Below, piece by piece: positions 1 through 64,000 of a stretch of 64,000 bases of DNA. How positions within the stretch are numbered: the first letter of the stretch is position 1; each line of letters begins with the position of its first letter. The stretch lies in assembly GCA_008690995.1 (NCBI GenBank), contig VRMN01000010.1, positions 704,876 through 768,875 on the forward strand, written 5' to 3'. The position numbers were made by a program, and so were the translations under genes. Under the pieces are notes generated by a model, which was not told the DNA's origin, made no database searches, and saw only the letters and a program-made list of their open reading frames with translations. The DNA is from Porphyridium purpureum. Taxonomy: Eukaryota > Rhodophyta > Bangiophyceae > Porphyridiales > Porphyridiaceae.

Positions 1-1220
1 TGCATGTGTGGAGGGCCGATCAACTGCCAACACGAGCCGGGCTTCTCACCTGGCATTCCAGCTTTATAAGATGGGACTTGGAAATTCCCCAGCTTATCTC
101 TTTCATCACATTGCACAAGCAACGCCTCAAGCCGATGCGCAATGTCTGGAAGCAGAACCGAGTGCAGCTCCATCATGTACTCGTCTTCAAACTTTTCACG
201 TAGATTGTTAACGCTTTGCTTGTCAAGATACACGGGATTTATCCACTTGATGAGTGTTTCACGCACGCTCTCGATGGCCAGCCAAGAAGCATCCCACACC
301 GTGGACTCCTGCTTGTCTCTTTTCAAATCATCCGTTGGCCTGCACGGAAGTGCTACACATGTAAACTTTGCATCGCCCTCACGACCGCTCCGCTCCGCGA
401 GCAACTGCGCGACGGTGCTGTACTGTTCGGCATCTTTGGGCGGTGCGTCCGCGTGATACCAGCCTTGAATGCTTATTCTAGGTTTTGTAGGTGCAAAAAC
501 TTCTTGCACAGAGTGAAAGCTTTGGCCAGGCTGAACAGGGAAAAGCGCAAGCGTGTTGTACTTTGGAAGCACGGATGTACTCGGAACCGAGTGCGGAATG
601 CGCCCTCCTGTTTCAGGATCAGGGCTCGAGTCGTAGAGCTCCAGATTCCCGCCGTCCTCGCTCGTCCATGTGTCATCTGGGTCGTGCAAGTAAATGATGT
701 ATGAAATTGCGCGAGTGCCAATAACGTCGTCATGGCACAAGAGGTGGCAACCCTGAACGTACGCATTCACAGCACAGTCTGTCTTTTCGTTCAATTTCTG
801 TGTGCAGCCCGTAATACGTTCAATCATGGCCCGAAACCGCTCCGAATACAATTCATCTCTCAGTGCCAACAGATTCTCCAGCTCCGGATGCGAGTCGCGC
901 GTGAAGTTTGCAAGGTCGTTGGTCTGGAACACCTTGAACAGATCGGTTTCCTTGAAATCGCTCTTCATGGAGGTCTTGATCTCTTCAAAGATGGCACGTG
1001 CATGCTGTGGGTTGCATAGTGGGTCCAGAACGGCGTGCGGATACGGCGTTGCATTCTTGAGTTCCTGCTCCAGCCGCACGGCGCTCTCCTCCTCAAACCA
1101 GGCGTTGCGCAGCACGTTCCCCGGCACCTTGCCCAGCGGCTCCCGTGCCGGCGCCGCCTCATGCCCGCGTTTTCTCTTGCGAATGCCTTTCGACGGCCCG
1201 CTTCCAGAGCGCTTGCCCAT
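1..1220 (-). CDS. Ofd1/Tpa1 (OGFOD1)-family prolyl hydroxylase, 3' end cut by window edge
   Basis: Seen: from an ATG at 1220 the minus strand is open for 406 codons to the left edge with no stop, so the gene is partial. Ordered features are a basic N-terminus (KGIRKRKRG), then a double-stranded beta-helix 2-oxoglutarate/Fe(II) dioxygenase domain. The iron ligands are H163 and D165 (CHDDV, codon at 732-734) and H236 (FHSVQEV); the 2-oxoglutarate-binding arginine is R248 (RISIQGWY). Flanking blocks ISYIIYLHDPDD and GGNLELYD are typical of Ofd1/Tpa1/OGFOD1. A second, non-catalytic domain begins after about residue 270 and is incomplete here. Family knowledge: these enzymes hydroxylate a prolyl residue of ribosomal protein uS12 and influence translation accuracy; the fission-yeast member links oxygen to sterol control. 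The basic N-terminus suggests nuclear entry (inference). Divergent from the membrane-protein gene at 1536. Family call firm, substrate inferred. Confidence 0.85.
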   Translation of the reverse strand, partial: MGKRSGSGPSKGIRKRKRGHEAAPAREPLGKVPGNVLRNAWFEEESAVRLEQELKNATPYPHAVLDPLCNPQHARAIFEEIKTSMKSDFKETDLFKVFQTNDLANFTRDSHPELENLLALRDELYSERFRAMIERITGCTQKLNEKTDCAVNAYVQGCHLLCHDDVIGTRAISYIIYLHDPDDTWTSEDGGNLELYDSSPDPETGGRIPHSVPSTSVLPKYNTLALFPVQPGQSFHSVQEVFAPTKPRISIQGWYHADAPPKDAEQYSTVAQLLAERSGREGDAKFTCVALPCRPTDDLKRDKQESTVWDASWLAIESVRETLIKWINPVYLDKQSVNNLREKFEDEYMMELHSVLLPDIAHRLEALLVQCDERDKLGNFQVPSYKAGMPGEKPGSCWQLIGPPHM

Positions 1221-1468
1221 CGTGTCCTGCGCTTGCACTGCCGCACAACCCCGGCCTCCCCAGGCAACCGATCACACGCGGCCGTCGCCCACGCCCCCCG
1301 TGCTGCGGCGTGCGCAGCCGCGTTGCAAACGGTTCAATTGCGAAATCGACTCGCGAGATACGAGCCGTTAAACCGTTTGTGAGGCGAGGTTTGGGGCGAC
1401 GCCGTGCGGGATGTTTTGTGCTGGGCAGTAGAACGCGATAAAGGATTCGGGGGAGAGCGTCACGCGGC

Positions 1469-1470
<2 letters not shown>

Positions 1471-1513
<43 letters not shown>
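1471..1513 (+). repeat. (CAG)n trinucleotide tract
   Basis: About 14 uninterrupted GCA/CAG units lie in the 315-base divergent spacer between the Ofd1-like gene (ATG 1220, minus) and the membrane-protein gene (ATG 1536, plus), only 23 bases before that ATG. It would be polyserine if translation began at an upstream GTG, but the first in-frame ATG is downstream, so it is more likely 5' UTR. The rest of 1221-1535 shows no other gene. Confidence 0.85.
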
Positions 1514-1514
<1 letters not shown>

Positions 1515-1535
1515 GGCCGCACACTGACAGGCACA

Positions 1536-2876
1536 ATGGGAAGAAGTGCGGGCGCCAGCGGCGCCGCATTTGTAGGCACTTTGTCGCACGCGCAGGTACT
1601 CTTTAGGTCGGTGTCGAGATCGCCGGCCCTGCATCCAACATGTCAGCGGAAGAGGGAGGAGGATGGTTCTGCGGCGGTCGCTTGGCGTATTCGGGCTGGA
1701 TTTGGCCTGGGTAAGCAAAATCGGCTAGCATTGGTTTCGCGACGCGCGTCGTCAAACGACAGCAGGAGGGGGAATGAATCGGAGCCTTCCTCATCGTCGC
1801 AGGGACCACAAGACGCACAGGCCGAGCCGACTTTCGTCGTCGCCACGCCAATGTCGGCCCAGGAAAAGAATCGAGTAGGCAAGGAGGTGTCACAGGAAAT
1901 CAAGGAGATCGAGGAGGTCTCGCCGCGCGTTCTGGTGCGGCTGCTGTCCGTAATATGGATAGGATTTTCACTGTATGCGATCGTTTACCCGCTCCAGCTG
2001 CCAGCAGCTGTTCGAGTGCTAAAGGAAGCACAGTTCGCGCCAGAGCTAGCACCGCTGGTGGCAGGGCTGATTCGCATTTATCTGGGCGCACTTTCGCTCA
2101 TGTCTGCGCTCGTGTTCAGCGGATTCGAGCCCAACCATCAGCAGGCTACTGAAGCAAGCTCTGCTTTCATGGCCATGGCGCTCACTCAGATCGCGTACTT
2201 TAAGAGACTTTCGTACCCCGCAATTGCACTGGCAGTCGCCCAGCTTCTGATCGGCATCTACTTCAGTGGAGTCGCGGGCAAGATGCAGAATGACAAGTCA
2301 CCGCCAGACTTTTTGCGCGAATTTTTGCAGGCAATGGAAAATCCAGACTCCAAGCGCCTTCGCCCGTCGGCGGGTGCTGAAGCCAAGCCTGTAGCAGCGA
2401 AACCTGCGGATCCATCCGAAAACGCGTCTCGCACAATCTCGTTCTTGTTCGTTGCGCTGACCATCTTGATGGTGATCATGCCGCAGCGATTTTTGCGATG
2501 GACGCTGAGCCCGGCAATGCTGCAGCTCGCCACGAGCAGCGAGCAGATTCACAAAGGCGTACAAGACCTGGTCCGCAATATTCTCTCCGTCATGGTGATT
2601 GCGGCGGGCCGCGTGTTCGCGCCGGCCGGCCCCCCATCGAGCATACTTGCAGTCCGCGCCGCAAGGGGGCTTTACATTGCAGGAATCGCGCTTCTCATCT
2701 TTGCACGGGGACTGGCTGGACAGCCTCAAATAATTGCTAATACATCAGGCACCTTCTTGGCGGCGTTCTTTTTATGGAGCGCCATGAATTTCAGCGCCCT
2801 CAGCGGGAGGCTGAAAAAGCAGGAGGTGGCAGACTCGGACCCATCGAAAGCCGTGATCGACATTGATGCCAAGTGA
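1536..2876 (+). CDS. Predicted multi-pass membrane protein, possibly organellar
   Basis: A 446-residue product from the first in-frame ATG at 1536 (the frame is open further upstream, but only from a GTG). Residues 1-~125 are rich in Ser, Arg and Ala with few acidic residues near the start (MGRSAGASGAAFVGTLSH), like an organelle transit peptide. Next comes a charged linker (VGKEVSQEIKEIEEVS). Two groups of hydrophobic helices follow: one around LLSVIWIGFSLYAIVYP, LIRIYLGALSLMSALVF and YPAIALAVAQLLIGIYF, and, after a Pro/Ala-rich loop, another around ISFLFVALTILMVIM, ILSVMVIAAG and GLYIAGIALLIFARG. The C-terminus is short and polar. I recognise no family. Plastid-envelope or thylakoid location is a guess from the N-terminus. 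The gene is convergent with SUMO. Confidence 0.7.
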   Translation: MGRSAGASGAAFVGTLSHAQVLFRSVSRSPALHPTCQRKREEDGSAAVAWRIRAGFGLGKQNRLALVSRRASSNDSRRGNESEPSSSSQGPQDAQAEPTFVVATPMSAQEKNRVGKEVSQEIKEIEEVSPRVLVRLLSVIWIGFSLYAIVYPLQLPAAVRVLKEAQFAPELAPLVAGLIRIYLGALSLMSALVFSGFEPNHQQATEASSAFMAMALTQIAYFKRLSYPAIALAVAQLLIGIYFSGVAGKMQNDKSPPDFLREFLQAMENPDSKRLRPSAGAEAKPVAAKPADPSENASRTISFLFVALTILMVIMPQRFLRWTLSPAMLQLATSSEQIHKGVQDLVRNILSVMVIAAGRVFAPAGPPSSILAVRAARGLYIAGIALLIFARGLAGQPQIIANTSGTFLAAFFLWSAMNFSALSGRLKKQEVADSDPSKAVIDIDAK

Positions 2877-3420
2877 CCTGGGCTAGCTTCGACATGCGAA
2901 TACTTGTATGTGCAAACATATTGGCCAGGGGCGGCATGCATCTTCACCTTGCCGAGGTGGCAGTGAACGTACTGGTGCCCTCCCGTTTTTGGTCTGTAGA
3001 GAATCGTATACTTCGCTGGATGTTTGCCGAAAGCACGGGTGCGTGCTTAGAGTCAAGTGTAGTTATCTAAAATGTGCCATCGTTTGACTCGCCCACAACC
3101 GGGTTCCTCCAAAATGTGAACCTATCTCATGACATAAATTCCTTTTCTTTGAGGAACAAAATGAAAAAGGAGAAACATTGTTCCTCATCGTCGTGCATAC
3201 TCTCTCATCTATGACCTTTCAACCAGCCTGCGTTACTTCCAAGGGCGCAACGGATCTAATCGGACGGCCACTGCATGTCTAACAGGCGCCGAAGCCGCGG
3301 ACATGCGCACAAGGTAGACTGCAGGATGCTTATTTGTGACCGCCGGGCCAGTTGCCTGACCGGGCATCCCTGTCTCAGCACCGAACCAGGGCAGCATCGC
3401 ATACGATCTTCCATCCACCT
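2877..3420. other. Convergent spacer, no gene seen
   Basis: 544 bases between the membrane-protein stop and the SUMO stop. It should hold the two 3' UTRs. I find no convincing reading frame or RNA gene. A stretch around 3120-3190 is locally A-rich. Confidence 0.6.
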
Positions 3421-3714
3421 TCAGTGGCCGCCTTGCTGGTAAACCATGGCGTCGATGCAGTCCATATCCTCCATATCGAGCGAGTCTGGCGTGTCAGACG
3501 GTGAAATGCGGTTGCCATCAAAGTTGAAACGATACGTGTTTTCGTCCACGCCGAGACGGGACGCGTATGCGCTCATGAGCTTGGACATTGGCGTGGTGCG
3601 CTTGATCTTGAACTGGACCTCGTTTCCATCCGAGTCCTTCACCTTGATGTTGAGCTGCTTGTCCTCGCCCTCCGCCTTGGCCTGGCCCTCCGGCTTTGCC
3701 GGCTTCTCATCCAT
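3421..3714 (-). CDS. SUMO: SUMO, small ubiquitin-like modifier precursor
   Basis: A 97-residue product from ATG 3714. An upstream GTG/ATG-open extension is Arg/Gly-rich and unlike SUMO, and MDEKPAKPEGQ is a typical SUMO start. Residues 1-17 are the flexible charged tail; from about residue 18 the beta-grasp fold follows (LNIKVKDSDGNEVQFKIK, then TPMSKLMSAYASRLGVD, FNFDGNRISPSDTP). The C-terminus reads VYQQGGH: the conserved QQxGG diglycine plus a single His, which a SUMO protease (ULP/SENP) must remove before the Gly can be conjugated to target lysines. Acts in nucleus and cytosol. Length matches yeast and plant SUMO. Divergent from the HtrA gene. Confidence 0.95.
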   Translation of the reverse strand: MDEKPAKPEGQAKAEGEDKQLNIKVKDSDGNEVQFKIKRTTPMSKLMSAYASRLGVDENTYRFNFDGNRISPSDTPDSLDMEDMDCIDAMVYQQGGH

Positions 3715-4187
3715 GCCACGGACTCCCCTCCGCCACACGTGTCCGCGCACCCCCGAGACTCCGTGCGAAAGCTCTCCCTCACCGCGCGCTTGCACCCAGC
3801 CCCTCCCACGTGCCGCGCGCCGCGTCGCTCTGCTCCAACCACGCGCCTTCCGCCCCCACCTCCCCACTCCACCATCAGCACGCGCCGCTCCAGCACGTCA
3901 CAAGGCAGGGCCCCCACGCCGCTGTACCCCCACCGCGCACGTCGGTACAGCGCCGCGCCCTTCGCGCCAAAACACGCGCGCCGCCGCAGGCATTATTTAT
4001 ATGCGTGCTCGCTCATTAAATTAATACAGCGCTGTACCCCGCGCGGTACTGGAACGTTCCGCGCGGGTCCACGATCTGCGCGTCTGCGCACACGGCAAGG
4101 AGGAAGCATGCAGTACAGCGGGCGGAAGGCGGTTTGTGGGAACGTTCGCCTTGTCGTCGGCCGCGCGGGCGGGCTGCAAGAGAAGGC
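3715..4187. promoter_or_regulatory. Divergent promoter, SUMO / HtrA
   Basis: 473 GC-rich bases between ATG 3714 (minus) and ATG 4188 (plus). It holds CTGTAC at 3922-3927, GGTACAG at 3944-3950 and CTGTAC at 4032-4037: the same box, in both orientations, that recurs in other promoters of this window. An AT-rich patch near 3990-4025 (attatttatatg; attaaattaatac) could act as a TATA-like element. No transcription start can be read from sequence alone. Confidence 0.5.
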
Positions 4188-6017
4188 ATGGCGAGCTTTG
4201 GTTTCGTGCCGTCGCACCTTGTGGTGCTCGCTCCGGCAGGAGACGCGCCTGCGTCCGCGCCAGCGTTGCGCGGTCGCCGCGGCTCGCGCGTGGCTCTGTG
4301 TCCGCACGCCGCCAGGGAGCTGCACGCGCAATCTGCGCAACCGGTCGACAGCGACGCGCCGGCGGAACGAGGTCCAGAGCACAGACATGCAACAGCTTGG
4401 GAGAGAGCCCGCGCCTCCGCGTCCGGATTCCAGCGGTTTGGCGCAGCGTTCACAGCGGCGCTTCTGCTGGGTGTCGTGGCGGTCTCCCCGTTTCCAAGTC
4501 GCACTCGTCCCACGCTGTCAGACGTGCCGTCAGAGCTACCTTTCGAGTCTCACGTCGGAACGCCTGCACGCGAAACACGTTCTAGAGTGCTCCGGGTGAG
4601 CCGGACGCACCGACAGCGTTCTCAGCGTTCACCCAGGGGAAGCGCGGTGGAGCACCAGTCTGGAACTCGGTCAGCAGACAACGCAGCGGTTGCAGTAGGT
4701 TTGCGTGGTGATGAAGCAGGCTCGTCACTTGCTGCTCGAGAGAAGGATGCGCCCTATACTCAGGCGAGAAGCTGGTTCGATGGATTCAAGCCCCCGCAGC
4801 CGCGAGAACCGCCGTCGACGCCATCATCACCGCCAAAGCTTCAGATCATACCTTTTGGGAAAAAGCAAGCCCCTGAGACGCCCGAACAAGAGGCAACGCC
4901 GGGTGGTTTGGAGTCGATAGGAATGCAGGCAAAAAAGAAAGCGCGCCAGAACTCTTCATTTGTGACAGCCGCAGTGAATGCGGTTGGACCTTCAGTAGTT
5001 CGCATCGACACGGAACGCACAGTGTCTAGCGTGACCGGGCTGGAGCCACTGCTAGATGATCCGGTTTTCAAGCGCTTCTTTGGCGATGACCTCATGAAGC
5101 AGATGCCGCGTGAACGCACGGAACGCGGCCAGGGCTCTGGCTTCTTCATCACCCGTGACGGGCTTTTGGTGACAAATGCGCACGTCGTGCAAAATGCGGA
5201 AAAGGTGACGATTACTCTCACGGACGGACGATCGTTCACGGGCGTGGTCAAGGGCACCGATGACTTGCTCGATCTCGCGGTCGTAAAAGTGGATTCGCGC
5301 GGCGTGGACTTGCCGGTGGCGCACCTTGGCGTGAGCAGTGAATTGCAGGTCGGCGATTGGGTCATTGCACTCGGCAATCCCCTCGGTTTAGACAACACGG
5401 TGACACTTGGCATTGTGAGCTCGTTGAATCGCAGCGCCGCAGAAGTAGGCATCCCGGAGAAACGGCTCAACTTTATCCAGACGGACGCTGCCATTAACCC
5501 GGGCAATTCAGGTGGCCCACTGGTCAATGAGTTTGGAGAGGTTGTTGGGATCAACACAGCGATTCGCGCGAACGCGGAAGGCATTGGATTTGCAATCCCA
5601 ATTGACCGTGCAAAAGATATCACTGGCGAGCTTGCGCAGGGGAAGAAAATCCAGCATTCATACGTTGGGATTCAAATGGTGAGCCTCACACCTGAATTTG
5701 CGCGTCAAAACAACGAGGATCCTAACGCACCGGTCATTATTCCAGAGATTGACGGCGCGATTGTCATCAGAGTGCTTCCGAACAGTCCGGCCGCTGAGGC
5801 GGGTGTACGTCGATTCGATATCATCCAGATGGTCGATGGGATCACTGTGAAGAATGCAAAGGATGTGCAGGCGTATGTGGATAAGGCCAAGGTCGGCCAG
5901 CTCGTTCAAATTCGTATGGTGCGAGGCTCCAAGTCTATCGAACTGGCCGTCACCACGGGCGACCTCTCAGAGGCGAAGCAAAAGGATGATCGGGGTCTAA
6001 AGGGGCTTGTGCCCTGA
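4188..6017 (+). CDS. HtrA/Deg-family serine protease, probably plastid-targeted
   Basis: A 609-residue product from ATG 4188. Residues 1-~90 are Ala/Ser/Arg-rich like a transit peptide, followed by one hydrophobic stretch (FGAAFTAALLLGVVAVSPF) that could be a thylakoid-transfer signal or a membrane anchor. A long low-complexity linker runs to about residue 255. The trypsin-like domain has the full triad H332 (TNAHVV), D362 (DLLDLAVVKV) and S441 (GNSGGP); the spacings of 30 and 79 residues are normal for DegP/HtrA. One C-terminal PDZ domain follows (IVIRVLPNSPAAEAGV, DIIQMVDGITVKN). One PDZ plus the targeting region resembles Deg1/HhoA-type proteases that handle damaged photosynthetic proteins. 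Active by sequence; compartment is inference. Confidence 0.9.
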   Translation: MASFGFVPSHLVVLAPAGDAPASAPALRGRRGSRVALCPHAARELHAQSAQPVDSDAPAERGPEHRHATAWERARASASGFQRFGAAFTAALLLGVVAVSPFPSRTRPTLSDVPSELPFESHVGTPARETRSRVLRVSRTHRQRSQRSPRGSAVEHQSGTRSADNAAVAVGLRGDEAGSSLAAREKDAPYTQARSWFDGFKPPQPREPPSTPSSPPKLQIIPFGKKQAPETPEQEATPGGLESIGMQAKKKARQNSSFVTAAVNAVGPSVVRIDTERTVSSVTGLEPLLDDPVFKRFFGDDLMKQMPRERTERGQGSGFFITRDGLLVTNAHVVQNAEKVTITLTDGRSFTGVVKGTDDLLDLAVVKVDSRGVDLPVAHLGVSSELQVGDWVIALGNPLGLDNTVTLGIVSSLNRSAAEVGIPEKRLNFIQTDAAINPGNSGGPLVNEFGEVVGINTAIRANAEGIGFAIPIDRAKDITGELAQGKKIQHSYVGIQMVSLTPEFARQNNEDPNAPVIIPEIDGAIVIRVLPNSPAAEAGVRRFDIIQMVDGITVKNAKDVQAYVDKAKVGQLVQIRMVRGSKSIELAVTTGDLSEAKQKDDRGLKGLVP

Positions 6018-6189
6018 CATACTGAAGAGCTCGAAAGGTATGAGAATATAGTTTGAGTGTGAAGTATGTTCACTCAGCTCGTCGACACACATTTAAATAA
6101 ATCCTAGGTACTTCTTTGTTAAGTGTCTGGTCAGGCCGCCGACGGTTCGGCCCCAAGTGGATTGGGTGAGTTCCCTTCGGACTGCAAAA

Positions 6190-7281
6190 ACTCCTCGACC
6201 TGATCCGGTCATTCCGTGTGGTAGTTTGATGAAGAGCTCGACATGACGAAAGCGGTTCTGCCTCAATGGTTCAAAAAAAAAAAAAGGACAACGTCGCGCC
6301 TTGCCGTTTGTGCTTTCAGCTCGACGAGCGAATCGTCAGAGTCAAGCGCTTACTTCACACAAAAATCCTGAAACCCCACGCCCACGATGATGATATGAAT
6401 GGGCAGAGACGCGGTACTAGTTCTGTCTTGCGTCCTAGCTTGCGTGGCCGATATCATGCCGTCCGCTTTGACGACGAGTGCAAAGCATGTCTTCTTCGTT
6501 TGCTTCACCTTCCTGGACGCTAGCACTTGGCACGCTTGTTCAGGGTTTTCGAATATGGTAGGTCCGTAAAGCTGCGTAGCACGCTGAGCGCGCCTGGACG
6601 CGACCGCGACGCCTTCGAAGCATTCCAAAGAAAGGGTCCGAGGGCTCGCCCGACGGGGGAAGCAGTGTGAAACATCCCACAACGGGAAAGATTCGGCCCC
6701 CCAATCCGCAGCACGGCACTCGCCCCTCAGATAGGTCGCTTGCGAGCGCCTTGAGCAGAGTTCCGAACACATATTGTCATGGAGATTAGGGCTCGTCGAG
6801 CGGCATCGAATCCTCGACTTGGCCGCCTACGTGTTGCACTGTGCACGCTTCTTCTGGGTTTCATTTGGTGTCTGTGAAGTCAATCGCCGGTACCAGCTGA
6901 ATCGAGCAGCTACCGCTGAGCCATTCCAAAAAAGGCGGCTCGCGTGCGATCGTGCACTTGTGCAGGACAAGAAATGGATGGTCTTTTGAAACATCTCCGC
7001 ACAAAACACCCGCCTTGGCCAAAGTCTTGAAAGACAAGATCGCCGCCCGTTCCTACCTCACGCAGGCTCGCAACGAATACATCAAAAGTAGTTTCAACAA
7101 CAGACGATCCGATAAACGTCTTTCCCACTTTGATCTCGACACGCATATCAGCGTGCTCGCTTGTGTTGCCCAAAAATTGCATTGAGAAAACCTTCAGTTG
7201 CAAGCCATCGGCCATCGCCTTGGAAGAAATGCACAGCCTTGGAGCGGTACAATTGGAAACATCAGGAACCACTTTACCCAA
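6190..7281 (-). pseudogene. Copine pseudogene (VWA/A-domain fragments in several frames)
   Basis: No intact frame exists, but the minus strand carries copine A-domain blocks in the right order. They read FLEWLSGSCSIQLVPAIDFT (about 6860-6930), a stop, then GTLLKALASDLSEG, a frame change, then WDVSHCF, ECFEGVAVASRRA, TQLYGPTIF (about 6550-6580), FALVVKADGMISATQA, LPIHIIIVGVGFQDF, an in-frame TAA near 6349, then ALDSDDSL and ARRDVVLF. Copines are Ca2+-dependent membrane-binding proteins with two C2 domains and this VWA-like domain. The 123-codon frame ending at 6910 (ADGLQLKVF...) may be a worn C2 region. At least two stops and one frameshift, plus an A13 run at about 6271-6283, argue for decay rather than introns. 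Left boundary about 6190; the right boundary is uncertain and could reach about 8000. Confidence 0.75.
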
Positions 7282-10725
<3,444 letters not shown>

Positions 10726-10899
10726 ACGGTTCAGCTGGCACAGGCGCGGTCCTTGAAGTCTTCGTGATGTATTTGAAAAGTTAAGACGACATGGGCACGA
10801 CGAAAGATGCACACCGCGTCCGCACACGACTACTGTACAAGATGCGACAAAACGGGCACGAAACTCCCCACAGAAGACGCTCATGCCTTTGTTTGTGTC

Positions 10900-11415
10900 T
10901 CAGTGGCCAGCGCCAGTACCGCTACCTCCTCCTAGTGCTGGGTCCTTTGACACAAAGTCGCCAATGGATGGAAGCGGCCCCTCCGAAAGTGGCGCAAAGC
11001 CACGTGGTTGCAAAGGTACGTGCTCGCCCGCGTCGAGAGAAGCAATCCCCGGCAAGGGCTCTGCGAAACTGGGATTCAGAGATGGGTTTGAATACAAAGG
11101 CGGCTCCTGCTTGAGCCGCTTGGCTGGCTGCGCATGCGTTGCCGAGCCTGCCACCGACGATGCCGGTCCCTTGGCGGCTGGAGTTCCATGCGCGGGGCCC
11201 TGAACGCCCACCCTCGCCGGAGCGGCTTGTGCGGGGGCAAGATTTCCGTCAAAGTCAGAGGCCGCGAGGCGCCTAACCCACGTGGCATATAAATCGCCAT
11301 GCGGCTCGACAATGGACAGCAAGTTTCTATCCGCGCCGCTTGCTTCGAACTCCTTTCGCGACGCCTCAATCGTCGCCTCGATGACGTGCAGGTACACGTC
11401 CCTGGTTCCGTTCAT
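10900..11415 (-). CDS. Short TFIIA large-subunit (alpha)-like protein
   Basis: A 171-residue product from ATG 11415. Residues ~6-50 (VYLHVIEATIEASRKEF, then a W-x-x-R/K-L block, YATWVRRL) match the N-terminal helical domain of TFIIA-alpha, which forms a four-helix bundle with the small subunit. The remainder is Ala/Pro/Gly-rich linker. The protein ends GSGTGAGH with no acidic stretch and no C-terminal beta-barrel (beta part), which normally carries the TBP/DNA contacts; I did not find that part in any frame downstream to about 10,690. It may be a naturally split TFIIA, a truncated copy, or the first exon of a spliced gene. Convergent with CDC5 across 174 bases. Confidence 0.5.
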   Translation of the reverse strand: MNGTRDVYLHVIEATIEASRKEFEASGADRNLLSIVEPHGDLYATWVRRLAASDFDGNLAPAQAAPARVGVQGPAHGTPAAKGPASSVAGSATHAQPAKRLKQEPPLYSNPSLNPSFAEPLPGIASLDAGEHVPLQPRGFAPLSEGPLPSIGDFVSKDPALGGGSGTGAGH

Positions 11416-12619
11416 CCTGCGCGCATGTGGAAGGACGCCGCCCAGCACTTCCCGCCGTCCGCGCCCACCCCGTTGCTCGCGCGCTGCGTCTTGGCCACCT
11501 CTTCCCACTCCCGGATCCGCGCACAGCCCGCTCCGACTGCAAGCTCGCACTCAGCGCGGGCGCGCACTGTACACCCGCGGGAAGAACAGGTACAGCGGCG
11601 CCGCCCCGCACAGAGTGCGACGTCCGAGCGCAGCGGTCCGTGCGGCGCGGTGCGAGGCGCAAACGGGAGCCCGTCGCGCTCGCGCGCTGGCGCGCAGCAC
11701 CCGCCCGAGTCGCTCTGTCGCCGGCGCAGTCGTGCGAGCCCATTTCTGCAGGCGATGGGTGCGTATCTGCCGTGAGGGCACGAGCGGCTTGCACGCTCCG
11801 ACGCCCCACACCGCGGTGGCTACGCGTGCGGGTGCAGAGCAGAAGTGGCCCTGCGACAGTGAGCTCTCGGCGCACACATGTTGGTGCTACAGAACGTCAT
11901 CGCGGACACATATCCTTTCACGAAATGCTCGCGTGGGATCAAAGCATGGGTGGCTTCAGCGGTGTCTGGGCCAATGCCATGGCGAGATGGAGCCTGGGCC
12001 TGCATGTGAACGCAGGGGGAACATGCTGCTTCGTGGCTGCGCGCAGAGGCGTTCCCGAGGATTTAACATTGAGCACGAGATGCAAATACGGTCGCGTGCG
12101 TCTGTGCTCGCAGTCTTCACGGCCATGGGATGGCCGGCTGCGCGCGGAAGCGGCAGGACTCCGTGCAGTTGGATGTTATCCCACGGTTTGCGCACGACAG
12201 CACCGCCTTCCAATGGGACGCCGCGTGTCTTGTTGACGCCTTGCGCACGATCCAACCCGCTCGCCAGACGGCCGGCCGTCCGACATCCGCGCGCGCTGCG
12301 CGACGCGGCCGTCTCGCGCCATCCAGCCCGCGCCTCCGCGCCCATGCTCTCTGGCCGCGCGTCCAGCCATCGCCGCGCTGCTGCGAGGACTCGCGCGCAC
12401 GCCGCGTTCCCTGCATTCGCCCCCGTTTCTTCCATTTGCCCCCGTTCGAGCACACCATAAACGCTCTTCATAAAACGGGTGCGTTTGAGTACGAAGCACG
12501 CAGCGCGAGCGACCAGCCGAAAAATCTCCGCGCTCGCCAACGCTTTCTGGGTTGCGCCCATGCGAGACGGGCGTGGCGAGGGAGAGGGCGAGAGCGGCAC
12601 TGCGCGCGAATTGGGGGCA
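11416..12619. other. GC-rich divergent spacer, no confident gene
   Basis: 1.2 kb between the TFIIA-like ATG (minus) and the LRR ATG (plus). It contains ACTGTAC at 11567-11573 and GGTACAG at 11589-11595, likely promoter boxes for the minus-strand gene. Several long open frames exist on both strands, as expected in very GC-rich DNA; the best (minus, 12891 to 11956) overlaps the LRR N-terminus and has no recognised domain. Confidence 0.45.
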
Positions 12620-14872
12620 ATGGGCGCGGCATTGAGCTCGCGCCAGGAGCGCGAACAGCCCGAGGAAGACGAATGGAGCCTGGCGAGCCGCTTCAGCTCG
12701 CCCAGCGTGAGCTCGCCGGTGGCGCGGGAGGCGTCGCTGCCTTCTTCGGAGGCGCTTCCCTCCTCGGCGGCGTCGTCCCCGTCGCGCTTGGGTTTCAGGC
12801 GGTGGTCGTGGCATGCAAGGTACGCTTCCAGGGCAAATGCGGCCGGTTCGTTTGACAGAGCAGCAGCAGCTCCCGAACAGCAGGCCCACACTCAGGGCGC
12901 TCGCAGCGCGAGTGCGTCGCTGCCGTCCTCCGCGTCGATGTTTTCATCAGCGTCGTCTGGCTCGTCGTCGTCTTCCAGAAGGAGGAGAAAGCCGCGTCGC
13001 TCCCTGTTCTCACTGCGGCTCGTTGCGCGCCATTTCAACATGATACCCGGTTCGTCGAGCGAGGAGGACGAGCCTGACCCGCTTGTACCAGGCAACGACT
13101 CGTTTCCGCGGTCGGCGGGTCGGCATGAGCTAGTGCTCCTGCAATATCCTCCTCCTCTGCCCTACGACCCTTGTGATAAGGTCCGCTCGGACGACCCGCG
13201 CATTCCTTTTCCACTTCAAGTTGGATCTCCAGGGCACCAGTTTCATGCACCAACATTGCAGGAGCTTTGTCTGTTTGCGATATGTCGCGAAGATCCTGAA
13301 CTGACCAAGGTGCCCCTGCATTTAATGCCTGTCTTGGTTGTACGTGTGCTTCTGAATTTGTTGCTGAGCTCTGAGCGGGCAACACCGGAGGCTCTCGTGA
13401 AGATTGCTGCTGCTTCACCTCTAGCATTTGAGACGTTGAGAGTTCGAATGTGTAATAGACCAAACATGTCATGGTTGCGCGCTGTACCGAGTCTGAGCGA
13501 AACTTTGAAGGAGCTCGACCTGCGCGGTCTTGTCAGCTTGTCGGACGAAGCGCTTCCCATCCTGGCATCTGCGAGATCCCTTCGGGTCTTAAACCTTTCG
13601 TCCTGCATTGGACTCACGTCGTTTGCGCTACGGGACCTGGCGCTTCTGGAGGAATTGGAGGAATTGTACTTGGAAAATATTCCAGAACTCGACGACTCGG
13701 TGCTCGAGCATCTGAGTGCTCTCCCACGCTTGAAACGTTTGTCGTTGAGCGGTTGCAACCGAGTGAGCGATGCCGGCGTAAAGTTCCTTAAAAGGTGCTC
13801 CAGCCTGACTCATTTGAGCTTGACGCAGTGCTTCTGCGTCACCGATAAGTCCCTCAAACTCCTTCTTGAGAGCTGTGGTCCGCAGTTTGAAGTTCTCAAA
13901 TTGACGAGCACGCGCGCTACGCAAGAGATTGGCGGCGTCTTGCAGACTTGTACAAATCTGAGAGAGCTTCATCTCGGAGGGATCGTTTTGGAAAGAGACG
14001 AGGCTTGTGAGTGGCTGGGCTCTTTGACGAGGCTTGAAAGTCTTTTCCTGGACCGAACTGGTGTGGGCGACCAAGTGCTTGCCACGATTGACTCACTTTT
14101 TAATTTACGTGAGCTTTCGGTCGCGTATACGTCGGTTTCTGACCGCGGCGTCATCAATCATGTCTCGCGGCTTCAAGCACTCGAGGTCCTAGACCTTGAG
14201 TATACTTACGTAACGGACAATGCCGTGGAGTGTGGCCTCCGTAAACTGGTCAACTTGAAAAAGCTGAATCTGGCGGAAACGAGCGTAACCGATGCGGGCT
14301 TATCTGGACTACTCCCTTTACATCGTTTGGAAGAGCTCGACCTCAGCGGCTCTGGAATCTCAGGCACAAGCTGTCCCAACCTGTCGCGCCTCGTCCACCT
14401 GCGCCACTTATCTGTTGATGCATCGAATGTTAATTTTGTTTCACGCCTGAGCGCGCTGACCGAGCTCGAGAGCTTGGACTTGTTTTCGTGCAAGGTGGCA
14501 GACTCGGTTGTTCCTGCTCTCAGAAAGCTGACGAAACTTAAGCGTCTTGAGATTTGTGGCGGGCGACTCACGAATCATGGACTGATGATGATGGCTGGTC
14601 TCCATTCACTCGAGTATCTGAATGTTGCAAATAACCAAGGCGTCTCGAATTCTGGTGTGGCGAGCTTGCACGAAAATCGCAACCTTCGAAATTTGAACCT
14701 CGCGGGCACCTCTGTCAGCGACGCTGTTGTGCCTGCTTTGGAACGCTTTCCGGCGCTCGAGACTTTGTGCATTCGTGGCTGCGATAAGTTGTCAGGCGCT
14801 GCGCGACAGAGATTGAGTCGCAACGAACGCTTTGTGATCGTGGGTGAGAAAATCATGGAATCCGAAATATGA
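12620..14872 (+). CDS. Leucine-rich-repeat protein with possible N-myristoylation
   Basis: A 750-residue product from ATG 12620. An earlier in-frame ATG lies at 12560; 12620 is preferred because it gives MGAALSS, an N-myristoylation consensus (Gly2, Ser6). Residues ~5-200 are Ser-rich and disordered with runs of Ser and Arg. From about residue 280 a series of about 17 LRRs of 23-26 residues follows, e.g. LKELDLRGLVSLSDEALP, LKRLSLSGCNRVSDAG, LTHLSLTQCFCVTDKS and LRNLNLAGTSVSDA. Several repeats carry the xxxCxxVTDxG pattern of cysteine-containing LRRs. I see no clear F-box before the repeats, only a helical block (ELCLFAICREDPELTK). A protein-binding scaffold at a membrane is the simplest reading; the partner is unknown. 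Confidence 0.8.
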   Translation: MGAALSSRQEREQPEEDEWSLASRFSSPSVSSPVAREASLPSSEALPSSAASSPSRLGFRRWSWHARYASRANAAGSFDRAAAAPEQQAHTQGARSASASLPSSASMFSSASSGSSSSSRRRRKPRRSLFSLRLVARHFNMIPGSSSEEDEPDPLVPGNDSFPRSAGRHELVLLQYPPPLPYDPCDKVRSDDPRIPFPLQVGSPGHQFHAPTLQELCLFAICREDPELTKVPLHLMPVLVVRVLLNLLLSSERATPEALVKIAAASPLAFETLRVRMCNRPNMSWLRAVPSLSETLKELDLRGLVSLSDEALPILASARSLRVLNLSSCIGLTSFALRDLALLEELEELYLENIPELDDSVLEHLSALPRLKRLSLSGCNRVSDAGVKFLKRCSSLTHLSLTQCFCVTDKSLKLLLESCGPQFEVLKLTSTRATQEIGGVLQTCTNLRELHLGGIVLERDEACEWLGSLTRLESLFLDRTGVGDQVLATIDSLFNLRELSVAYTSVSDRGVINHVSRLQALEVLDLEYTYVTDNAVECGLRKLVNLKKLNLAETSVTDAGLSGLLPLHRLEELDLSGSGISGTSCPNLSRLVHLRHLSVDASNVNFVSRLSALTELESLDLFSCKVADSVVPALRKLTKLKRLEICGGRLTNHGLMMMAGLHSLEYLNVANNQGVSNSGVASLHENRNLRNLNLAGTSVSDAVVPALERFPALETLCIRGCDKLSGAARQRLSRNERFVIVGEKIMESEI

Positions 14873-14892
14873 GAGTGTGTTGAAATTTATAC

Positions 14893-17800
14893 TTAAATCG
14901 GCAAATGCACCAGAAACTCACAACAAGATGACTTGAAGTCAAGGTCGAAATCGGCGCTTGACGAACCTCCTGTGACCGATGCACGCACATTGCCCAAATG
15001 AATGTCCAGCATCGAGCTGTCAAGAAATATGGAATCCTCTAATACAAGTCGGAGTGACATTGTGTACGACATAAAGTACTGGGTATTTGCTTGCAACCAC
15101 AGCTGGTTTCCATCTTGTCGTCCCATGATGTACGTGTGTGGACCAATGCAGCCGTGTAATGCTGCTCGACCACTCGCCAGTGTGAGTTCAAATTTCTGCG
15201 ATACATTCGCATTTTCCTCGGTGGTCATGACGAAGAAGCGAGGCCCCAAGGTCAGAACCAAAGCAGTGGTATCCTCGGAATAGCGCCTGACATAACGCGT
15301 CGTGAGCTCTCTGTGCAACGAACGAGGTGCATCTGGATCCTCGAGCGACACTCGTGCAATGGCCTCTGGAATACAATCCAGAGTACCGCAATTGCGTCCG
15401 ACGGTTGCGATCGGGAAAAATTGTCCGTTTCGTGGGAAGAGCTCGCAATGCGCTTTGCCGGATGGCGAAAATCCCAGCTCGTCGCAAAAGAGAGCAGAAT
15501 ACTGTTCGCCCCACTGCCCAGCATGCCGGAAGTGTGGTGCGTCGACGACCAAAACATGACTCTCCTGTAGAATCTCTTCCTTTGACGGGATCATCTGGCG
15601 ATCAAGCAGCGCATTAAAGAAAGGCTCTAGAAAGCGCTTGAACGCCGGCAACAAAAAGCAATCGTCCGAGTAGAGCGCTGGTCCCGGCACAGTTTCCGTA
15701 TCCTTATAAGAGTCACGTAGATTTCCCTTTGCACAAATCTGGCCATCATAACACAAAAGCGTGCACCCCTGGGCGACTCCGAGTAGAAAAACCTGAATCC
15801 AAAAGATGGGCGGCATGTGCGAGCAGCTTCCCTTCCGCAAGCCAAAATTCGGTTCACCCAGGCCTTTGAAGCCAGCATGCTCCCAATACCACGGTTCGTT
15901 CCACATGAGGATCTGCGAACATCGACCAGAAAGCCACAGGCCCATCACCGCGGACATGCTTGTCGGTCCCAAATTCGAAATATTTGTTTTGTGGCCGAGC
16001 ACAATATAATCTGCGTGAGTCTGCAGCAGTCGCTGAAATTCCTCTGGTGATTCCCACCCAAAGAGTGTCCACTTGTGCCATATGTCCTGCCCGTCAGCCA
16101 TCACGTATCTTCGTCCATACTTCCCGCACAACTTAATTGCACGAAAACAACGCGCAGCCGCTTCTGACCACACCGTTGGTTGCTTTGGCGTTCCAAAATG
16201 AAACCCGTACATTAGCTCTCCTGTGCTGAAACCTAGAACAAATGGACTCGTCTGAAACGCCCATTCCATCCTAGCAAGCGATGCAGTCGTCATTTTAAAG
16301 AATACCGGTATGGACCGGCGCGCGGACAACTGGACAATCATGCCGAATGTCGTACGGTCAACGTCACCGATGCGGAAAGCCACGCGGCTGCGAAGCCGTT
16401 CTGGGAATGCATCAAAGAGCTTCTCTAATGCCGAAAAGTTCCTGAGTACCTCCCAGCTGAGCATGGGTGCGTCAGGACCTATACGAATGCTCAGCGGCTG
16501 AAAGGCGTGGTCATTGTTCACGTCAAATCGGCCGAGCGAAGACCACTGGCTCTCAAAACCTTCAAGCGGTTCCTCGATGCGAGCCCGCCAGACGTAGCTG
16601 CCGGGTACAAGAAGCCAATTCTCCGGGAAAAAGCTGTGATAACTGTTTGCACGACATGATCTGCGGTTGGCAAGCTGATAAACTACGTCTTCAGGAGTGA
16701 ATGTGAGACTTGAATCCTTGAATACTTGCACGCGAATCACGAAATGACCGACTGCCGTCTGATTCTGGATTTCATAGCTCACGGCGACGTCGGTTACATT
16801 CGCGTCATTTACGGGGGTCACCAAGCGCGGCGCATCGAGCTTCGGAGGGCCGACGACGAGCTGATGAATCGTCGCCAGCTCGCACTCGGACTCTAAACTT
16901 GCGCTTGCGTCTGCGCGAAAAGTCAATGCGAAAGCATGATTTGCGTGAACCTGCCTCATTTCTTTAGTTCCGTTCTTTTTCGGAAACGGCTTGCGCGTAT
17001 CGCCTCCTGCATACCATCCTGTTTTTGTTGATAAACAGATCTCAATCACATCATCGCTAGTGCTGTCATTGCCGCTGAACTCCGCCAGACATATCCTCGA
17101 GCCGGGATCTGATCCTATCTTTGAAATGAAAAGCCCAGCACTCACCCCGGGAGCTTTGGAGAAGTTCAATCTCAGCTCGGGGCTCCTCTGAAAGTTGCAG
17201 CTTAGCGGCACGTGCAAAGAGGCACCGCTCCTTCCATAAATACTCAACTCGTCGTCGATTCGCACTATCCGAGCGTCGTCGTTACAGGGCAACATTAAGC
17301 AATGCGCATTTGTAATCGATCGAGTCCATATTGCTTGCAAGACCTGTGCCTGGTTGATCCAGGCTGCTTGAGGGCTGGGAAAGGTCCATAACAGCGGGGC
17401 CGCGGATAGAGGAAGTGCTGGTCGTCTCAATGATGTCAAGAAGGCGTGCTGATGAGTGTGAAAAGCGTCCACGCCTGCGGAATAGCATGCAACCCAAAAT
17501 CCGAATATGCTGGATTCCCCACCGGTACGGATGACAGTGGGTAAAGATCCCGACATCAGATCTACGAGCGACATGCGAAGCGCGTTGTTAATCAGATGCC
17601 ATCTTTCCATCTCAGTCGTGTAGAAGTTTCTGTGCTGTGGGCCGCAATGAAAGCGTAATGAGCATACGCCGAGCGCTGGGCATTTGTACTCGTCCTCTCC
17701 GTGGAGCAGCATTTGGCCGCGCCCCTCTGAGTATTTGATCGGAACCTTGTCCTTCACTAGCGCACAACGGGTGCCGTTGGGCCTCTCAACATCAAGCACC

Positions 17801-18632
17801 CAGTGCTGCTTAGTCTTGCCAAAAAGCCGTCGCTCTGGTCTGACAAAGCCGTATGCTGTCAAGGCGAACACGCTTGTTGGAGCGCGCGAGGGCGCTTCGT
17901 TTCGGACGCAAATCTTATACTGGAGAGCGGTGCCGGCCATGGGAATCACGACATGCTCCTGAAGTACAATGTGCGCGAGGAACGGCGCAACGTTAGAGGG
18001 CGCCTCGCGCGTAATAATTACAGTTGTACCTTCCGTTTCGTGGCTTGTCTGAATGCCGCTCACACGCCATTGCTTTGTTTGAATCACTGCCGCAGACCCG
18101 CTTTTGCAACTTCCCTGAAAATCGGCGACTTCTTTTTGCATGGCGACGTGGATCTCGCCGCTAATATCTGACACATACCGCTTTCGCTGGTTTGGCTGAA
18201 GCGAGTTATCTTCCCAGTCGCCGGGCAAAAAGACGGCTTCAAGCCCACTATCGTTACCAAATTGCACCGCGAGAACACCATTATGGACAATAAACCCCCG
18301 ACCATCTCGCGTGGACTCCTCCTGTACAATTCGGTCGAGCATGGTTTCCGCGTGTGCTGCTCGGGAGATTCGAACGCAGTGCGAGCCCGCCGGAACACGA
18401 AGCGCGTACTGATGAGCATCTGGCACATGCCTGATGAGCAGCTCTTCTCCCGAACCCTCGCAAACGGCGCTCAGCGCCGCGCGAGCTGATGTGTCCTTGT
18501 CCTTTCCTTTGCCTTTCGCGCTGCTCGAGGCGTGCAGCGCGGCGTCCAGAGCGTCCTGGCCGATGCCCAGCCACGTCCACCGCGGGCGCCGATCCCTGGC
18601 GGCACGTTGACGTCGAGTCGCGCCACTGCCAT
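14893..18632 (-). CDS. GH98-like glycoside hydrolase (left copy), N-terminal frame broken
   Basis: About 1,245 residues. The C-terminal half carries the GH98 barrel blocks in order: PFVLGFSTGELMYGF (about 16,200-16,245, with the candidate acid Glu), AIKLCGKYGRRYVMADG, ADYIVLGHKTN, MGLWLSGRCSQILMWNEPWYW, MPPIFWIQVFLLGVAQG and MIPSKEEILQESHVLVVDAP. The N-terminal half is beta-rich and of unknown family. Known GH98 enzymes are bacterial endo-beta-galactosidases and xylanases; a role on algal sulfated galactan/xylan walls is speculation. Start: a good ATG at 18632 (MAVARLDVNVPPGIG) is out of frame by one base with the rest, because a C run near 18,586 has three C here and four in the right-arm copy. 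The first ATG in the main frame is 18342. No signal peptide is evident. Convergent with the LRR gene. Confidence 0.65.
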
Positions 18633-19025
18633 TGCACCAACACGCACGCGAGGCAGCCGCGGCTCGCCCCCGCCGCGCGCGGCACGCACCAAACGCGCAG
18701 CTGCGCACGCGCCAGTCGCGCCTCCGACCCCGCTCGGTACAGTGCGCTGTACCTCCCCAACCGCCCGATTAGGGTTTCTGTGATGCGGCACGGAGGTACA
18801 GTGCGGATGCGGTGCGGGGTACAGTGCGGATGCGGTGCGGGGGTACAGTGCGGATGCGGTGCGGGTACAGTGCGGATGCGATGCGGGGGTACAGTGTTTG
18901 TGCGGTGCCGAGCGCGCAGCTCAAATGTCAGTTGGGAGTCCGGTGAGCGCGTGCGCAGCGTGTGTGCAGCCTCAGGGCTGAGGCGCGGGGAAGGGACGCG
19001 CGTGCAGCAGTGGCAGAAAGGCGGG
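18633..19025. promoter_or_regulatory. Divergent promoter, GH98-like / HAD-GPDH
   Basis: 393 GC-rich bases with many GTACAG boxes: GGTACAGT at 18736-18743, CTGTACC at 18748-18754, then five more inside the minisatellite. The right-arm counterpart differs by many indels and substitutions, whereas the flanking coding sequence is almost unchanged. Confidence 0.5.
18794..18912 (+). repeat. Minisatellite, ~22-base unit ggtacagtgcggatgcggtg
   Basis: Five imperfect tandem units of about 21-25 bases, each starting GGTACAGTG and continuing CGGATGCGGTGCGG; the last unit is diverged (GTACAGTGTTTGTGCGGTGC). It lies between divergent start codons and multiplies the GTACAGT promoter-like box. The copy at 61,741-61,866 is degenerate. 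Confidence 0.85.
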
Positions 19026-20915
19026 ATGGAGGGCATGGTGCGGCGCGACGCGTCGCCGGAGGTGCTGCAGCTATGGCGCAACGCAGAGTGCGTCGCCTTC
19101 GACATCGATTGCACCATCACGATCAACGATAGCCTCGACGCGCTGGGCGAGTTTCTGGGCGTCGGCGAGCAGATCCAGAAGATCACAAACGCCGCAATGG
19201 ATGGCCACCTGGATCTCGAGACCGCGCTGCAGCAGAGGCTCGACGCCATGAACCTGACGACTCAGAAGATCCAGGCTTTCGTTAACTCTCATCCCGTCGA
19301 AAAGCGCCTCGTGCCGAACATTCGCACGCTGATTGAGGAGCTCCAGGCGCGCAATGTCGAGGTGTTTCTCATTTCCGGCGGATTTCGTGAGCTCATTTTG
19401 CCAGTCGCAAAGGCGCTGGGCGTCCCAAAGTCCAACATATTTGCGAACCGCTTCGTGTACATGGCCGACGACAACGCCGAGGAGGATCAGGTCAGCAGCC
19501 AAAGTTTGCGCGTCACGACGTTTGACCCAAAGGAGCCGACGTCTCGTGGTGGTGGCAAGCCCGAGGCCATTCGCCGCATACGAGAGAAACGCCCGTATAA
19601 TACCATCGTTATGGTTGGGGATGGCATCACCGACCTCGAAGCTGGGCAGGAAACCGGTGGTGCAGATCTTTTTATTGGGTATGGAGGCGTGGTTCAGCGC
19701 GAAGCAGTCATGAAGGAAGCGGATTGGTTTGTCGATGATCATGCCGTACTTGCGGAAGCTCTTCCTCGTCTCAAGGTTGCCATGATCGGCAGCGGGGCAT
19801 GGGCGTGTGCAAGCATGCGCATGGTGGCTGAAAATGCACGGAGCAGGCGCATTTTCTATCCAAAGGTGAAGATGTGGGTGTTTGAAGAAGAGCACAATGG
19901 TGAAAAGCTGACAGAGCTTATCAACCGGACTCACGAGAATCCGAAATACCTCCCGGGCTGTCATTTTGGGGACAATGTCGAGGCTTGCTCGGATATCGTG
20001 TCTGTAGTACAGGACGCAGATATCCTTATTTTTTGCACGCCACATCAATTCGTGCACCGGCTGTGCCTGCAAATTAAGAGCCATGTCAAACCGGGCTGCT
20101 TTGCTATTTCGCTCATCAAGGGAATGAGAGTGCGGACTGACGGTCCGCAATTGATTTCGACCATGATTCAGCGCACACTGATGGTCGACTGCTCAGTGCT
20201 GATGGGAGCAAATATTGCCAATCAAATTGGACCGGGATCTTTGTGTGAAGCTACCATTGCGTCGAAGAATGTTGAGCACGCGCGTTTGCTCAAATTGCTC
20301 TTCCACACGGAGTATTTCTACATTGACATCATTTCAGACGTTGAAGGTGCCGAAATGAGTGGCACGCTGAAGAATGTAGTAGCTTTGGCGGCCGGCTTTG
20401 CTGACGGCTCTGGGTATCTCGATAACTGCAAGGCCGTCATTCTCAGGGAGGGACTGAAAGAAATGCGCGAGCTGTCAATTCGCCTGTATCCGTCTGTACG
20501 GGAATCCACCTTCTTCGAAGCTTGTGGAGTCGCCGACTTGATTGCCACGTGCTCCGGAGGCCGAAATCACAAGGTCGCGATGGAATTCGCAAAGCGTGGA
20601 GGCTCTGATTCGTTCGATACATTGGAAGCCGAGCTGTTGCACGGTCAGAAACTGCAAGGGACGCTGACGAGCCACGAGGTGCAGTCGTGCTTAAAGATCA
20701 AAGGCTGGGAGGCTGACTTTCCGCTCCTGAAGGTCGTGGACTTGATTGTCAACGGCGTGTACGAACCGGCAGACATCGCGCGATTCCGTGATTTGAACTT
20801 GTTCCCCATTGTCAAGTCGCCGACTGCCGAGGCGTTGGCGGCCTCCGAGGATGCCGCGATGCTGGACTCAATCCAGCGCCGCGTCAGCATTCTGGAGGTC
20901 CGCGGGCTTGTCTGA
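19026..20915 (+). CDS. Fused HAD phosphatase / NAD-dependent glycerol-3-phosphate dehydrogenase (left copy)
   Basis: 629 residues from ATG 19026. Residues 1-~245 are a SerB-like HAD phosphatase: motif I DIDCTIT (D26, D28), motif II LISGGFRE, Lys in GGGKPEA, motif III/IV MVGDGITDLEA. Residues ~248-629 are GPDH: nucleotide-binding GSGAWACA (G255; usual form GSGNWGTA), the catalytic-Lys block GTLKNVVALAAG (K449) and LDNCKAVILREGL. Such fusions in Dunaliella, Chlamydomonas and diatoms reduce dihydroxyacetone phosphate to glycerol-3-phosphate and dephosphorylate it to glycerol in one protein; in a red alga the intermediate would also feed floridoside and lipids. The frame is open upstream to 18489 but only from non-ATG codons in promoter repeat, so 19026 is chosen. 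No clear transit peptide. No length difference from the right copy. Confidence 0.92.
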   Translation: MEGMVRRDASPEVLQLWRNAECVAFDIDCTITINDSLDALGEFLGVGEQIQKITNAAMDGHLDLETALQQRLDAMNLTTQKIQAFVNSHPVEKRLVPNIRTLIEELQARNVEVFLISGGFRELILPVAKALGVPKSNIFANRFVYMADDNAEEDQVSSQSLRVTTFDPKEPTSRGGGKPEAIRRIREKRPYNTIVMVGDGITDLEAGQETGGADLFIGYGGVVQREAVMKEADWFVDDHAVLAEALPRLKVAMIGSGAWACASMRMVAENARSRRIFYPKVKMWVFEEEHNGEKLTELINRTHENPKYLPGCHFGDNVEACSDIVSVVQDADILIFCTPHQFVHRLCLQIKSHVKPGCFAISLIKGMRVRTDGPQLISTMIQRTLMVDCSVLMGANIANQIGPGSLCEATIASKNVEHARLLKLLFHTEYFYIDIISDVEGAEMSGTLKNVVALAAGFADGSGYLDNCKAVILREGLKEMRELSIRLYPSVRESTFFEACGVADLIATCSGGRNHKVAMEFAKRGGSDSFDTLEAELLHGQKLQGTLTSHEVQSCLKIKGWEADFPLLKVVDLIVNGVYEPADIARFRDLNLFPIVKSPTAEALAASEDAAMLDSIQRRVSILEVRGLV

Positions 20916-21172
20916 AAGCGCGGGAGCTGCGCCTGTCCACGCGTCGGACGCCTCCTGCGCTGCACGCGTCCTTCAATTCCGCAGTAAACCAGTCAGAATG
21001 CCCCCCTTCCGAAAACGGGGGTACAGCTTTGGGGACATAGTGTACAGTTATTGGCCTTGCGAGAGATCGCGCTCGGCTCGCTGCGTGGCGGCCGCCGTGG
21101 GAAGCGGGAGCACAGGCACGCCCCATTTGCGTTCAAAGAGCATCATGCACGCGTTCGTTTGTGGAAGCAGTT
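20916..21172 (+). promoter_or_regulatory. Promoter region of the one-helix protein gene
   Basis: 257 bases downstream of HAD-GPDH. GTACAG occurs at 21021-21026 and TGTACAGT at 21041-21048, about 125-150 bases before ATG 21173. Both boxes are conserved in the right arm (59,574-59,601). Confidence 0.5.
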
Positions 21173-21964
21173 ATGGCACGCCCGCGCGCACATCTCGCGC
21201 GGCCAAGCCTCCGCTCATGTGCGCCTCGCAGCCCCCGGGGAAGCAGTCGCGGTCGCGTGGCGAGGACGCGCACCGGCGGAAGGCCGCAAGCCATCATCCG
21301 GCAAGCGCGCACTGCGAAACGCGCTCAAGGCTGCGCTCGCGCTGGCCGCCGTCATGATTACACCCTTGGTGCCGGCGCATCCACGGCGTCGTCAGCGGCG
21401 GCCGCCGCCAGGGCGGCTCGCGCCCTCGAGCGTCGCCAGGGCCAAGTTGCGTTTAGCGTTCCCATCGAGCAGCTCGGCATCAACAAAGAAGAATTCATCG
21501 GCGAGCGCTTCATCAAGTCCAAGAAACTGCTAAAGTATTCAGAAGCAGAGGAAGAGATTCTTCACCTCGAGGACATGGAGATGGACTCAACCTGGATGAG
21601 GTCCGCTCGACTGACAGGCCTTGCAGTGTTCGTGGCCGGCGGCATGACGGTGATGGGTGGAACGGGCAAGATTTGGGATACCTTTGCCGCTTCTCAAGAG
21701 GAAAAAGAGCGTGAAGAAGAATTGCGCATCACGGGTCGCTTCATTGACACCACAGCCAATCGTATGGACGAAGACGAGAAGCTCAAAAAGAAGGCTGAAC
21801 AGCGAAAGCGACTTGAAGAGCAGTTTTCCTCCATTGAAAGTGATGACGCTGGGGAGTCCCCGAAAGAGAAAAAAAGTGGTCCCTCTGAGCCTCCTGGTGC
21901 TTCCCCTAGCGGTGGCGTGGATTTCAGCGCTCTTGATCGCTTACTCGGCGATGACGACGAGTAG
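21173..21964 (+). CDS. Small protein with one membrane segment, probable transit peptide (left copy)
   Basis: 263 residues from ATG 21173. Residues 1-~95 are Arg/Ala/Ser-rich without acidic residues (MARPRAHLARPSLRSCAPR), like a plastid or mitochondrial transit peptide. The mature part has an acidic stretch (EAEEEILHLEDMEMDS), one hydrophobic segment (ARLTGLAVFVAGGMTVMGG), a charged coiled-coil region (EEKEREEELR; EDEKLKKKAEQRKRLEEQ) and an acidic tail ending LDRLLGDDDE. I recognise no family. A plastid membrane protein with a soluble coiled coil is the best guess. In the right arm the N-terminal frame differs through several indels, so the transit region is unreliable. Confidence 0.65.
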   Translation: MARPRAHLARPSLRSCAPRSPRGSSRGRVARTRTGGRPQAIIRQARTAKRAQGCARAGRRHDYTLGAGASTASSAAAAARAARALERRQGQVAFSVPIEQLGINKEEFIGERFIKSKKLLKYSEAEEEILHLEDMEMDSTWMRSARLTGLAVFVAGGMTVMGGTGKIWDTFAASQEEKEREEELRITGRFIDTTANRMDEDEKLKKKAEQRKRLEEQFSSIESDDAGESPKEKKSGPSEPPGASPSGGVDFSALDRLLGDDDE

Positions 21965-22164
21965 ATTAGAAAGCTTTCGCGTTTAAGTAGTTCTGGGTGC
22001 CCAAGCCCTCGAAGAAAAGATACGTGGCCAAAAAATGTGCGATTTCGCAATCGTACGCTTCTACTCCGCCGGATCGTGTGCGGCTGATCATCTCAAGCAC
22101 ATGATGTAGGCGGTGCTCTTACAGGGTAAGGTCTTCCTTCGTCCATCTATAATTAAAGCAGTTA

Positions 22165-23331
22165 TCAAAAATTAATGCGGTTCAGAAGCGGGATCCGATC
22201 CTCCGCCTCGTCATCCACAATTTCGTGTTCAGTAACATTCAAATCAGGGTCGCCATCATCGCTCGAAATCCCTGAGGTCATCTTGCTGAATGATCGAAGC
22301 CAACTCTTCTGCAGCATGCCCTTCATATTCATTCTCAAGGAATTCGTCGACTTCACAGAACTCTTTCTTGACATATGCCCCGTCGATGCGGTCACCACAC
22401 GCTCGCCATACGGCCGGTCCGTTCGGTCAGTCTTATTGCGTGAGAATGAGTGTTCTCGGGAACGCGACCGACTCAAGCTCTTTTTTCTCTGACCCACGGC
22501 GTACTGGTCGTAGTCCGTATCACATACTCCCGCATCTCCCCACACTAAACGAGAAGACGAAATCTCTGCCTTGCCCAAGCGTGTGTTGGCATCGAGTTCG
22601 ACGGCTTGTATTTCTTCGTCTCTGCAAGGCCGCGCTTCACCACCGTCCAAGCTCTCGAACAAAACTCGATCACAGCTTTCATGACGATTGCGGAGGTTTC
22701 CAGACCCGAAATCTCGTGAAAGATAACTCCTACGTGGTCCTTCTCCATCGCTACGCTCCTCCGTCTCGTCGGACTTTGCAACCCAAGTCGGAGCACATGC
22801 GTCGAAGAGCCGTTCCTCTGACGGAGACACAGGCATAATCACCAAGGATCGACTTTCTCTCTTTTCACTGACGACCGCCTGAATTTCGGGTTCCGACACG
22901 AGCGGGTTCTTTCTCATCTTCTCCACCGTCGCCACTCTATGTCCCGGTCGCACAACTTGATCACGGGGCACGCTCAAGGTCTGTCGTTTTGAGATCTGCA
23001 ACATGTCTGTGATGCTTGTCCGCCTCTCCGGTGCAACATGAAAGGTCAAATTCTTCAGCTTTCCAGTTTCATAGCTTATGTCGCGGTCAGAGTACTGTGC
23101 GCGACCCGTCGAAAGACTCTGGCTTTTGGGGCGTGCAAAGTCTGGCGGCTGCTGTTGGCGCTGCGTTTCGTTCACAATGCCGACAAGGGATTCCGCTGGC
23201 GGCCTAGAGTCGGCACGTTCCTTCGACAGTGCATTTGCACGTTTGCTCCGTTCCTTCTCGGTTCCCGACGTCTGCGTGCTTTTCTTCGATGGCCCAAAAC
23301 GAACGAATGGCTTTGTTGGTTTGCGCTCCAT
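22165..23331 (-). CDS. Hypothetical basic, Ser/Arg-rich protein (left copy)
   Basis: 388 residues from ATG 23331; an in-frame TAA lies five codons upstream, so this start is firm for an unspliced message. The protein is mostly polar and predicted disordered: basic N-terminus (MERKPTKPFVRFGPSKKS), mixed-charge middle, an RS-like patch (KKSLSRSRSREHSFSRNK), a hydrophobic/basic motif (MKGMLQKSWLRSFSKM) and an acidic tail (SDDGDPDLNVTEHEIVDDEAEDR). No known domain. The RS-like patch and many Ser-Arg sites would fit a phosphoregulated nuclear or cytoskeletal adaptor, but that is speculation. The two arms code the same protein. Convergent with the one-helix gene. Confidence 0.65.
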   Translation of the reverse strand: MERKPTKPFVRFGPSKKSTQTSGTEKERSKRANALSKERADSRPPAESLVGIVNETQRQQQPPDFARPKSQSLSTGRAQYSDRDISYETGKLKNLTFHVAPERRTSITDMLQISKRQTLSVPRDQVVRPGHRVATVEKMRKNPLVSEPEIQAVVSEKRESRSLVIMPVSPSEERLFDACAPTWVAKSDETEERSDGEGPRRSYLSRDFGSGNLRNRHESCDRVLFESLDGGEARPCRDEEIQAVELDANTRLGKAEISSSRLVWGDAGVCDTDYDQYAVGQRKKSLSRSRSREHSFSRNKTDRTDRPYGERVVTASTGHMSRKSSVKSTNSLRMNMKGMLQKSWLRSFSKMTSGISSDDGDPDLNVTEHEIVDDEAEDRIPLLNRINF

Positions 23332-24827
23332 TTCAAAGTCAATTTCTTACGAGAAGGCGGTGTGACACGTTCTGTTATGTTGCTATCGTTGATGAGCCCC
23401 ACGCTGCCTGCCTGTGCGATTTCCCGCAACCTGAGCAGCTACCGAGTCCCAAGGACAAGGCGCGCGTTCCTCTTTGGCCGCAAAATTGGGTAAGATATAG
23501 CGCTGCTGCTGACCACGGTGTAAAAAGACAGTCAATCTTCCACCTGACCTTTGGCGCGTTCACCACAACGCGCTGGAATCTCTGCTCTGATATCCACCAC
23601 GGAAAGCAAAGACCGGTCCAACGGTGGGTTGAGACTTTCGACAAAATGTTCAACAGTTGGTCACGGCCGTCACTTGCATTGAGCGTGTCTCCGCGCGCTG
23701 CGCCGAGGGACGCTGAGCCCTTCCCTTTTGGAATGGATATTTGAATCGCTGGGAAATCTCCGTGCACCTTGGCTGCAGGACACGACCGGACACACAACCC
23801 GGCCCGTCGAAAATCTGAGCCACGCGCCTGCAATGTCTTGGAGGTTGAACGTTGTCCCGTCACGCGAGCTCCTACTTCTCGAAGGCTGCGACACCCGGCC
23901 TCAGGCACGTGGGTAACCTCACGTACCCGCCGGCTTCTTGTTGTGCCAGGGCGCCTAGGAGCAGAGTGAAGGTCGACCAACTGTGACCGCCCCCCTTTGT
24001 AGGAGCCCGAACCTCATTGACCGCACAGAGGCCCGACCTCATCGCACTTGGCGGACAATTCGTGTGTGATCAAATGAGTTCAACGTTCGAATAGTGCCAC
24101 CCACCCGATGCGCAGGTGATGCGCACTCCTCAGCAACGCAGCCGCACAGCCGTGCATGCCGGACGCGCAACTACGCGCCGTGCGAAAGCCCCAACACGCT
24201 CTGCGTGCGGTGCGCGCGTGCCTACGCACACGGCACGTGGCCAGAGCGTAACGAGCATGTGGTTCGCGCGCGCCCACTCCCGACCGTTGCAAGTCGCGCC
24301 CGGGGCGCGTGCGCCCCGACGCCCGGTGCGCGCGTGCATTTTGAAACGGTCACGCCTGCCCGCGATGCGCGCGCGGCGCCCGCCACGCAGCAGCCGACAA
24401 ACATTTCACGGATTTTCAAATATTTGAAACTGACGCTTTACACCGCGCGTGGGCACCCGATGCGGCGGGCGTTCGTGTGCGCCCGTGGCTGCTGCTGCTG
24501 CCGCCGCGACGTCGTGCTGGCTCCATCCTCTGGTGTCCCGGCACAAAAATGCTGCGACGATCAGAGCGACACTGACACGCGCGGCATGTAAGCGGTGGAC
24601 GCAGTGCCCCTCATCCACACACTGTTCGCATGGAACAAACCCGCGCCGCAGCTCTGCAACGGATCCGCATTCATCACGAAGGCTATGTTTTAGTTCTTCT
24701 TGCGGGGTTCGCGAGGCGGGCAGACGTAGCGCTCACTCAGGCATACACAGGTTTATTTTTCTCTCCGGCAAATGGCATGGAACGACACCGCCTCCCCGAG
24801 CAGGCGCTCTTCATTTCCAAAGAAATA
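23332..24827. other. Long 5' flank of the Ser/Arg-rich gene, with a variable GC-rich block
   Basis: 1.5 kb. 23,375-23,980 is open on the minus strand (201 codons) but has no ATG; it could be a 5' exon or chance. About 24,100-24,600 is GC-rich and differs strongly from the right arm, while 23,332-24,090 and 24,630-24,827 match closely. No RNA gene seen. Confidence 0.4.
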
Positions 24828-26069
24828 TCATCGAAAAGGAATTACGGGTGCGCGTGCTACGTAGTTCTGGCCGCCCAGACCATGGACGAGTTTTGCATGG
24901 CGTCGCAGCATTTGATCCAAATGTCCTTCGTTCTCACCGCACAGATCTTTCAAGAATGGCTCAATTTCCGAGCGTGACCACGAGGACTGCAGCGCAAAGA
25001 GCTGCGAAAAGCGCATCGCAGGCTCTATGGAGAGTCGCCAGTACGGGGTATACTTCAGCCTGGTTCGATCCATCACAAACAAGCCCCTCAGTGTACCGAG
25101 CTCTGGTTTCACGTCGTCCGGCAGGAGCTTTCCCCAAGCTGACATAAAGTCAAGCTCCTCGTCAGGACTAGTGCTGCACCGCTGCTCCAGTAAATGTTCT
25201 CCTGAAAATCGAAGCAAACGATCTCTGTCCCACTGCTCCCAGCCTGTATGCCGCTCACTCGGGGTGCAGAACAGACCTACGACAGCGCGCACAAGTTCGT
25301 GCGCACAGTCCTTCGCCATTTCTGATTCAAGCTCGTCACGTGGGAAGGCAGCAGAGCACCACTGCTGCAGAATAATTGTGTCAAAGAGCAAGGAAAGCGT
25401 CTCGAGCACCAGGTCGGGGTCCAGACGTATCCAAACCCCAGAGTTCCGCTCGACAGCGCATAGTTCTTTCAAAGTTGATCGAATCTCAGCAGCGCTCGCC
25501 AGCACTTGCTCTTCGATGATGGACCATTCTATTCCCAGTCCATCTGCAGATGAAGAAGACGACTCATTTGATGGTTGACGCAGGCCATCGCCACTTTTCA
25601 GAATGTGAGGCGCCAATAGGTCGCGCAACGGTCGCACATGGGGGGCGGTGTGGGTGAGCTCGACGGAGCCATGCATGGCCATACGAATGGGCAGCGACAG
25701 AGCAGGAGGTTCTCTCGCTCCGTTCTCCAACGAAGCAGACGCAGACTGGTCCAGGAGAAACAGTGCGTTCGAGTTCTCCCGAAATTGCAGCGCATATGTC
25801 CGCTCGTGCGTGCAAAGCACCGCACCCGTGCTTGCCTGCGCGCCTTTGAACTGAATTTCCTCTCGTTCTTCGAGGGCGCTGAGCACATGCTGCGGAAGCT
25901 CGACAAGATACGAGCGGCGCGTGTCCAGCGGGTATGCAAAATGCACGCGCGAACATGACCAGCCGCGGAATTGGCCGCGCAGCGCCTCATGCACCCATGC
26001 GTCGTTGTCGGGCACCACAGAGGCGCTCGTAGCACTGCCTCCGGGCAATGCGTGCGCGTGCGTCGTCAT
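24828..26069 (-). CDS. DCC1: DCC1, sister-chromatid cohesion / alternative clamp-loader subunit (left copy)
   Basis: 413 residues from ATG 26069. Family blocks: FKGAQASTGAVLCTHERTYAL and FRENSNALFLLDQ in the N-terminal half, and in the C-terminal winged-helix part FMSAWGKLLPDDVKPELGTL, RGLFVMDRT, YWRLSIEPAMRFSQLFAL, WSRSEIEPFLKDLCGE and LRRHAKLV. This matches DSCC1/Dcc1, which with Ctf8 and Ctf18-RFC loads PCNA and supports cohesion establishment in the nucleus. Length is near the usual ~390. Replacements from the right copy are few (Ile for Met in RLS-I/M-EP; Phe for Ser in VIP-F/S-R). Divergent from the 26388 gene. Confidence 0.88.
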   Translation of the reverse strand: MTTHAHALPGGSATSASVVPDNDAWVHEALRGQFRGWSCSRVHFAYPLDTRRSYLVELPQHVLSALEEREEIQFKGAQASTGAVLCTHERTYALQFRENSNALFLLDQSASASLENGAREPPALSLPIRMAMHGSVELTHTAPHVRPLRDLLAPHILKSGDGLRQPSNESSSSSADGLGIEWSIIEEQVLASAAEIRSTLKELCAVERNSGVWIRLDPDLVLETLSLLFDTIILQQWCSAAFPRDELESEMAKDCAHELVRAVVGLFCTPSERHTGWEQWDRDRLLRFSGEHLLEQRCSTSPDEELDFMSAWGKLLPDDVKPELGTLRGLFVMDRTRLKYTPYWRLSIEPAMRFSQLFALQSSWSRSEIEPFLKDLCGENEGHLDQMLRRHAKLVHGLGGQNYVARAPVIPFR

Positions 26070-26387
26070 CCAGCGAGATCCTCTGTCTTCCGCCCTTGCA
26101 TCGCGACCGTTCTAGCGTTGCGCTCCCACGCGCCGCCCTCCTCTGTTCGCTTCGCGCCAAAACGCGGGCGGCCAGAACGCCGCAGAAGGTACAGTGAGTG
26201 CGCGCGCTGTACAGTAAATTGACCCTGGTCGAGGAGCGCTCGGCACGTGCGCCGCGCAAGCCAGCGTTCGCTGCAACGCCAACCTGCCGCGGGCAAGAGT
26301 GCTACAGCCGCGCGCGGACGCCGGCAGCTGCGGCGCCCTCTCGTCCTCGCCTGTTGTGGTTCACAGCGGCGCGTGCGGCCGGTGACT
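26070..26387. promoter_or_regulatory. Divergent promoter, DCC1 / hypothetical gene
   Basis: 318 bases with a close pair of boxes, GGTACAGT at 26188-26195 and CTGTACAGT at 26207-26215. The right-arm counterpart keeps the first and has CTGTACGAGT for the second. Many one-base indels separate the two copies here. Confidence 0.5.
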
Positions 26388-27524
26388 ATGGACCACATTC
26401 GAGCGTTGCACGAGGACGTGCTGCGGCAGGACGACGTTCTGCGCTGGCTCGTGACAGATGCGCACTCACCGGTGCCGGCGCTGCGGAGCGGTCTCGTGTG
26501 TCGCGAAAAGAACGCCATCTTCTTGCATAGGTCCAGCGTCGCCGCGGAGCAGGTCGCTATGTTCGTCCCGGCGCACGCGCGCAGCGAGAACTACATCGCA
26601 GGCGTGCTCTTTCACTTGGCCGCGCCGCGGTCATCCAACAGAAAGCGCCTGCTTGCACCGCCCGACTTTCATCAGCAACGTCTCATGGGCTCGCGTTTTG
26701 CTGCCCGCACAGAACCTCTTCCTGGCGGCGCGTGGGGCTGGGTCGAAAGCTACGCCTTTCCGGGAAATGTGGTCGTGCTGCAACTTCACGTGCTTTTGGA
26801 ACATGGCACCGTGGGTCGAGAGTTTACGGAGACCTTGTGCTTCGAGCTTTTGAATACGCCAGTGCCCCCGTCTGGAATAAGTGCACTCAAAGCCGGCGGG
26901 ACGAGCTCGCGGCCGGCGGTGCTGGCGGCTCCGCCGACAGCGGCCGTCGCGGTTGAGAACTATTCAGAGCGATTACGAGTTGAAGACGCGTTCTGGCGCT
27001 GGAACACGGAAGAAATTCTGCGGTGCGTGCTCTGTTCGCCCGGACAGGACTGTTCTTGCACTTCATCAGTGCCTCCGCATCGTTCATTCGCGAGCTTCAG
27101 CGAAAGCTGGCTTGTTGACCAGAACGTGAAAACCAAATCACCGCAGTCAGGCACGGATCGCTGGGAGCAGTTTGTCGAGCAAGTATTTGTTCGGTGGCTC
27201 CGGCGACCGTCCAGATTTCCGAGCCACCTTCGGTGCTCTCTCTTTGAAACGGATGAGGTTTTGCTGGAATTCAAGAATGAGTTTGCCGAGCACAGCACAG
27301 ACCCGCGATTCCGTGATTTGAAGCATCGATTTCAGCGTGAATGGCCCTCATTTGCAAGCAAAGCAAAACAAGCCACCGAAGGAAACGGCAGCAACGGCAC
27401 TAAGACCGGTTCTGCGGCGGGGACGGTCCACACCAAGAGACGTCGGATGGGATCAGGTAGTACTGGTACCTGCACACCGAAAGGTGCCGCGGAAACCGCA
27501 GAAAGCTCCCTGTCTTCCCACTGA
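26388..27524 (+). CDS. Hypothetical protein, possibly nuclear (left copy)
   Basis: 378 residues from ATG 26388 (MDHIRALHEDVLRQDD); the frame is open upstream without a supported start. The N-terminal ~190 residues look folded (CREKNAIFLHRS, GVLFHLAAP, WVESYAFPGNVVVLQLHVLLEHG). A Cys-containing segment follows (CVLCSPGQDCSC: CxxCx5CxC, possibly metal-binding, unproven). The C-terminal ~60 residues are Gly/Ser/Thr-rich with a basic cluster (HTKRRRMGSG) that could be a nuclear localisation signal. No family recognised. It shares a promoter with DCC1 in both arms and is convergent with PEX16. Confidence 0.65.
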   Translation: MDHIRALHEDVLRQDDVLRWLVTDAHSPVPALRSGLVCREKNAIFLHRSSVAAEQVAMFVPAHARSENYIAGVLFHLAAPRSSNRKRLLAPPDFHQQRLMGSRFAARTEPLPGGAWGWVESYAFPGNVVVLQLHVLLEHGTVGREFTETLCFELLNTPVPPSGISALKAGGTSSRPAVLAAPPTAAVAVENYSERLRVEDAFWRWNTEEILRCVLCSPGQDCSCTSSVPPHRSFASFSESWLVDQNVKTKSPQSGTDRWEQFVEQVFVRWLRRPSRFPSHLRCSLFETDEVLLEFKNEFAEHSTDPRFRDLKHRFQREWPSFASKAKQATEGNGSNGTKTGSAAGTVHTKRRRMGSGSTGTCTPKGAAETAESSLSSH

Positions 27525-27585
27525 TTTTTTTGTGAGGCTAAACCCACTGATCTGTCCTGCCTTGAACTCGTTGTGAATCGCCCTT

Positions 27586-28749
27586 TTAGGACGCACTAAC
27601 ATAAAACCAGTAGGCTTGAATCGCATCCAGCACTTCGACACCACCACTGATCAAACCACCAGCCAGAGGCAGCTTGGTCAGGCGACCTAGCACATGGCGA
27701 CGAATGACTCTGCTGTAAACGGGATTTCGTGCGAGAAAGTAGACAAGTGCAAGTTTGCGCCGCAGCTTCTCCGCGCGATCGGCATCTGACTCGCTTGGCA
27801 CCAAGCTGATCCCGGATACATCAATTCCGAGGGCGACGAGCCATGGAATCCAAGACATTGGACCAAATTTCATCATCAGCAATAGTTCTACCGACGGGCG
27901 AGACACATGGCAAAGTTCTCCAATCAAGCCATTCCACGGCAGTGACCGGTCCGAGACCACAACTTCGTGATTGCGTCCGCCAAAACCGTCATCGTGCATG
28001 TGACCAAGACACTCATTGCAAGGGCTAGAAGATGCATTTGTATCTTCTGGCTGGTTCCGTCCTTGATATTCGCCTTGACTGTTCGATCCCACCTCAGCAA
28101 AACCATCCTTCAAACCCGCGGCCTCGAGAGTAAGAAATCGCTTGCCTGATAAACGGCCCGTGCGGATGTGACTCGAATGGATTCTGCAGCGGCACAGACC
28201 AGACCTCGATGCTGCTGGGGCACTCGATCCTGAATCCGGTTCAAAGCTTTCATCGGACACCGTCAGCAGCTGCTGAGCGCGAAAAGGCCACCGTCGCAAT
28301 CCGAAGAGTAGAGATGAGCGCAAAATCAGCTTGAGTAATTCAACAATGACGAGGACAATGAGAATACGGTTCCTGTCTTGCTTTCGGTAAATTCGACGAG
28401 TTAGCATCTCGATGAGCAATTGCGCGCTTTTGAGAATATGGAGCGCACCAAGCACAACCGCATGCAGCGGAAACGCATGACGCTGTTTGTGAATCACCGG
28501 AGCATCGCGATAGAGGTGTAAAAGTGCCATAAGAAAATGACAGCTTTCAGCAGTAAGCTCGGAGAGTTTGCCAGGCATTACTACTGCCAACGCGCGAGTG
28601 ACGTCCTCGAGCAAGCTCATGAGCTGAGCATTTTGCAACATCCATTTCCGAAACGAGTAGTCCGCGTACCGCAGGTCGCCGATGAGCTCTTTGAGTCGCG
28701 GCATGCAACCAGACATACCGCCGCGCGTTTGCGGGCTTTGCTGCGCCAT
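27586..28749 (-). CDS. PEX16: PEX16 peroxisomal membrane biogenesis protein (left copy)
   Basis: 387 residues from ATG 28749; the frame is open further 5' but only from a GTG. N-terminal region: DYSFRKWMLQNAQLMSLLED then MPGKLSELTAESCHFLMALLHLY, the PEX16 pattern. Middle: KQDRNRILIVLVIVELLKLILR. C-terminal: MSWIPWLVALGIDVSG and KLRRKLALVYFLARNPVYSR, typical of PEX16, where the Trp-Trp-Leu-Gly-Asp block and the Arg-rich R-N-P-x-Y block are diagnostic. Known role: with PEX3 and PEX19, insertion of peroxisomal membrane proteins, via the ER. Slightly longer than the usual ~330-370 because of an acidic/Ser loop around residues 160-240. Confidence 0.88.
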   Translation of the reverse strand: MAQQSPQTRGGMSGCMPRLKELIGDLRYADYSFRKWMLQNAQLMSLLEDVTRALAVVMPGKLSELTAESCHFLMALLHLYRDAPVIHKQRHAFPLHAVVLGALHILKSAQLLIEMLTRRIYRKQDRNRILIVLVIVELLKLILRSSLLFGLRRWPFRAQQLLTVSDESFEPDSGSSAPAASRSGLCRCRIHSSHIRTGRLSGKRFLTLEAAGLKDGFAEVGSNSQGEYQGRNQPEDTNASSSPCNECLGHMHDDGFGGRNHEVVVSDRSLPWNGLIGELCHVSRPSVELLLMMKFGPMSWIPWLVALGIDVSGISLVPSESDADRAEKLRRKLALVYFLARNPVYSRVIRRHVLGRLTKLPLAGGLISGGVEVLDAIQAYWFYVSAS

Positions 28750-29059
28750 CCCGAGCGGAGCCTCCCACTTGAGCTCCACCGAGAAAAGCCCTCGACGCAA
28801 TTGACCACACCACTCCGGGCTGCCTGTGCACGCTGATTTCTTGGCTCGCAGAACGAAAAAGCAGGGTGACCCGAGCGACCTCGCGGCTGCTGCAAGTACG
28901 CGCGCACTGCAAACCCCTGTGCGCACGGTCGAAGCCCCTCCTGCTTCACACGAGGAAGACCTCTGGCTCCGCAGTCATTCGCATTGCCCGCGCGCCCGCG
29001 CGAGTCAGCTCGAGCACGTACGGCGCCGCGCGACGTCCACGACCGCCAGTCGCTCGGCT
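28750..29059. promoter_or_regulatory. Divergent spacer, PEX16 / PPR
   Basis: 310 GC-rich bases between the supported ATGs; the functional promoter probably also includes 29,060-29,230, where AGTACAGC (29109-29116) and GGTACAGT (29132-29139) lie. From about 28,980 to 29,340 the arms differ by many small indels. Confidence 0.4.
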
Positions 29060-31393
29060 ATGGCGTCGAGCGCGCCTGCCGTTGAGCACGTGCGCGGCTC
29101 CGACACGCAGTACAGCAGCACTGCCGGCCACGGTACAGTTGTTCAGCACTGGTCGTGCGGGTGCGCACGCGCGTGGCGCTGCCGACCGCCGGTGCGGCTG
29201 CGCTGCGCAGAGCCTGCGTCGCGGACATGGACACGCAGGCTTTTGTGCTTGTTTACGCCCACAGCACCTCGCCGTCGCGATGCGCTGTGCGCTGCGCACG
29301 CGCGCACAGCGTCGCGCGCAGTGAACGTCCGCGCGCATCGCCCAGTGGCGACCGGACCGTCCCTGGCCGGCGGCGCCGGCGGCAATGCAAGCAGGCTCGT
29401 GTCTAACGCCCAGAGTCCAACTTCAGGGGATAGTTCTCCCACAGCCGACGCGTCCGGCAACCCTAAGAGCCGGGCCGGAAGAAGTGCATGGAACAGTGCC
29501 AGGACCCAAGCGGCTCGTGACGGGCTCGTCATCTCTGCCGAGCAGAAGCGGGCGGCATTCATTCGAGAACAGCAACGACGTTTTGTCTTGCAGTATCCCC
29601 CGGAGAATGAAACCGATGAGCGCGTTTACAGCTTCATCACCGCCAACCAGCTTGACCAAGCGCAGGCTGTGCTGCTCTCGGAACCGGTCCCAACCGCTTC
29701 CGTAGGCTCTGTTGTCCTGGTCGCACGAGCTTTGCGCCACGCAGGAGCGCTAAGCGAGGCTTTGGAAGTGTTTCGCAGCGTTTTGGGACCTACTTTGACG
29801 AATGTGAAGACCGTGCTGACACACGATGCCACCGCAGAACTGATCGCATGTCTTGCGGCAAGCGGCGAGCATGAGCTCGTTCTTCAAACCGTAGATTTCG
29901 CCTACACGGCCTATGGTCGGCTGGGACCACTCATGTATCGGGCAAAAGTTTTGGCTCTGGCGGCGTTGGAACGGACGAACCGTGATGACCCTTGGCCAGA
30001 GATTCTCAGTACGCTGCGCGAGTTGCACGCAAAGGGACTGTACTTGAAAGTTCAGACTTATAACCATTTACTCCACCTTCTCGGCCAGAGAGGTTTTTGC
30101 CAGTTGGAGAACTGTCAAAAACTCTTCGAGCTAATGGAGACAGAATTCAGTGTATGTGCAGATACAGTCACGTTCAACACACTGATGAATCTGCACCTGC
30201 AGCAGTCAAATGCAGACGAGGTCGCAGCTCTCTGGTTCACCTTGCGAAAACGCGCACCTGAAGTTCAACCAGACCGCGTCTCGTATAATCTGTTCATCAG
30301 TAGCTGCAGGCTAACAGCGAAGCCGCGCATTGACGCGGCCATGAGCGCGCTGCAAGAAATGCGAAACTCGAGCAATCCCTCGTTGAGACCCGACCAAATA
30401 ACGTACAATTGTGTGCTCGCTGTGTGTGAGAAAGCAGTAGAGCCTCGAGTTGCGCAGCGAGTCCTTCGCGAAATGAAAAGGGCTCGATTCGAGCCTGACG
30501 AACGGACGCACGTGGCCTTGTTGAATTTGTATGCGCGTTGCAATGACGTCCAAGCCGCAAGCACTCTATTCCGCGAACTTCAAAAGTCACAGGATAAGGT
30601 ACTGAGCCTGGAAATCTACACAACTATGATCAATATGTACGCCGAAATGAGACGCGTTCAGGATGCATTTGACCTTTTCGTGGACATGGTTCGGTCGCCG
30701 AATATCTCACCATCGGTTGGGACTTTCAACGCACTCATGAATGCATGCCGCTCTGTTGGGGATATTGACCGAGCCCAAGAAGTTCTCAAGAAGATGGCCT
30801 CTGCTGGCCTTCGTCCTGATGTGATCACATACTCCGTGTTTGTGGATCTTCTGGGGCGCGCAGGTCGAATCAACGACATATGGGCTACTTTAAAAGAGAT
30901 GGACAGCCGGCAGATCCAGCCAAATCTGATCACCTTGACATCGGCGCTGAATGGATGCGTGCGGGCCGGTGACTTGAAGGCGGCAGAGCAATTGCTAGGC
31001 GAGATGCCGAAGCGCGGTATGCGGCCAAATGCGTTCACCTACTCTGTGCTTATCGAAGGATACAGTCTCCGTGGAGACCTGGACCGTGCATTGTACTACT
31101 ATCGCGAACTGCGCGAGCAATTATCAAGTGCAGACATGCCACGACCTAGTGCTCTGCGTGCTCTGTTCAAGGCGTCGTGCCGAGGCGGCGACGTTCAGAC
31201 TCTTTCCTATCTTCTGGAGACGGTGCTGAACCAAACCTTGTTGGTGAAGGGTGCGTACAGCAATCAGGAAATTGATCGCTTTTTGCGTTGGCTGTCCGAC
31301 ATCCGTTCTGAGGCGCGGCCGCAACACGCGGGCGTGGAACCGATGCTGGCGGAGGCCGTACGGCGTCTGACACCGACGCCGGCGAATAGCTAG
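29060..31393 (+). CDS. Pentatricopeptide-repeat (PPR) protein (left copy), 5' end uncertain
   Basis: 777 residues if started at ATG 29060; the reliable part begins at about 29,335 (VRAHRPVATGPS), shared with the right copy. From about residue 300 there are roughly ten P-type PPR motifs, e.g. TVTFNTLMNLHLQQSNADEV, DRVSYNLFISSC, DQITYNCVLAVCEKA, GTFNALMNACRSVGDIDRA, DVITYSVFVDLLGRAGRI and NAFTYSVLIEGYSLRGDLDRA. No C-terminal editing or SMR domain. PPR proteins bind organellar RNA; mitochondrial or plastid location is inferred from family. In this arm the ATG used by the right copy (29226) is out of frame and soon meets a stop, so either the start or the sequence is faulty here. Confidence 0.8.
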   Translation: MASSAPAVEHVRGSDTQYSSTAGHGTVVQHWSCGCARAWRCRPPVRLRCAEPASRTWTRRLLCLFTPTAPRRRDALCAAHARTASRAVNVRAHRPVATGPSLAGGAGGNASRLVSNAQSPTSGDSSPTADASGNPKSRAGRSAWNSARTQAARDGLVISAEQKRAAFIREQQRRFVLQYPPENETDERVYSFITANQLDQAQAVLLSEPVPTASVGSVVLVARALRHAGALSEALEVFRSVLGPTLTNVKTVLTHDATAELIACLAASGEHELVLQTVDFAYTAYGRLGPLMYRAKVLALAALERTNRDDPWPEILSTLRELHAKGLYLKVQTYNHLLHLLGQRGFCQLENCQKLFELMETEFSVCADTVTFNTLMNLHLQQSNADEVAALWFTLRKRAPEVQPDRVSYNLFISSCRLTAKPRIDAAMSALQEMRNSSNPSLRPDQITYNCVLAVCEKAVEPRVAQRVLREMKRARFEPDERTHVALLNLYARCNDVQAASTLFRELQKSQDKVLSLEIYTTMINMYAEMRRVQDAFDLFVDMVRSPNISPSVGTFNALMNACRSVGDIDRAQEVLKKMASAGLRPDVITYSVFVDLLGRAGRINDIWATLKEMDSRQIQPNLITLTSALNGCVRAGDLKAAEQLLGEMPKRGMRPNAFTYSVLIEGYSLRGDLDRALYYYRELREQLSSADMPRPSALRALFKASCRGGDVQTLSYLLETVLNQTLLVKGAYSNQEIDRFLRWLSDIRSEARPQHAGVEPMLAEAVRRLTPTPANS

Positions 31394-31639
31394 TGCTGAC
31401 GTGAAAGACATAGCATCGTGCCTCCTTGCGGCAAGGAAAGTGGGTCAAGGGACTTGCTGGGACGGGTTTACGGACGCCCGAAATGATCTGACCGGCAATC
31501 GGCTTCCTGCGCGGGCAGAGGAGCTTCTGAAGCGGCCCGCGCGGTGCAAACTGAAAGGTGCGAAAGTACAGTAAGAGGTACAGTACGCTCGAAGCCGCGT
31601 CCGCGGTACAGTGGATCCGCGCGCGCGAGGGTTGTCCCG
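31394..31639 (+). promoter_or_regulatory. uS5m promoter with three GTACAGT boxes
   Basis: 246 bases between the PPR stop and ATG 31640. Boxes: AGTACAGT at about 31565-31572, GGTACAGT at about 31577-31584 and GGTACAGT at 31605-31612, all in the direction of the gene and 28-75 bases before the ATG. The block reads the same in the right arm, unlike the other promoters. Confidence 0.55.
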
Positions 31640-33280
31640 ATGCGCCCCGCGGAGAACGCTGTGGCGCAAGTGCTTGGGAGGTGCACGGGACGATCGCAGG
31701 CTCAGCGCGTGACGCCAGCTCTCTCGCGCCGCTCGCACCCTAACCGCGCGCACGGGCTCCTTTGGTCAGGGACGTATTGTGGTGGCGCGCTCAATCAGAA
31801 ACATCGACGGTTCTTCACCGGCTGCGCAGCGATGCAGGCCTCACGCCTTGTGGAAGCGCTTCGTCGTTCCGTCACGAGCGCCGCGCGCGTTTCGACGCAT
31901 GGCCGTTCGCTTCTTTTGCGTAGCGCTCCAGCCGTGTCTTTGCACAGGCTCTTACTTTTTTCCGGCGTGCGCACGCTTCATGCATCCCCTGCTCGGGCAG
32001 ACGATGCCGGAGCAGCTAACTCGCCTGTGACGCTCGGGGAAGGCAGCGTGCTCGGTATGCCTCCATCATTAGACACACCTACAGTGCGAGTTCAGCCGGC
32101 AACTCTCCCAAAGCCAGCAGATTTACGTATTGGGCGAGACCTTGCCCAGCTCGCGCGCCTCATCGTTTTCAACCGTGCAGCCATTTCGCGACTTGATGAA
32201 ATCTATGCTGAGGAGAGCGATCCAGATCTGACCGAGGCTCAGTGGTCAGAACGTCGACGGAAATCGCCGGGCAAGTTTCAGCACGATATTGCATTTGAAG
32301 CAGAGGAAGAAGTACGCTTCACGCTCCAGACTGACGAAGCGGAACGGTTTCTCGAACGAATTCTTGACCGCTTGGGGTTGGTGAAGACAGACCTTTTGAG
32401 GATAGAGCATGATCTGTTTGCATTTGACAAACTGGAAGTGAACCGCGACGCGATGAGTCACACTGAAGTGTTTGAGCTTTTCGATCACAAAGATACGATG
32501 CAAGAGAATCTCGCAATCATGCAGATGGGTCAACCAGATGATACGCGCACGGATGGTGAAATCTTTCCAGTCGATAAGAAGGGAATACTGATGGCAACAA
32601 AAAAGAAAGAGGATGCTGAGTTCTGCGAGGGTCGGTTACCGAATCCGGACGGAAGCATTCCGGAAATTGCGGAAGAGGAGCTCAAACTTCGTCGCGAGGC
32701 TGACATTGTCGGTGAGGAAGAAAGAGAACGATCGTCGAAGGTTGCAAACGTCTTGAGAGGTTTTTCGAGTGCCTTGATTGGAAGCACCATCACCTCAAAG
32801 GTGGTCAAGGGAGGCTCGATTTACACCTATCGCGCAATTGTTGTGATTGGGAATGGCAAAGGTGTGGGGGGCTTTGCGACTGGACGAGGAACAGAGCTCA
32901 AGGGAGCAATTGAGAATGCTGCACGCAAGGCGCGCAAAAATCTGCTTTCCCTGGACTTGTATGAAAATAGAACCATTCACCACAGCACGAAGGCAAAGAA
33001 CATGGCGAGCCTAGTGAAACTTTGGCCACTTGGAGAAGGAAGAGGGATTCGCGCGTGCCGTCAATTCATCGTTGCTCTGGACATAATTGGAATCAAAGAC
33101 GCAGGCGTTCGTATTGTGGGATCGACGAACATGATGTATGCTATCGGTGCTCTGTTTAAAGCACTTGCTAGTGTGAGAAGCGCTGAGCAAATAGCTGTGG
33201 AGCGTGGACTCAAGTTCGTTGACATCAATGAAGCGTTTCGTCTGCGATCATTGAGGAACAGAGCACGTAACTTGAGATAG
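31640..33280 (+). CDS. MRPS5: Mitochondrial ribosomal protein uS5m (left copy)
   Basis: 546 residues from ATG 31640; a second in-frame ATG at 31832 gives 482 residues and a better mitochondrial presequence (MQASRLVEALRRSVTSAARV) with a likely cleavage site near RTLHASPA. 31640 is listed because promoter boxes lie just upstream of it. The C-terminal ~170 residues are the S5 core: YRAIVVIGNGKGVGGFATG (dsRNA-binding-like fold), AARKARKNLL, then GIRACRQFIVALDIIGIKDA and VGSTNMMYAIGALFKAL (S5 C-terminal fold). The N-terminal extension is charged and typical of mitochondrial S5. Both arms give the same protein. Confidence 0.92.
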   Translation: MRPAENAVAQVLGRCTGRSQAQRVTPALSRRSHPNRAHGLLWSGTYCGGALNQKHRRFFTGCAAMQASRLVEALRRSVTSAARVSTHGRSLLLRSAPAVSLHRLLLFSGVRTLHASPARADDAGAANSPVTLGEGSVLGMPPSLDTPTVRVQPATLPKPADLRIGRDLAQLARLIVFNRAAISRLDEIYAEESDPDLTEAQWSERRRKSPGKFQHDIAFEAEEEVRFTLQTDEAERFLERILDRLGLVKTDLLRIEHDLFAFDKLEVNRDAMSHTEVFELFDHKDTMQENLAIMQMGQPDDTRTDGEIFPVDKKGILMATKKKEDAEFCEGRLPNPDGSIPEIAEEELKLRREADIVGEEERERSSKVANVLRGFSSALIGSTITSKVVKGGSIYTYRAIVVIGNGKGVGGFATGRGTELKGAIENAARKARKNLLSLDLYENRTIHHSTKAKNMASLVKLWPLGEGRGIRACRQFIVALDIIGIKDAGVRIVGSTNMMYAIGALFKALASVRSAEQIAVERGLKFVDINEAFRLRSLRNRARNLR

Positions 33281-34642
33281 CGTATTTCGAAGCTCAAGAC
33301 GCGGCGAGATAGAGCGAGCAATCGTTTCCGCTGCCTTCGGCAATGAGCAAAGCTGGTTTGGTGCTAATCCTACCAACTGTCCTTTGTCTGTAAAGAGCAT
33401 ATTGAGATGCTACTTTAAGCCCGAATGTACGGATCACGTGTTGCGGCTCCGAATGTATGCGGAGATAACGTCAACAGCATTTCGCGTGTTCGAGCTCCAA
33501 TGCACGATTTCACAAGCCGAAGCCCTCATACATGCTAACTGTCACGGCCATCCAGCGAGAAGTGAAGTGCACTATTTTGACATTTTTCGTATTTGATTGA
33601 CCCTGTGACGAACACGCCAAACACGAAGAAATGCTCATCGCACGGGTCAGAATTCTCCGAAGTCTATAATTTGACAGCAGAATTAACGGTACGGCATCCA
33701 CACAATCGTCAAGCTCGGGGCGTTTGATCGTGCTTCGGCACGTATGTATGGTTCCGATTGTTGAAAGGCCAAGTGCGGTGGTGACGAATACTGAAAAGTA
33801 ACATTGTACTTTCCCGGTGCCAAGTAGGCAGTACATCACATACTTTCGTGAACCAAAGGAAGGTCATATCTTTCAAGCACGTTGGGGTTGTAGCAGGTAA
33901 GAATTGCGCCTGTCACGTCAAAGTGAAAATTGCAGTTGTGCATTAAATCTCATCAGCTTGTACTGCGCCCAGTAAGGACTTTGTCAGCGATAAACAAGAT
34001 TTGGGCTGCCATTGACCAAGCGGTTACTGTGAGTTTGGGATCTACGTCCAAAATCATGCGATCAATAAATAATGCAAGGAAATGAATCCACTTATCCATT
34101 CTGTAGCTTTGGATCGCCCACAGAAATTAAACGAACTGATCCACTGGGATTCGTGTGTACAATCCTGCGATCGGTAGGATCATTCGGCGAGAAGCTCGAG
34201 AAGATGATACCTCAGGTCCGAAAAACAGATTCCAATAGAGTTCATGAGACAGAAAGGCATGTCTTTGAAATAAGGAATTACGCAATTAGAAATCTATCTG
34301 AGTAGTGAGAGAAAATAGAGCCGCATCATTTCAGCAAGCAACGCTGAAGTCGTTCTCTGTTATAGAAGGCTCAAAACTTTCTTGGTAGTTTTCTTGGACA
34401 TGGATCCTCATTAATCACTCCCAAATTGCTAAATATCTTGGAAAAGGTATACGAAAAGCTCAACATACGCATACTTTCAGATTCAGAACGCTGCCACGGT
34501 CGATCGAAGAACACAAACTGAATTAAATTGAGGGTAGAAGAAGGATCAATCAGAATACTTTTTAAAAAGGTGCAGCTCAAAAGAATGTCGTAGATATGGT
34601 TTAAATCATATGAAATGTCCTTCTGAATATAAAAGTGGAAAA
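33281..34642. other. AT-richer intergenic stretch, no gene seen
   Basis: 1.36 kb between uS5m and the solo LTR, richer in A+T than the coding arm. Only short frames (109 codons minus, 77 codons plus) without recognisable features. It is mirrored almost base for base at 45,968-47,329. Confidence 0.6.
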
Positions 34643-34647
34643 GAAAT

Positions 34648-34954
34648 TGTTATGAATCCAGGGTTTCGGTAGATTCCCTCCCCAGGTAAAGTAGTAATAC
34701 CATGGGGAATGTTTCAGCTCCAACTTTCTGTATTTCTCCAACTTATAGTAAATTAGGGTTTTTGCCCTGGAGGTACAGTTGGCAATCTCACTAGTGAAAG
34801 CACTACGATTGCCTATATAAAGAGCTTAGCGATGGCCGAGGCTCGGAGTCCCCGGATGACGAAGGTAAGGTTAGTTGCAAGGGCGACGAAGGGGACACGC
34901 AACTGCGTTAGTGACAAGTCACAAAGACTCCCCGATACATCAGACCTTTTAATA
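34648..34954 (+). mobile_element. Solo LTR of the copia family, 307 bases, with 5-base TSD
   Basis: Begins TGTTATGAATCC and ends CCTTTTAATA. It is flanked by the direct repeat GAAAT at 34643-34647 and 34955-34959, so it is a proper insertion reduced to one LTR. It lacks one of two 18-base units (ctttctgtatttctccaa) present in the 325-base LTRs nearby. Confidence 0.93.
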
Positions 34955-35693
34955 GAAATGCAAATTCACGCTTACGGGGGCGAAAAGTAAAAAAACGCCG
35001 GAATCTTCTGCTAAGATTAGAACTCTTTATTTCAGTCTAAGCTTCCAAGTTCTGCCGAAAGTCTGAGAACCAAGTATTCCTTCGTACGTGTCAGAATCGA
35101 AGGGCAGATTGCACCGCGAAATTTTGGTGGAAATTGCCCTGTAAGATGCTTTTCATAGATACTTAAAAAATGAACTTGAGCATTCATGGCAAGTCTTGCA
35201 TTTATAGTTCCAAATCACTATCAAAACAAACCCAAGGATCGTACTCCCCAAGCTGATACCTCAAATTTGTGTCGGTATCAACCAATGATTGTATTAACAT
35301 GATATTCTCCAAAATTATCATCAGTCGCGACAGTCTTACCAGTTCAAGTTTTCTCTACCAGGTCAGTTGAGGTCAGCATTCAAGCTCTTTGACATGCGTA
35401 TTTTGAATTGTCGTCGAGTATCGAGAGTAAAAGACGCTTCAGATATATAAAACACTTCAATATCAGAATGGCATTGCCAGAAAAACATAAACTACTGATT
35501 ATGTGTTTTCGGGACAGAGGATACAATGCGATGTCAACATTAAAATGTACGTGTCACTGATCAACCTCAAAATCTGATCCCGCTTTTTGTAAGGCCTCAT
35601 GAACATTGCTGAGGTCGGGGCTAAACATCCATTTCCTGCAAGGTTCCCAATTTATCTATAGATGCACATTTTTGCCAGAGAGAAAATGAGAAT
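34955..35693. other. Unique AT-rich spacer U1
   Basis: 739 bases between the solo LTR and the 5' LTR of the plus-strand copia element. No gene seen. It has no counterpart in the right arm, where a different spacer (44,763-45,655) occupies the same relative place. Confidence 0.65.
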
Positions 35694-36018
35694 TGTTATG
35701 AATCCAGGGTTTCGGTAGATTCCCTCCCCAGGTAAAGTAGTAATACCATGGGGAATGTTTCAGCTCCAACTTTCTGTATTTCTCCAACTTTCTGTATTTC
35801 TCCAACTTATAGTAAATAAGGGTTTTTGCCCTGGAGGTACAGTTGGCAATCTCACTAGTGAAAGCACTACGATTGCCTATATGAAGAGCTTAGCGATGGC
35901 CGAGGCTCGGAGTCCCCGGATGACGAAGGTAAGGTTAGTTGCAAGGGCGACGAAGGGGACACGCAACTGCGTTAGTGACAAGTCACAAAGACTCCCCGAT
36001 ACATCAGACCTTTTAATA
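35694..36018 (+). repeat. 5' LTR of copia element 1 (325 bases)
   Basis: TGTTATG...TTTTAATA, with two tandem 18-base units near 35,770-35,805. GGTACAGT at 35836-35843 and a TATA-like patch (gcctatatgaag, about 35,876) mark the probable promoter. Confidence 0.92.
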
Positions 36019-36036
36019 GGTTATGAGCCTAGACGC
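36019..36036 (+). promoter_or_regulatory. Primer-binding site, anticodon arm of tRNA-iMet
   Basis: GGTTATGAGCCTAGACGC directly follows the LTR. Its complement reads ..CTAGGCTCATAACC, matching the anticodon stem-loop of initiator tRNA-Met (loop CUCAUAA with anticodon CAU). Element 2 has CCCAG in place of CCTAG, restoring the stem sequence. Confidence 0.75.
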
Positions 36037-39000
36037 GATGGCGTTTACGTTTGATGCGTCGAAGCTGTCCGCGCTTGCGAACGGCGTGGAAAAGTTCAAT
36101 GGCGAGAATTACGACATTTGGGCACGCCGCACGAAGCTCGCGTTGCGTGTGGTGAAGCTGTGGCCCGTCGTTGCGGGGATGGTCGTTCGCCCATCGTCGT
36201 CGTCGCGTGCAACTACCGGGATGACGGCAGAAGAGTGGGACGATGCGGACCTGGCGGGACAGTTCTTTCTGTCCGGGGTCTTGGAGAACAGGTACGACCG
36301 TCTCGTCCGCGATAAGTCGTCGGCGGACGGTTGGTCCGCGGTGGCGAATTATGCGCACGATCAACTGTCGGCGCAGAAGTTCGCGTTTCGCATGGCGCTG
36401 GAGCGCATTGTCCAGAACAAGAACGAGGCAATGGCCGAGTACTTGGATCGCGGAATCGGTCTGTGGGACAAGCTTGTCTCGATCGGTGAGCAAGTTCCCG
36501 AGGACCATGTCGTGCGTTATCTGGTGATCGGGCTCCGCAAGGAGTTTCAGGGGTCGAAGGACTACCTGCTGCATTCGGCGCCCACGGTCTCCGCAGCTCG
36601 GCTGCAACTGCTCCAGCTGGAGGCCGGAAAAGCGCTCGAGCGCACGTTGGCAGATGAGCCCCCGCCCATCGCAATGGCGGTGTCCCAGCGTCCGCAGCAA
36701 CAGCAGCGTGATCGCTCAGCGGGTGTCGTGAAGACGGCACTCGTCAAGGAGAACCTGAAGTGTGGCTACTGCCACAAGGTTGGGCACGAGACGAAGCGTT
36801 GCTTTAAGCGCAAGAATGACTTGCGCGACAAGGCTGCTGGTGCGAGTGGCGCAGCAGACCCGGAGGCAGTGAAACGCGGCATCGGAAAGCCGAATGCGCG
36901 GGTGAATGTGGTTCAGGTAAAAACCAAGGTGACGAAACCACCGGCTCCGGCGGCAAAGGCAGCCATTGAGCCAGGTTGGATGTCGTGGGAGGCCTACGCG
37001 AATAGCGTTGCGGGAAGGGGCGTGGTGCCAAAAGGCCCTTCTCTGGATATCCGCATGATTAGCCCCCCAGCGACCCCTGCACCAATCAATAAAGCCACCA
37101 CTTCCATCTATGCCATCTGTGTCTCTGTTGTGCCCCACAAGCACAAGTCGCACAAATGGATGTTCGATTCTGGATCGGACAGACATATCACTTGGGATAG
37201 GTCTATTCTAATGAATGAAAGACCTTCTGATGAATCACTTGTTACTGTTGCCAACGGGGAACATGTTGAAGTTTCATTGATGGGTGATGTCATGCTCAAA
37301 ACAATTATTCAAGACAAGTTTAATGACTTGCGTCTTGAAAATGTTTTGTTGATCGAAAGCACACCCATAAATCTCCTTTCGACAAAGGTCGCAGCGAGAA
37401 AGGGCTGTGTCTTCAAACACGATGATAGTTCATCTGTTTTGCATTTTGGGTCAGATGGGCCCGTCCTAGCGGTTGGGGATGGTGATTTAATGATCAAACT
37501 ATCCGCCGCTAGAATAAATGCAATCACAGCTTCAAATAAGTTTGAGCTATTTCACCGTCGACTTGGTCATCCTGGACTTGCTGGTCTGAAAAATACGCAA
37601 AATTGTGTACAGGGAATTCCCGCGGACTTAAAAGTTCCGGATGAATACCATTGTGTGATTTGCCAAAAGGCAAAGGGAACACGAACTCCCTTTAAGAAGC
37701 GGAAATTGAATTCCATTTCGGCGGTTCCGGGAGAAGTCCTTCATACTGATGTATGCGGACCACTCACTCCTTCGAGTTTTGACGACCATCGATATTTTCT
37801 AGTTGTCGTCGACGAATGCTCAAGTTTGAGTGTCGTCCACTTGCTCGAGCGAAAAAGTGAAGCGGGTGAAATGTTACTGCGCACACTTAAATATCTCGAA
37901 ACGACTCTTGGTGCAAAGGCAAAAAGAGTTCGGTCCGACAAAGGTGGCGAATTCGCAAGCCTTTATGTGCAAAGGCATCTCCAAGACTCTGGAATTACTT
38001 GGGAAAATACCTCTGCTTACACGCCAGAACTTAATGGTATGGCTGAACGCATGAATCGGACATTACTCGAAAAGGTTCGAAGCTTATTGTTTGATAGTAA
38101 TCTACCTTTGGAAAATTGGAGTAATGCTTTGTTGACTGCGAATTATTTGCGAAATCGCATTTCAAATAATCGCGGGAAAACGCCGATAGAAATTGCATTC
38201 AGGCAAAGGCCAGATCTCAGCAATCTCAGAATCTACGGATCGAGAGCGTTTGTTCATATTCCTAAGCAATTGCGAGGAAAACTAGAAACAAGATCTGCAA
38301 TTGGATGCTTGGTCGGTTATGGAAATGTCCATTCCGTTTATCGCATTCTTCTATCGGATGGCACGGTCGTTGAAAGTCGAAATGTCACTTTCGATGAGTC
38401 TGTCGTTGGAATAGATGTTCATGAACATGAAATCCACGATTCGGAATATTTTTCCAACTTCGATAAAATTGTCGAAGAGTTGTTTCCAAAAGATTTCTCG
38501 AAGTCGTTTGATGAAAAGTCTCAAATCGCGTCAAAAAATTTTGAAACAGATTCCACTCGACAAATGGATGATCGCAGTCAGGAATATTCTATTTCAAATG
38601 AAATCGGAGAAACGTTTCTGGAAAAAGTTCAGAATAATTCGAAAGATTTAGGGTTCCAAAAGGCTCCAAATGGAAACTTTGGGAATACTGAGGATGACGA
38701 AAGTCAAGACAGTGGATATGTCGCAAATCAATTCGTTGGAATAATTTCCACCGTTTCTGAACCTCGGTCAGTCGAAGAAGCACTAAAGGGTAACTTCTCT
38801 GAGCAATGGCTGGAAGCTCTGAATAGAGAATTGGAATCTCTCACTGGCAAATGCACGTGGGAGCTCGTCGATCGTCCACAGGACCGAATTCCTGTCAGAT
38901 GCAAATGGGTTTTTAAGATCAAATATAATGTCAACGGACAAATTGATCGGTTCAAGTGTCGACTTGTCGCAAAAGGTTTCACTCAGAAACCTGGTTTGGA

Positions 39001-39838
39001 CTACGACGAAGTGTTCAGCCCTGTTGTGCGACACAACACTATTCGAACGGTCCTGGCAGTAGCAGCTGCAAGAAAGTTGAAAATTCGACTTTTCGATGTG
39101 GTGACTGCGTTTCTCAATGGAGAACTTCATGAAGAAATTTTCATGGAACAGCCTCCTGGATTCGTACATGAAGGAGGAAAAGTCCTGAAACTGCGTAAAG
39201 CAATCTATGGATTGAAGCAGGCATCTCGAGCTTGGAATCAAGTTCTTGTGCAAGCACTTAAAGAAATCAATTTTTCCGAAAGTACGGCAGATCCTTGTCT
39301 GTTTTCTAAGGGTCCAAATGGTCCGTATATCATGATTTACGTCGATGACTTGGTCTTCATAGGTGAAGACGAAGTTACTTCAAATGAAGTGCTTCTGCAT
39401 TTGCAAGGCAAGTTTGAAGTCAGGGATCTTGGGCAAGTGGTCAAGCAAAAATTTGCCGGCTACACTCTTGATTATGATCAAAGGAATGGCATTATCAGAC
39501 TTAATCAAAGCTTGTATGTCCAAACCATCCTGGAAAGGTTCGGAATGGAATCGGCGAATCCAAGGAAGCTTCCCATGGAAAAGGATACGAAGTGGTATAC
39601 TGCTACTGCAGAACCATGCAAGATGCCTTACATGGAACTCGTGGGAGCACTAATGTATTTGTGCACTTGCACGCGTCCGGATATTTCCTTCGCCGTGGGA
39701 GTGCTTGCACGATCAATGGCAAATGCCAATGAATCCCATTGGAATGCGGCAAAGGGAGTGCTGCGATATCTTAAAGGAACCATAAATTATGTATTAAAAG
39801 GTCTGATGTATCGGGGAGTCTTTGTGACTTGTCACTAA
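36023..39838 (+). CDS. Copia gag-pol polyprotein, truncated (element 1)
   Basis: One frame, ATG 36023. Gag domain (UBN2-like, residues ~15-210), CCHC zinc knuckle CGYCHKVGHETKRC (codon start 36761), aspartic protease WMFDSGSDRHIT, GAG-pre-integrase (HRRLGHPGL...CVICQKAKG), integrase core (HTDVCGP, DKGGEFASLYVQ, NGMAERMNR), then reverse transcriptase with FLNGELHEEIFMEQPPGF and YVDD at 39338-39349. The order protease-integrase-RT is that of Ty1/copia. Coding homology ends at 39791 (GTINY); the last residues to 39838 are read from the inverted LTR. No RNase H, so not autonomous. Protein differences from element 2 before the break are very few (e.g. Ser-Leu for Ser-Pro at the start). Confidence 0.95.
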   Translation: MSLDAMAFTFDASKLSALANGVEKFNGENYDIWARRTKLALRVVKLWPVVAGMVVRPSSSSRATTGMTAEEWDDADLAGQFFLSGVLENRYDRLVRDKSSADGWSAVANYAHDQLSAQKFAFRMALERIVQNKNEAMAEYLDRGIGLWDKLVSIGEQVPEDHVVRYLVIGLRKEFQGSKDYLLHSAPTVSAARLQLLQLEAGKALERTLADEPPPIAMAVSQRPQQQQRDRSAGVVKTALVKENLKCGYCHKVGHETKRCFKRKNDLRDKAAGASGAADPEAVKRGIGKPNARVNVVQVKTKVTKPPAPAAKAAIEPGWMSWEAYANSVAGRGVVPKGPSLDIRMISPPATPAPINKATTSIYAICVSVVPHKHKSHKWMFDSGSDRHITWDRSILMNERPSDESLVTVANGEHVEVSLMGDVMLKTIIQDKFNDLRLENVLLIESTPINLLSTKVAARKGCVFKHDDSSSVLHFGSDGPVLAVGDGDLMIKLSAARINAITASNKFELFHRRLGHPGLAGLKNTQNCVQGIPADLKVPDEYHCVICQKAKGTRTPFKKRKLNSISAVPGEVLHTDVCGPLTPSSFDDHRYFLVVVDECSSLSVVHLLERKSEAGEMLLRTLKYLETTLGAKAKRVRSDKGGEFASLYVQRHLQDSGITWENTSAYTPELNGMAERMNRTLLEKVRSLLFDSNLPLENWSNALLTANYLRNRISNNRGKTPIEIAFRQRPDLSNLRIYGSRAFVHIPKQLRGKLETRSAIGCLVGYGNVHSVYRILLSDGTVVESRNVTFDESVVGIDVHEHEIHDSEYFSNFDKIVEELFPKDFSKSFDEKSQIASKNFETDSTRQMDDRSQEYSISNEIGETFLEKVQNNSKDLGFQKAPNGNFGNTEDDESQDSGYVANQFVGIISTVSEPRSVEEALKGNFSEQWLEALNRELESLTGKCTWELVDRPQDRIPVRCKWVFKIKYNVNGQIDRFKCRLVAKGFTQKPGLDYDEVFSPVVRHNTIRTVLAVAAARKLKIRLFDVVTAFLNGELHEEIFMEQPPGFVHEGGKVLKLRKAIYGLKQASRAWNQVLVQALKEINFSESTADPCLFSKGPNGPYIMIYVDDLVFIGEDEVTSNEVLLHLQGKFEVRDLGQVVKQKFAGYTLDYDQRNGIIRLNQSLYVQTILERFGMESANPRKLPMEKDTKWYTATAEPCKMPYMELVGALMYLCTCTRPDISFAVGVLARSMANANESHWNAAKGVLRYLKGTINYVLKGLMYRGVFVTCH

Positions 39839-40116
39839 CGCAGTTGCGTGTCCCCTTCGTCGCCCTTGCAACTAACCTTACCTTCGTCATCCGGGGACTC
39901 CGAGCCTCGGCCATCGCTAAGCTCTTCATATAGGCAATCGTAGTGCTTTCACTAGTGAGATTGCCAACTGTACCTCCAGGGCAAAAACCCTTATTTACTA
40001 TAAGTTGGAGAAATACAGAAAGTTGGAGAAATACAGAAAGTTGGAGCTGAAACATTCCCCATGGTATTACTACTTTACCTGGGGAGGGAATCTACCGAAA
40101 CCCTGGATTCATAACA
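39792..40116 (-). repeat. 3' LTR of copia element 2
   Basis: 325 bases, both 18-base units present; its end abuts the broken coding sequence of element 1 at 39791/39792. Confidence 0.93.
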
Positions 40117-40155
40117 CTCCCACGCAGCGACAACTTTTCGTCATGCCTTCCACCT

Positions 40156-43100
40156 CTATCTCGAATTTTCAAGACAAGCAACACCCAATAAGGTTTTGCA
40201 TTTCAAAAACATTTCTCGAGGAACCACTTTGGTTAGGAAATCTGCTGCCTGATCTGATGTGCGAATGTAAATAGCCTTGACTATTCCCCGTTGCTGACAT
40301 TCGCGAGCATAGTGCTTTCTCACGTCAATGTGCTTCGACCTTTCGTGCACAATCGGGTTCTCACTCAGTTTCAGTGCAGCATCATTGTCACAAAACATTG
40401 GAATCGATTTCGACTTGAATCCTAGGAATTCCATGAGATATTGAAACCACTGGGCTTCTTTACATGCATCCGAGAGAGCCATGTACTCTGCTTCGGTTGT
40501 GGACAGCGCCACAGTTGGTTGTAGCCTGGATTTCCAGGAGACAACTGATCCATTGATCGTGAAAGCATATCCGGTGGTTGACCTTCGCGTTCGAAGATCA
40601 CTAGCATAGTCTGAATCAACGTAACCAATTAGGTCGGAGTTGCCATTTGAGCTAAATTGGAGACCATAATTTATGGTTCCTTTAAGATATCGCAGCACTC
40701 CCTTTGCCGCATTCCAATGGGATTCATTGGCATTTGCCATTGATCGTGCAAGCACTCCCACGGCGAAGGAAATATCCGGACGCGTGCAAGTGCACAAATA
40801 CATTAGTGCTCCCACGAGTTCCATGTAAGGCATCTTGCATGGTTCTGCAGTAGCAGTATACCACTTCGTATCCTTTTCCATGGGAAGCTTCCTTGGATTC
40901 GCCGATTCCATTCCGAACCTTTCCAGGATGGTTTGGACATACAAGCTTTGATTAAGTCTGATAATGCCATTCCTTTGATCATAATCAAGAGTGTAGCCGG
41001 CAAATTTTTGCTTGACCACTTGCCCAAGATCCCTGACTTCAAACTTGCCTTGCAAATGCAGAAGCACTTCATTTGAAGTAACTTCGTCTTCACCTATGAA
41101 GACCAAGTCATCGACGTAAATCATGATATACGGACCATTTGGACCCTTAGAAAACAGACAAGGATCTGCCGTACTTTCGGAAAAATTGATTTCTTTAAGT
41201 GCTTGCACAAGAACTTGATTCCAAGCTCGAGATGCCTGCTTCAATCCATAGATTGCTTTACGCAGTTTCAGGACTTTTCCTCCTTCATGTACGAATCCAG
41301 GAGGCTGTTCCATGAAAATTTCTTCATGAAGTTCTCCATTGAGAAACGCAGTCACCACATCGAAAAGTCGAATTTTCAACTTTCTTGCAGCTGCTACTGC
41401 CAGGACCGTTCGAATAGTGTTGTGTCGCACAACAGGGCTGAACACTTCGTCGTAGTCCAAACCAGGTTTCTGAGTGAAACCTTTTGCGACAAGTCGACAC
41501 TTGAACCGATCAATTTGTCCGTTGACATTATATTTGATCTTAAAAACCCATTTGCATCTGACAGGAATTCGGTCCTGTGGACGATCGACGAGCTCCCACG
41601 TGCATTTGCCAGTGAGAGATTCCAATTCTCTATTCAGAGCTTCCAGCCATTGCTCAGAGAAGTCACCCTTTAGTGCTTCTTCGACTGACCGAGGTTCAGA
41701 AACGGTGGAAATTATTCCAACGAATTGATTTGCGACATATCCACTGTCTTGACTTTCGTCATCCTCAGTATTCCCAAAGTTTCCATTTGGAGCCTTTTGG
41801 AACCCTAAATCTTTCGAATTATTCTGAACTTTTTCCAGAAACGTTTCTCCGATTTCATTTGAAATAGAATATTCCTGACTGCGATCATCCATTTGTCGAG
41901 TGGAATCTGTTTCAAAATTTTTTGACGCGATTTGAGACTTTTCATCAAACGACTTCGAGAAATCTTTTGGAAACAACTCTTCGACAATTTTATCGAAGTT
42001 GGAAAAATATTCCGAATCGTGGATTTCATGTTCATGAACATCTATTCCAACGACAGACTCATCGAAAGTGACATTTCGACTTTCAACGACCGTGCCATCC
42101 GATAGAAGAATGCGATAAACGGAATGGACATTTCCATAACCGACCAAGCATCCAATTGCAGATCTTGTTTCTAGTTTTCCTCGCAATTGCTTAGGAATAT
42201 GAACAAACGCTCTCGATCCGTAGATTCTGAGATTGCTGAGATCTGGCCTTTGCCTGAATGCAATTTCTATCGGCGTTTTCCCGCGATTATTTGAAATGCG
42301 ATTTCGCAAATAATTCGCAGTCAACAAAGCATTACTCCAATTTTCCAAAGGTAGATTACTATCAAACAATAAGCTTCGAACCTTTTCGAGTAATGTCCGA
42401 TTCATGCGTTCAGCCATACCATTAAGTTCTGGCGTGTAAGCAGAGGTATTTTCCCAAGTAATTCCAGAGTCTTGGAGATGCCTTTGCACATAAAGGCTTG
42501 CGAATTCGCCACCTTTGTCGGACCGAACTCTTTTTGCCTTTGCACCAAGAGTCGTTTCGAGATATTTAAGTGTGCGCAGTAACATTTCACCCGCTTCACT
42601 TTTTCGCTCGAGCAAGTGGACGACACTCAAACTTGAGCATTCGTCGACGACAACTAGAAAATATCGATGGTCGTCAAAACTCGAAGGAGTGAGTGGTCCG
42701 CATACATCAGTATGAAGGACTTCTCCCGGAACCGCCGAAATGGAATTCAATTTCCGCTTCTTAAAGGGAGTTCGTGTTCCCTTTGCCTTTTGGCAAATCA
42801 CACAATGGTATTCATCCGGAACTTTTAAGTCCGCGGGAATTCCCTGTACACAATTTTGCGTATTTTTCAGACCAGCAAGTCCAGGATGACCAAGTCGACG
42901 GTGAAATAGCTCAAACTTATTTGAAGCTGTGATTGCATTTATTCTAGCGGCGGATAGTTTGATCATTAAATCACCATCCCCAACCGCTAGGACGGGCCCA
43001 TCTGACCCAAAATGCAAAACAGATGAACTATCATCGTGTTTGAAGACACAGCCCTTTCTCGCTGCGACCTTTGTCGAAAGGAGATTTATGGGTGTGCTTT

Positions 43101-44433
43101 CGATCAACAAAACATTTTCAAGACGCAAGTCATTAAACTTGTCTTGAATAATTGTTTTGAGCATGACATCACCCATCAATGAAACTTCAACATGTTCCCC
43201 GTTGGCAACAGTAACAAGTGATTCATCAGAAGGTCTTTCATTCATTAGAATAGACCTATCCCAAGTGATATGTCTGTCCGATCCAGAATCGAACATCCAT
43301 TTGTGCGACTTGTGCTTGTGGGGCACAACAGAGACACAGATGGCATAGATGGAAGTGGTGGCTTTATTGATTGGTGCAGGGGTCGCTGGGGGGCTAATCA
43401 TGCGGATATCCAGAGAAGGGCCTTTTGGCACCACGCCCCTTCCCGCAACGCTATTCGCGTAGGCCTCCCACGACATCCAACCTGGCTCAATGGCTGCCTT
43501 TGCCGCCGGAGCCGGTGGTTTCGTCACCTTGGTTTTTACCTGAACCACATTCACCCGCGCATTCGGCTTTCCGATGCCGCGTTTCACTGCCTCCGGGTCT
43601 GCTGCGCCACTCGCACCAGCAGCCTTGTCGCGCAAGTCATTCTTGCGCTTAAAGCAACGCTTCGTCTCGTGCCCAACCTTGTGGCAGTAGCCACACTTCA
43701 GGTTCTCCTTGACGAGTGCCGTCTTCACGACACCCGCTGAGCGATCACGCTGCTGTTGCTGCGGACGCTGGGACACCGCCATTGCGATGGGCGGGGGCTC
43801 ATCTGCCAACGTGCGCTCGAGCGCTTTTCCGGCCTCCAGCTGGAGCAGTTGCAGCCGAGCTGCGGAGACCGTGGGCGCCGAATGCAGCAGGTAGTCCTTC
43901 GACCCCTGAAACTCTTTGCGGAGCCCGATCACCAGATAACGCACGACATGGTCCTCGGGAACTTGCTCACCGATCGAGACAAGCTTGTCCCACAGACCGA
44001 TTCCGCGATCCAAGTACTCGGCCATTGCCTCGTTCTTGTTCTGGACAATGCGCTCCAGCGCCATGCGAAACGCGAACTTCTGCGCCGACAGTTGATCGTG
44101 CGCATAATTCGCCACCGCGGACCAACCGTCCGCCGACGACTTATCGCGGACGAGACGGTCGTACCTGTTCTCCAAGACCCCGGACAGAAAGAACTGTCCC
44201 GCCAGGTCCGCATCGTCCCACTCTTCTGCCGTCATCCCGGTAGTTGCACGCGACGACGACGATGGGCGAACGACCATCCCCGCAACGACGGGCCACAGCT
44301 TCACCACACGCAACGCGAGCTTCGTGCGGCGTGCCCAAATGTCGTAATTCTCGCCATTGAACTTTTCCACGCCGTTCGCAAGCGCGGACAGCTTCGACGC
44401 ATCAAACGTAAACGCCATCGCGTCTGGGCTCAT
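40156..44433 (-). CDS. Copia gag-pol polyprotein, full length (element 2)
   Basis: 1,425 residues from ATG 44433. Same domain order as element 1, plus the complete C-terminus: RT, connection region and RNase H (STTEAEYMALSDACKEAQW, HIDVRKHYARE, IRTSDQAADFLTKV). Gag and pol are in one frame, so no frameshift is needed; how extra Gag would be made (splicing, as in Drosophila copia, or protease control) is not visible. The ATG lies five bases from the LTR, inside the primer-binding site; the next Met (MAFTFDASKL) is a possible alternative start. Catalytic motifs (DSG protease, D-D-E integrase, YVDD) are intact, so the element is potentially autonomous. Confidence 0.96.
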   Translation of the reverse strand: MSPDAMAFTFDASKLSALANGVEKFNGENYDIWARRTKLALRVVKLWPVVAGMVVRPSSSSRATTGMTAEEWDDADLAGQFFLSGVLENRYDRLVRDKSSADGWSAVANYAHDQLSAQKFAFRMALERIVQNKNEAMAEYLDRGIGLWDKLVSIGEQVPEDHVVRYLVIGLRKEFQGSKDYLLHSAPTVSAARLQLLQLEAGKALERTLADEPPPIAMAVSQRPQQQQRDRSAGVVKTALVKENLKCGYCHKVGHETKRCFKRKNDLRDKAAGASGAADPEAVKRGIGKPNARVNVVQVKTKVTKPPAPAAKAAIEPGWMSWEAYANSVAGRGVVPKGPSLDIRMISPPATPAPINKATTSIYAICVSVVPHKHKSHKWMFDSGSDRHITWDRSILMNERPSDESLVTVANGEHVEVSLMGDVMLKTIIQDKFNDLRLENVLLIESTPINLLSTKVAARKGCVFKHDDSSSVLHFGSDGPVLAVGDGDLMIKLSAARINAITASNKFELFHRRLGHPGLAGLKNTQNCVQGIPADLKVPDEYHCVICQKAKGTRTPFKKRKLNSISAVPGEVLHTDVCGPLTPSSFDDHRYFLVVVDECSSLSVVHLLERKSEAGEMLLRTLKYLETTLGAKAKRVRSDKGGEFASLYVQRHLQDSGITWENTSAYTPELNGMAERMNRTLLEKVRSLLFDSNLPLENWSNALLTANYLRNRISNNRGKTPIEIAFRQRPDLSNLRIYGSRAFVHIPKQLRGKLETRSAIGCLVGYGNVHSVYRILLSDGTVVESRNVTFDESVVGIDVHEHEIHDSEYFSNFDKIVEELFPKDFSKSFDEKSQIASKNFETDSTRQMDDRSQEYSISNEIGETFLEKVQNNSKDLGFQKAPNGNFGNTEDDESQDSGYVANQFVGIISTVSEPRSVEEALKGDFSEQWLEALNRELESLTGKCTWELVDRPQDRIPVRCKWVFKIKYNVNGQIDRFKCRLVAKGFTQKPGLDYDEVFSPVVRHNTIRTVLAVAAARKLKIRLFDVVTAFLNGELHEEIFMEQPPGFVHEGGKVLKLRKAIYGLKQASRAWNQVLVQALKEINFSESTADPCLFSKGPNGPYIMIYVDDLVFIGEDEVTSNEVLLHLQGKFEVRDLGQVVKQKFAGYTLDYDQRNGIIRLNQSLYVQTILERFGMESANPRKLPMEKDTKWYTATAEPCKMPYMELVGALMYLCTCTRPDISFAVGVLARSMANANESHWNAAKGVLRYLKGTINYGLQFSSNGNSDLIGYVDSDYASDLRTRRSTTGYAFTINGSVVSWKSRLQPTVALSTTEAEYMALSDACKEAQWFQYLMEFLGFKSKSIPMFCDNDAALKLSENPIVHERSKHIDVRKHYARECQQRGIVKAIYIRTSDQAADFLTKVVPREMFLKCKTLLGVACLENSR

Positions 44434-44437
44434 AACC
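44420..44437 (-). promoter_or_regulatory. Primer-binding site of element 2 (tRNA-iMet half)
   Basis: On the plus strand this reads GCGTCTGGGCTCATAACC, the same sense as the tRNA: stem CTGGG, loop CTCATAA with anticodon CAT, then CC. A perfect anticodon arm would continue CCCAG. This indicates priming by a 5' half of initiator tRNA-Met. Confidence 0.8.
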
Positions 44438-44762
44438 TATTAAAAGGTCTGATGTATCGGGGAGTCTTTGTGACTTGTCACTAACGCAGTTGCGTGTCCC
44501 CTTCGTCGCCCTTGCAACTAACCTTACCTTCGTCATCCGGGGACTCCGAGCCTCGGCCATCGCTAAGCTCTTCATATAGGCAATCGTAGTGCTTTCACTA
44601 GTGAGATTGCCAACTGTACCTCCAGGGCAAAAACCCTTATTTACTATAAGTTGGAGAAATACAGAAAGTTGGAGAAATACAGAAAGTTGGAGCTGAAACA
44701 TTCCCCATGGTATTACTACTTTACCTGGGGAGGGAATCTACCGAAACCCTGGATTCATAACA
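44438..44762 (-). repeat. 5' LTR of copia element 2
   Basis: 325 bases; by eye identical to the 3' LTR at 39792-40116. Flanked outside by CTTTG and the unrelated spacer U2. Confidence 0.93.
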
Positions 44763-45655
44763 CTTTGGGCCCCAACTACTACCTCTACGGTAAAATGAAG
44801 CGCATTTTCAAGAAAACATGAACATACACACTTTCATCCATGCTATCCACTGTTCATTCTAGTTTGACCTTATTCAGCCAACAAGACATATGATGTAGAC
44901 ATTGGAATGCCTGCTGTGGGTCGCAATGTAAAATGACCACTAAGAATCAGAAGATCCAAAACATTGAAGAAAAACAATTGAACGGAAACATTTTCTACGG
45001 CAACACTTCCAATACTCGTTCGAAAGAGAAGGGTGCGTTCGGTATTTTGTTTGGATACTTTTAAAACAGCAGTGAAAATTTAAAACCATGTCAGCTTGCA
45101 GGACAAATGAGGTCTGCTCACTTCACAAAGTAGTGCTGTACACGCTTCCTGCGAGGTGCCTCGTGCAGTCACCGAAATTATTAGAGGCCAGGGTTTGGCC
45201 GGATCAACATGAGCTGAATAATCCTACGGCAATCCTCACACGCTCGGAGCCATTCTTCAAATGGAACGTGAAAGAGAATCCCGGATTTTTACATCCTCAT
45301 CAAACCTGTCAATGTATGGCTGGAAATCAATCTGTAAATACGTGTTTCTGAAGAGGATATAGCCTAGTTCTTAATGAAATTCAAAGCGCAAAATTAGGGT
45401 GCCCATGTTGTGCAGATTATTTTACTGTCTCGTCTCGTAAGACGAAAGGCGAAGAGGTATCACCGGATTCGGAACCGTAGTTCTGCAAATGATTCTTTCA
45501 AAGAATATCATTGTAATCGATCTCGAAAAATCTCAATCCTGACTTCATGCAATGCAAAAGCATATTTTGGGTCCTCGTCTCTGGTTAGACAATTATTGCA
45601 GATATAGTGAGATACGTACCATTTTTATGACATGCTCGACTTCGGAGGTAGTCAC
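44763..45655. other. Unique AT-rich spacer U2
   Basis: 893 bases between two minus-oriented LTRs. No convincing gene (one 87-codon frame at 45,088-45,351). No similarity seen to spacer U1. Its two ends (CTTTG, GTCAC) match neither each other nor the expected target-site duplications. Confidence 0.65.
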
Positions 45656-45962
45656 TATTAAAAGGTCTGATGTATCGGGGAGTCTTTGTGACTTGTCACT
45701 AACGCAGTTGCGTGTCCCCTTCGTCGCCCTTGCAACTAACCTTACCTTCGTCATCCGGGGACTCCGAGCCTCGGCCATCGCTAAGCTCTTCATATAGGCA
45801 ATCGTAGTGCTTTCACTAGTGAGATTGCCAACTGTACCTCCAGGGCAAAAACCCTAATTTACTATAAGTTGGAGAAATACAGAAAGTTGGAGCTGAAACA
45901 TTCCCCATGGTATTACTACTTTACCTGGGGAGGGAATCTACCGAAACCCTGGATTCATAACA
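45656..45962 (-). mobile_element. Solo LTR, right-arm partner (307 bases)
   Basis: Same 307-base variant as the left solo LTR; ends sum to 80,610. Outer flank ATTTC (45963-45967) is the complement of the left GAAAT, but the inner flank is GTCAC, not ATTTC. So the insertion was shared and the inner side was later exchanged at the LTR. Confidence 0.92.
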
Positions 45963-45967
45963 ATTTC

Positions 45968-47329
45968 TTTCCCACTTTTATATTCAGAAGGACATTTTAT
46001 ATGATTTAAACCATATCTACGACATTCTTTTGAGCTGCACTTTTTTAAAAAGTATTCTGATTGATTCTTCTTCTACCCTCAATTTAATTCAGTTTGTGTT
46101 CTTCAATCGACCGTGGCAGCGTTCTGAATCTGAAAGTATGCGTATGTTGAGCTTTTCGTATACCTTTTCCAAGATATTTAGCAATTTGGGAGTGATTAAT
46201 GAGGATCCATGTCCAAGAAAACTACCAAGAAAGTTTTGAGCCTTCTATAACAGAGAACGACTTCAGCGTTGCTTGCTGAAATGATGCGGCTCTATTTTCT
46301 CTCACTACTCAGATAGATTTCTAATTGCGTAATTCCTTATTTCAAAGACATGCCTTTCTGTCTCATGAACTCTATTGGAATCTGTTTTTCGGACCTGAGG
46401 TATCATCTTCTCGAGCTTCTCGCCGAATGATCCTACCGATCGCAGGATTGTACACACGAATCCCAGTGGATCAGTTCGTTTAATTTCTGTGGGCGATCCA
46501 AAGCTACAGAATGGATAAGTGGATTCATTTCCTTGCATTATTTATTGATCGCATGATTTTGGACGTAGATCCCAAACTCACAGTAACCGCTTGGTCAATG
46601 GCAGCCCAAATCTTGTTTATCGCTGACAAAGTCCTTACTGGGCGCAGTACAAGCTGATGAGATTTAATGCACAACTGCAATTTTCACTTTGACGTGACAG
46701 GCGCAATTCTTACCTGCTACAACCCCAACGTGCTTGAAAGATATGACCTTCCTTTGGTTCACGAAAGTATGTGATGTACTGCCTACTTGGCACCGGGAAA
46801 GTACAATGTTACTTTTCAGTATTCGTCACCACCGCACTTGGCCTTTCAACAATCGGAACCATACATACGTGCCGAAGCACGATCAAACGCCCCGAGCTTG
46901 ACGATTGTGTGGATGCCGTACCGTTAATTCTGCTGTCAAATTATAGACTTCGGAGAATTCTGACCCGTGCGATGAGCATTTCTTCGTGTTTGGCGTGTTC
47001 GTCACAGGGTCAATCAAATACGAAAAATGTCAAAATAGTGCACTTCACTTCTCGCTGGATGGCCGTGACAGTTAGCATGTATGAGGGCTTCGGCTTGTGA
47101 AATCGTGCATTGGAGCTCGAACACGCGAAATGCTGTTGACGTTATCTCCGCATACATTCGGAGCCGCAACACGTGATCCGTACATTCGGGCTTAAAGTAG
47201 CATCTCAATATGCTCTTTACAGACAAAGGACAGTTGGTAGGATTAGCACCAAACCAGCTTTGCTCATTGCCGAAGGCAGCGGAAACGATTGCTCGCTCTA
47301 TCTCGCCGCGTCTTGAGCTTCGAAATACG
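45968..47329. other. Intergenic stretch mirrored from 33,281-34,642
   Basis: Almost base-for-base copy with a few substitutions (e.g. near 46,060-46,110). No gene seen. Confidence 0.6.
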
Positions 47330-48970
47330 CTATCTCAAGTTACGTGCTCTGTTCCTCAATGATCGCAGACGAAACGCTTCATTGATGTCAACGAACTTGA
47401 GTCCACGCTCCACAGCTATTTGCTCAGCGCTTCTCACACTAGCAAGTGCTTTAAAAAGAGCACCGATAGCATACATCATGTTCGTCGATCCCACAATACG
47501 AACGCCTGCGTCTTTGATTCCAATTATGTCCAGAGCAACGATGAATTGACGGCACGCGCGAATCCCTCTTCCTTCTCCAAGTGGCCAAAGTTTCACTAGG
47601 CTCGCCATGTTCTTTGCCTTCGTGCTGTGGTGAATGGTTCTATTTTCATACAAGTCCAGGGAAAGCAGATTTTTGCGCGCCTTGCGTGCAGCATTCTCAA
47701 TTGCTCCCTTGAGCTCTGTTCCTCGTCCAGTCGCAAAGCCCCCCACACCTTTGCCATTCCCAATCACAACAATTGCGCGATAGGTGTAAATCGAGCCTCC
47801 CTTGACCACCTTTGAGGTGATGGTGCTTCCAATCAAGGCACTCGAAAAACCTCTCAAGACGTTTGCAACCTTCGACGATCGTTCTCTTTCTTCCTCACCG
47901 ACAATGTCAGCCTCGCGACGAAGTTTGAGCTCCTCTTCCGCAATTTCCGGAATGCTTCCGTCCGGATTCGGTAACCGACCCTCGCAGAACTCAGCATCCT
48001 CTTTCTTTTTTGTTGCCATCAGTATTCCCTTCTTATCGACTGGAAAGATTTCACCATCCGTGCGCGTATCATCTGGTTGACCCATCTGCATGATTGCGAG
48101 ATTCTCTTGCATCGTATCTTTGTGATCGAAAAGCTCAAACACTTCAGTGTGACTCATCGCGTCGCGGTTCACTTCCAGTTTGTCAAATGCAAACAGATCA
48201 TGCTCTATCCTCAAAAGGTCTGTCTTCACCAACCCCAAGCGGTCAAGAATTCGTTCGAGAAACCGTTCCGCTTCGTCAGTCTGGAGCGTGAAGCGTACTT
48301 CTTCCTCTGCTTCAAATGCAATATCGTGCTGAAACTTGCCCGGCGATTTCCGTCGACGTTCTGACCACTGAGCCTCGGTCAGATCTGGATCGCTCTCCTC
48401 AGCATAGATTTCATCAAGTCGCGAAATGGCTGCACGGTTGAAAACGATGAGGCGCGCGAGCTGGGCAAGGTCTCGCCCAATACGTAAATCTGCTGGCTTT
48501 GGGAGAGTTGCCGGCTGAACTCGCACTGTAGGTGTGTCTAATGATGGAGGCATACCGAGCACGCTGCCTTCCCCGAGCGTCACAGGCGAGTTAGCTGCTC
48601 CGGCATCGTCTGCCCGAGCAGGGGATGCATGAAGCGTGCGCACGCCGGAAAAAAGTAAGAGCCTGTGCAAAGACACGGCTGGAGCGCTACGCAAAAGAAG
48701 CGAACGGCCATGCGTCGAAACGCGCGCGGCGCTCGTGACGGAACGACGAAGCGCTTCCACAAGGCGTGAGGCCTGCATCGCTGCGCAGCCGGTGAAGAAC
48801 CGTCGATGTTTCTGATTGAGCGCGCCACCACAATACGTCCCTGACCAAAGGAGCCCGTGCGCGCGGTTAGGGTGCGAGCGGCGCGAGAGAGCTGGCGTCA
48901 CGCGCTGAGCCTGCGATCGTCCCGTGCACCTCCCAAGCACTTGCGCCACAGCGTTCTCCGCGGGGCGCAT
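47330..48970 (-). CDS. MRPS5: Mitochondrial ribosomal protein uS5m (right copy)
   Basis: 546 residues from ATG 48970, or 482 from the in-frame ATG 48778 with the better mitochondrial presequence. Translation is the same as at 31,640-33,280, including the S5 core GNGKGVGGFATG and GIRACRQFIVALDIIGI. Nucleotide changes between the copies are silent. The promoter block 48,971-49,216 also matches the left copy, with the three GTACAGT boxes. Confidence 0.92.
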   Translation of the reverse strand: MRPAENAVAQVLGRCTGRSQAQRVTPALSRRSHPNRAHGLLWSGTYCGGALNQKHRRFFTGCAAMQASRLVEALRRSVTSAARVSTHGRSLLLRSAPAVSLHRLLLFSGVRTLHASPARADDAGAANSPVTLGEGSVLGMPPSLDTPTVRVQPATLPKPADLRIGRDLAQLARLIVFNRAAISRLDEIYAEESDPDLTEAQWSERRRKSPGKFQHDIAFEAEEEVRFTLQTDEAERFLERILDRLGLVKTDLLRIEHDLFAFDKLEVNRDAMSHTEVFELFDHKDTMQENLAIMQMGQPDDTRTDGEIFPVDKKGILMATKKKEDAEFCEGRLPNPDGSIPEIAEEELKLRREADIVGEEERERSSKVANVLRGFSSALIGSTITSKVVKGGSIYTYRAIVVIGNGKGVGGFATGRGTELKGAIENAARKARKNLLSLDLYENRTIHHSTKAKNMASLVKLWPLGEGRGIRACRQFIVALDIIGIKDAGVRIVGSTNMMYAIGALFKALASVRSAEQIAVERGLKFVDINEAFRLRSLRNRARNLR

Positions 48971-49216
48971 CGGGACAACCCTCGCGCGCGCGGATCCACT
49001 GTACCGCGGACGCGGCTTCGAGCGTACTGTACCTCTTACTGTACTTTCGCACCTTTCAGTTTGCACCGCGCGGGCCGCTTCAGAAGCTCCTCTGCCCGCG
49101 CAGGAAGCCGATTGCCGGTCAGATCATTTCGGGCGTCCGTAAACCCGTCCCAGCAAGTCCCTTGACCCACTTTCCTTGCCGCAAGGAGGCACGATGCTAT
49201 GTCTTTCACGTCAGCA

Positions 49217-51385
49217 CTAGCTATTCGCCGGCGTCGGTGTCAGACGCCGTACGGCCTCCGCCAGCATCGGTTCCACGCCCGCGTGTTGCGGCCGCGCCTC
49301 AGAACGGATGTCGGACAGCCAACGCAAAAAGCGATCAATTTCCTGATTGCTGTACGCACCCTTCACCAACAAGGTTTGGTTCAGCACCGTCTCCAGAAGA
49401 TAGGAAAGAGTCTGAACGTCGCCGCCTCGGCACGACGCCTTGAACAGAGCACGCAGAGCACTAGGTCGTGGCATGTCTGCACTTGATAATTGCTCGCGCA
49501 GTTCGCGATAGTAGTACAATGCACGGTCCAGGTCTCCACGGAGACTGTATCCTTCGATAAGCACAGAGTAGGTGAACGCATTTGGCCGCATACCGCGCTT
49601 CGGCATCTCGCCTAGCAATTGCTCTGCCGCCTTCAAGTCACCGGCCCGCACGCATCCATTCAGCGCCGATGTCAAGGTGATCAGATTTGGCTGGATCTGC
49701 CGGCTGTCCATCTCTTTTAAAGTAGCCCATATGTCGTTGATTCGACCTGCGCGCCCCAGAAGATCCACAAACACGGAGTATGTGATCACATCAGGACGAA
49801 GGCCAGCAGAGGCCATCTTCTTGAGAACTTCTTGGGCTCGGTCAATATCCCCAACAGAGCGGCATGCATTCATGAGTGCGTTGAAAGTCCCAACCGATGG
49901 TGAGATATTCGGCGACCGAACCATGTCCACGAAAAGGTCAAATGCATCCTGAACGCGTCTCATTTCGGCGTACATATTGATCATAGTTGTGTAGATTTCC
50001 AGGCTCAGTACCTTATCCTGTGACTTTTGAAGTTCGCGGAATAGAGTGCTTGCGGCTTGGACGTCATTGCAACGCGCATACAAATTCAACAAGGCCACGT
50101 GCGTCCGTTCGTCAGGCTCGAATCGAGCCCTTTTCATTTCGCGAAGGACTCGCTGCGCAACTCGAGGCTCTACTGCTTTCTCACACACAGCGAGCACACA
50201 ATTGTACGTTATTTGGTCGGGTCTCAACGAGGGATTGCTCGAGTTTCGCATTTCTTGCAGCGCGCTCATGGCCGCGTCAATGCGCGGCTTCGCTGTTAGC
50301 CTGCAGCTACTGATGAACAGATTATACGAGACGCGGTCTGGTTGAACTTCAGGTGCGCGTTTTCGCAAGGTGAACCAGAGAGCTGCGACCTCGTCTGCAT
50401 TTGACTGCTGCAGGTGCAGATTCATCAGTGTGTTGAACGTGACTGTATCTGCACATACACTGAATTCTGTCTCCATTAGCTCGAAGAGTTTTTGACAGTT
50501 CTCCAACTGGCAAAAACCTCTCTGGCCGAGAAGGTGGAGTAAATGGTTATAAGTCTGAACTTTCAAGTACAGTCCCTTTGCGTGCAACTCGCGCAGCGTA
50601 CTGAGAATCTCTGGCCAAGGGTCATCACGGTTCGTCCGTTCCAACGCCGCCAGAGCCAAAACTTTTGCCCGATACATGAGTGGTCCCAGCCGACCATAGG
50701 CCGTGTAGGCGAAATCTACGGTTTGAAGAACGAGCTCATGCTCGCCGCTTGCCGCAAGACATGCGATCAGTTCTGCGGTGGCATCGTGTGTCAGCACGGT
50801 CTTCACATTCGTCAAAGTAGGTCCCAAAACGCTGCGAAACACTTCCAAAGCCTCGCTTAGCGCTCCTGCGTGGCGCAAAGCTCGTGCGACCAGGACAACA
50901 GAGCCTACGGAAGCGGTTGGGACCGGTTCCGAGAGCAGCACAGCCTGCGCTTGGTCAAGCTGGTTGGCGGTGATGAAGCTGTAAACGCGCTCATCGGTTT
51001 CATTCTCCGGGGGATACTGCAAGACAAAACGTCGTTGCTGTTCTCGAATGAATGCCGCCCGCTTCTGCTCGGCAGAGATGACGAGCCCGTCACGAGCCGC
51101 TTGGGTCCTGGCACTGTTCCATGCACTTCTTCCGGCCCGGCTCTTAGGGTTGCCGGACGCGTCGGCTGTGGGAGAACTATCCCCTGAAGTTGGACTCTGG
51201 GCGTTAGACACGAGCCTGCTTGCATTGCCGCCGGCGCCGCCGGCCAGGGACGGTCCGGTCGCCACTGGGCGATGCGCGCGGACGCGTTCACTGGCCGCGA
51301 TGACTGTGGCGCGCGTGCGCGGCGCACAGCGCATCGCGACGGCGAGGTGCTGTGGGCGTAAACGAGCACAAAAGCCTGCGTCCAT
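49217..51385 (-). CDS. PPR protein (right copy), better-formed start
   Basis: 722 residues from ATG 51385 (MDAGFCARLRPQHLAVAMRC); a second Met follows at 51334. In this arm the N-terminus is in frame with the PPR array and is Arg/Ala-rich without acidic residues, a plausible mitochondrial presequence. From VRAHRPVATG on it equals the left copy, with about ten P-type PPR motifs. The left arm has the corresponding ATG (29226) out of frame. Confidence 0.82.
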   Translation of the reverse strand: MDAGFCARLRPQHLAVAMRCAPRTRATVIAASERVRAHRPVATGPSLAGGAGGNASRLVSNAQSPTSGDSSPTADASGNPKSRAGRSAWNSARTQAARDGLVISAEQKRAAFIREQQRRFVLQYPPENETDERVYSFITANQLDQAQAVLLSEPVPTASVGSVVLVARALRHAGALSEALEVFRSVLGPTLTNVKTVLTHDATAELIACLAASGEHELVLQTVDFAYTAYGRLGPLMYRAKVLALAALERTNRDDPWPEILSTLRELHAKGLYLKVQTYNHLLHLLGQRGFCQLENCQKLFELMETEFSVCADTVTFNTLMNLHLQQSNADEVAALWFTLRKRAPEVQPDRVSYNLFISSCRLTAKPRIDAAMSALQEMRNSSNPSLRPDQITYNCVLAVCEKAVEPRVAQRVLREMKRARFEPDERTHVALLNLYARCNDVQAASTLFRELQKSQDKVLSLEIYTTMINMYAEMRRVQDAFDLFVDMVRSPNISPSVGTFNALMNACRSVGDIDRAQEVLKKMASAGLRPDVITYSVFVDLLGRAGRINDIWATLKEMDSRQIQPNLITLTSALNGCVRAGDLKAAEQLLGEMPKRGMRPNAFTYSVLIEGYSLRGDLDRALYYYRELREQLSSADMPRPSALRALFKASCRGGDVQTLSYLLETVLNQTLLVKGAYSNQEIDRFLRWLSDIRSEARPQHAGVEPMLAEAVRRLTPTPANS

Positions 51386-51862
51386 GTCCGCGACGCAGGC
51401 TCTGCGCAGCGCAGCCGCACCCGAGCAGTCGTGCAGCGCGCCACGCGCGTGCGCACCCGCACGACCGGTGCTGAACAACTGTACCGTGGCCACGGCAGTG
51501 CACTGTACTGCGTGTCGGAGCCGCACGTGCTCAAGCGAGCAGGCGCGCTCGACGCGCCATAGCTGAGCGACTGGTTGGAGCGTCGCGCGGCGCCGTACGT
51601 GCTCGAGCTGACTTCGGGCGCGCGGTAATGCGAATGACTGCGGAGCCAGAGGTCTTCCTCGTGTGAAGCAGGAGGGGCTTCGACCGTGCGCACAGGGGTT
51701 TGCAGTGCGCGCGTACTTGCAGCAGCCGCGAGGTCGCTCGGGTCACCCTGCTTTTTCGTTCTGCGAGCCAAGAAATCAGCGTGCACAGGCAGCCCGGAGT
51801 GGTGTGGTCAATTGCGTCGAGGGCTTTTCTCGGTGGAGCTCAAGTGGGAGGCTCCGCTCGGG
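51386..51862. promoter_or_regulatory. Divergent spacer, PPR / PEX16 (right copy)
   Basis: 477 GC-rich bases, with ACTGTACC-type boxes near 51,480 and 51,503. Many small indels compared with 28,750-29,225. Confidence 0.4.
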
Positions 51863-53026
51863 ATGGCGCAGCAAAGCCCGCAAACGCGCGGCGGTATGTC
51901 TGGTTGCATGCCGCGACTCAAAGAGCTCATCGGCGACCTGCGGTACGCGGACTACTCGTTTCGGAAATGGATGTTGCAAAATGCTCAGCTCATGAGCTTG
52001 CTCGAGGACGTCACTCGCGCGTTGGCAGTAGTAATGCCTGGCAAACTCTCCGAGCTTACTGCTGAAAGCTGTCATTTTCTTATGGCACTTTTACACCTCT
52101 ATCGCGATGCTCCGGTGATTCACAAACAGCGTCATGCGTTTCCGCTGCATGCGGTTGTGCTTGGTGCGCTCCATATTCTCAAAAGCGCGCAATTGCTCAT
52201 CGAGATGCTAACTCGTCGAATTTACCGAAAGCAAGACAGGAACCGTATTCTCATTGTCCTCGTCATTGTTGAATTACTCAAGCTGATTTTGCGCTCATCT
52301 CTACTCTTCGGATTGCGACGGTGGCCTTTTCGCGCTCAGCAGCTGCTGACGGTGTCCGATGAAAGCTTTGAACCGGATTCAGGATCGAGTGCCCCAGCAG
52401 CATCGAGGTCTGGTCTGTGCCGCTGCAGAATCCATTCGAGTCACATCCGCACGGGCCGTTTATCAGGCAAGCGATTTCTTACTCTCGAGGCCGCGGGTTT
52501 GAAGGATGGTTTTGCTGAGGTGGGATCGAACAGTCAAGGCGAATATCAAGGACGGAACCAGCCAGAAGATACAAATGCATCTTCTAGCCCTTGCAATGAG
52601 TGTCTTGGTCACATGCACGATGACGGTTTTGGCGGACGCAATCACGAAGTTGTGGTCTCGGACCGGTCACTGCCGTGGAATGGCTTGATTGGAGAACTTT
52701 GCCATGTGTCTCGCCCGTCGGTAGAACTATTGCTGATGATGAAATTTGGTCCAATGTCTTGGATTCCATGGCTCGTCGCCCTCGGAATTGATGTATCCGG
52801 GATCAGCTTGGTGCCAAGCGAGTCAGATGCCGATCGCGCGGAGAAGCTGCGGCGCAAACTTGCACTTGTCTACTTTCTCGCACGAAATCCCGTTTACAGC
52901 AGAGTCATTCGTCGCCATGTGCTAGGTCGCCTGACCAAGCTGCCTCTGGCTGGTGGTTTGATCAGTGGTGGTGTCGAAGTGCTGGATGCGATTCAAGCCT
53001 ACTGGTTTTATGTTAGTGCGTCCTAA
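51863..53026 (+). CDS. PEX16: PEX16 (right copy)
   Basis: 387 residues from ATG 51863, same translation as the left copy at 27,586-28,749: MPGKLSELTAESCHFLMALL, KQDRNRILIVLVIVELLK, WIPWLVALGIDVSG and KLRRKLALVYFLARNPVYSR. Peroxisomal membrane protein import factor. If both arms are real, the gene is duplicated with no coding change. Confidence 0.88.
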   Translation: MAQQSPQTRGGMSGCMPRLKELIGDLRYADYSFRKWMLQNAQLMSLLEDVTRALAVVMPGKLSELTAESCHFLMALLHLYRDAPVIHKQRHAFPLHAVVLGALHILKSAQLLIEMLTRRIYRKQDRNRILIVLVIVELLKLILRSSLLFGLRRWPFRAQQLLTVSDESFEPDSGSSAPAASRSGLCRCRIHSSHIRTGRLSGKRFLTLEAAGLKDGFAEVGSNSQGEYQGRNQPEDTNASSSPCNECLGHMHDDGFGGRNHEVVVSDRSLPWNGLIGELCHVSRPSVELLLMMKFGPMSWIPWLVALGIDVSGISLVPSESDADRAEKLRRKLALVYFLARNPVYSRVIRRHVLGRLTKLPLAGGLISGGVEVLDAIQAYWFYVSAS

Positions 53027-53087
53027 AAGGGCGATTCACAACGAGTTCAAGGCAGGACAGATCAGTGGGTTTAGCCTCACAAAAAAA

Positions 53088-54224
53088 TCAGTGGGAAGAC
53101 AGGGAGCTTTCTGCGGTTTCCGCGGCACCTTTCGGTGTGCAGGTACCAGTACTACCTGATCCCATCCGACGTCTCTTGGTGTGGACCGTCCCCGCCGCAG
53201 AACCGGTCTTAGTGCCGTTGCTGCCGTTTCCTTCGGTGGCTTGTTTTGCTTTGCTTGCAAATGAGGGCCATTCACGCTGAAATCGATGCTTCAAATCACG
53301 GAATCGCGGGTCTGTGCTGTGCTCGGCAAACTCATTCTTGAATTCCAGCAAAACCTCATCCGTTTCAAAGAGAGAGCACCGAAGGTGGCTCGGAAATCTG
53401 GACGGTCGCCGGAGCCACCGAACAAATACTTGCTCGACAAACTGCTCCCAGCGATCCGTGCCTGACTGCGGTGATTTGGTTTTCACGTTCTGGTCAACAA
53501 GCCAGCTTTCGCTGAAGCTCGCGAATGAACGATGCGGAGGCACTGATGAAGTGCAAGAACAGTCCTGTCCGGGCGAACAGAGCACGCACCGCAGAATTTC
53601 TTCCGTGTTCCAGCGCCAGAACGCGTCTTCAACTCGTAATCGCTCTGAATAGTTCTCAACTGCGACGGCCGCTGTCGGCGGAGCCGCCAGCACCGCCGGC
53701 CGCGAGCTCGTCCCGCCGGCTTTGAGTGCACTTATTCCAGACGGGGGCACTGGCGTATTCAAAAGCTCGAAGCACAAGGTCTCCGTAAACTCTCGACCCA
53801 CGGTGCCATGTTCCAAAAGCACGTGAAGTTGCAGCACGACCACATTTCCCGGAAAGGCGTAGCTTTCGACCCAGCCCCACGCGCCGCCAGGAAGAGGTTC
53901 TGTGCGGGCAGCAAAACGCGAGCCCATGAGACGTTGCTGATGAAAGTCGGGCGGTGCAAGCAGGCGCTTTCTGTTGGATGACCGCGGCGCGGCCAAGTGA
54001 AAGAGCACGCCTGCGATGTAGTTCTCGCTGCGCGCGTGCGCCGGGACGAACATAGCGACCTGCTCCGCGGCGACGCTGGACCTATGCAAGAAGATGGCGT
54101 TCTTTTCGCGACACACGAGACCGCTCCGCAGCGCCGGCACCGGTGAGTGCGCATCTGTCACGAGCCAGCGCAGAACGTCGTCCTGCCGCAGCACGTCCTC
54201 GTGCAACGCTCGAATGTGGTCCAT
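53088..54224 (-). CDS. Hypothetical protein, possibly nuclear (right copy)
   Basis: 378 residues from ATG 54224; same translation as 26,388-27,524, with the CVLCSPGQDCSC segment and the HTKRRRMGSG basic cluster. The upstream open frame differs from the left copy because of indels, which supports the MDHIRAL start as the real one. Confidence 0.65.
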   Translation of the reverse strand: MDHIRALHEDVLRQDDVLRWLVTDAHSPVPALRSGLVCREKNAIFLHRSSVAAEQVAMFVPAHARSENYIAGVLFHLAAPRSSNRKRLLAPPDFHQQRLMGSRFAARTEPLPGGAWGWVESYAFPGNVVVLQLHVLLEHGTVGREFTETLCFELLNTPVPPSGISALKAGGTSSRPAVLAAPPTAAVAVENYSERLRVEDAFWRWNTEEILRCVLCSPGQDCSCTSSVPPHRSFASFSESWLVDQNVKTKSPQSGTDRWEQFVEQVFVRWLRRPSRFPSHLRCSLFETDEVLLEFKNEFAEHSTDPRFRDLKHRFQREWPSFASKAKQATEGNGSNGTKTGSAAGTVHTKRRRMGSGSTGTCTPKGAAETAESSLSSH

Positions 54225-54547
54225 AGTCACCCGGCCGCACGCGCCGCGCAGTGAACCACAACAGGCGAGGACGAGAGGCGCCGCAGTTGCCGGCGTCCGC
54301 GCGCGGTTTAGCACCTTTGCCCGCGGCAGGAGGTTGGCGTTGCAGCGAACGCTGGTTTGCGGCGCCGCACGTGCCGAGCGCCCTCGACCAGAGGTCAATT
54401 TACTCGTACAGCGCGCGCACTCACTGTACCTTCTGGGCGTTCTGGCCGCCCGCGTTTTGGCGCGAAGCGAACAGAGGAGGGCGGCGCGTGGGAGCGCAAC
54501 GCTAGAACGGTCGCGATGCAAGGGCGGAAGACAGAGGATCTCGCTGG
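54225..54547. promoter_or_regulatory. Divergent promoter, DCC1 / hypothetical gene (right copy)
   Basis: 323 bases. Boxes near 54,400-54,430 correspond to the left pair; one is altered by an extra base (CTCGTACAG on the plus strand). Many single-base indels compared with 26,070-26,387. Confidence 0.45.
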
Positions 54548-55789
54548 ATGACGACGCACGCGCACGCATTGCCCGGAGGCAGTGCTACGAGCGCCTCTGT
54601 GGTGCCCGACAACGACGCATGGGTGCATGAGGCGCTGCGCGGCCAATTCCGCGGCTGGTCATGTTCGCGCGTGCATTTTGCATACCCGCTGGACACGCGC
54701 CGCTCGTATCTTGTCGAGCTTCCGCAGCATGTGCTCAGCGCCCTCGAAGAACGAGAGGAAATTCAGTTCAAAGGCGCGCAGGCAAGCACGGGTGCGGTGC
54801 TTTGCACGCACGAGCGGACATATGCGCTGCAATTTCGGGAGAACTCGAACGCACTGTTTCTCCTGGACCAGTCTGCGTCTGCTTCGTTGGAGAACGGAGC
54901 GAGAGAACCTCCTGCTCTGTCGCTGCCCATTCGTATGGCCATGCATGGCTCCGTCGAGCTCACCCACACCGCCCCCCATGTGCGACCGTTGCGCGACCTA
55001 TTGGCGCCTCACATTCTGAAAAGTGGCGATGGCCTGCGTCAACCATCAAATGAGTCGTCTTCTTCATCTGCAGATGGACTGGGAATAGAATGGTCCATCA
55101 TCGAAGAGCAAGTGCTGGCGAGCGCTGCTGAGATTCGATCAACTTTGAAAGAACTATGCGCTGTCGAGCGGAACTCTGGGGTTTGGATACGTCTGGACCC
55201 CGACCTGGTGCTCGAGACGCTTTCCTTGCTCTTTGACACAATTATTCTGCAGCAGTGGTGCTCTGCTGCCTTCCCACGTGACGAGCTTGAATCAGAAATG
55301 GCGAAGGACTGTGCGCACGAACTTGTGCGCGCTGTCGTAGGTCTGTTCTGCACCCCGAGTGAGCGGCATACAGGCTGGGAGCAGTGGGACAGAGATCGTT
55401 TGCTTCGATTTTCAGGAGAACATTTACTGGAGCAGCGGTGCAGCACTAGTCCTGACGAGGAGCTTGACTTTATGTCAGCTTGGGGAAAGCTCCTGCCGGA
55501 CGACGTGAAACCAGAGCTCGGTACACTGAGGGGCTTGTTTGTGATGGATCGAACCAGGCTGAAGTATACCCCGTACTGGCGACTCTCCATGGAGCCTGCG
55601 ATGCGCTTTTCGCAGCTCTTTGCGCTGCAGTCCTCGTGGTCACGCTCGGAAATTGAGCCATTCTTGAAAGATCTGTGCGGTGAGAACGAAGGACATTTGG
55701 ATCAAATGCTGCGACGCCATGCAAAACTCGTCCATGGTCTGGGCGGCCAGAACTACGTAGCACGCGCACCCGTAATTCCTTCTAGATGA
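54548..55789 (+). CDS. DCC1: DCC1 (right copy)
   Basis: 413 residues from ATG 54548. Same domains as the left copy (VLCTHERTYAL; RGLFVMDRT; WSRSEIEPFLKDLCGE). Two replacements are visible: Met for Ile in YWRLSMEPAM and Ser for Phe three residues from the end. Clamp-loader/cohesion subunit. Confidence 0.88.
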   Translation: MTTHAHALPGGSATSASVVPDNDAWVHEALRGQFRGWSCSRVHFAYPLDTRRSYLVELPQHVLSALEEREEIQFKGAQASTGAVLCTHERTYALQFRENSNALFLLDQSASASLENGAREPPALSLPIRMAMHGSVELTHTAPHVRPLRDLLAPHILKSGDGLRQPSNESSSSSADGLGIEWSIIEEQVLASAAEIRSTLKELCAVERNSGVWIRLDPDLVLETLSLLFDTIILQQWCSAAFPRDELESEMAKDCAHELVRAVVGLFCTPSERHTGWEQWDRDRLLRFSGEHLLEQRCSTSPDEELDFMSAWGKLLPDDVKPELGTLRGLFVMDRTRLKYTPYWRLSMEPAMRFSQLFALQSSWSRSEIEPFLKDLCGENEGHLDQMLRRHAKLVHGLGGQNYVARAPVIPSR

Positions 55790-57292
55790 TATTTCTTTGG
55801 AAATGAAGAGCGCCTGCTCGGGGAGGCGGTGTCGTTCCATGCCATTTGCCGGAGAGAAAAATAAACCTGTGTATGCCTGAGTGAGCGCTACGTCTGCCCG
55901 CCTCGCGAACCCCGCAAGAAGAACTAAAACATAGCCTTCGTGATGAATGCGGATCCGTTGCAGAGCTGCGGCGCGGGTTTGTTCCATGCGAACAGTGTGT
56001 GGATGAGGGGCACTGCGTCCACCGCTTACATGCCGCGCGTGTCAGTGTCGCTCTGATCGTCGCAGCATTTTTGTGCCGGGACACCAGAGGATGGAGCCAG
56101 CACGACGTCGCGGCGGCAGCAGCAGCAGCCACGGGCGCACACGAACGCCCGCGCATCGGGTGCCCGCACGCGCGGTGTAAAGCGTCAGTTTCAAATACAT
56201 TTGAAAATCCGTGAAATGTTTGTCGGGCTGTTGCGGGCAGGCGCCGCATCGCACGGGTGGCAGACCTGTTTCAAAATGCACGCGCACCCGCACGCGCTGC
56301 TGGGCGTCGGAGGCGCATCGCCGGGCGCGGCCTTGCAACGGTCGGGGAGTACGCAGCCACATGCTCGTTACGCTCTGCGGGCCACGTGGCTCGGTGCGTA
56401 GGCACGCGGCAGGCCGCACGCAGAGCGTGTTGGGGCTTTCGCACGGCGCGTAGTTGCGCGTCCGGCATGCACGGCTGTGCGGCTGCGTTGCTGAGGAGTG
56501 CGCATCACCTGCGCATCGGGTGGGTGGCACTATTCGAACGTTGAACTCATTTGATCACACACGAATTGTCCGCCAAGTGCGATGAGGTCGGGCCTCTGTG
56601 CGGTCAATGAGGTTCGGGCTCCTACAAAGGGGGGCGGTCACAGTTGGTCGACCTTCACTCTGCTCCTAGGCGCCCTGGCACAACAAGAAGCCGGCGGGTA
56701 CGTGAGGTTACCCACGTGCCTGAGGCCGGGTGTCGCAGCCTTCGAGAAGTAGGAGCTCGCGTGACGGGACAACGTTCAACCTCCAAGACATTGCAGGCGC
56801 GTGGCTCAGATTTTCGACGGGCCGGGTTGTGTGTCCGGTCGTGTCCTGCAGCCAAGGTGCACGGAGATTTCCCAGCGATTCAAATATCCATTCCAAAAGG
56901 GAAGGGCTCAGCGTCCCTCGGCGCAGCGCGCGGAGACACGCTCAATGCAAGTGACGGCCGTGACCAACTGTTGAACATTTTGTCGAAAGTCTCAACCCAC
57001 CGTTGGACCGGTCTTTGCTTTCCGTGGTGGATATCAGAGCAGAGATTCCAGCGCGTTGTGGTGAACGCGCCAAAGGTCAGGTGGAAGATTGACTGTCTTT
57101 TTACACCGTGGTCAGCAGCAGCGCTATATCTTACCCAATTTTGCGGCCAAAGAGGAACGCGCGCCTTGTCCTTGGGACTCGGTAGCTGCTCAGGTTGCGG
57201 GAAATCGCACAGGCAGGCAGCGTGGGGCTCATCAACGATAGCAACATAACAGAACGTGTCACACCGCCTTCTCGTAAGAAATTGACTTTGAA
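55790..57292. other. Spacer with variable GC-rich block (right copy of 23,332-24,827)
   Basis: Close match to the left arm at both ends, strongly changed in the GC-rich middle (about 56,040-56,530). The 201-codon ATG-less open frame (56,644-57,249) is preserved exactly. No gene called. Confidence 0.4.
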
Positions 57293-58459
57293 ATGGAGCG
57301 CAAACCAACAAAGCCATTCGTTCGTTTTGGGCCATCGAAGAAAAGCACGCAGACGTCGGGAACCGAGAAGGAACGGAGCAAACGTGCAAATGCACTGTCG
57401 AAGGAACGTGCCGACTCTAGGCCGCCAGCGGAATCCCTTGTCGGCATTGTGAACGAAACGCAGCGCCAACAGCAGCCGCCAGACTTTGCACGCCCCAAAA
57501 GCCAGAGTCTTTCGACGGGTCGCGCACAGTACTCTGACCGCGACATAAGCTATGAAACTGGAAAGCTGAAGAATTTGACCTTTCATGTTGCACCGGAGAG
57601 GCGGACAAGCATCACAGACATGTTGCAGATCTCAAAACGACAGACCTTGAGCGTGCCCCGTGATCAAGTTGTGCGACCGGGACATAGAGTGGCGACGGTG
57701 GAGAAGATGAGAAAGAACCCGCTCGTGTCGGAACCCGAAATTCAGGCGGTCGTCAGTGAAAAGAGAGAAAGTCGATCCTTGGTGATTATGCCTGTGTCTC
57801 CGTCAGAGGAACGGCTCTTCGACGCATGTGCTCCGACTTGGGTTGCAAAGTCCGACGAGACGGAGGAGCGTAGCGATGGAGAAGGACCACGTAGGAGTTA
57901 TCTTTCACGAGATTTCGGGTCTGGAAACCTCCGCAATCGTCATGAAAGCTGTGATCGAGTTTTGTTCGAGAGCTTGGACGGTGGTGAAGCGCGGCCTTGC
58001 AGAGACGAAGAAATACAAGCCGTCGAACTCGATGCCAACACACGCTTGGGCAAGGCAGAGATTTCGTCTTCTCGTTTAGTGTGGGGAGATGCGGGAGTAT
58101 GTGATACGGACTACGACCAGTACGCCGTGGGTCAGAGAAAAAAGAGCTTGAGTCGGTCGCGTTCCCGAGAACACTCATTCTCACGCAATAAGACTGACCG
58201 AACGGACCGGCCGTATGGCGAGCGTGTGGTGACCGCATCGACGGGGCATATGTCAAGAAAGAGTTCTGTGAAGTCGACGAATTCCTTGAGAATGAATATG
58301 AAGGGCATGCTGCAGAAGAGTTGGCTTCGATCATTCAGCAAGATGACCTCAGGGATTTCGAGCGATGATGGCGACCCTGATTTGAATGTTACTGAACACG
58401 AAATTGTGGATGACGAGGCGGAGGATCGGATCCCGCTTCTGAACCGCATTAATTTTTGA
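57293..58459 (+). CDS. Hypothetical basic, Ser/Arg-rich protein (right copy)
   Basis: 388 residues from ATG 57293, same translation as 22,165-23,331, including the RS-like patch KKSLSRSRSREHSFSRNK and acidic tail. Function unknown. Confidence 0.65.
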   Translation: MERKPTKPFVRFGPSKKSTQTSGTEKERSKRANALSKERADSRPPAESLVGIVNETQRQQQPPDFARPKSQSLSTGRAQYSDRDISYETGKLKNLTFHVAPERRTSITDMLQISKRQTLSVPRDQVVRPGHRVATVEKMRKNPLVSEPEIQAVVSEKRESRSLVIMPVSPSEERLFDACAPTWVAKSDETEERSDGEGPRRSYLSRDFGSGNLRNRHESCDRVLFESLDGGEARPCRDEEIQAVELDANTRLGKAEISSSRLVWGDAGVCDTDYDQYAVGQRKKSLSRSRSREHSFSRNKTDRTDRPYGERVVTASTGHMSRKSSVKSTNSLRMNMKGMLQKSWLRSFSKMTSGISSDDGDPDLNVTEHEIVDDEAEDRIPLLNRINF

Positions 58460-58659
58460 TAACTGCTTTAATTATAGATGGACGAAGGAAGACCTTACCC
58501 TGTAAGAGCACCGCCTACATCATGTGCTTGAGATGATCAGCCGCACACGATCCGGCGGAGTAGAAGCGTACGATTGCGAAATCGCACATTTTTTGGCCAC
58601 GTATCTTTTCTTCGAGGGCTTGGGCACCCAGAACTACTTAAACGCGAAAGCTTTCTAAT

Positions 58660-59268
58660 CTACTCGTCGTCATCGCCGAGTAAGCGATCAAGAGCGCTGA
58701 AATCCACGCCACCGCTAGGGGAAGCACCAGGAGGCTCAGAGGGACCACTTTTTTTCTCTTTCGGGGACTCCCCAGCGTCATCACTTTCAATGGAGGAAAA
58801 CTGCTCTTCAAGTCGCTTTCGCTGTTCAGCCTTCTTTTTGAGCTTCTCCTCTTCGTCCATACGATTGGCTGTGGTGTCAATGAAGCGACCCGTGATGCGC
58901 AATTCTTCTTCACGCTCTTTTTCCTCTTGAGAAGCGGCAAAGGTATCCCAAATCTTGCCCGTTCCACCCATCACCGTCATGCCGCCGGCCACGAACACTG
59001 CAAGGCCTGTCAGTCGAGCGGACCTCATCCAGGTTGAGTCCATCTCCATGTCCTCGAGGTGAAGAATCTCTTCCTCTGCTTCTGAATACTTTAGCAGTTT
59101 CTTGGACTTGATGAAGCGCTCGCCGATGAATTCTTCTTTGTTGATGCCGAGCTGCTCGATGGGAACGCTAAACGCAACTTGGCCCTGGCGACGCTCGAGG
59201 GCGCGAGCCGCCCTGGCGGCGCCGCCGCTGACGACGCCGTGGATGCGCCGGCACCAAGGTGTAATCAT
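58660..59268 (-). CDS. One-membrane-segment protein (right copy), N-terminus altered
   Basis: From ATG 59268 (MITPWCRRIHGVVSGG) 202 residues are read; the frame is open upstream to 59568 without an ATG. From RAARALERRQGQVAFSVPI on it equals the left protein apart from Glu for Asp near residue 140 (MDEEEK). Upstream, the ATG used in the left arm (21173) falls in another frame here because of several indels around 59,215-59,360. Either the transit peptide is lost in this copy or the sequence contains errors. Confidence 0.55.
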   Translation of the reverse strand: MITPWCRRIHGVVSGGAARAARALERRQGQVAFSVPIEQLGINKEEFIGERFIKSKKLLKYSEAEEEILHLEDMEMDSTWMRSARLTGLAVFVAGGMTVMGGTGKIWDTFAASQEEKEREEELRITGRFIDTTANRMDEEEKLKKKAEQRKRLEEQFSSIESDDAGESPKEKKSGPSEPPGASPSGGVDFSALDRLLGDDDE

Positions 59269-59703
59269 GACGGCGGCCAGCGCGAGCGCAGCCTTGAGCG
59301 CGTTTCGCAGTGCGCGCTTGCCGGATGATGGTTTGCGGCTCTTCGCCGGGTGCGTCCTCCACGCGACCGCGACTGCTTCCCCGGGGGCTGCGAGGCGCAC
59401 ATGAGCGGAGGCTTGGCCGCGCGAGATGTGCGCGCGGGCGTGCCATAACTGCTTCCACAAACGAACGCGTGCATGATGCTCTTTGAACGCAAATGGGGCG
59501 TGCCTGTGCTCCCGCTTCCCACGGCGGCCGCCACGCAGCGAGCCGAGCGCGATCTCTCGCAAGGCCAATAACTGTACACTATGTCCCCAAAGCTGTACCC
59601 CCGTTTTCGGAAGGGGGGCATTCTGACTGGTTTACTGCGGAATTGAAGGACGCGTGCAGCGCAGGAGGCGTCCGACGCGTGGACAGGCGCAGCTCCCGCG
59701 CTT

Positions 59704-61593
59704 TCAGACAAGCCCGCGGACCTCCAGAATGCTGACGCGGCGCTGGATTGAGTCCAGCATCGCGGCATCCTCGGAGGCCGCCAACGCCTCGGCAGTCGGC
59801 GACTTGACAATGGGGAACAAGTTCAAATCACGGAATCGCGCGATGTCTGCCGGTTCGTACACGCCGTTGACAATCAAGTCCACGACCTTCAGGAGCGGAA
59901 AGTCAGCCTCCCAGCCTTTGATCTTTAAGCACGACTGCACCTCGTGGCTCGTCAGCGTCCCTTGCAGTTTCTGACCGTGCAACAGCTCGGCTTCCAATGT
60001 ATCGAACGAATCAGAGCCTCCACGCTTTGCGAATTCCATCGCGACCTTGTGATTTCGGCCTCCGGAGCACGTGGCAATCAAGTCGGCGACTCCACAAGCT
60101 TCGAAGAAGGTGGATTCCCGTACAGACGGATACAGGCGAATTGACAGCTCGCGCATTTCTTTCAGTCCCTCCCTGAGAATGACGGCCTTGCAGTTATCGA
60201 GATACCCAGAGCCGTCAGCAAAGCCGGCCGCCAAAGCTACTACATTCTTCAGCGTGCCACTCATTTCGGCACCTTCAACGTCTGAAATGATGTCAATGTA
60301 GAAATACTCCGTGTGGAAGAGCAATTTGAGCAAACGCGCGTGCTCAACATTCTTCGACGCAATGGTAGCTTCACACAAAGATCCCGGTCCAATTTGATTG
60401 GCAATATTTGCTCCCATCAGCACTGAGCAGTCGACCATCAGTGTGCGCTGAATCATGGTCGAAATCAATTGCGGACCGTCAGTCCGCACTCTCATTCCCT
60501 TGATGAGCGAAATAGCAAAGCAGCCCGGTTTGACATGGCTCTTAATTTGCAGGCACAGCCGGTGCACGAATTGATGTGGCGTGCAAAAAATAAGGATATC
60601 TGCGTCCTGTACTACAGACACGATATCCGAGCAAGCCTCGACATTGTCCCCAAAATGACAGCCCGGGAGGTATTTCGGATTCTCGTGAGTCCGGTTGATA
60701 AGCTCTGTCAGCTTTTCACCATTGTGCTCTTCTTCAAACACCCACATCTTCACCTTTGGATAGAAAATGCGCCTGCTCCGTGCATTTTCAGCCACCATGC
60801 GCATGCTTGCACACGCCCATGCCCCGCTGCCGATCATGGCAACCTTGAGACGAGGAAGAGCTTCCGCAAGTACGGCATGATCATCGACAAACCAATCCGC
60901 TTCCTTCATGACTGCTTCGCGCTGAACCACGCCTCCATACCCAATAAAAAGATCTGCACCACCGGTTTCCTGCCCAGCTTCGAGGTCGGTGATGCCATCC
61001 CCAACCATAACGATGGTATTATACGGGCGTTTCTCTCGTATGCGGCGAATGGCCTCGGGCTTGCCACCACCACGAGACGTCGGCTCCTTTGGGTCAAACG
61101 TCGTGACGCGCAAACTTTGGCTGCTGACCTGATCCTCCTCGGCGTTGTCGTCGGCCATGTACACGAAGCGGTTCGCAAATATGTTGGACTTTGGGACGCC
61201 CAGCGCCTTTGCGACTGGCAAAATGAGCTCACGAAATCCGCCGGAAATGAGAAACACCTCGACATTGCGCGCCTGGAGCTCCTCAATCAGCGTGCGAATG
61301 TTCGGCACGAGGCGCTTTTCGACGGGATGAGAGTTAACGAAAGCCTGGATCTTCTGAGTCGTCAGGTTCATGGCGTCGAGCCTCTGCTGCAGCGCGGTCT
61401 CGAGATCCAGGTGGCCATCCATTGCGGCGTTTGTGATCTTCTGGATCTGCTCGCCGACGCCCAGAAACTCGCCCAGCGCGTCGAGGCTATCGTTGATCGT
61501 GATGGTGCAATCGATGTCGAAGGCGACGCACTCTGCGTTGCGCCATAGCTGCAGCACCTCCGGCGACGCGTCGCGCCGCACCATGCCCTCCAT
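59704..61593 (-). CDS. Fused HAD phosphatase / glycerol-3-phosphate dehydrogenase (right copy)
   Basis: 629 residues from ATG 61593, same translation as 19,026-20,915 by inspection, with DIDCTIT, VGDGITDLEA, GSGAWACA and GTLKNVVALAAG. Here the upstream frame is not open far, which supports the MEGMVRRDAS start chosen in the left arm. Confidence 0.92.
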   Translation of the reverse strand: MEGMVRRDASPEVLQLWRNAECVAFDIDCTITINDSLDALGEFLGVGEQIQKITNAAMDGHLDLETALQQRLDAMNLTTQKIQAFVNSHPVEKRLVPNIRTLIEELQARNVEVFLISGGFRELILPVAKALGVPKSNIFANRFVYMADDNAEEDQVSSQSLRVTTFDPKEPTSRGGGKPEAIRRIREKRPYNTIVMVGDGITDLEAGQETGGADLFIGYGGVVQREAVMKEADWFVDDHAVLAEALPRLKVAMIGSGAWACASMRMVAENARSRRIFYPKVKMWVFEEEHNGEKLTELINRTHENPKYLPGCHFGDNVEACSDIVSVVQDADILIFCTPHQFVHRLCLQIKSHVKPGCFAISLIKGMRVRTDGPQLISTMIQRTLMVDCSVLMGANIANQIGPGSLCEATIASKNVEHARLLKLLFHTEYFYIDIISDVEGAEMSGTLKNVVALAAGFADGSGYLDNCKAVILREGLKEMRELSIRLYPSVRESTFFEACGVADLIATCSGGRNHKVAMEFAKRGGSDSFDTLEAELLHGQKLQGTLTSHEVQSCLKIKGWEADFPLLKVVDLIVNGVYEPADIARFRDLNLFPIVKSPTAEALAASEDAAMLDSIQRRVSILEVRGLV

Positions 61594-62041
61594 CCCGCCT
61601 TTCTGCCACTGCCGTATCGCGTCCCTTCCCCTGCCCGCGCCTCAGCCCTGAGGCTGTACTTTCACCAACGCTGCGCAATGCGCTCACCGGACTCCCAACT
61701 GACATTGAGCTGCGCGCGCCTTCCGGCACCGCACAAACACTGTACCCCGCACCGCATCCGCACTGTACCTCAGTACCGCATCCGCATTCGTACCTCGCAC
61801 CGCATCCGTATTCGTACCCCCGCACCGTATCCGCACTGTACCCGCAACTCTATCCGCAATCTGTACCTCCGCCGCGCTGCATCACAGAAACCCTAATCGG
61901 CGGTTGGGGAGGTACAGCGCACCTTCGTACCTCGAGCAATGGAGGCGCGACTGGCGCGCAGCCGCGTTGCGCGTGCTGCGGGCGCGAGTGGGCGATTCGC
62001 GGCTGCCCTCGCGCAATGGTTGGTGCATCGTAGTGGCGCGA
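61594..62041. promoter_or_regulatory. Divergent promoter, HAD-GPDH / GH98-like (right copy)
   Basis: About 450 bases, longer or shorter than the left copy at several places (net 41 bases). It contains the degenerate minisatellite at 61,741-61,866, where several GTACAG boxes have become GTACGA-like. Confidence 0.45.
61741..61866 (-). repeat. Degenerate minisatellite (partner of 18,794-18,912)
   Basis: On the minus strand, units of the form GGTACAGTGCGGATGCGGTGC and altered forms (GGTACGAATGCGG, GGTACAGATTGCGG). More units and more changes than in the left arm. Confidence 0.75.
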
Positions 62042-64000
62042 CTCGACGTCAACGTGCTGCCAGGGATCGGCGCCCCGCGGTGGACGTGGCTGGGCATCGG
62101 CCAGGACGCTCTGGACGCCGCGCTGCACGCCTCGAGCAGCGCGAAAGGCAAAGGAAAGGACAAGGACACATCAGCTCGCGCGGCGCTGAGCGCCGTTTGC
62201 GAGGGTTCGGGAGAAGAGCTGCTCATCAGGCATGTGCCAGATGCTCATCAGTACGCGCTTCGTGTTCCGGCGGGCTCGCACTGCGTTCGAATCTCCCGAG
62301 CAGCACACGCGGAAACCATGCTCGACCGAATTGTACAGGAGGAGCCCACGCGAGATGGTCGGGGGTTTATTGTCCATAATGGTGTTCTCGCGGTGCAATT
62401 TGGTAACGATAGTGGGCTTGAAGCCGTCTTTCTGCCCGGCGACTGGGAAGATAACTCGCTTCAGCCAAACCAGCGAAAGCGGTATGTGTCAGATATTAGC
62501 GGCGAGATCCACGTCGCCATGCAAAAAGAAGTCGCCGATTTTCAGGGAAGTTGCAGAAGCGGGTCTGCGGCGGTAATTCAAACAAAGCAGTGGCGTGTGA
62601 GCGGCATTCAGACAAGCCACGAAACGGAATGTACAACTGTAATTATTACGCGCGAGGCGCCCTCTAACGTTGCGCCGTTCCTCGCGCACATTGTACTTCA
62701 GGAGCATGTCGTGATTCCCATGGCCGGCACCGCTCTCCAGTATAAGATTTGCGTCCGAAACGAAGCGCCCTCGCGCGCTCCAACAAGCGTGTTCGCCTTG
62801 ACAGCATACGGCTTTGTCAGACCAGAGCGACAGCTTTTTGGCAAGACTAAGCAGCACTGGGTGCTTGATGTTGAGAGGCCCAACGGCACCCGTTGTGCGC
62901 TAGTGAAGGACAAGGTTCCGATCAAATACTCAGAGGGGCGCGGCCAAATGCTGCTCCACGGAGAGGACGAGTACAAATGCCCAGCGCTCGGCGTATGCTC
63001 ATTACGCTTTCATTGCGGCCCACAGCACAGAAACTTCTACACGACTGAGATGGAAAGATGGCATCTGATTAACAACGCGCTTCGCATGTCGCTCGTAGAT
63101 CTGATGTCGGGATCTTTACCCACTGTCATCCGTACCGGTGGGGAATCCAGCATATTCGGATTTTGGGTTGCATGCTATTCCGCAGGCGTGGACGCTTTTC
63201 ACACTCATCAGCACGCCTTCTTGACATCATTGAGACGACCAGCACTTCCTCTATCCGCGGCCCCGCTGTTATGGACCTTTCCCAGCCCTCAAGCAGCCTG
63301 GATCAACCAGGCACAGGTCTTGCAAGCAATATGGACTCGATCGATTACAAATGCGCATTGCTTAATGTTGCCCTGTAACGACGACGCTCGGATAGTGCGA
63401 ATCGACGACGAGTTGAGTATTTATGGAAGGAGCTGTGCCTCTTTGCACGTGCCGCTAAGCTGCAACTTTCAGAGGAGCCCCGAGCTGAGATTGAACTTCT
63501 CCAAAGCTCCCGGGGTGAGTGCTGGGCTTTTCATTTCAAAGATAGGATCAGATCCCGGCTCGAGGATATGTCTGGCGGAGTTCAGCGGCAATGACAGCGC
63601 TAGCGATGGCGTGATTGAGATCTGTCTATCAACAAAAACAGGATGGTATGCAGGAAGCGATACGCGCAAGCCGTTTCCGAAAAAGAACGGAACTAAAGAA
63701 ATGAGGCAGGTTCACGCAAATCATGCTTTCGCATTGACTTTTCGCGCAGACGCAAGCGCAAGTTTAGAGTCCGAGTGCGAGCTGGCGACGATTCATCAGC
63801 TCGTCGTCGGCCCTCCGAAGCTCGATGCGCCGCGCTTGGTGACCCCCGTAAATGACGCGAATGTAACCGACGTCGCCGTGAGCTATGAAATCCAGAATCA
63901 GACGGCAGTCGGTCATTTCGTGATTCGCGTGCAAGTATTCAAGGATTCAAGTCTCACATTCACTCCTGAAGACGTAGTTTATCAGCTTGCCAACCGCAGA
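62042..64000 (+). CDS. GH98-like protein (right copy), start unclear, 3' end cut by window edge
   Basis: In frame from 62042 (LDVNVLPGIGAPRWTWLGIGQ) to the right edge; only the N-terminal, non-catalytic half is inside the window. The four-C run restores the frame that is broken in the left arm, but the left start ATG is replaced here (GCATCGTAGTGG for GCAATGGCAGTGG); the first in-frame ATG is 62318. Several amino-acid changes from the left copy (e.g. EEPTRDG for EESTRDG; ASDGVIEI for TSDDVIEI) make this the most diverged gene of the pair. Confidence 0.55.

Follow-up and report, generated by a model that had tools for sequence, protein, structure and literature searches.

Inverted 18-kb arms around a copia nest at a contig end of the Porphyridium purpureum assembly: probable joining of two copies of one locus through repeats

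Genes and extent of the inverted arms

The window analysed here, a 64,000-nucleotide stretch of Porphyridium purpureum DNA (positions 704876–768875 of contig C22), carries nine genes that recur in mirror order towards its right end. Five of the nine score above the Pfam curated cut-off (a HAD-GPDH fusion, DCC1, PEX16, a PPR protein and an S5 protein), with a sub-threshold match only for the first gene and no match for the three others. The first gene, an ORF of 1271 amino acids on the minus strand (14893–18708) with a weak, sub-threshold GH98-like match, found no relative at an E-value of 0.001 in a protein search, and its mirror copy is truncated at the contig end. Next to it lie a fusion of a HAD phosphatase with an NAD glycerol-3-phosphate dehydrogenase (18489–20915, plus; mirror 59704–61593, minus) and two ORFs without Pfam match, at 21161–21964 (plus; mirror 58660–59568, minus) and 22165–23331 (minus; mirror 57293–58459, plus, identical). 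These are followed by DCC1 (PF09724, E 2.2e-55; 24828–26069, minus; mirror 54548–55789, plus), a third ORF without Pfam match (26247–27524, plus; mirror 53088–54569, minus), PEX16 (PF08610, E 1.3e-30; 27586–28926, minus; mirror 51686–53026, plus), the PPR protein (28826–31393, plus; mirror 49217–51526, minus) and, nearest the centre, the member of the Ribosomal protein S5 family called uS5m in the preliminary description (31544–33280, plus; mirror 47330–49066, minus).

BLAST alignment of the window with itself pairs 16660–34955 with 64000–45655 on the minus strand at 98.6% over 18,406 columns, a likeness far above chance level, with a longest run free of differences of 3,828 bases and coordinate sums of mirrored points moving from 80,660 at the outer end to 80,610 at the inner. 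The left arm, unique DNA up to a solo LTR (LTR a), occupies 16660–34647 on the plus strand and the right arm, its mirror copy to the contig end, 45963–64000 on the minus strand; the centre between them (34,956–45,654) measures 10,699 bases and consists of copia elements and two unlike spacers, U1 and U2. The preliminary description had claimed an inverted pair of at least 18 kb, the same coordinate sums and a retroelement centre of about 10.7 kb with two unlike spacers, all of which are borne out; of the nine inverted genes that it listed, eight are open in both arms, the ninth (14893–18708) being cut by the contig end in the right arm.

Contig C22 is 768,875 bases long and its end coincides with that of the window, so the second arm never reaches a flank of its own and no outer boundary is visible where it stops. 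When the genome (46 contigs, 22,164,627 bases) was searched with positions 6000–18000, a long second copy was found from 16660 onward only, the remaining matches being short; positions 28000–34600 have two genome copies, both on C22.

Copia elements, spacers and flanks of the centre

From the left arm the sequence passes through LTR a, U1, a broken copia element, a junction (J), an inverted full-length copia element, U2 and a further LTR (LTR e) into the right arm. LTR a (34648–34954, plus) has GAAAT on both sides, read as the original flank of the arm, and U1 (34956–35681) is found only here, as one copy in the genome search. The broken element (element 1; 35694–39791, plus) comprises a 5′ LTR and body, is flanked by AGAAT on its 5′ side and breaks off at its base 4098; at J (39791/39792) it meets the end of an inverted LTR. 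The full-length element (39792–44762, minus) matches an element of contig C43 (element C) and has unequal flanks, CAAAG on the U2 side and CATAA on the element 1 side. U2 (44765–45654) is 100% identical to C43:4623262–4624151. LTR e (45656–45962, minus) bears hybrid flanks: on the arm side GAAAT, the flank of LTR a, and on the U2 side GTGAC, as at C43 element B. The stretch made up of LTR e, U2 and the full-length element matches C43:4622936–4629126 in a single alignment of 6,191 columns at 99.6%, and the C43 elements A, B and C have equal flanks (TTTCC, GTGAC and CAAAG, respectively). Both spacers are AT-rich, with 39.5% (U1) and 41.2% (U2) GC against 56.9% in positions 1–33280.

The copia elements at the joins are about 4.97 kb long and 99.9% alike. 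Like known Ty1/copia LTR retrotransposons they combine LTRs (here 307–325 bases) with 5-base target-site duplications and an integrase upstream of RVT_2, as read in the two ORF pieces scanned; what sets them apart is their distribution, with at least 36 body matches (two of them distant, at 70–71%), among the matches listed, falling in 14 clusters on 13 of the 46 contigs.

A simple nested insertion was rejected as the source of the inverted element pair, as the inner element lacks the equal flanks expected from insertion into element 1. A single base distinguishes LTR e from LTR a, and the three C43-type LTRs compared carry the base of LTR e; a crossover point inside LTR e cannot be fixed, because a short-type solo LTR of C45 has the same two marker bases.

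Differences between the arms

Sequence differences between the arms are concentrated in five G+C-rich patches, at 18560–19030 (77.8% identical columns), 21240–21420 (94.5%), 24190–24480 (79.3%), 26160–26400 (89.2%) and 28960–29350 (86.6%), whose 1,575 bases hold 121 of the 147 substitutions and all 152 gap columns. The other 16,721 left-arm bases hold 26 substitutions (21 transitions; 1.6 per kb) and no indels, with clusters of substitutions at 17.0–18.3 and 34.5–34.6 kb; in the first gene, 8 of 13 changed codons alter the residue. Counted per 100-base window, inter-arm indels are present in 18 of the 52 windows with a GC content of at least 60% and in none of the 131 below 60%. GC is lower in the right arm than in the left in all five patches, and from left to right G changes to A 42 times and A to G 22 times.

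Raw long-read sequence fills gaps in short-read coverage, and Nanopore errors favour G to A. The G+C-linked indels suit uncorrected Nanopore sequence in a hybrid assembly, and the patches resemble long-read sequence left uncorrected by the short reads, which is their probable cause; the substitutions outside the patches may be alleles.

Conflicting joins on other contigs

Junction J recurs at C9:28929, where 229 of 229 bases to the left and 372 of 372 to the right are equal, and at C30:1447, where 346 of 347 bases agree to the left and a whole LTR (325 bases) to the right before the sequences part. Its inverted side leads to a different place each time: on C22 to the flank of C43 element C; on C9 to the spacer that separates elements A and B on C43 (372 bases, all identical), together with the 5′ flank of element B; and on C30 to the flank of a C45 solo LTR, as judged from the 12 bases read beyond the LTR, the next C30 element sharing a 14-base 3′ flank with a C45 element. 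If those contigs are right, the inner joins of the window are contradicted elsewhere, U2 and element C standing with intact flanks on C43 and J having other partners.

Both flanks were read for 27 LTR units. In 18 of them the two 5-base flanks agree; the nine units with unequal flanks lie on C22, C9, C30 and C11, at two per contig, and on C3, with one. In two of the nine, C9:19299 and C3:129996, the flanks differ by one base only, and these could be mutated true pairs. The 27 units are part of the LTR matches found, further matches lying outside the count; units that offered only one read or usable flank were omitted, namely those on C17, the broken element 1, the outer element of C18 and the units at C9:34272, C11:1359702 and C30:7109. 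As a separate observation, C9:24831–34844 is occupied by a copia element, bounded by CTTTT on both outer sides, that encloses an inverted C43-like piece consisting of element B, the A–B spacer and a short-type LTR.

A second redundant contig end

A redundant contig end beside a copia nest is not unique to C22, since the start of C45 is a redundant copy of C3. The two were compared at points up to the copia nest, within the first 3 kb of C45 and beyond 16.7 kb, and agree at every point compared, with identities of about 98–99% between C45:1–29165 and C3:111320–129995. At the contig end, C45:1–3000 differs from C3:111320–114320 by 47 substitutions and one indel, and further in C45:22565–23654 matches both C3:128599–129686 and C11:1358608–1359697. 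Three copia insertions of C45 are absent from C3, one empty site being read directly and the other two deduced from alignments whose pieces share six bases on C3. Past the last insertion, to the right, C45 and C3 run together for 305 bases until a C3 element with unequal flanks, beyond which no match between C45 and C3 was found. The pair has the appearance of two haplotypes with copia insertions of recent date, the contig having switched within the nest; the insertion differences point to recent activity of copia and to the presence of two haplotypes in the strain. The style of difference is unlike that of the C22 arms, which differ mainly in G+C-rich patches: C45 and C3 differ by scattered substitutions (about 1.6%) and lack a G+C-rich error patch, their five windows with at least 60% GC reaching only 65%.

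Origin of the inverted arms

Haplotig or repeat-mediated misjoins occur in hybrid assemblies of heterozygous genomes. The paper on the P. purpureum CCMP1328 assembly (Lee et al. 2019; PMC6811547) describes a MaSuRCA assembly of Illumina and Nanopore reads of 22.1 Mb in 52 contigs, the largest of 5.7 Mb, based on older MiSeq reads and on 1.0 Gb of Nanopore reads with an N50 of 14.9 kb; the assembly analysed here totals 22.16 Mb in 46 contigs, one of them 5,717,864 bases long. The accession VRMN01 is named in PMC10866757, and a walnut genome paper (PMC7238675) covers MaSuRCA super-reads, mega-reads and the removal of heterozygous duplicates. The literature search returned no usable statement on the ploidy of P. 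purpureum; according to PMC10943592, a sexual cycle is unreported, yet meiosis genes are present.

The inverted pair is probably a misjoin of a second copy of the locus, probably the other haplotype and less probably a second sampling of the same one, and not a real gene duplication. Both arms would represent one 18-kb stretch of chromosome, read twice, and the assembler would have attached the second reading, inverted, through near-identical copia repeats. Inside these repeats it may have left the C22 nest for that of C43, returning through an LTR into the other copy of the arm, while the G+C-rich patches would be long-read errors lacking short-read correction and the scattered substitutions allelic. 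The joins do lie within repeats long and alike enough to confuse assembly, and the path crosses two repeat units whose flanks come from different loci and then ends with the contig, although a real exchange between LTRs would leave such flanks likewise. Similar cases occur in the same assembly, at the C45/C3 end and in the unequal flanks on C9, C30, C11 and C3. Known haplotig or repeat misjoins share the redundant contig ends, the joins in near-identical repeats and a junction common to several contigs; the redundant end here differs from the usual case in being inverted onto its own contig, where it mimics a palindrome.

The preliminary description had left the choice between a palindromic duplication and a joining of two haplotypes or loci by way of LTRs that they share. 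The mismatched flanks at both joins, the match of U2 and its neighbouring element to C43, the presence of J on three contigs and the C45/C3 case favour the joined haplotypes or loci and disfavour the duplication. Its exclusion of a simple single-read fold-back holds, the unlike spacers being beyond the reach of such an artefact, while the proposed doubling of DCC1, PEX16, uS5m and others as a real gene duplication is unsupported. Several observations count against the misjoin. Hybrid flanks are also the product of true LTR recombination; the 26 substitutions outside the patches look real and fit a diverged true copy as well as an allele; eight residue changes in 13 codons are more than two functional alleles under strong selection should show; the style of difference in the C45/C3 pair is not that of the C22 arms; and most of the arm windows with at least 60% GC (34/52) have no indel.

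An improbable, though not negligible, alternative is a real exchange in which LTR a recombined with the 3′ LTR of element B on C43, present in one haplotype or in part of the culture, in which case the succession of arm, LTR e, U2 and element C would be true and J alone made by the assembler. LTR e does combine the 5′ flank of LTR a with the 3′ flank of C43 element B, as after one crossover, C43 is collinear through U2 and element C, and the differences between the arms include SNP-like sites. Such an exchange would have a reciprocal product, an element B LTR beside U1, which was not found in the genome, U1 occurring there once, and the conflicts on C9, C30, C11 and C3 would each require a rearrangement of their own.

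Palindromic segmental duplications can arise by LTR-mediated recombination and share with the window high-identity inverted arms around repeats, whereas here no outer boundary is seen, the inner joins are contradicted and no unique sequence lies past the second arm. That C22 is a true isochromosome or an inverted pericentromeric duplication, formed by LTR recombination at a copia-filled centromere and carrying at least eight genes twice (DCC1, PEX16 and uS5m among them), is rated very improbable, and a real inverted duplication around the nest (for example an isochromosome at a copia-rich centromere) of which the outer part collapsed in assembly, leaving a second arm of about one read length, is rated slightly lower again. 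In favour of the latter, the left end of C22 has a repeat common near contig ends, such that the contig may span from telomere to nest; copia is confined to one cluster on each of 12 contigs, with two on C43; and the 18-kb second arm is near the read N50 reported in PMC6811547. The duplication would also need U2 and element C to have been copied from C43 besides the arm, and it is opposed by a J common to three contigs and by a parallel redundant contig end (C45/C3) that lacks an inversion.

A true duplication in which shared promoters diverged fast and genes were kept identical, for instance by gene conversion, is hardly credible: most differences do cluster beside gene starts, mainly between divergently read genes, but promoter-specific divergence is rejected because the patches follow G+C, with no indels in the 131 windows under 60%, and because the stretch 33,281–34,504, without an ORF of 150 amino acids, is identical between the arms, the uniformly lower right-arm GC of the five patches likewise speaking against it.

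If the misjoin reading is correct, gene counts and synteny near the copia nests of this assembly would be wrong, with DCC1, PEX16, uS5m and others counted twice and furnished with false promoter variants. Comparison of target-site flanks flags such suspect joins without recourse to reads, and the same data point to two haplotypes and to copia nests as candidate centromeres, both of which are testable.

Copia nests and contig ends

The copia clusters lie on C1, C2, C3, C9, C11, C17, C18, C22, C28, C30, C43 (in two places), C44 and C45, counts that are lower bounds, and the nests are candidate centromeres; among the papers listed by a literature search, none appeared to deal with Porphyridium centromeres. 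At the opposite end of C22, bases 1–8444 match stretches of C13, C41, C40 and C33 at 95–100%, and a repeat of about 465 bases from the C22 start occurs near the ends of many contigs. This end repeat may be subtelomere-like, and part of the matching could be redundancy. C43 may consist of two chromosomes joined at their ends; the 465-base repeat is also found inside that contig, at 4.245–4.254 Mb, between its two copia nests.
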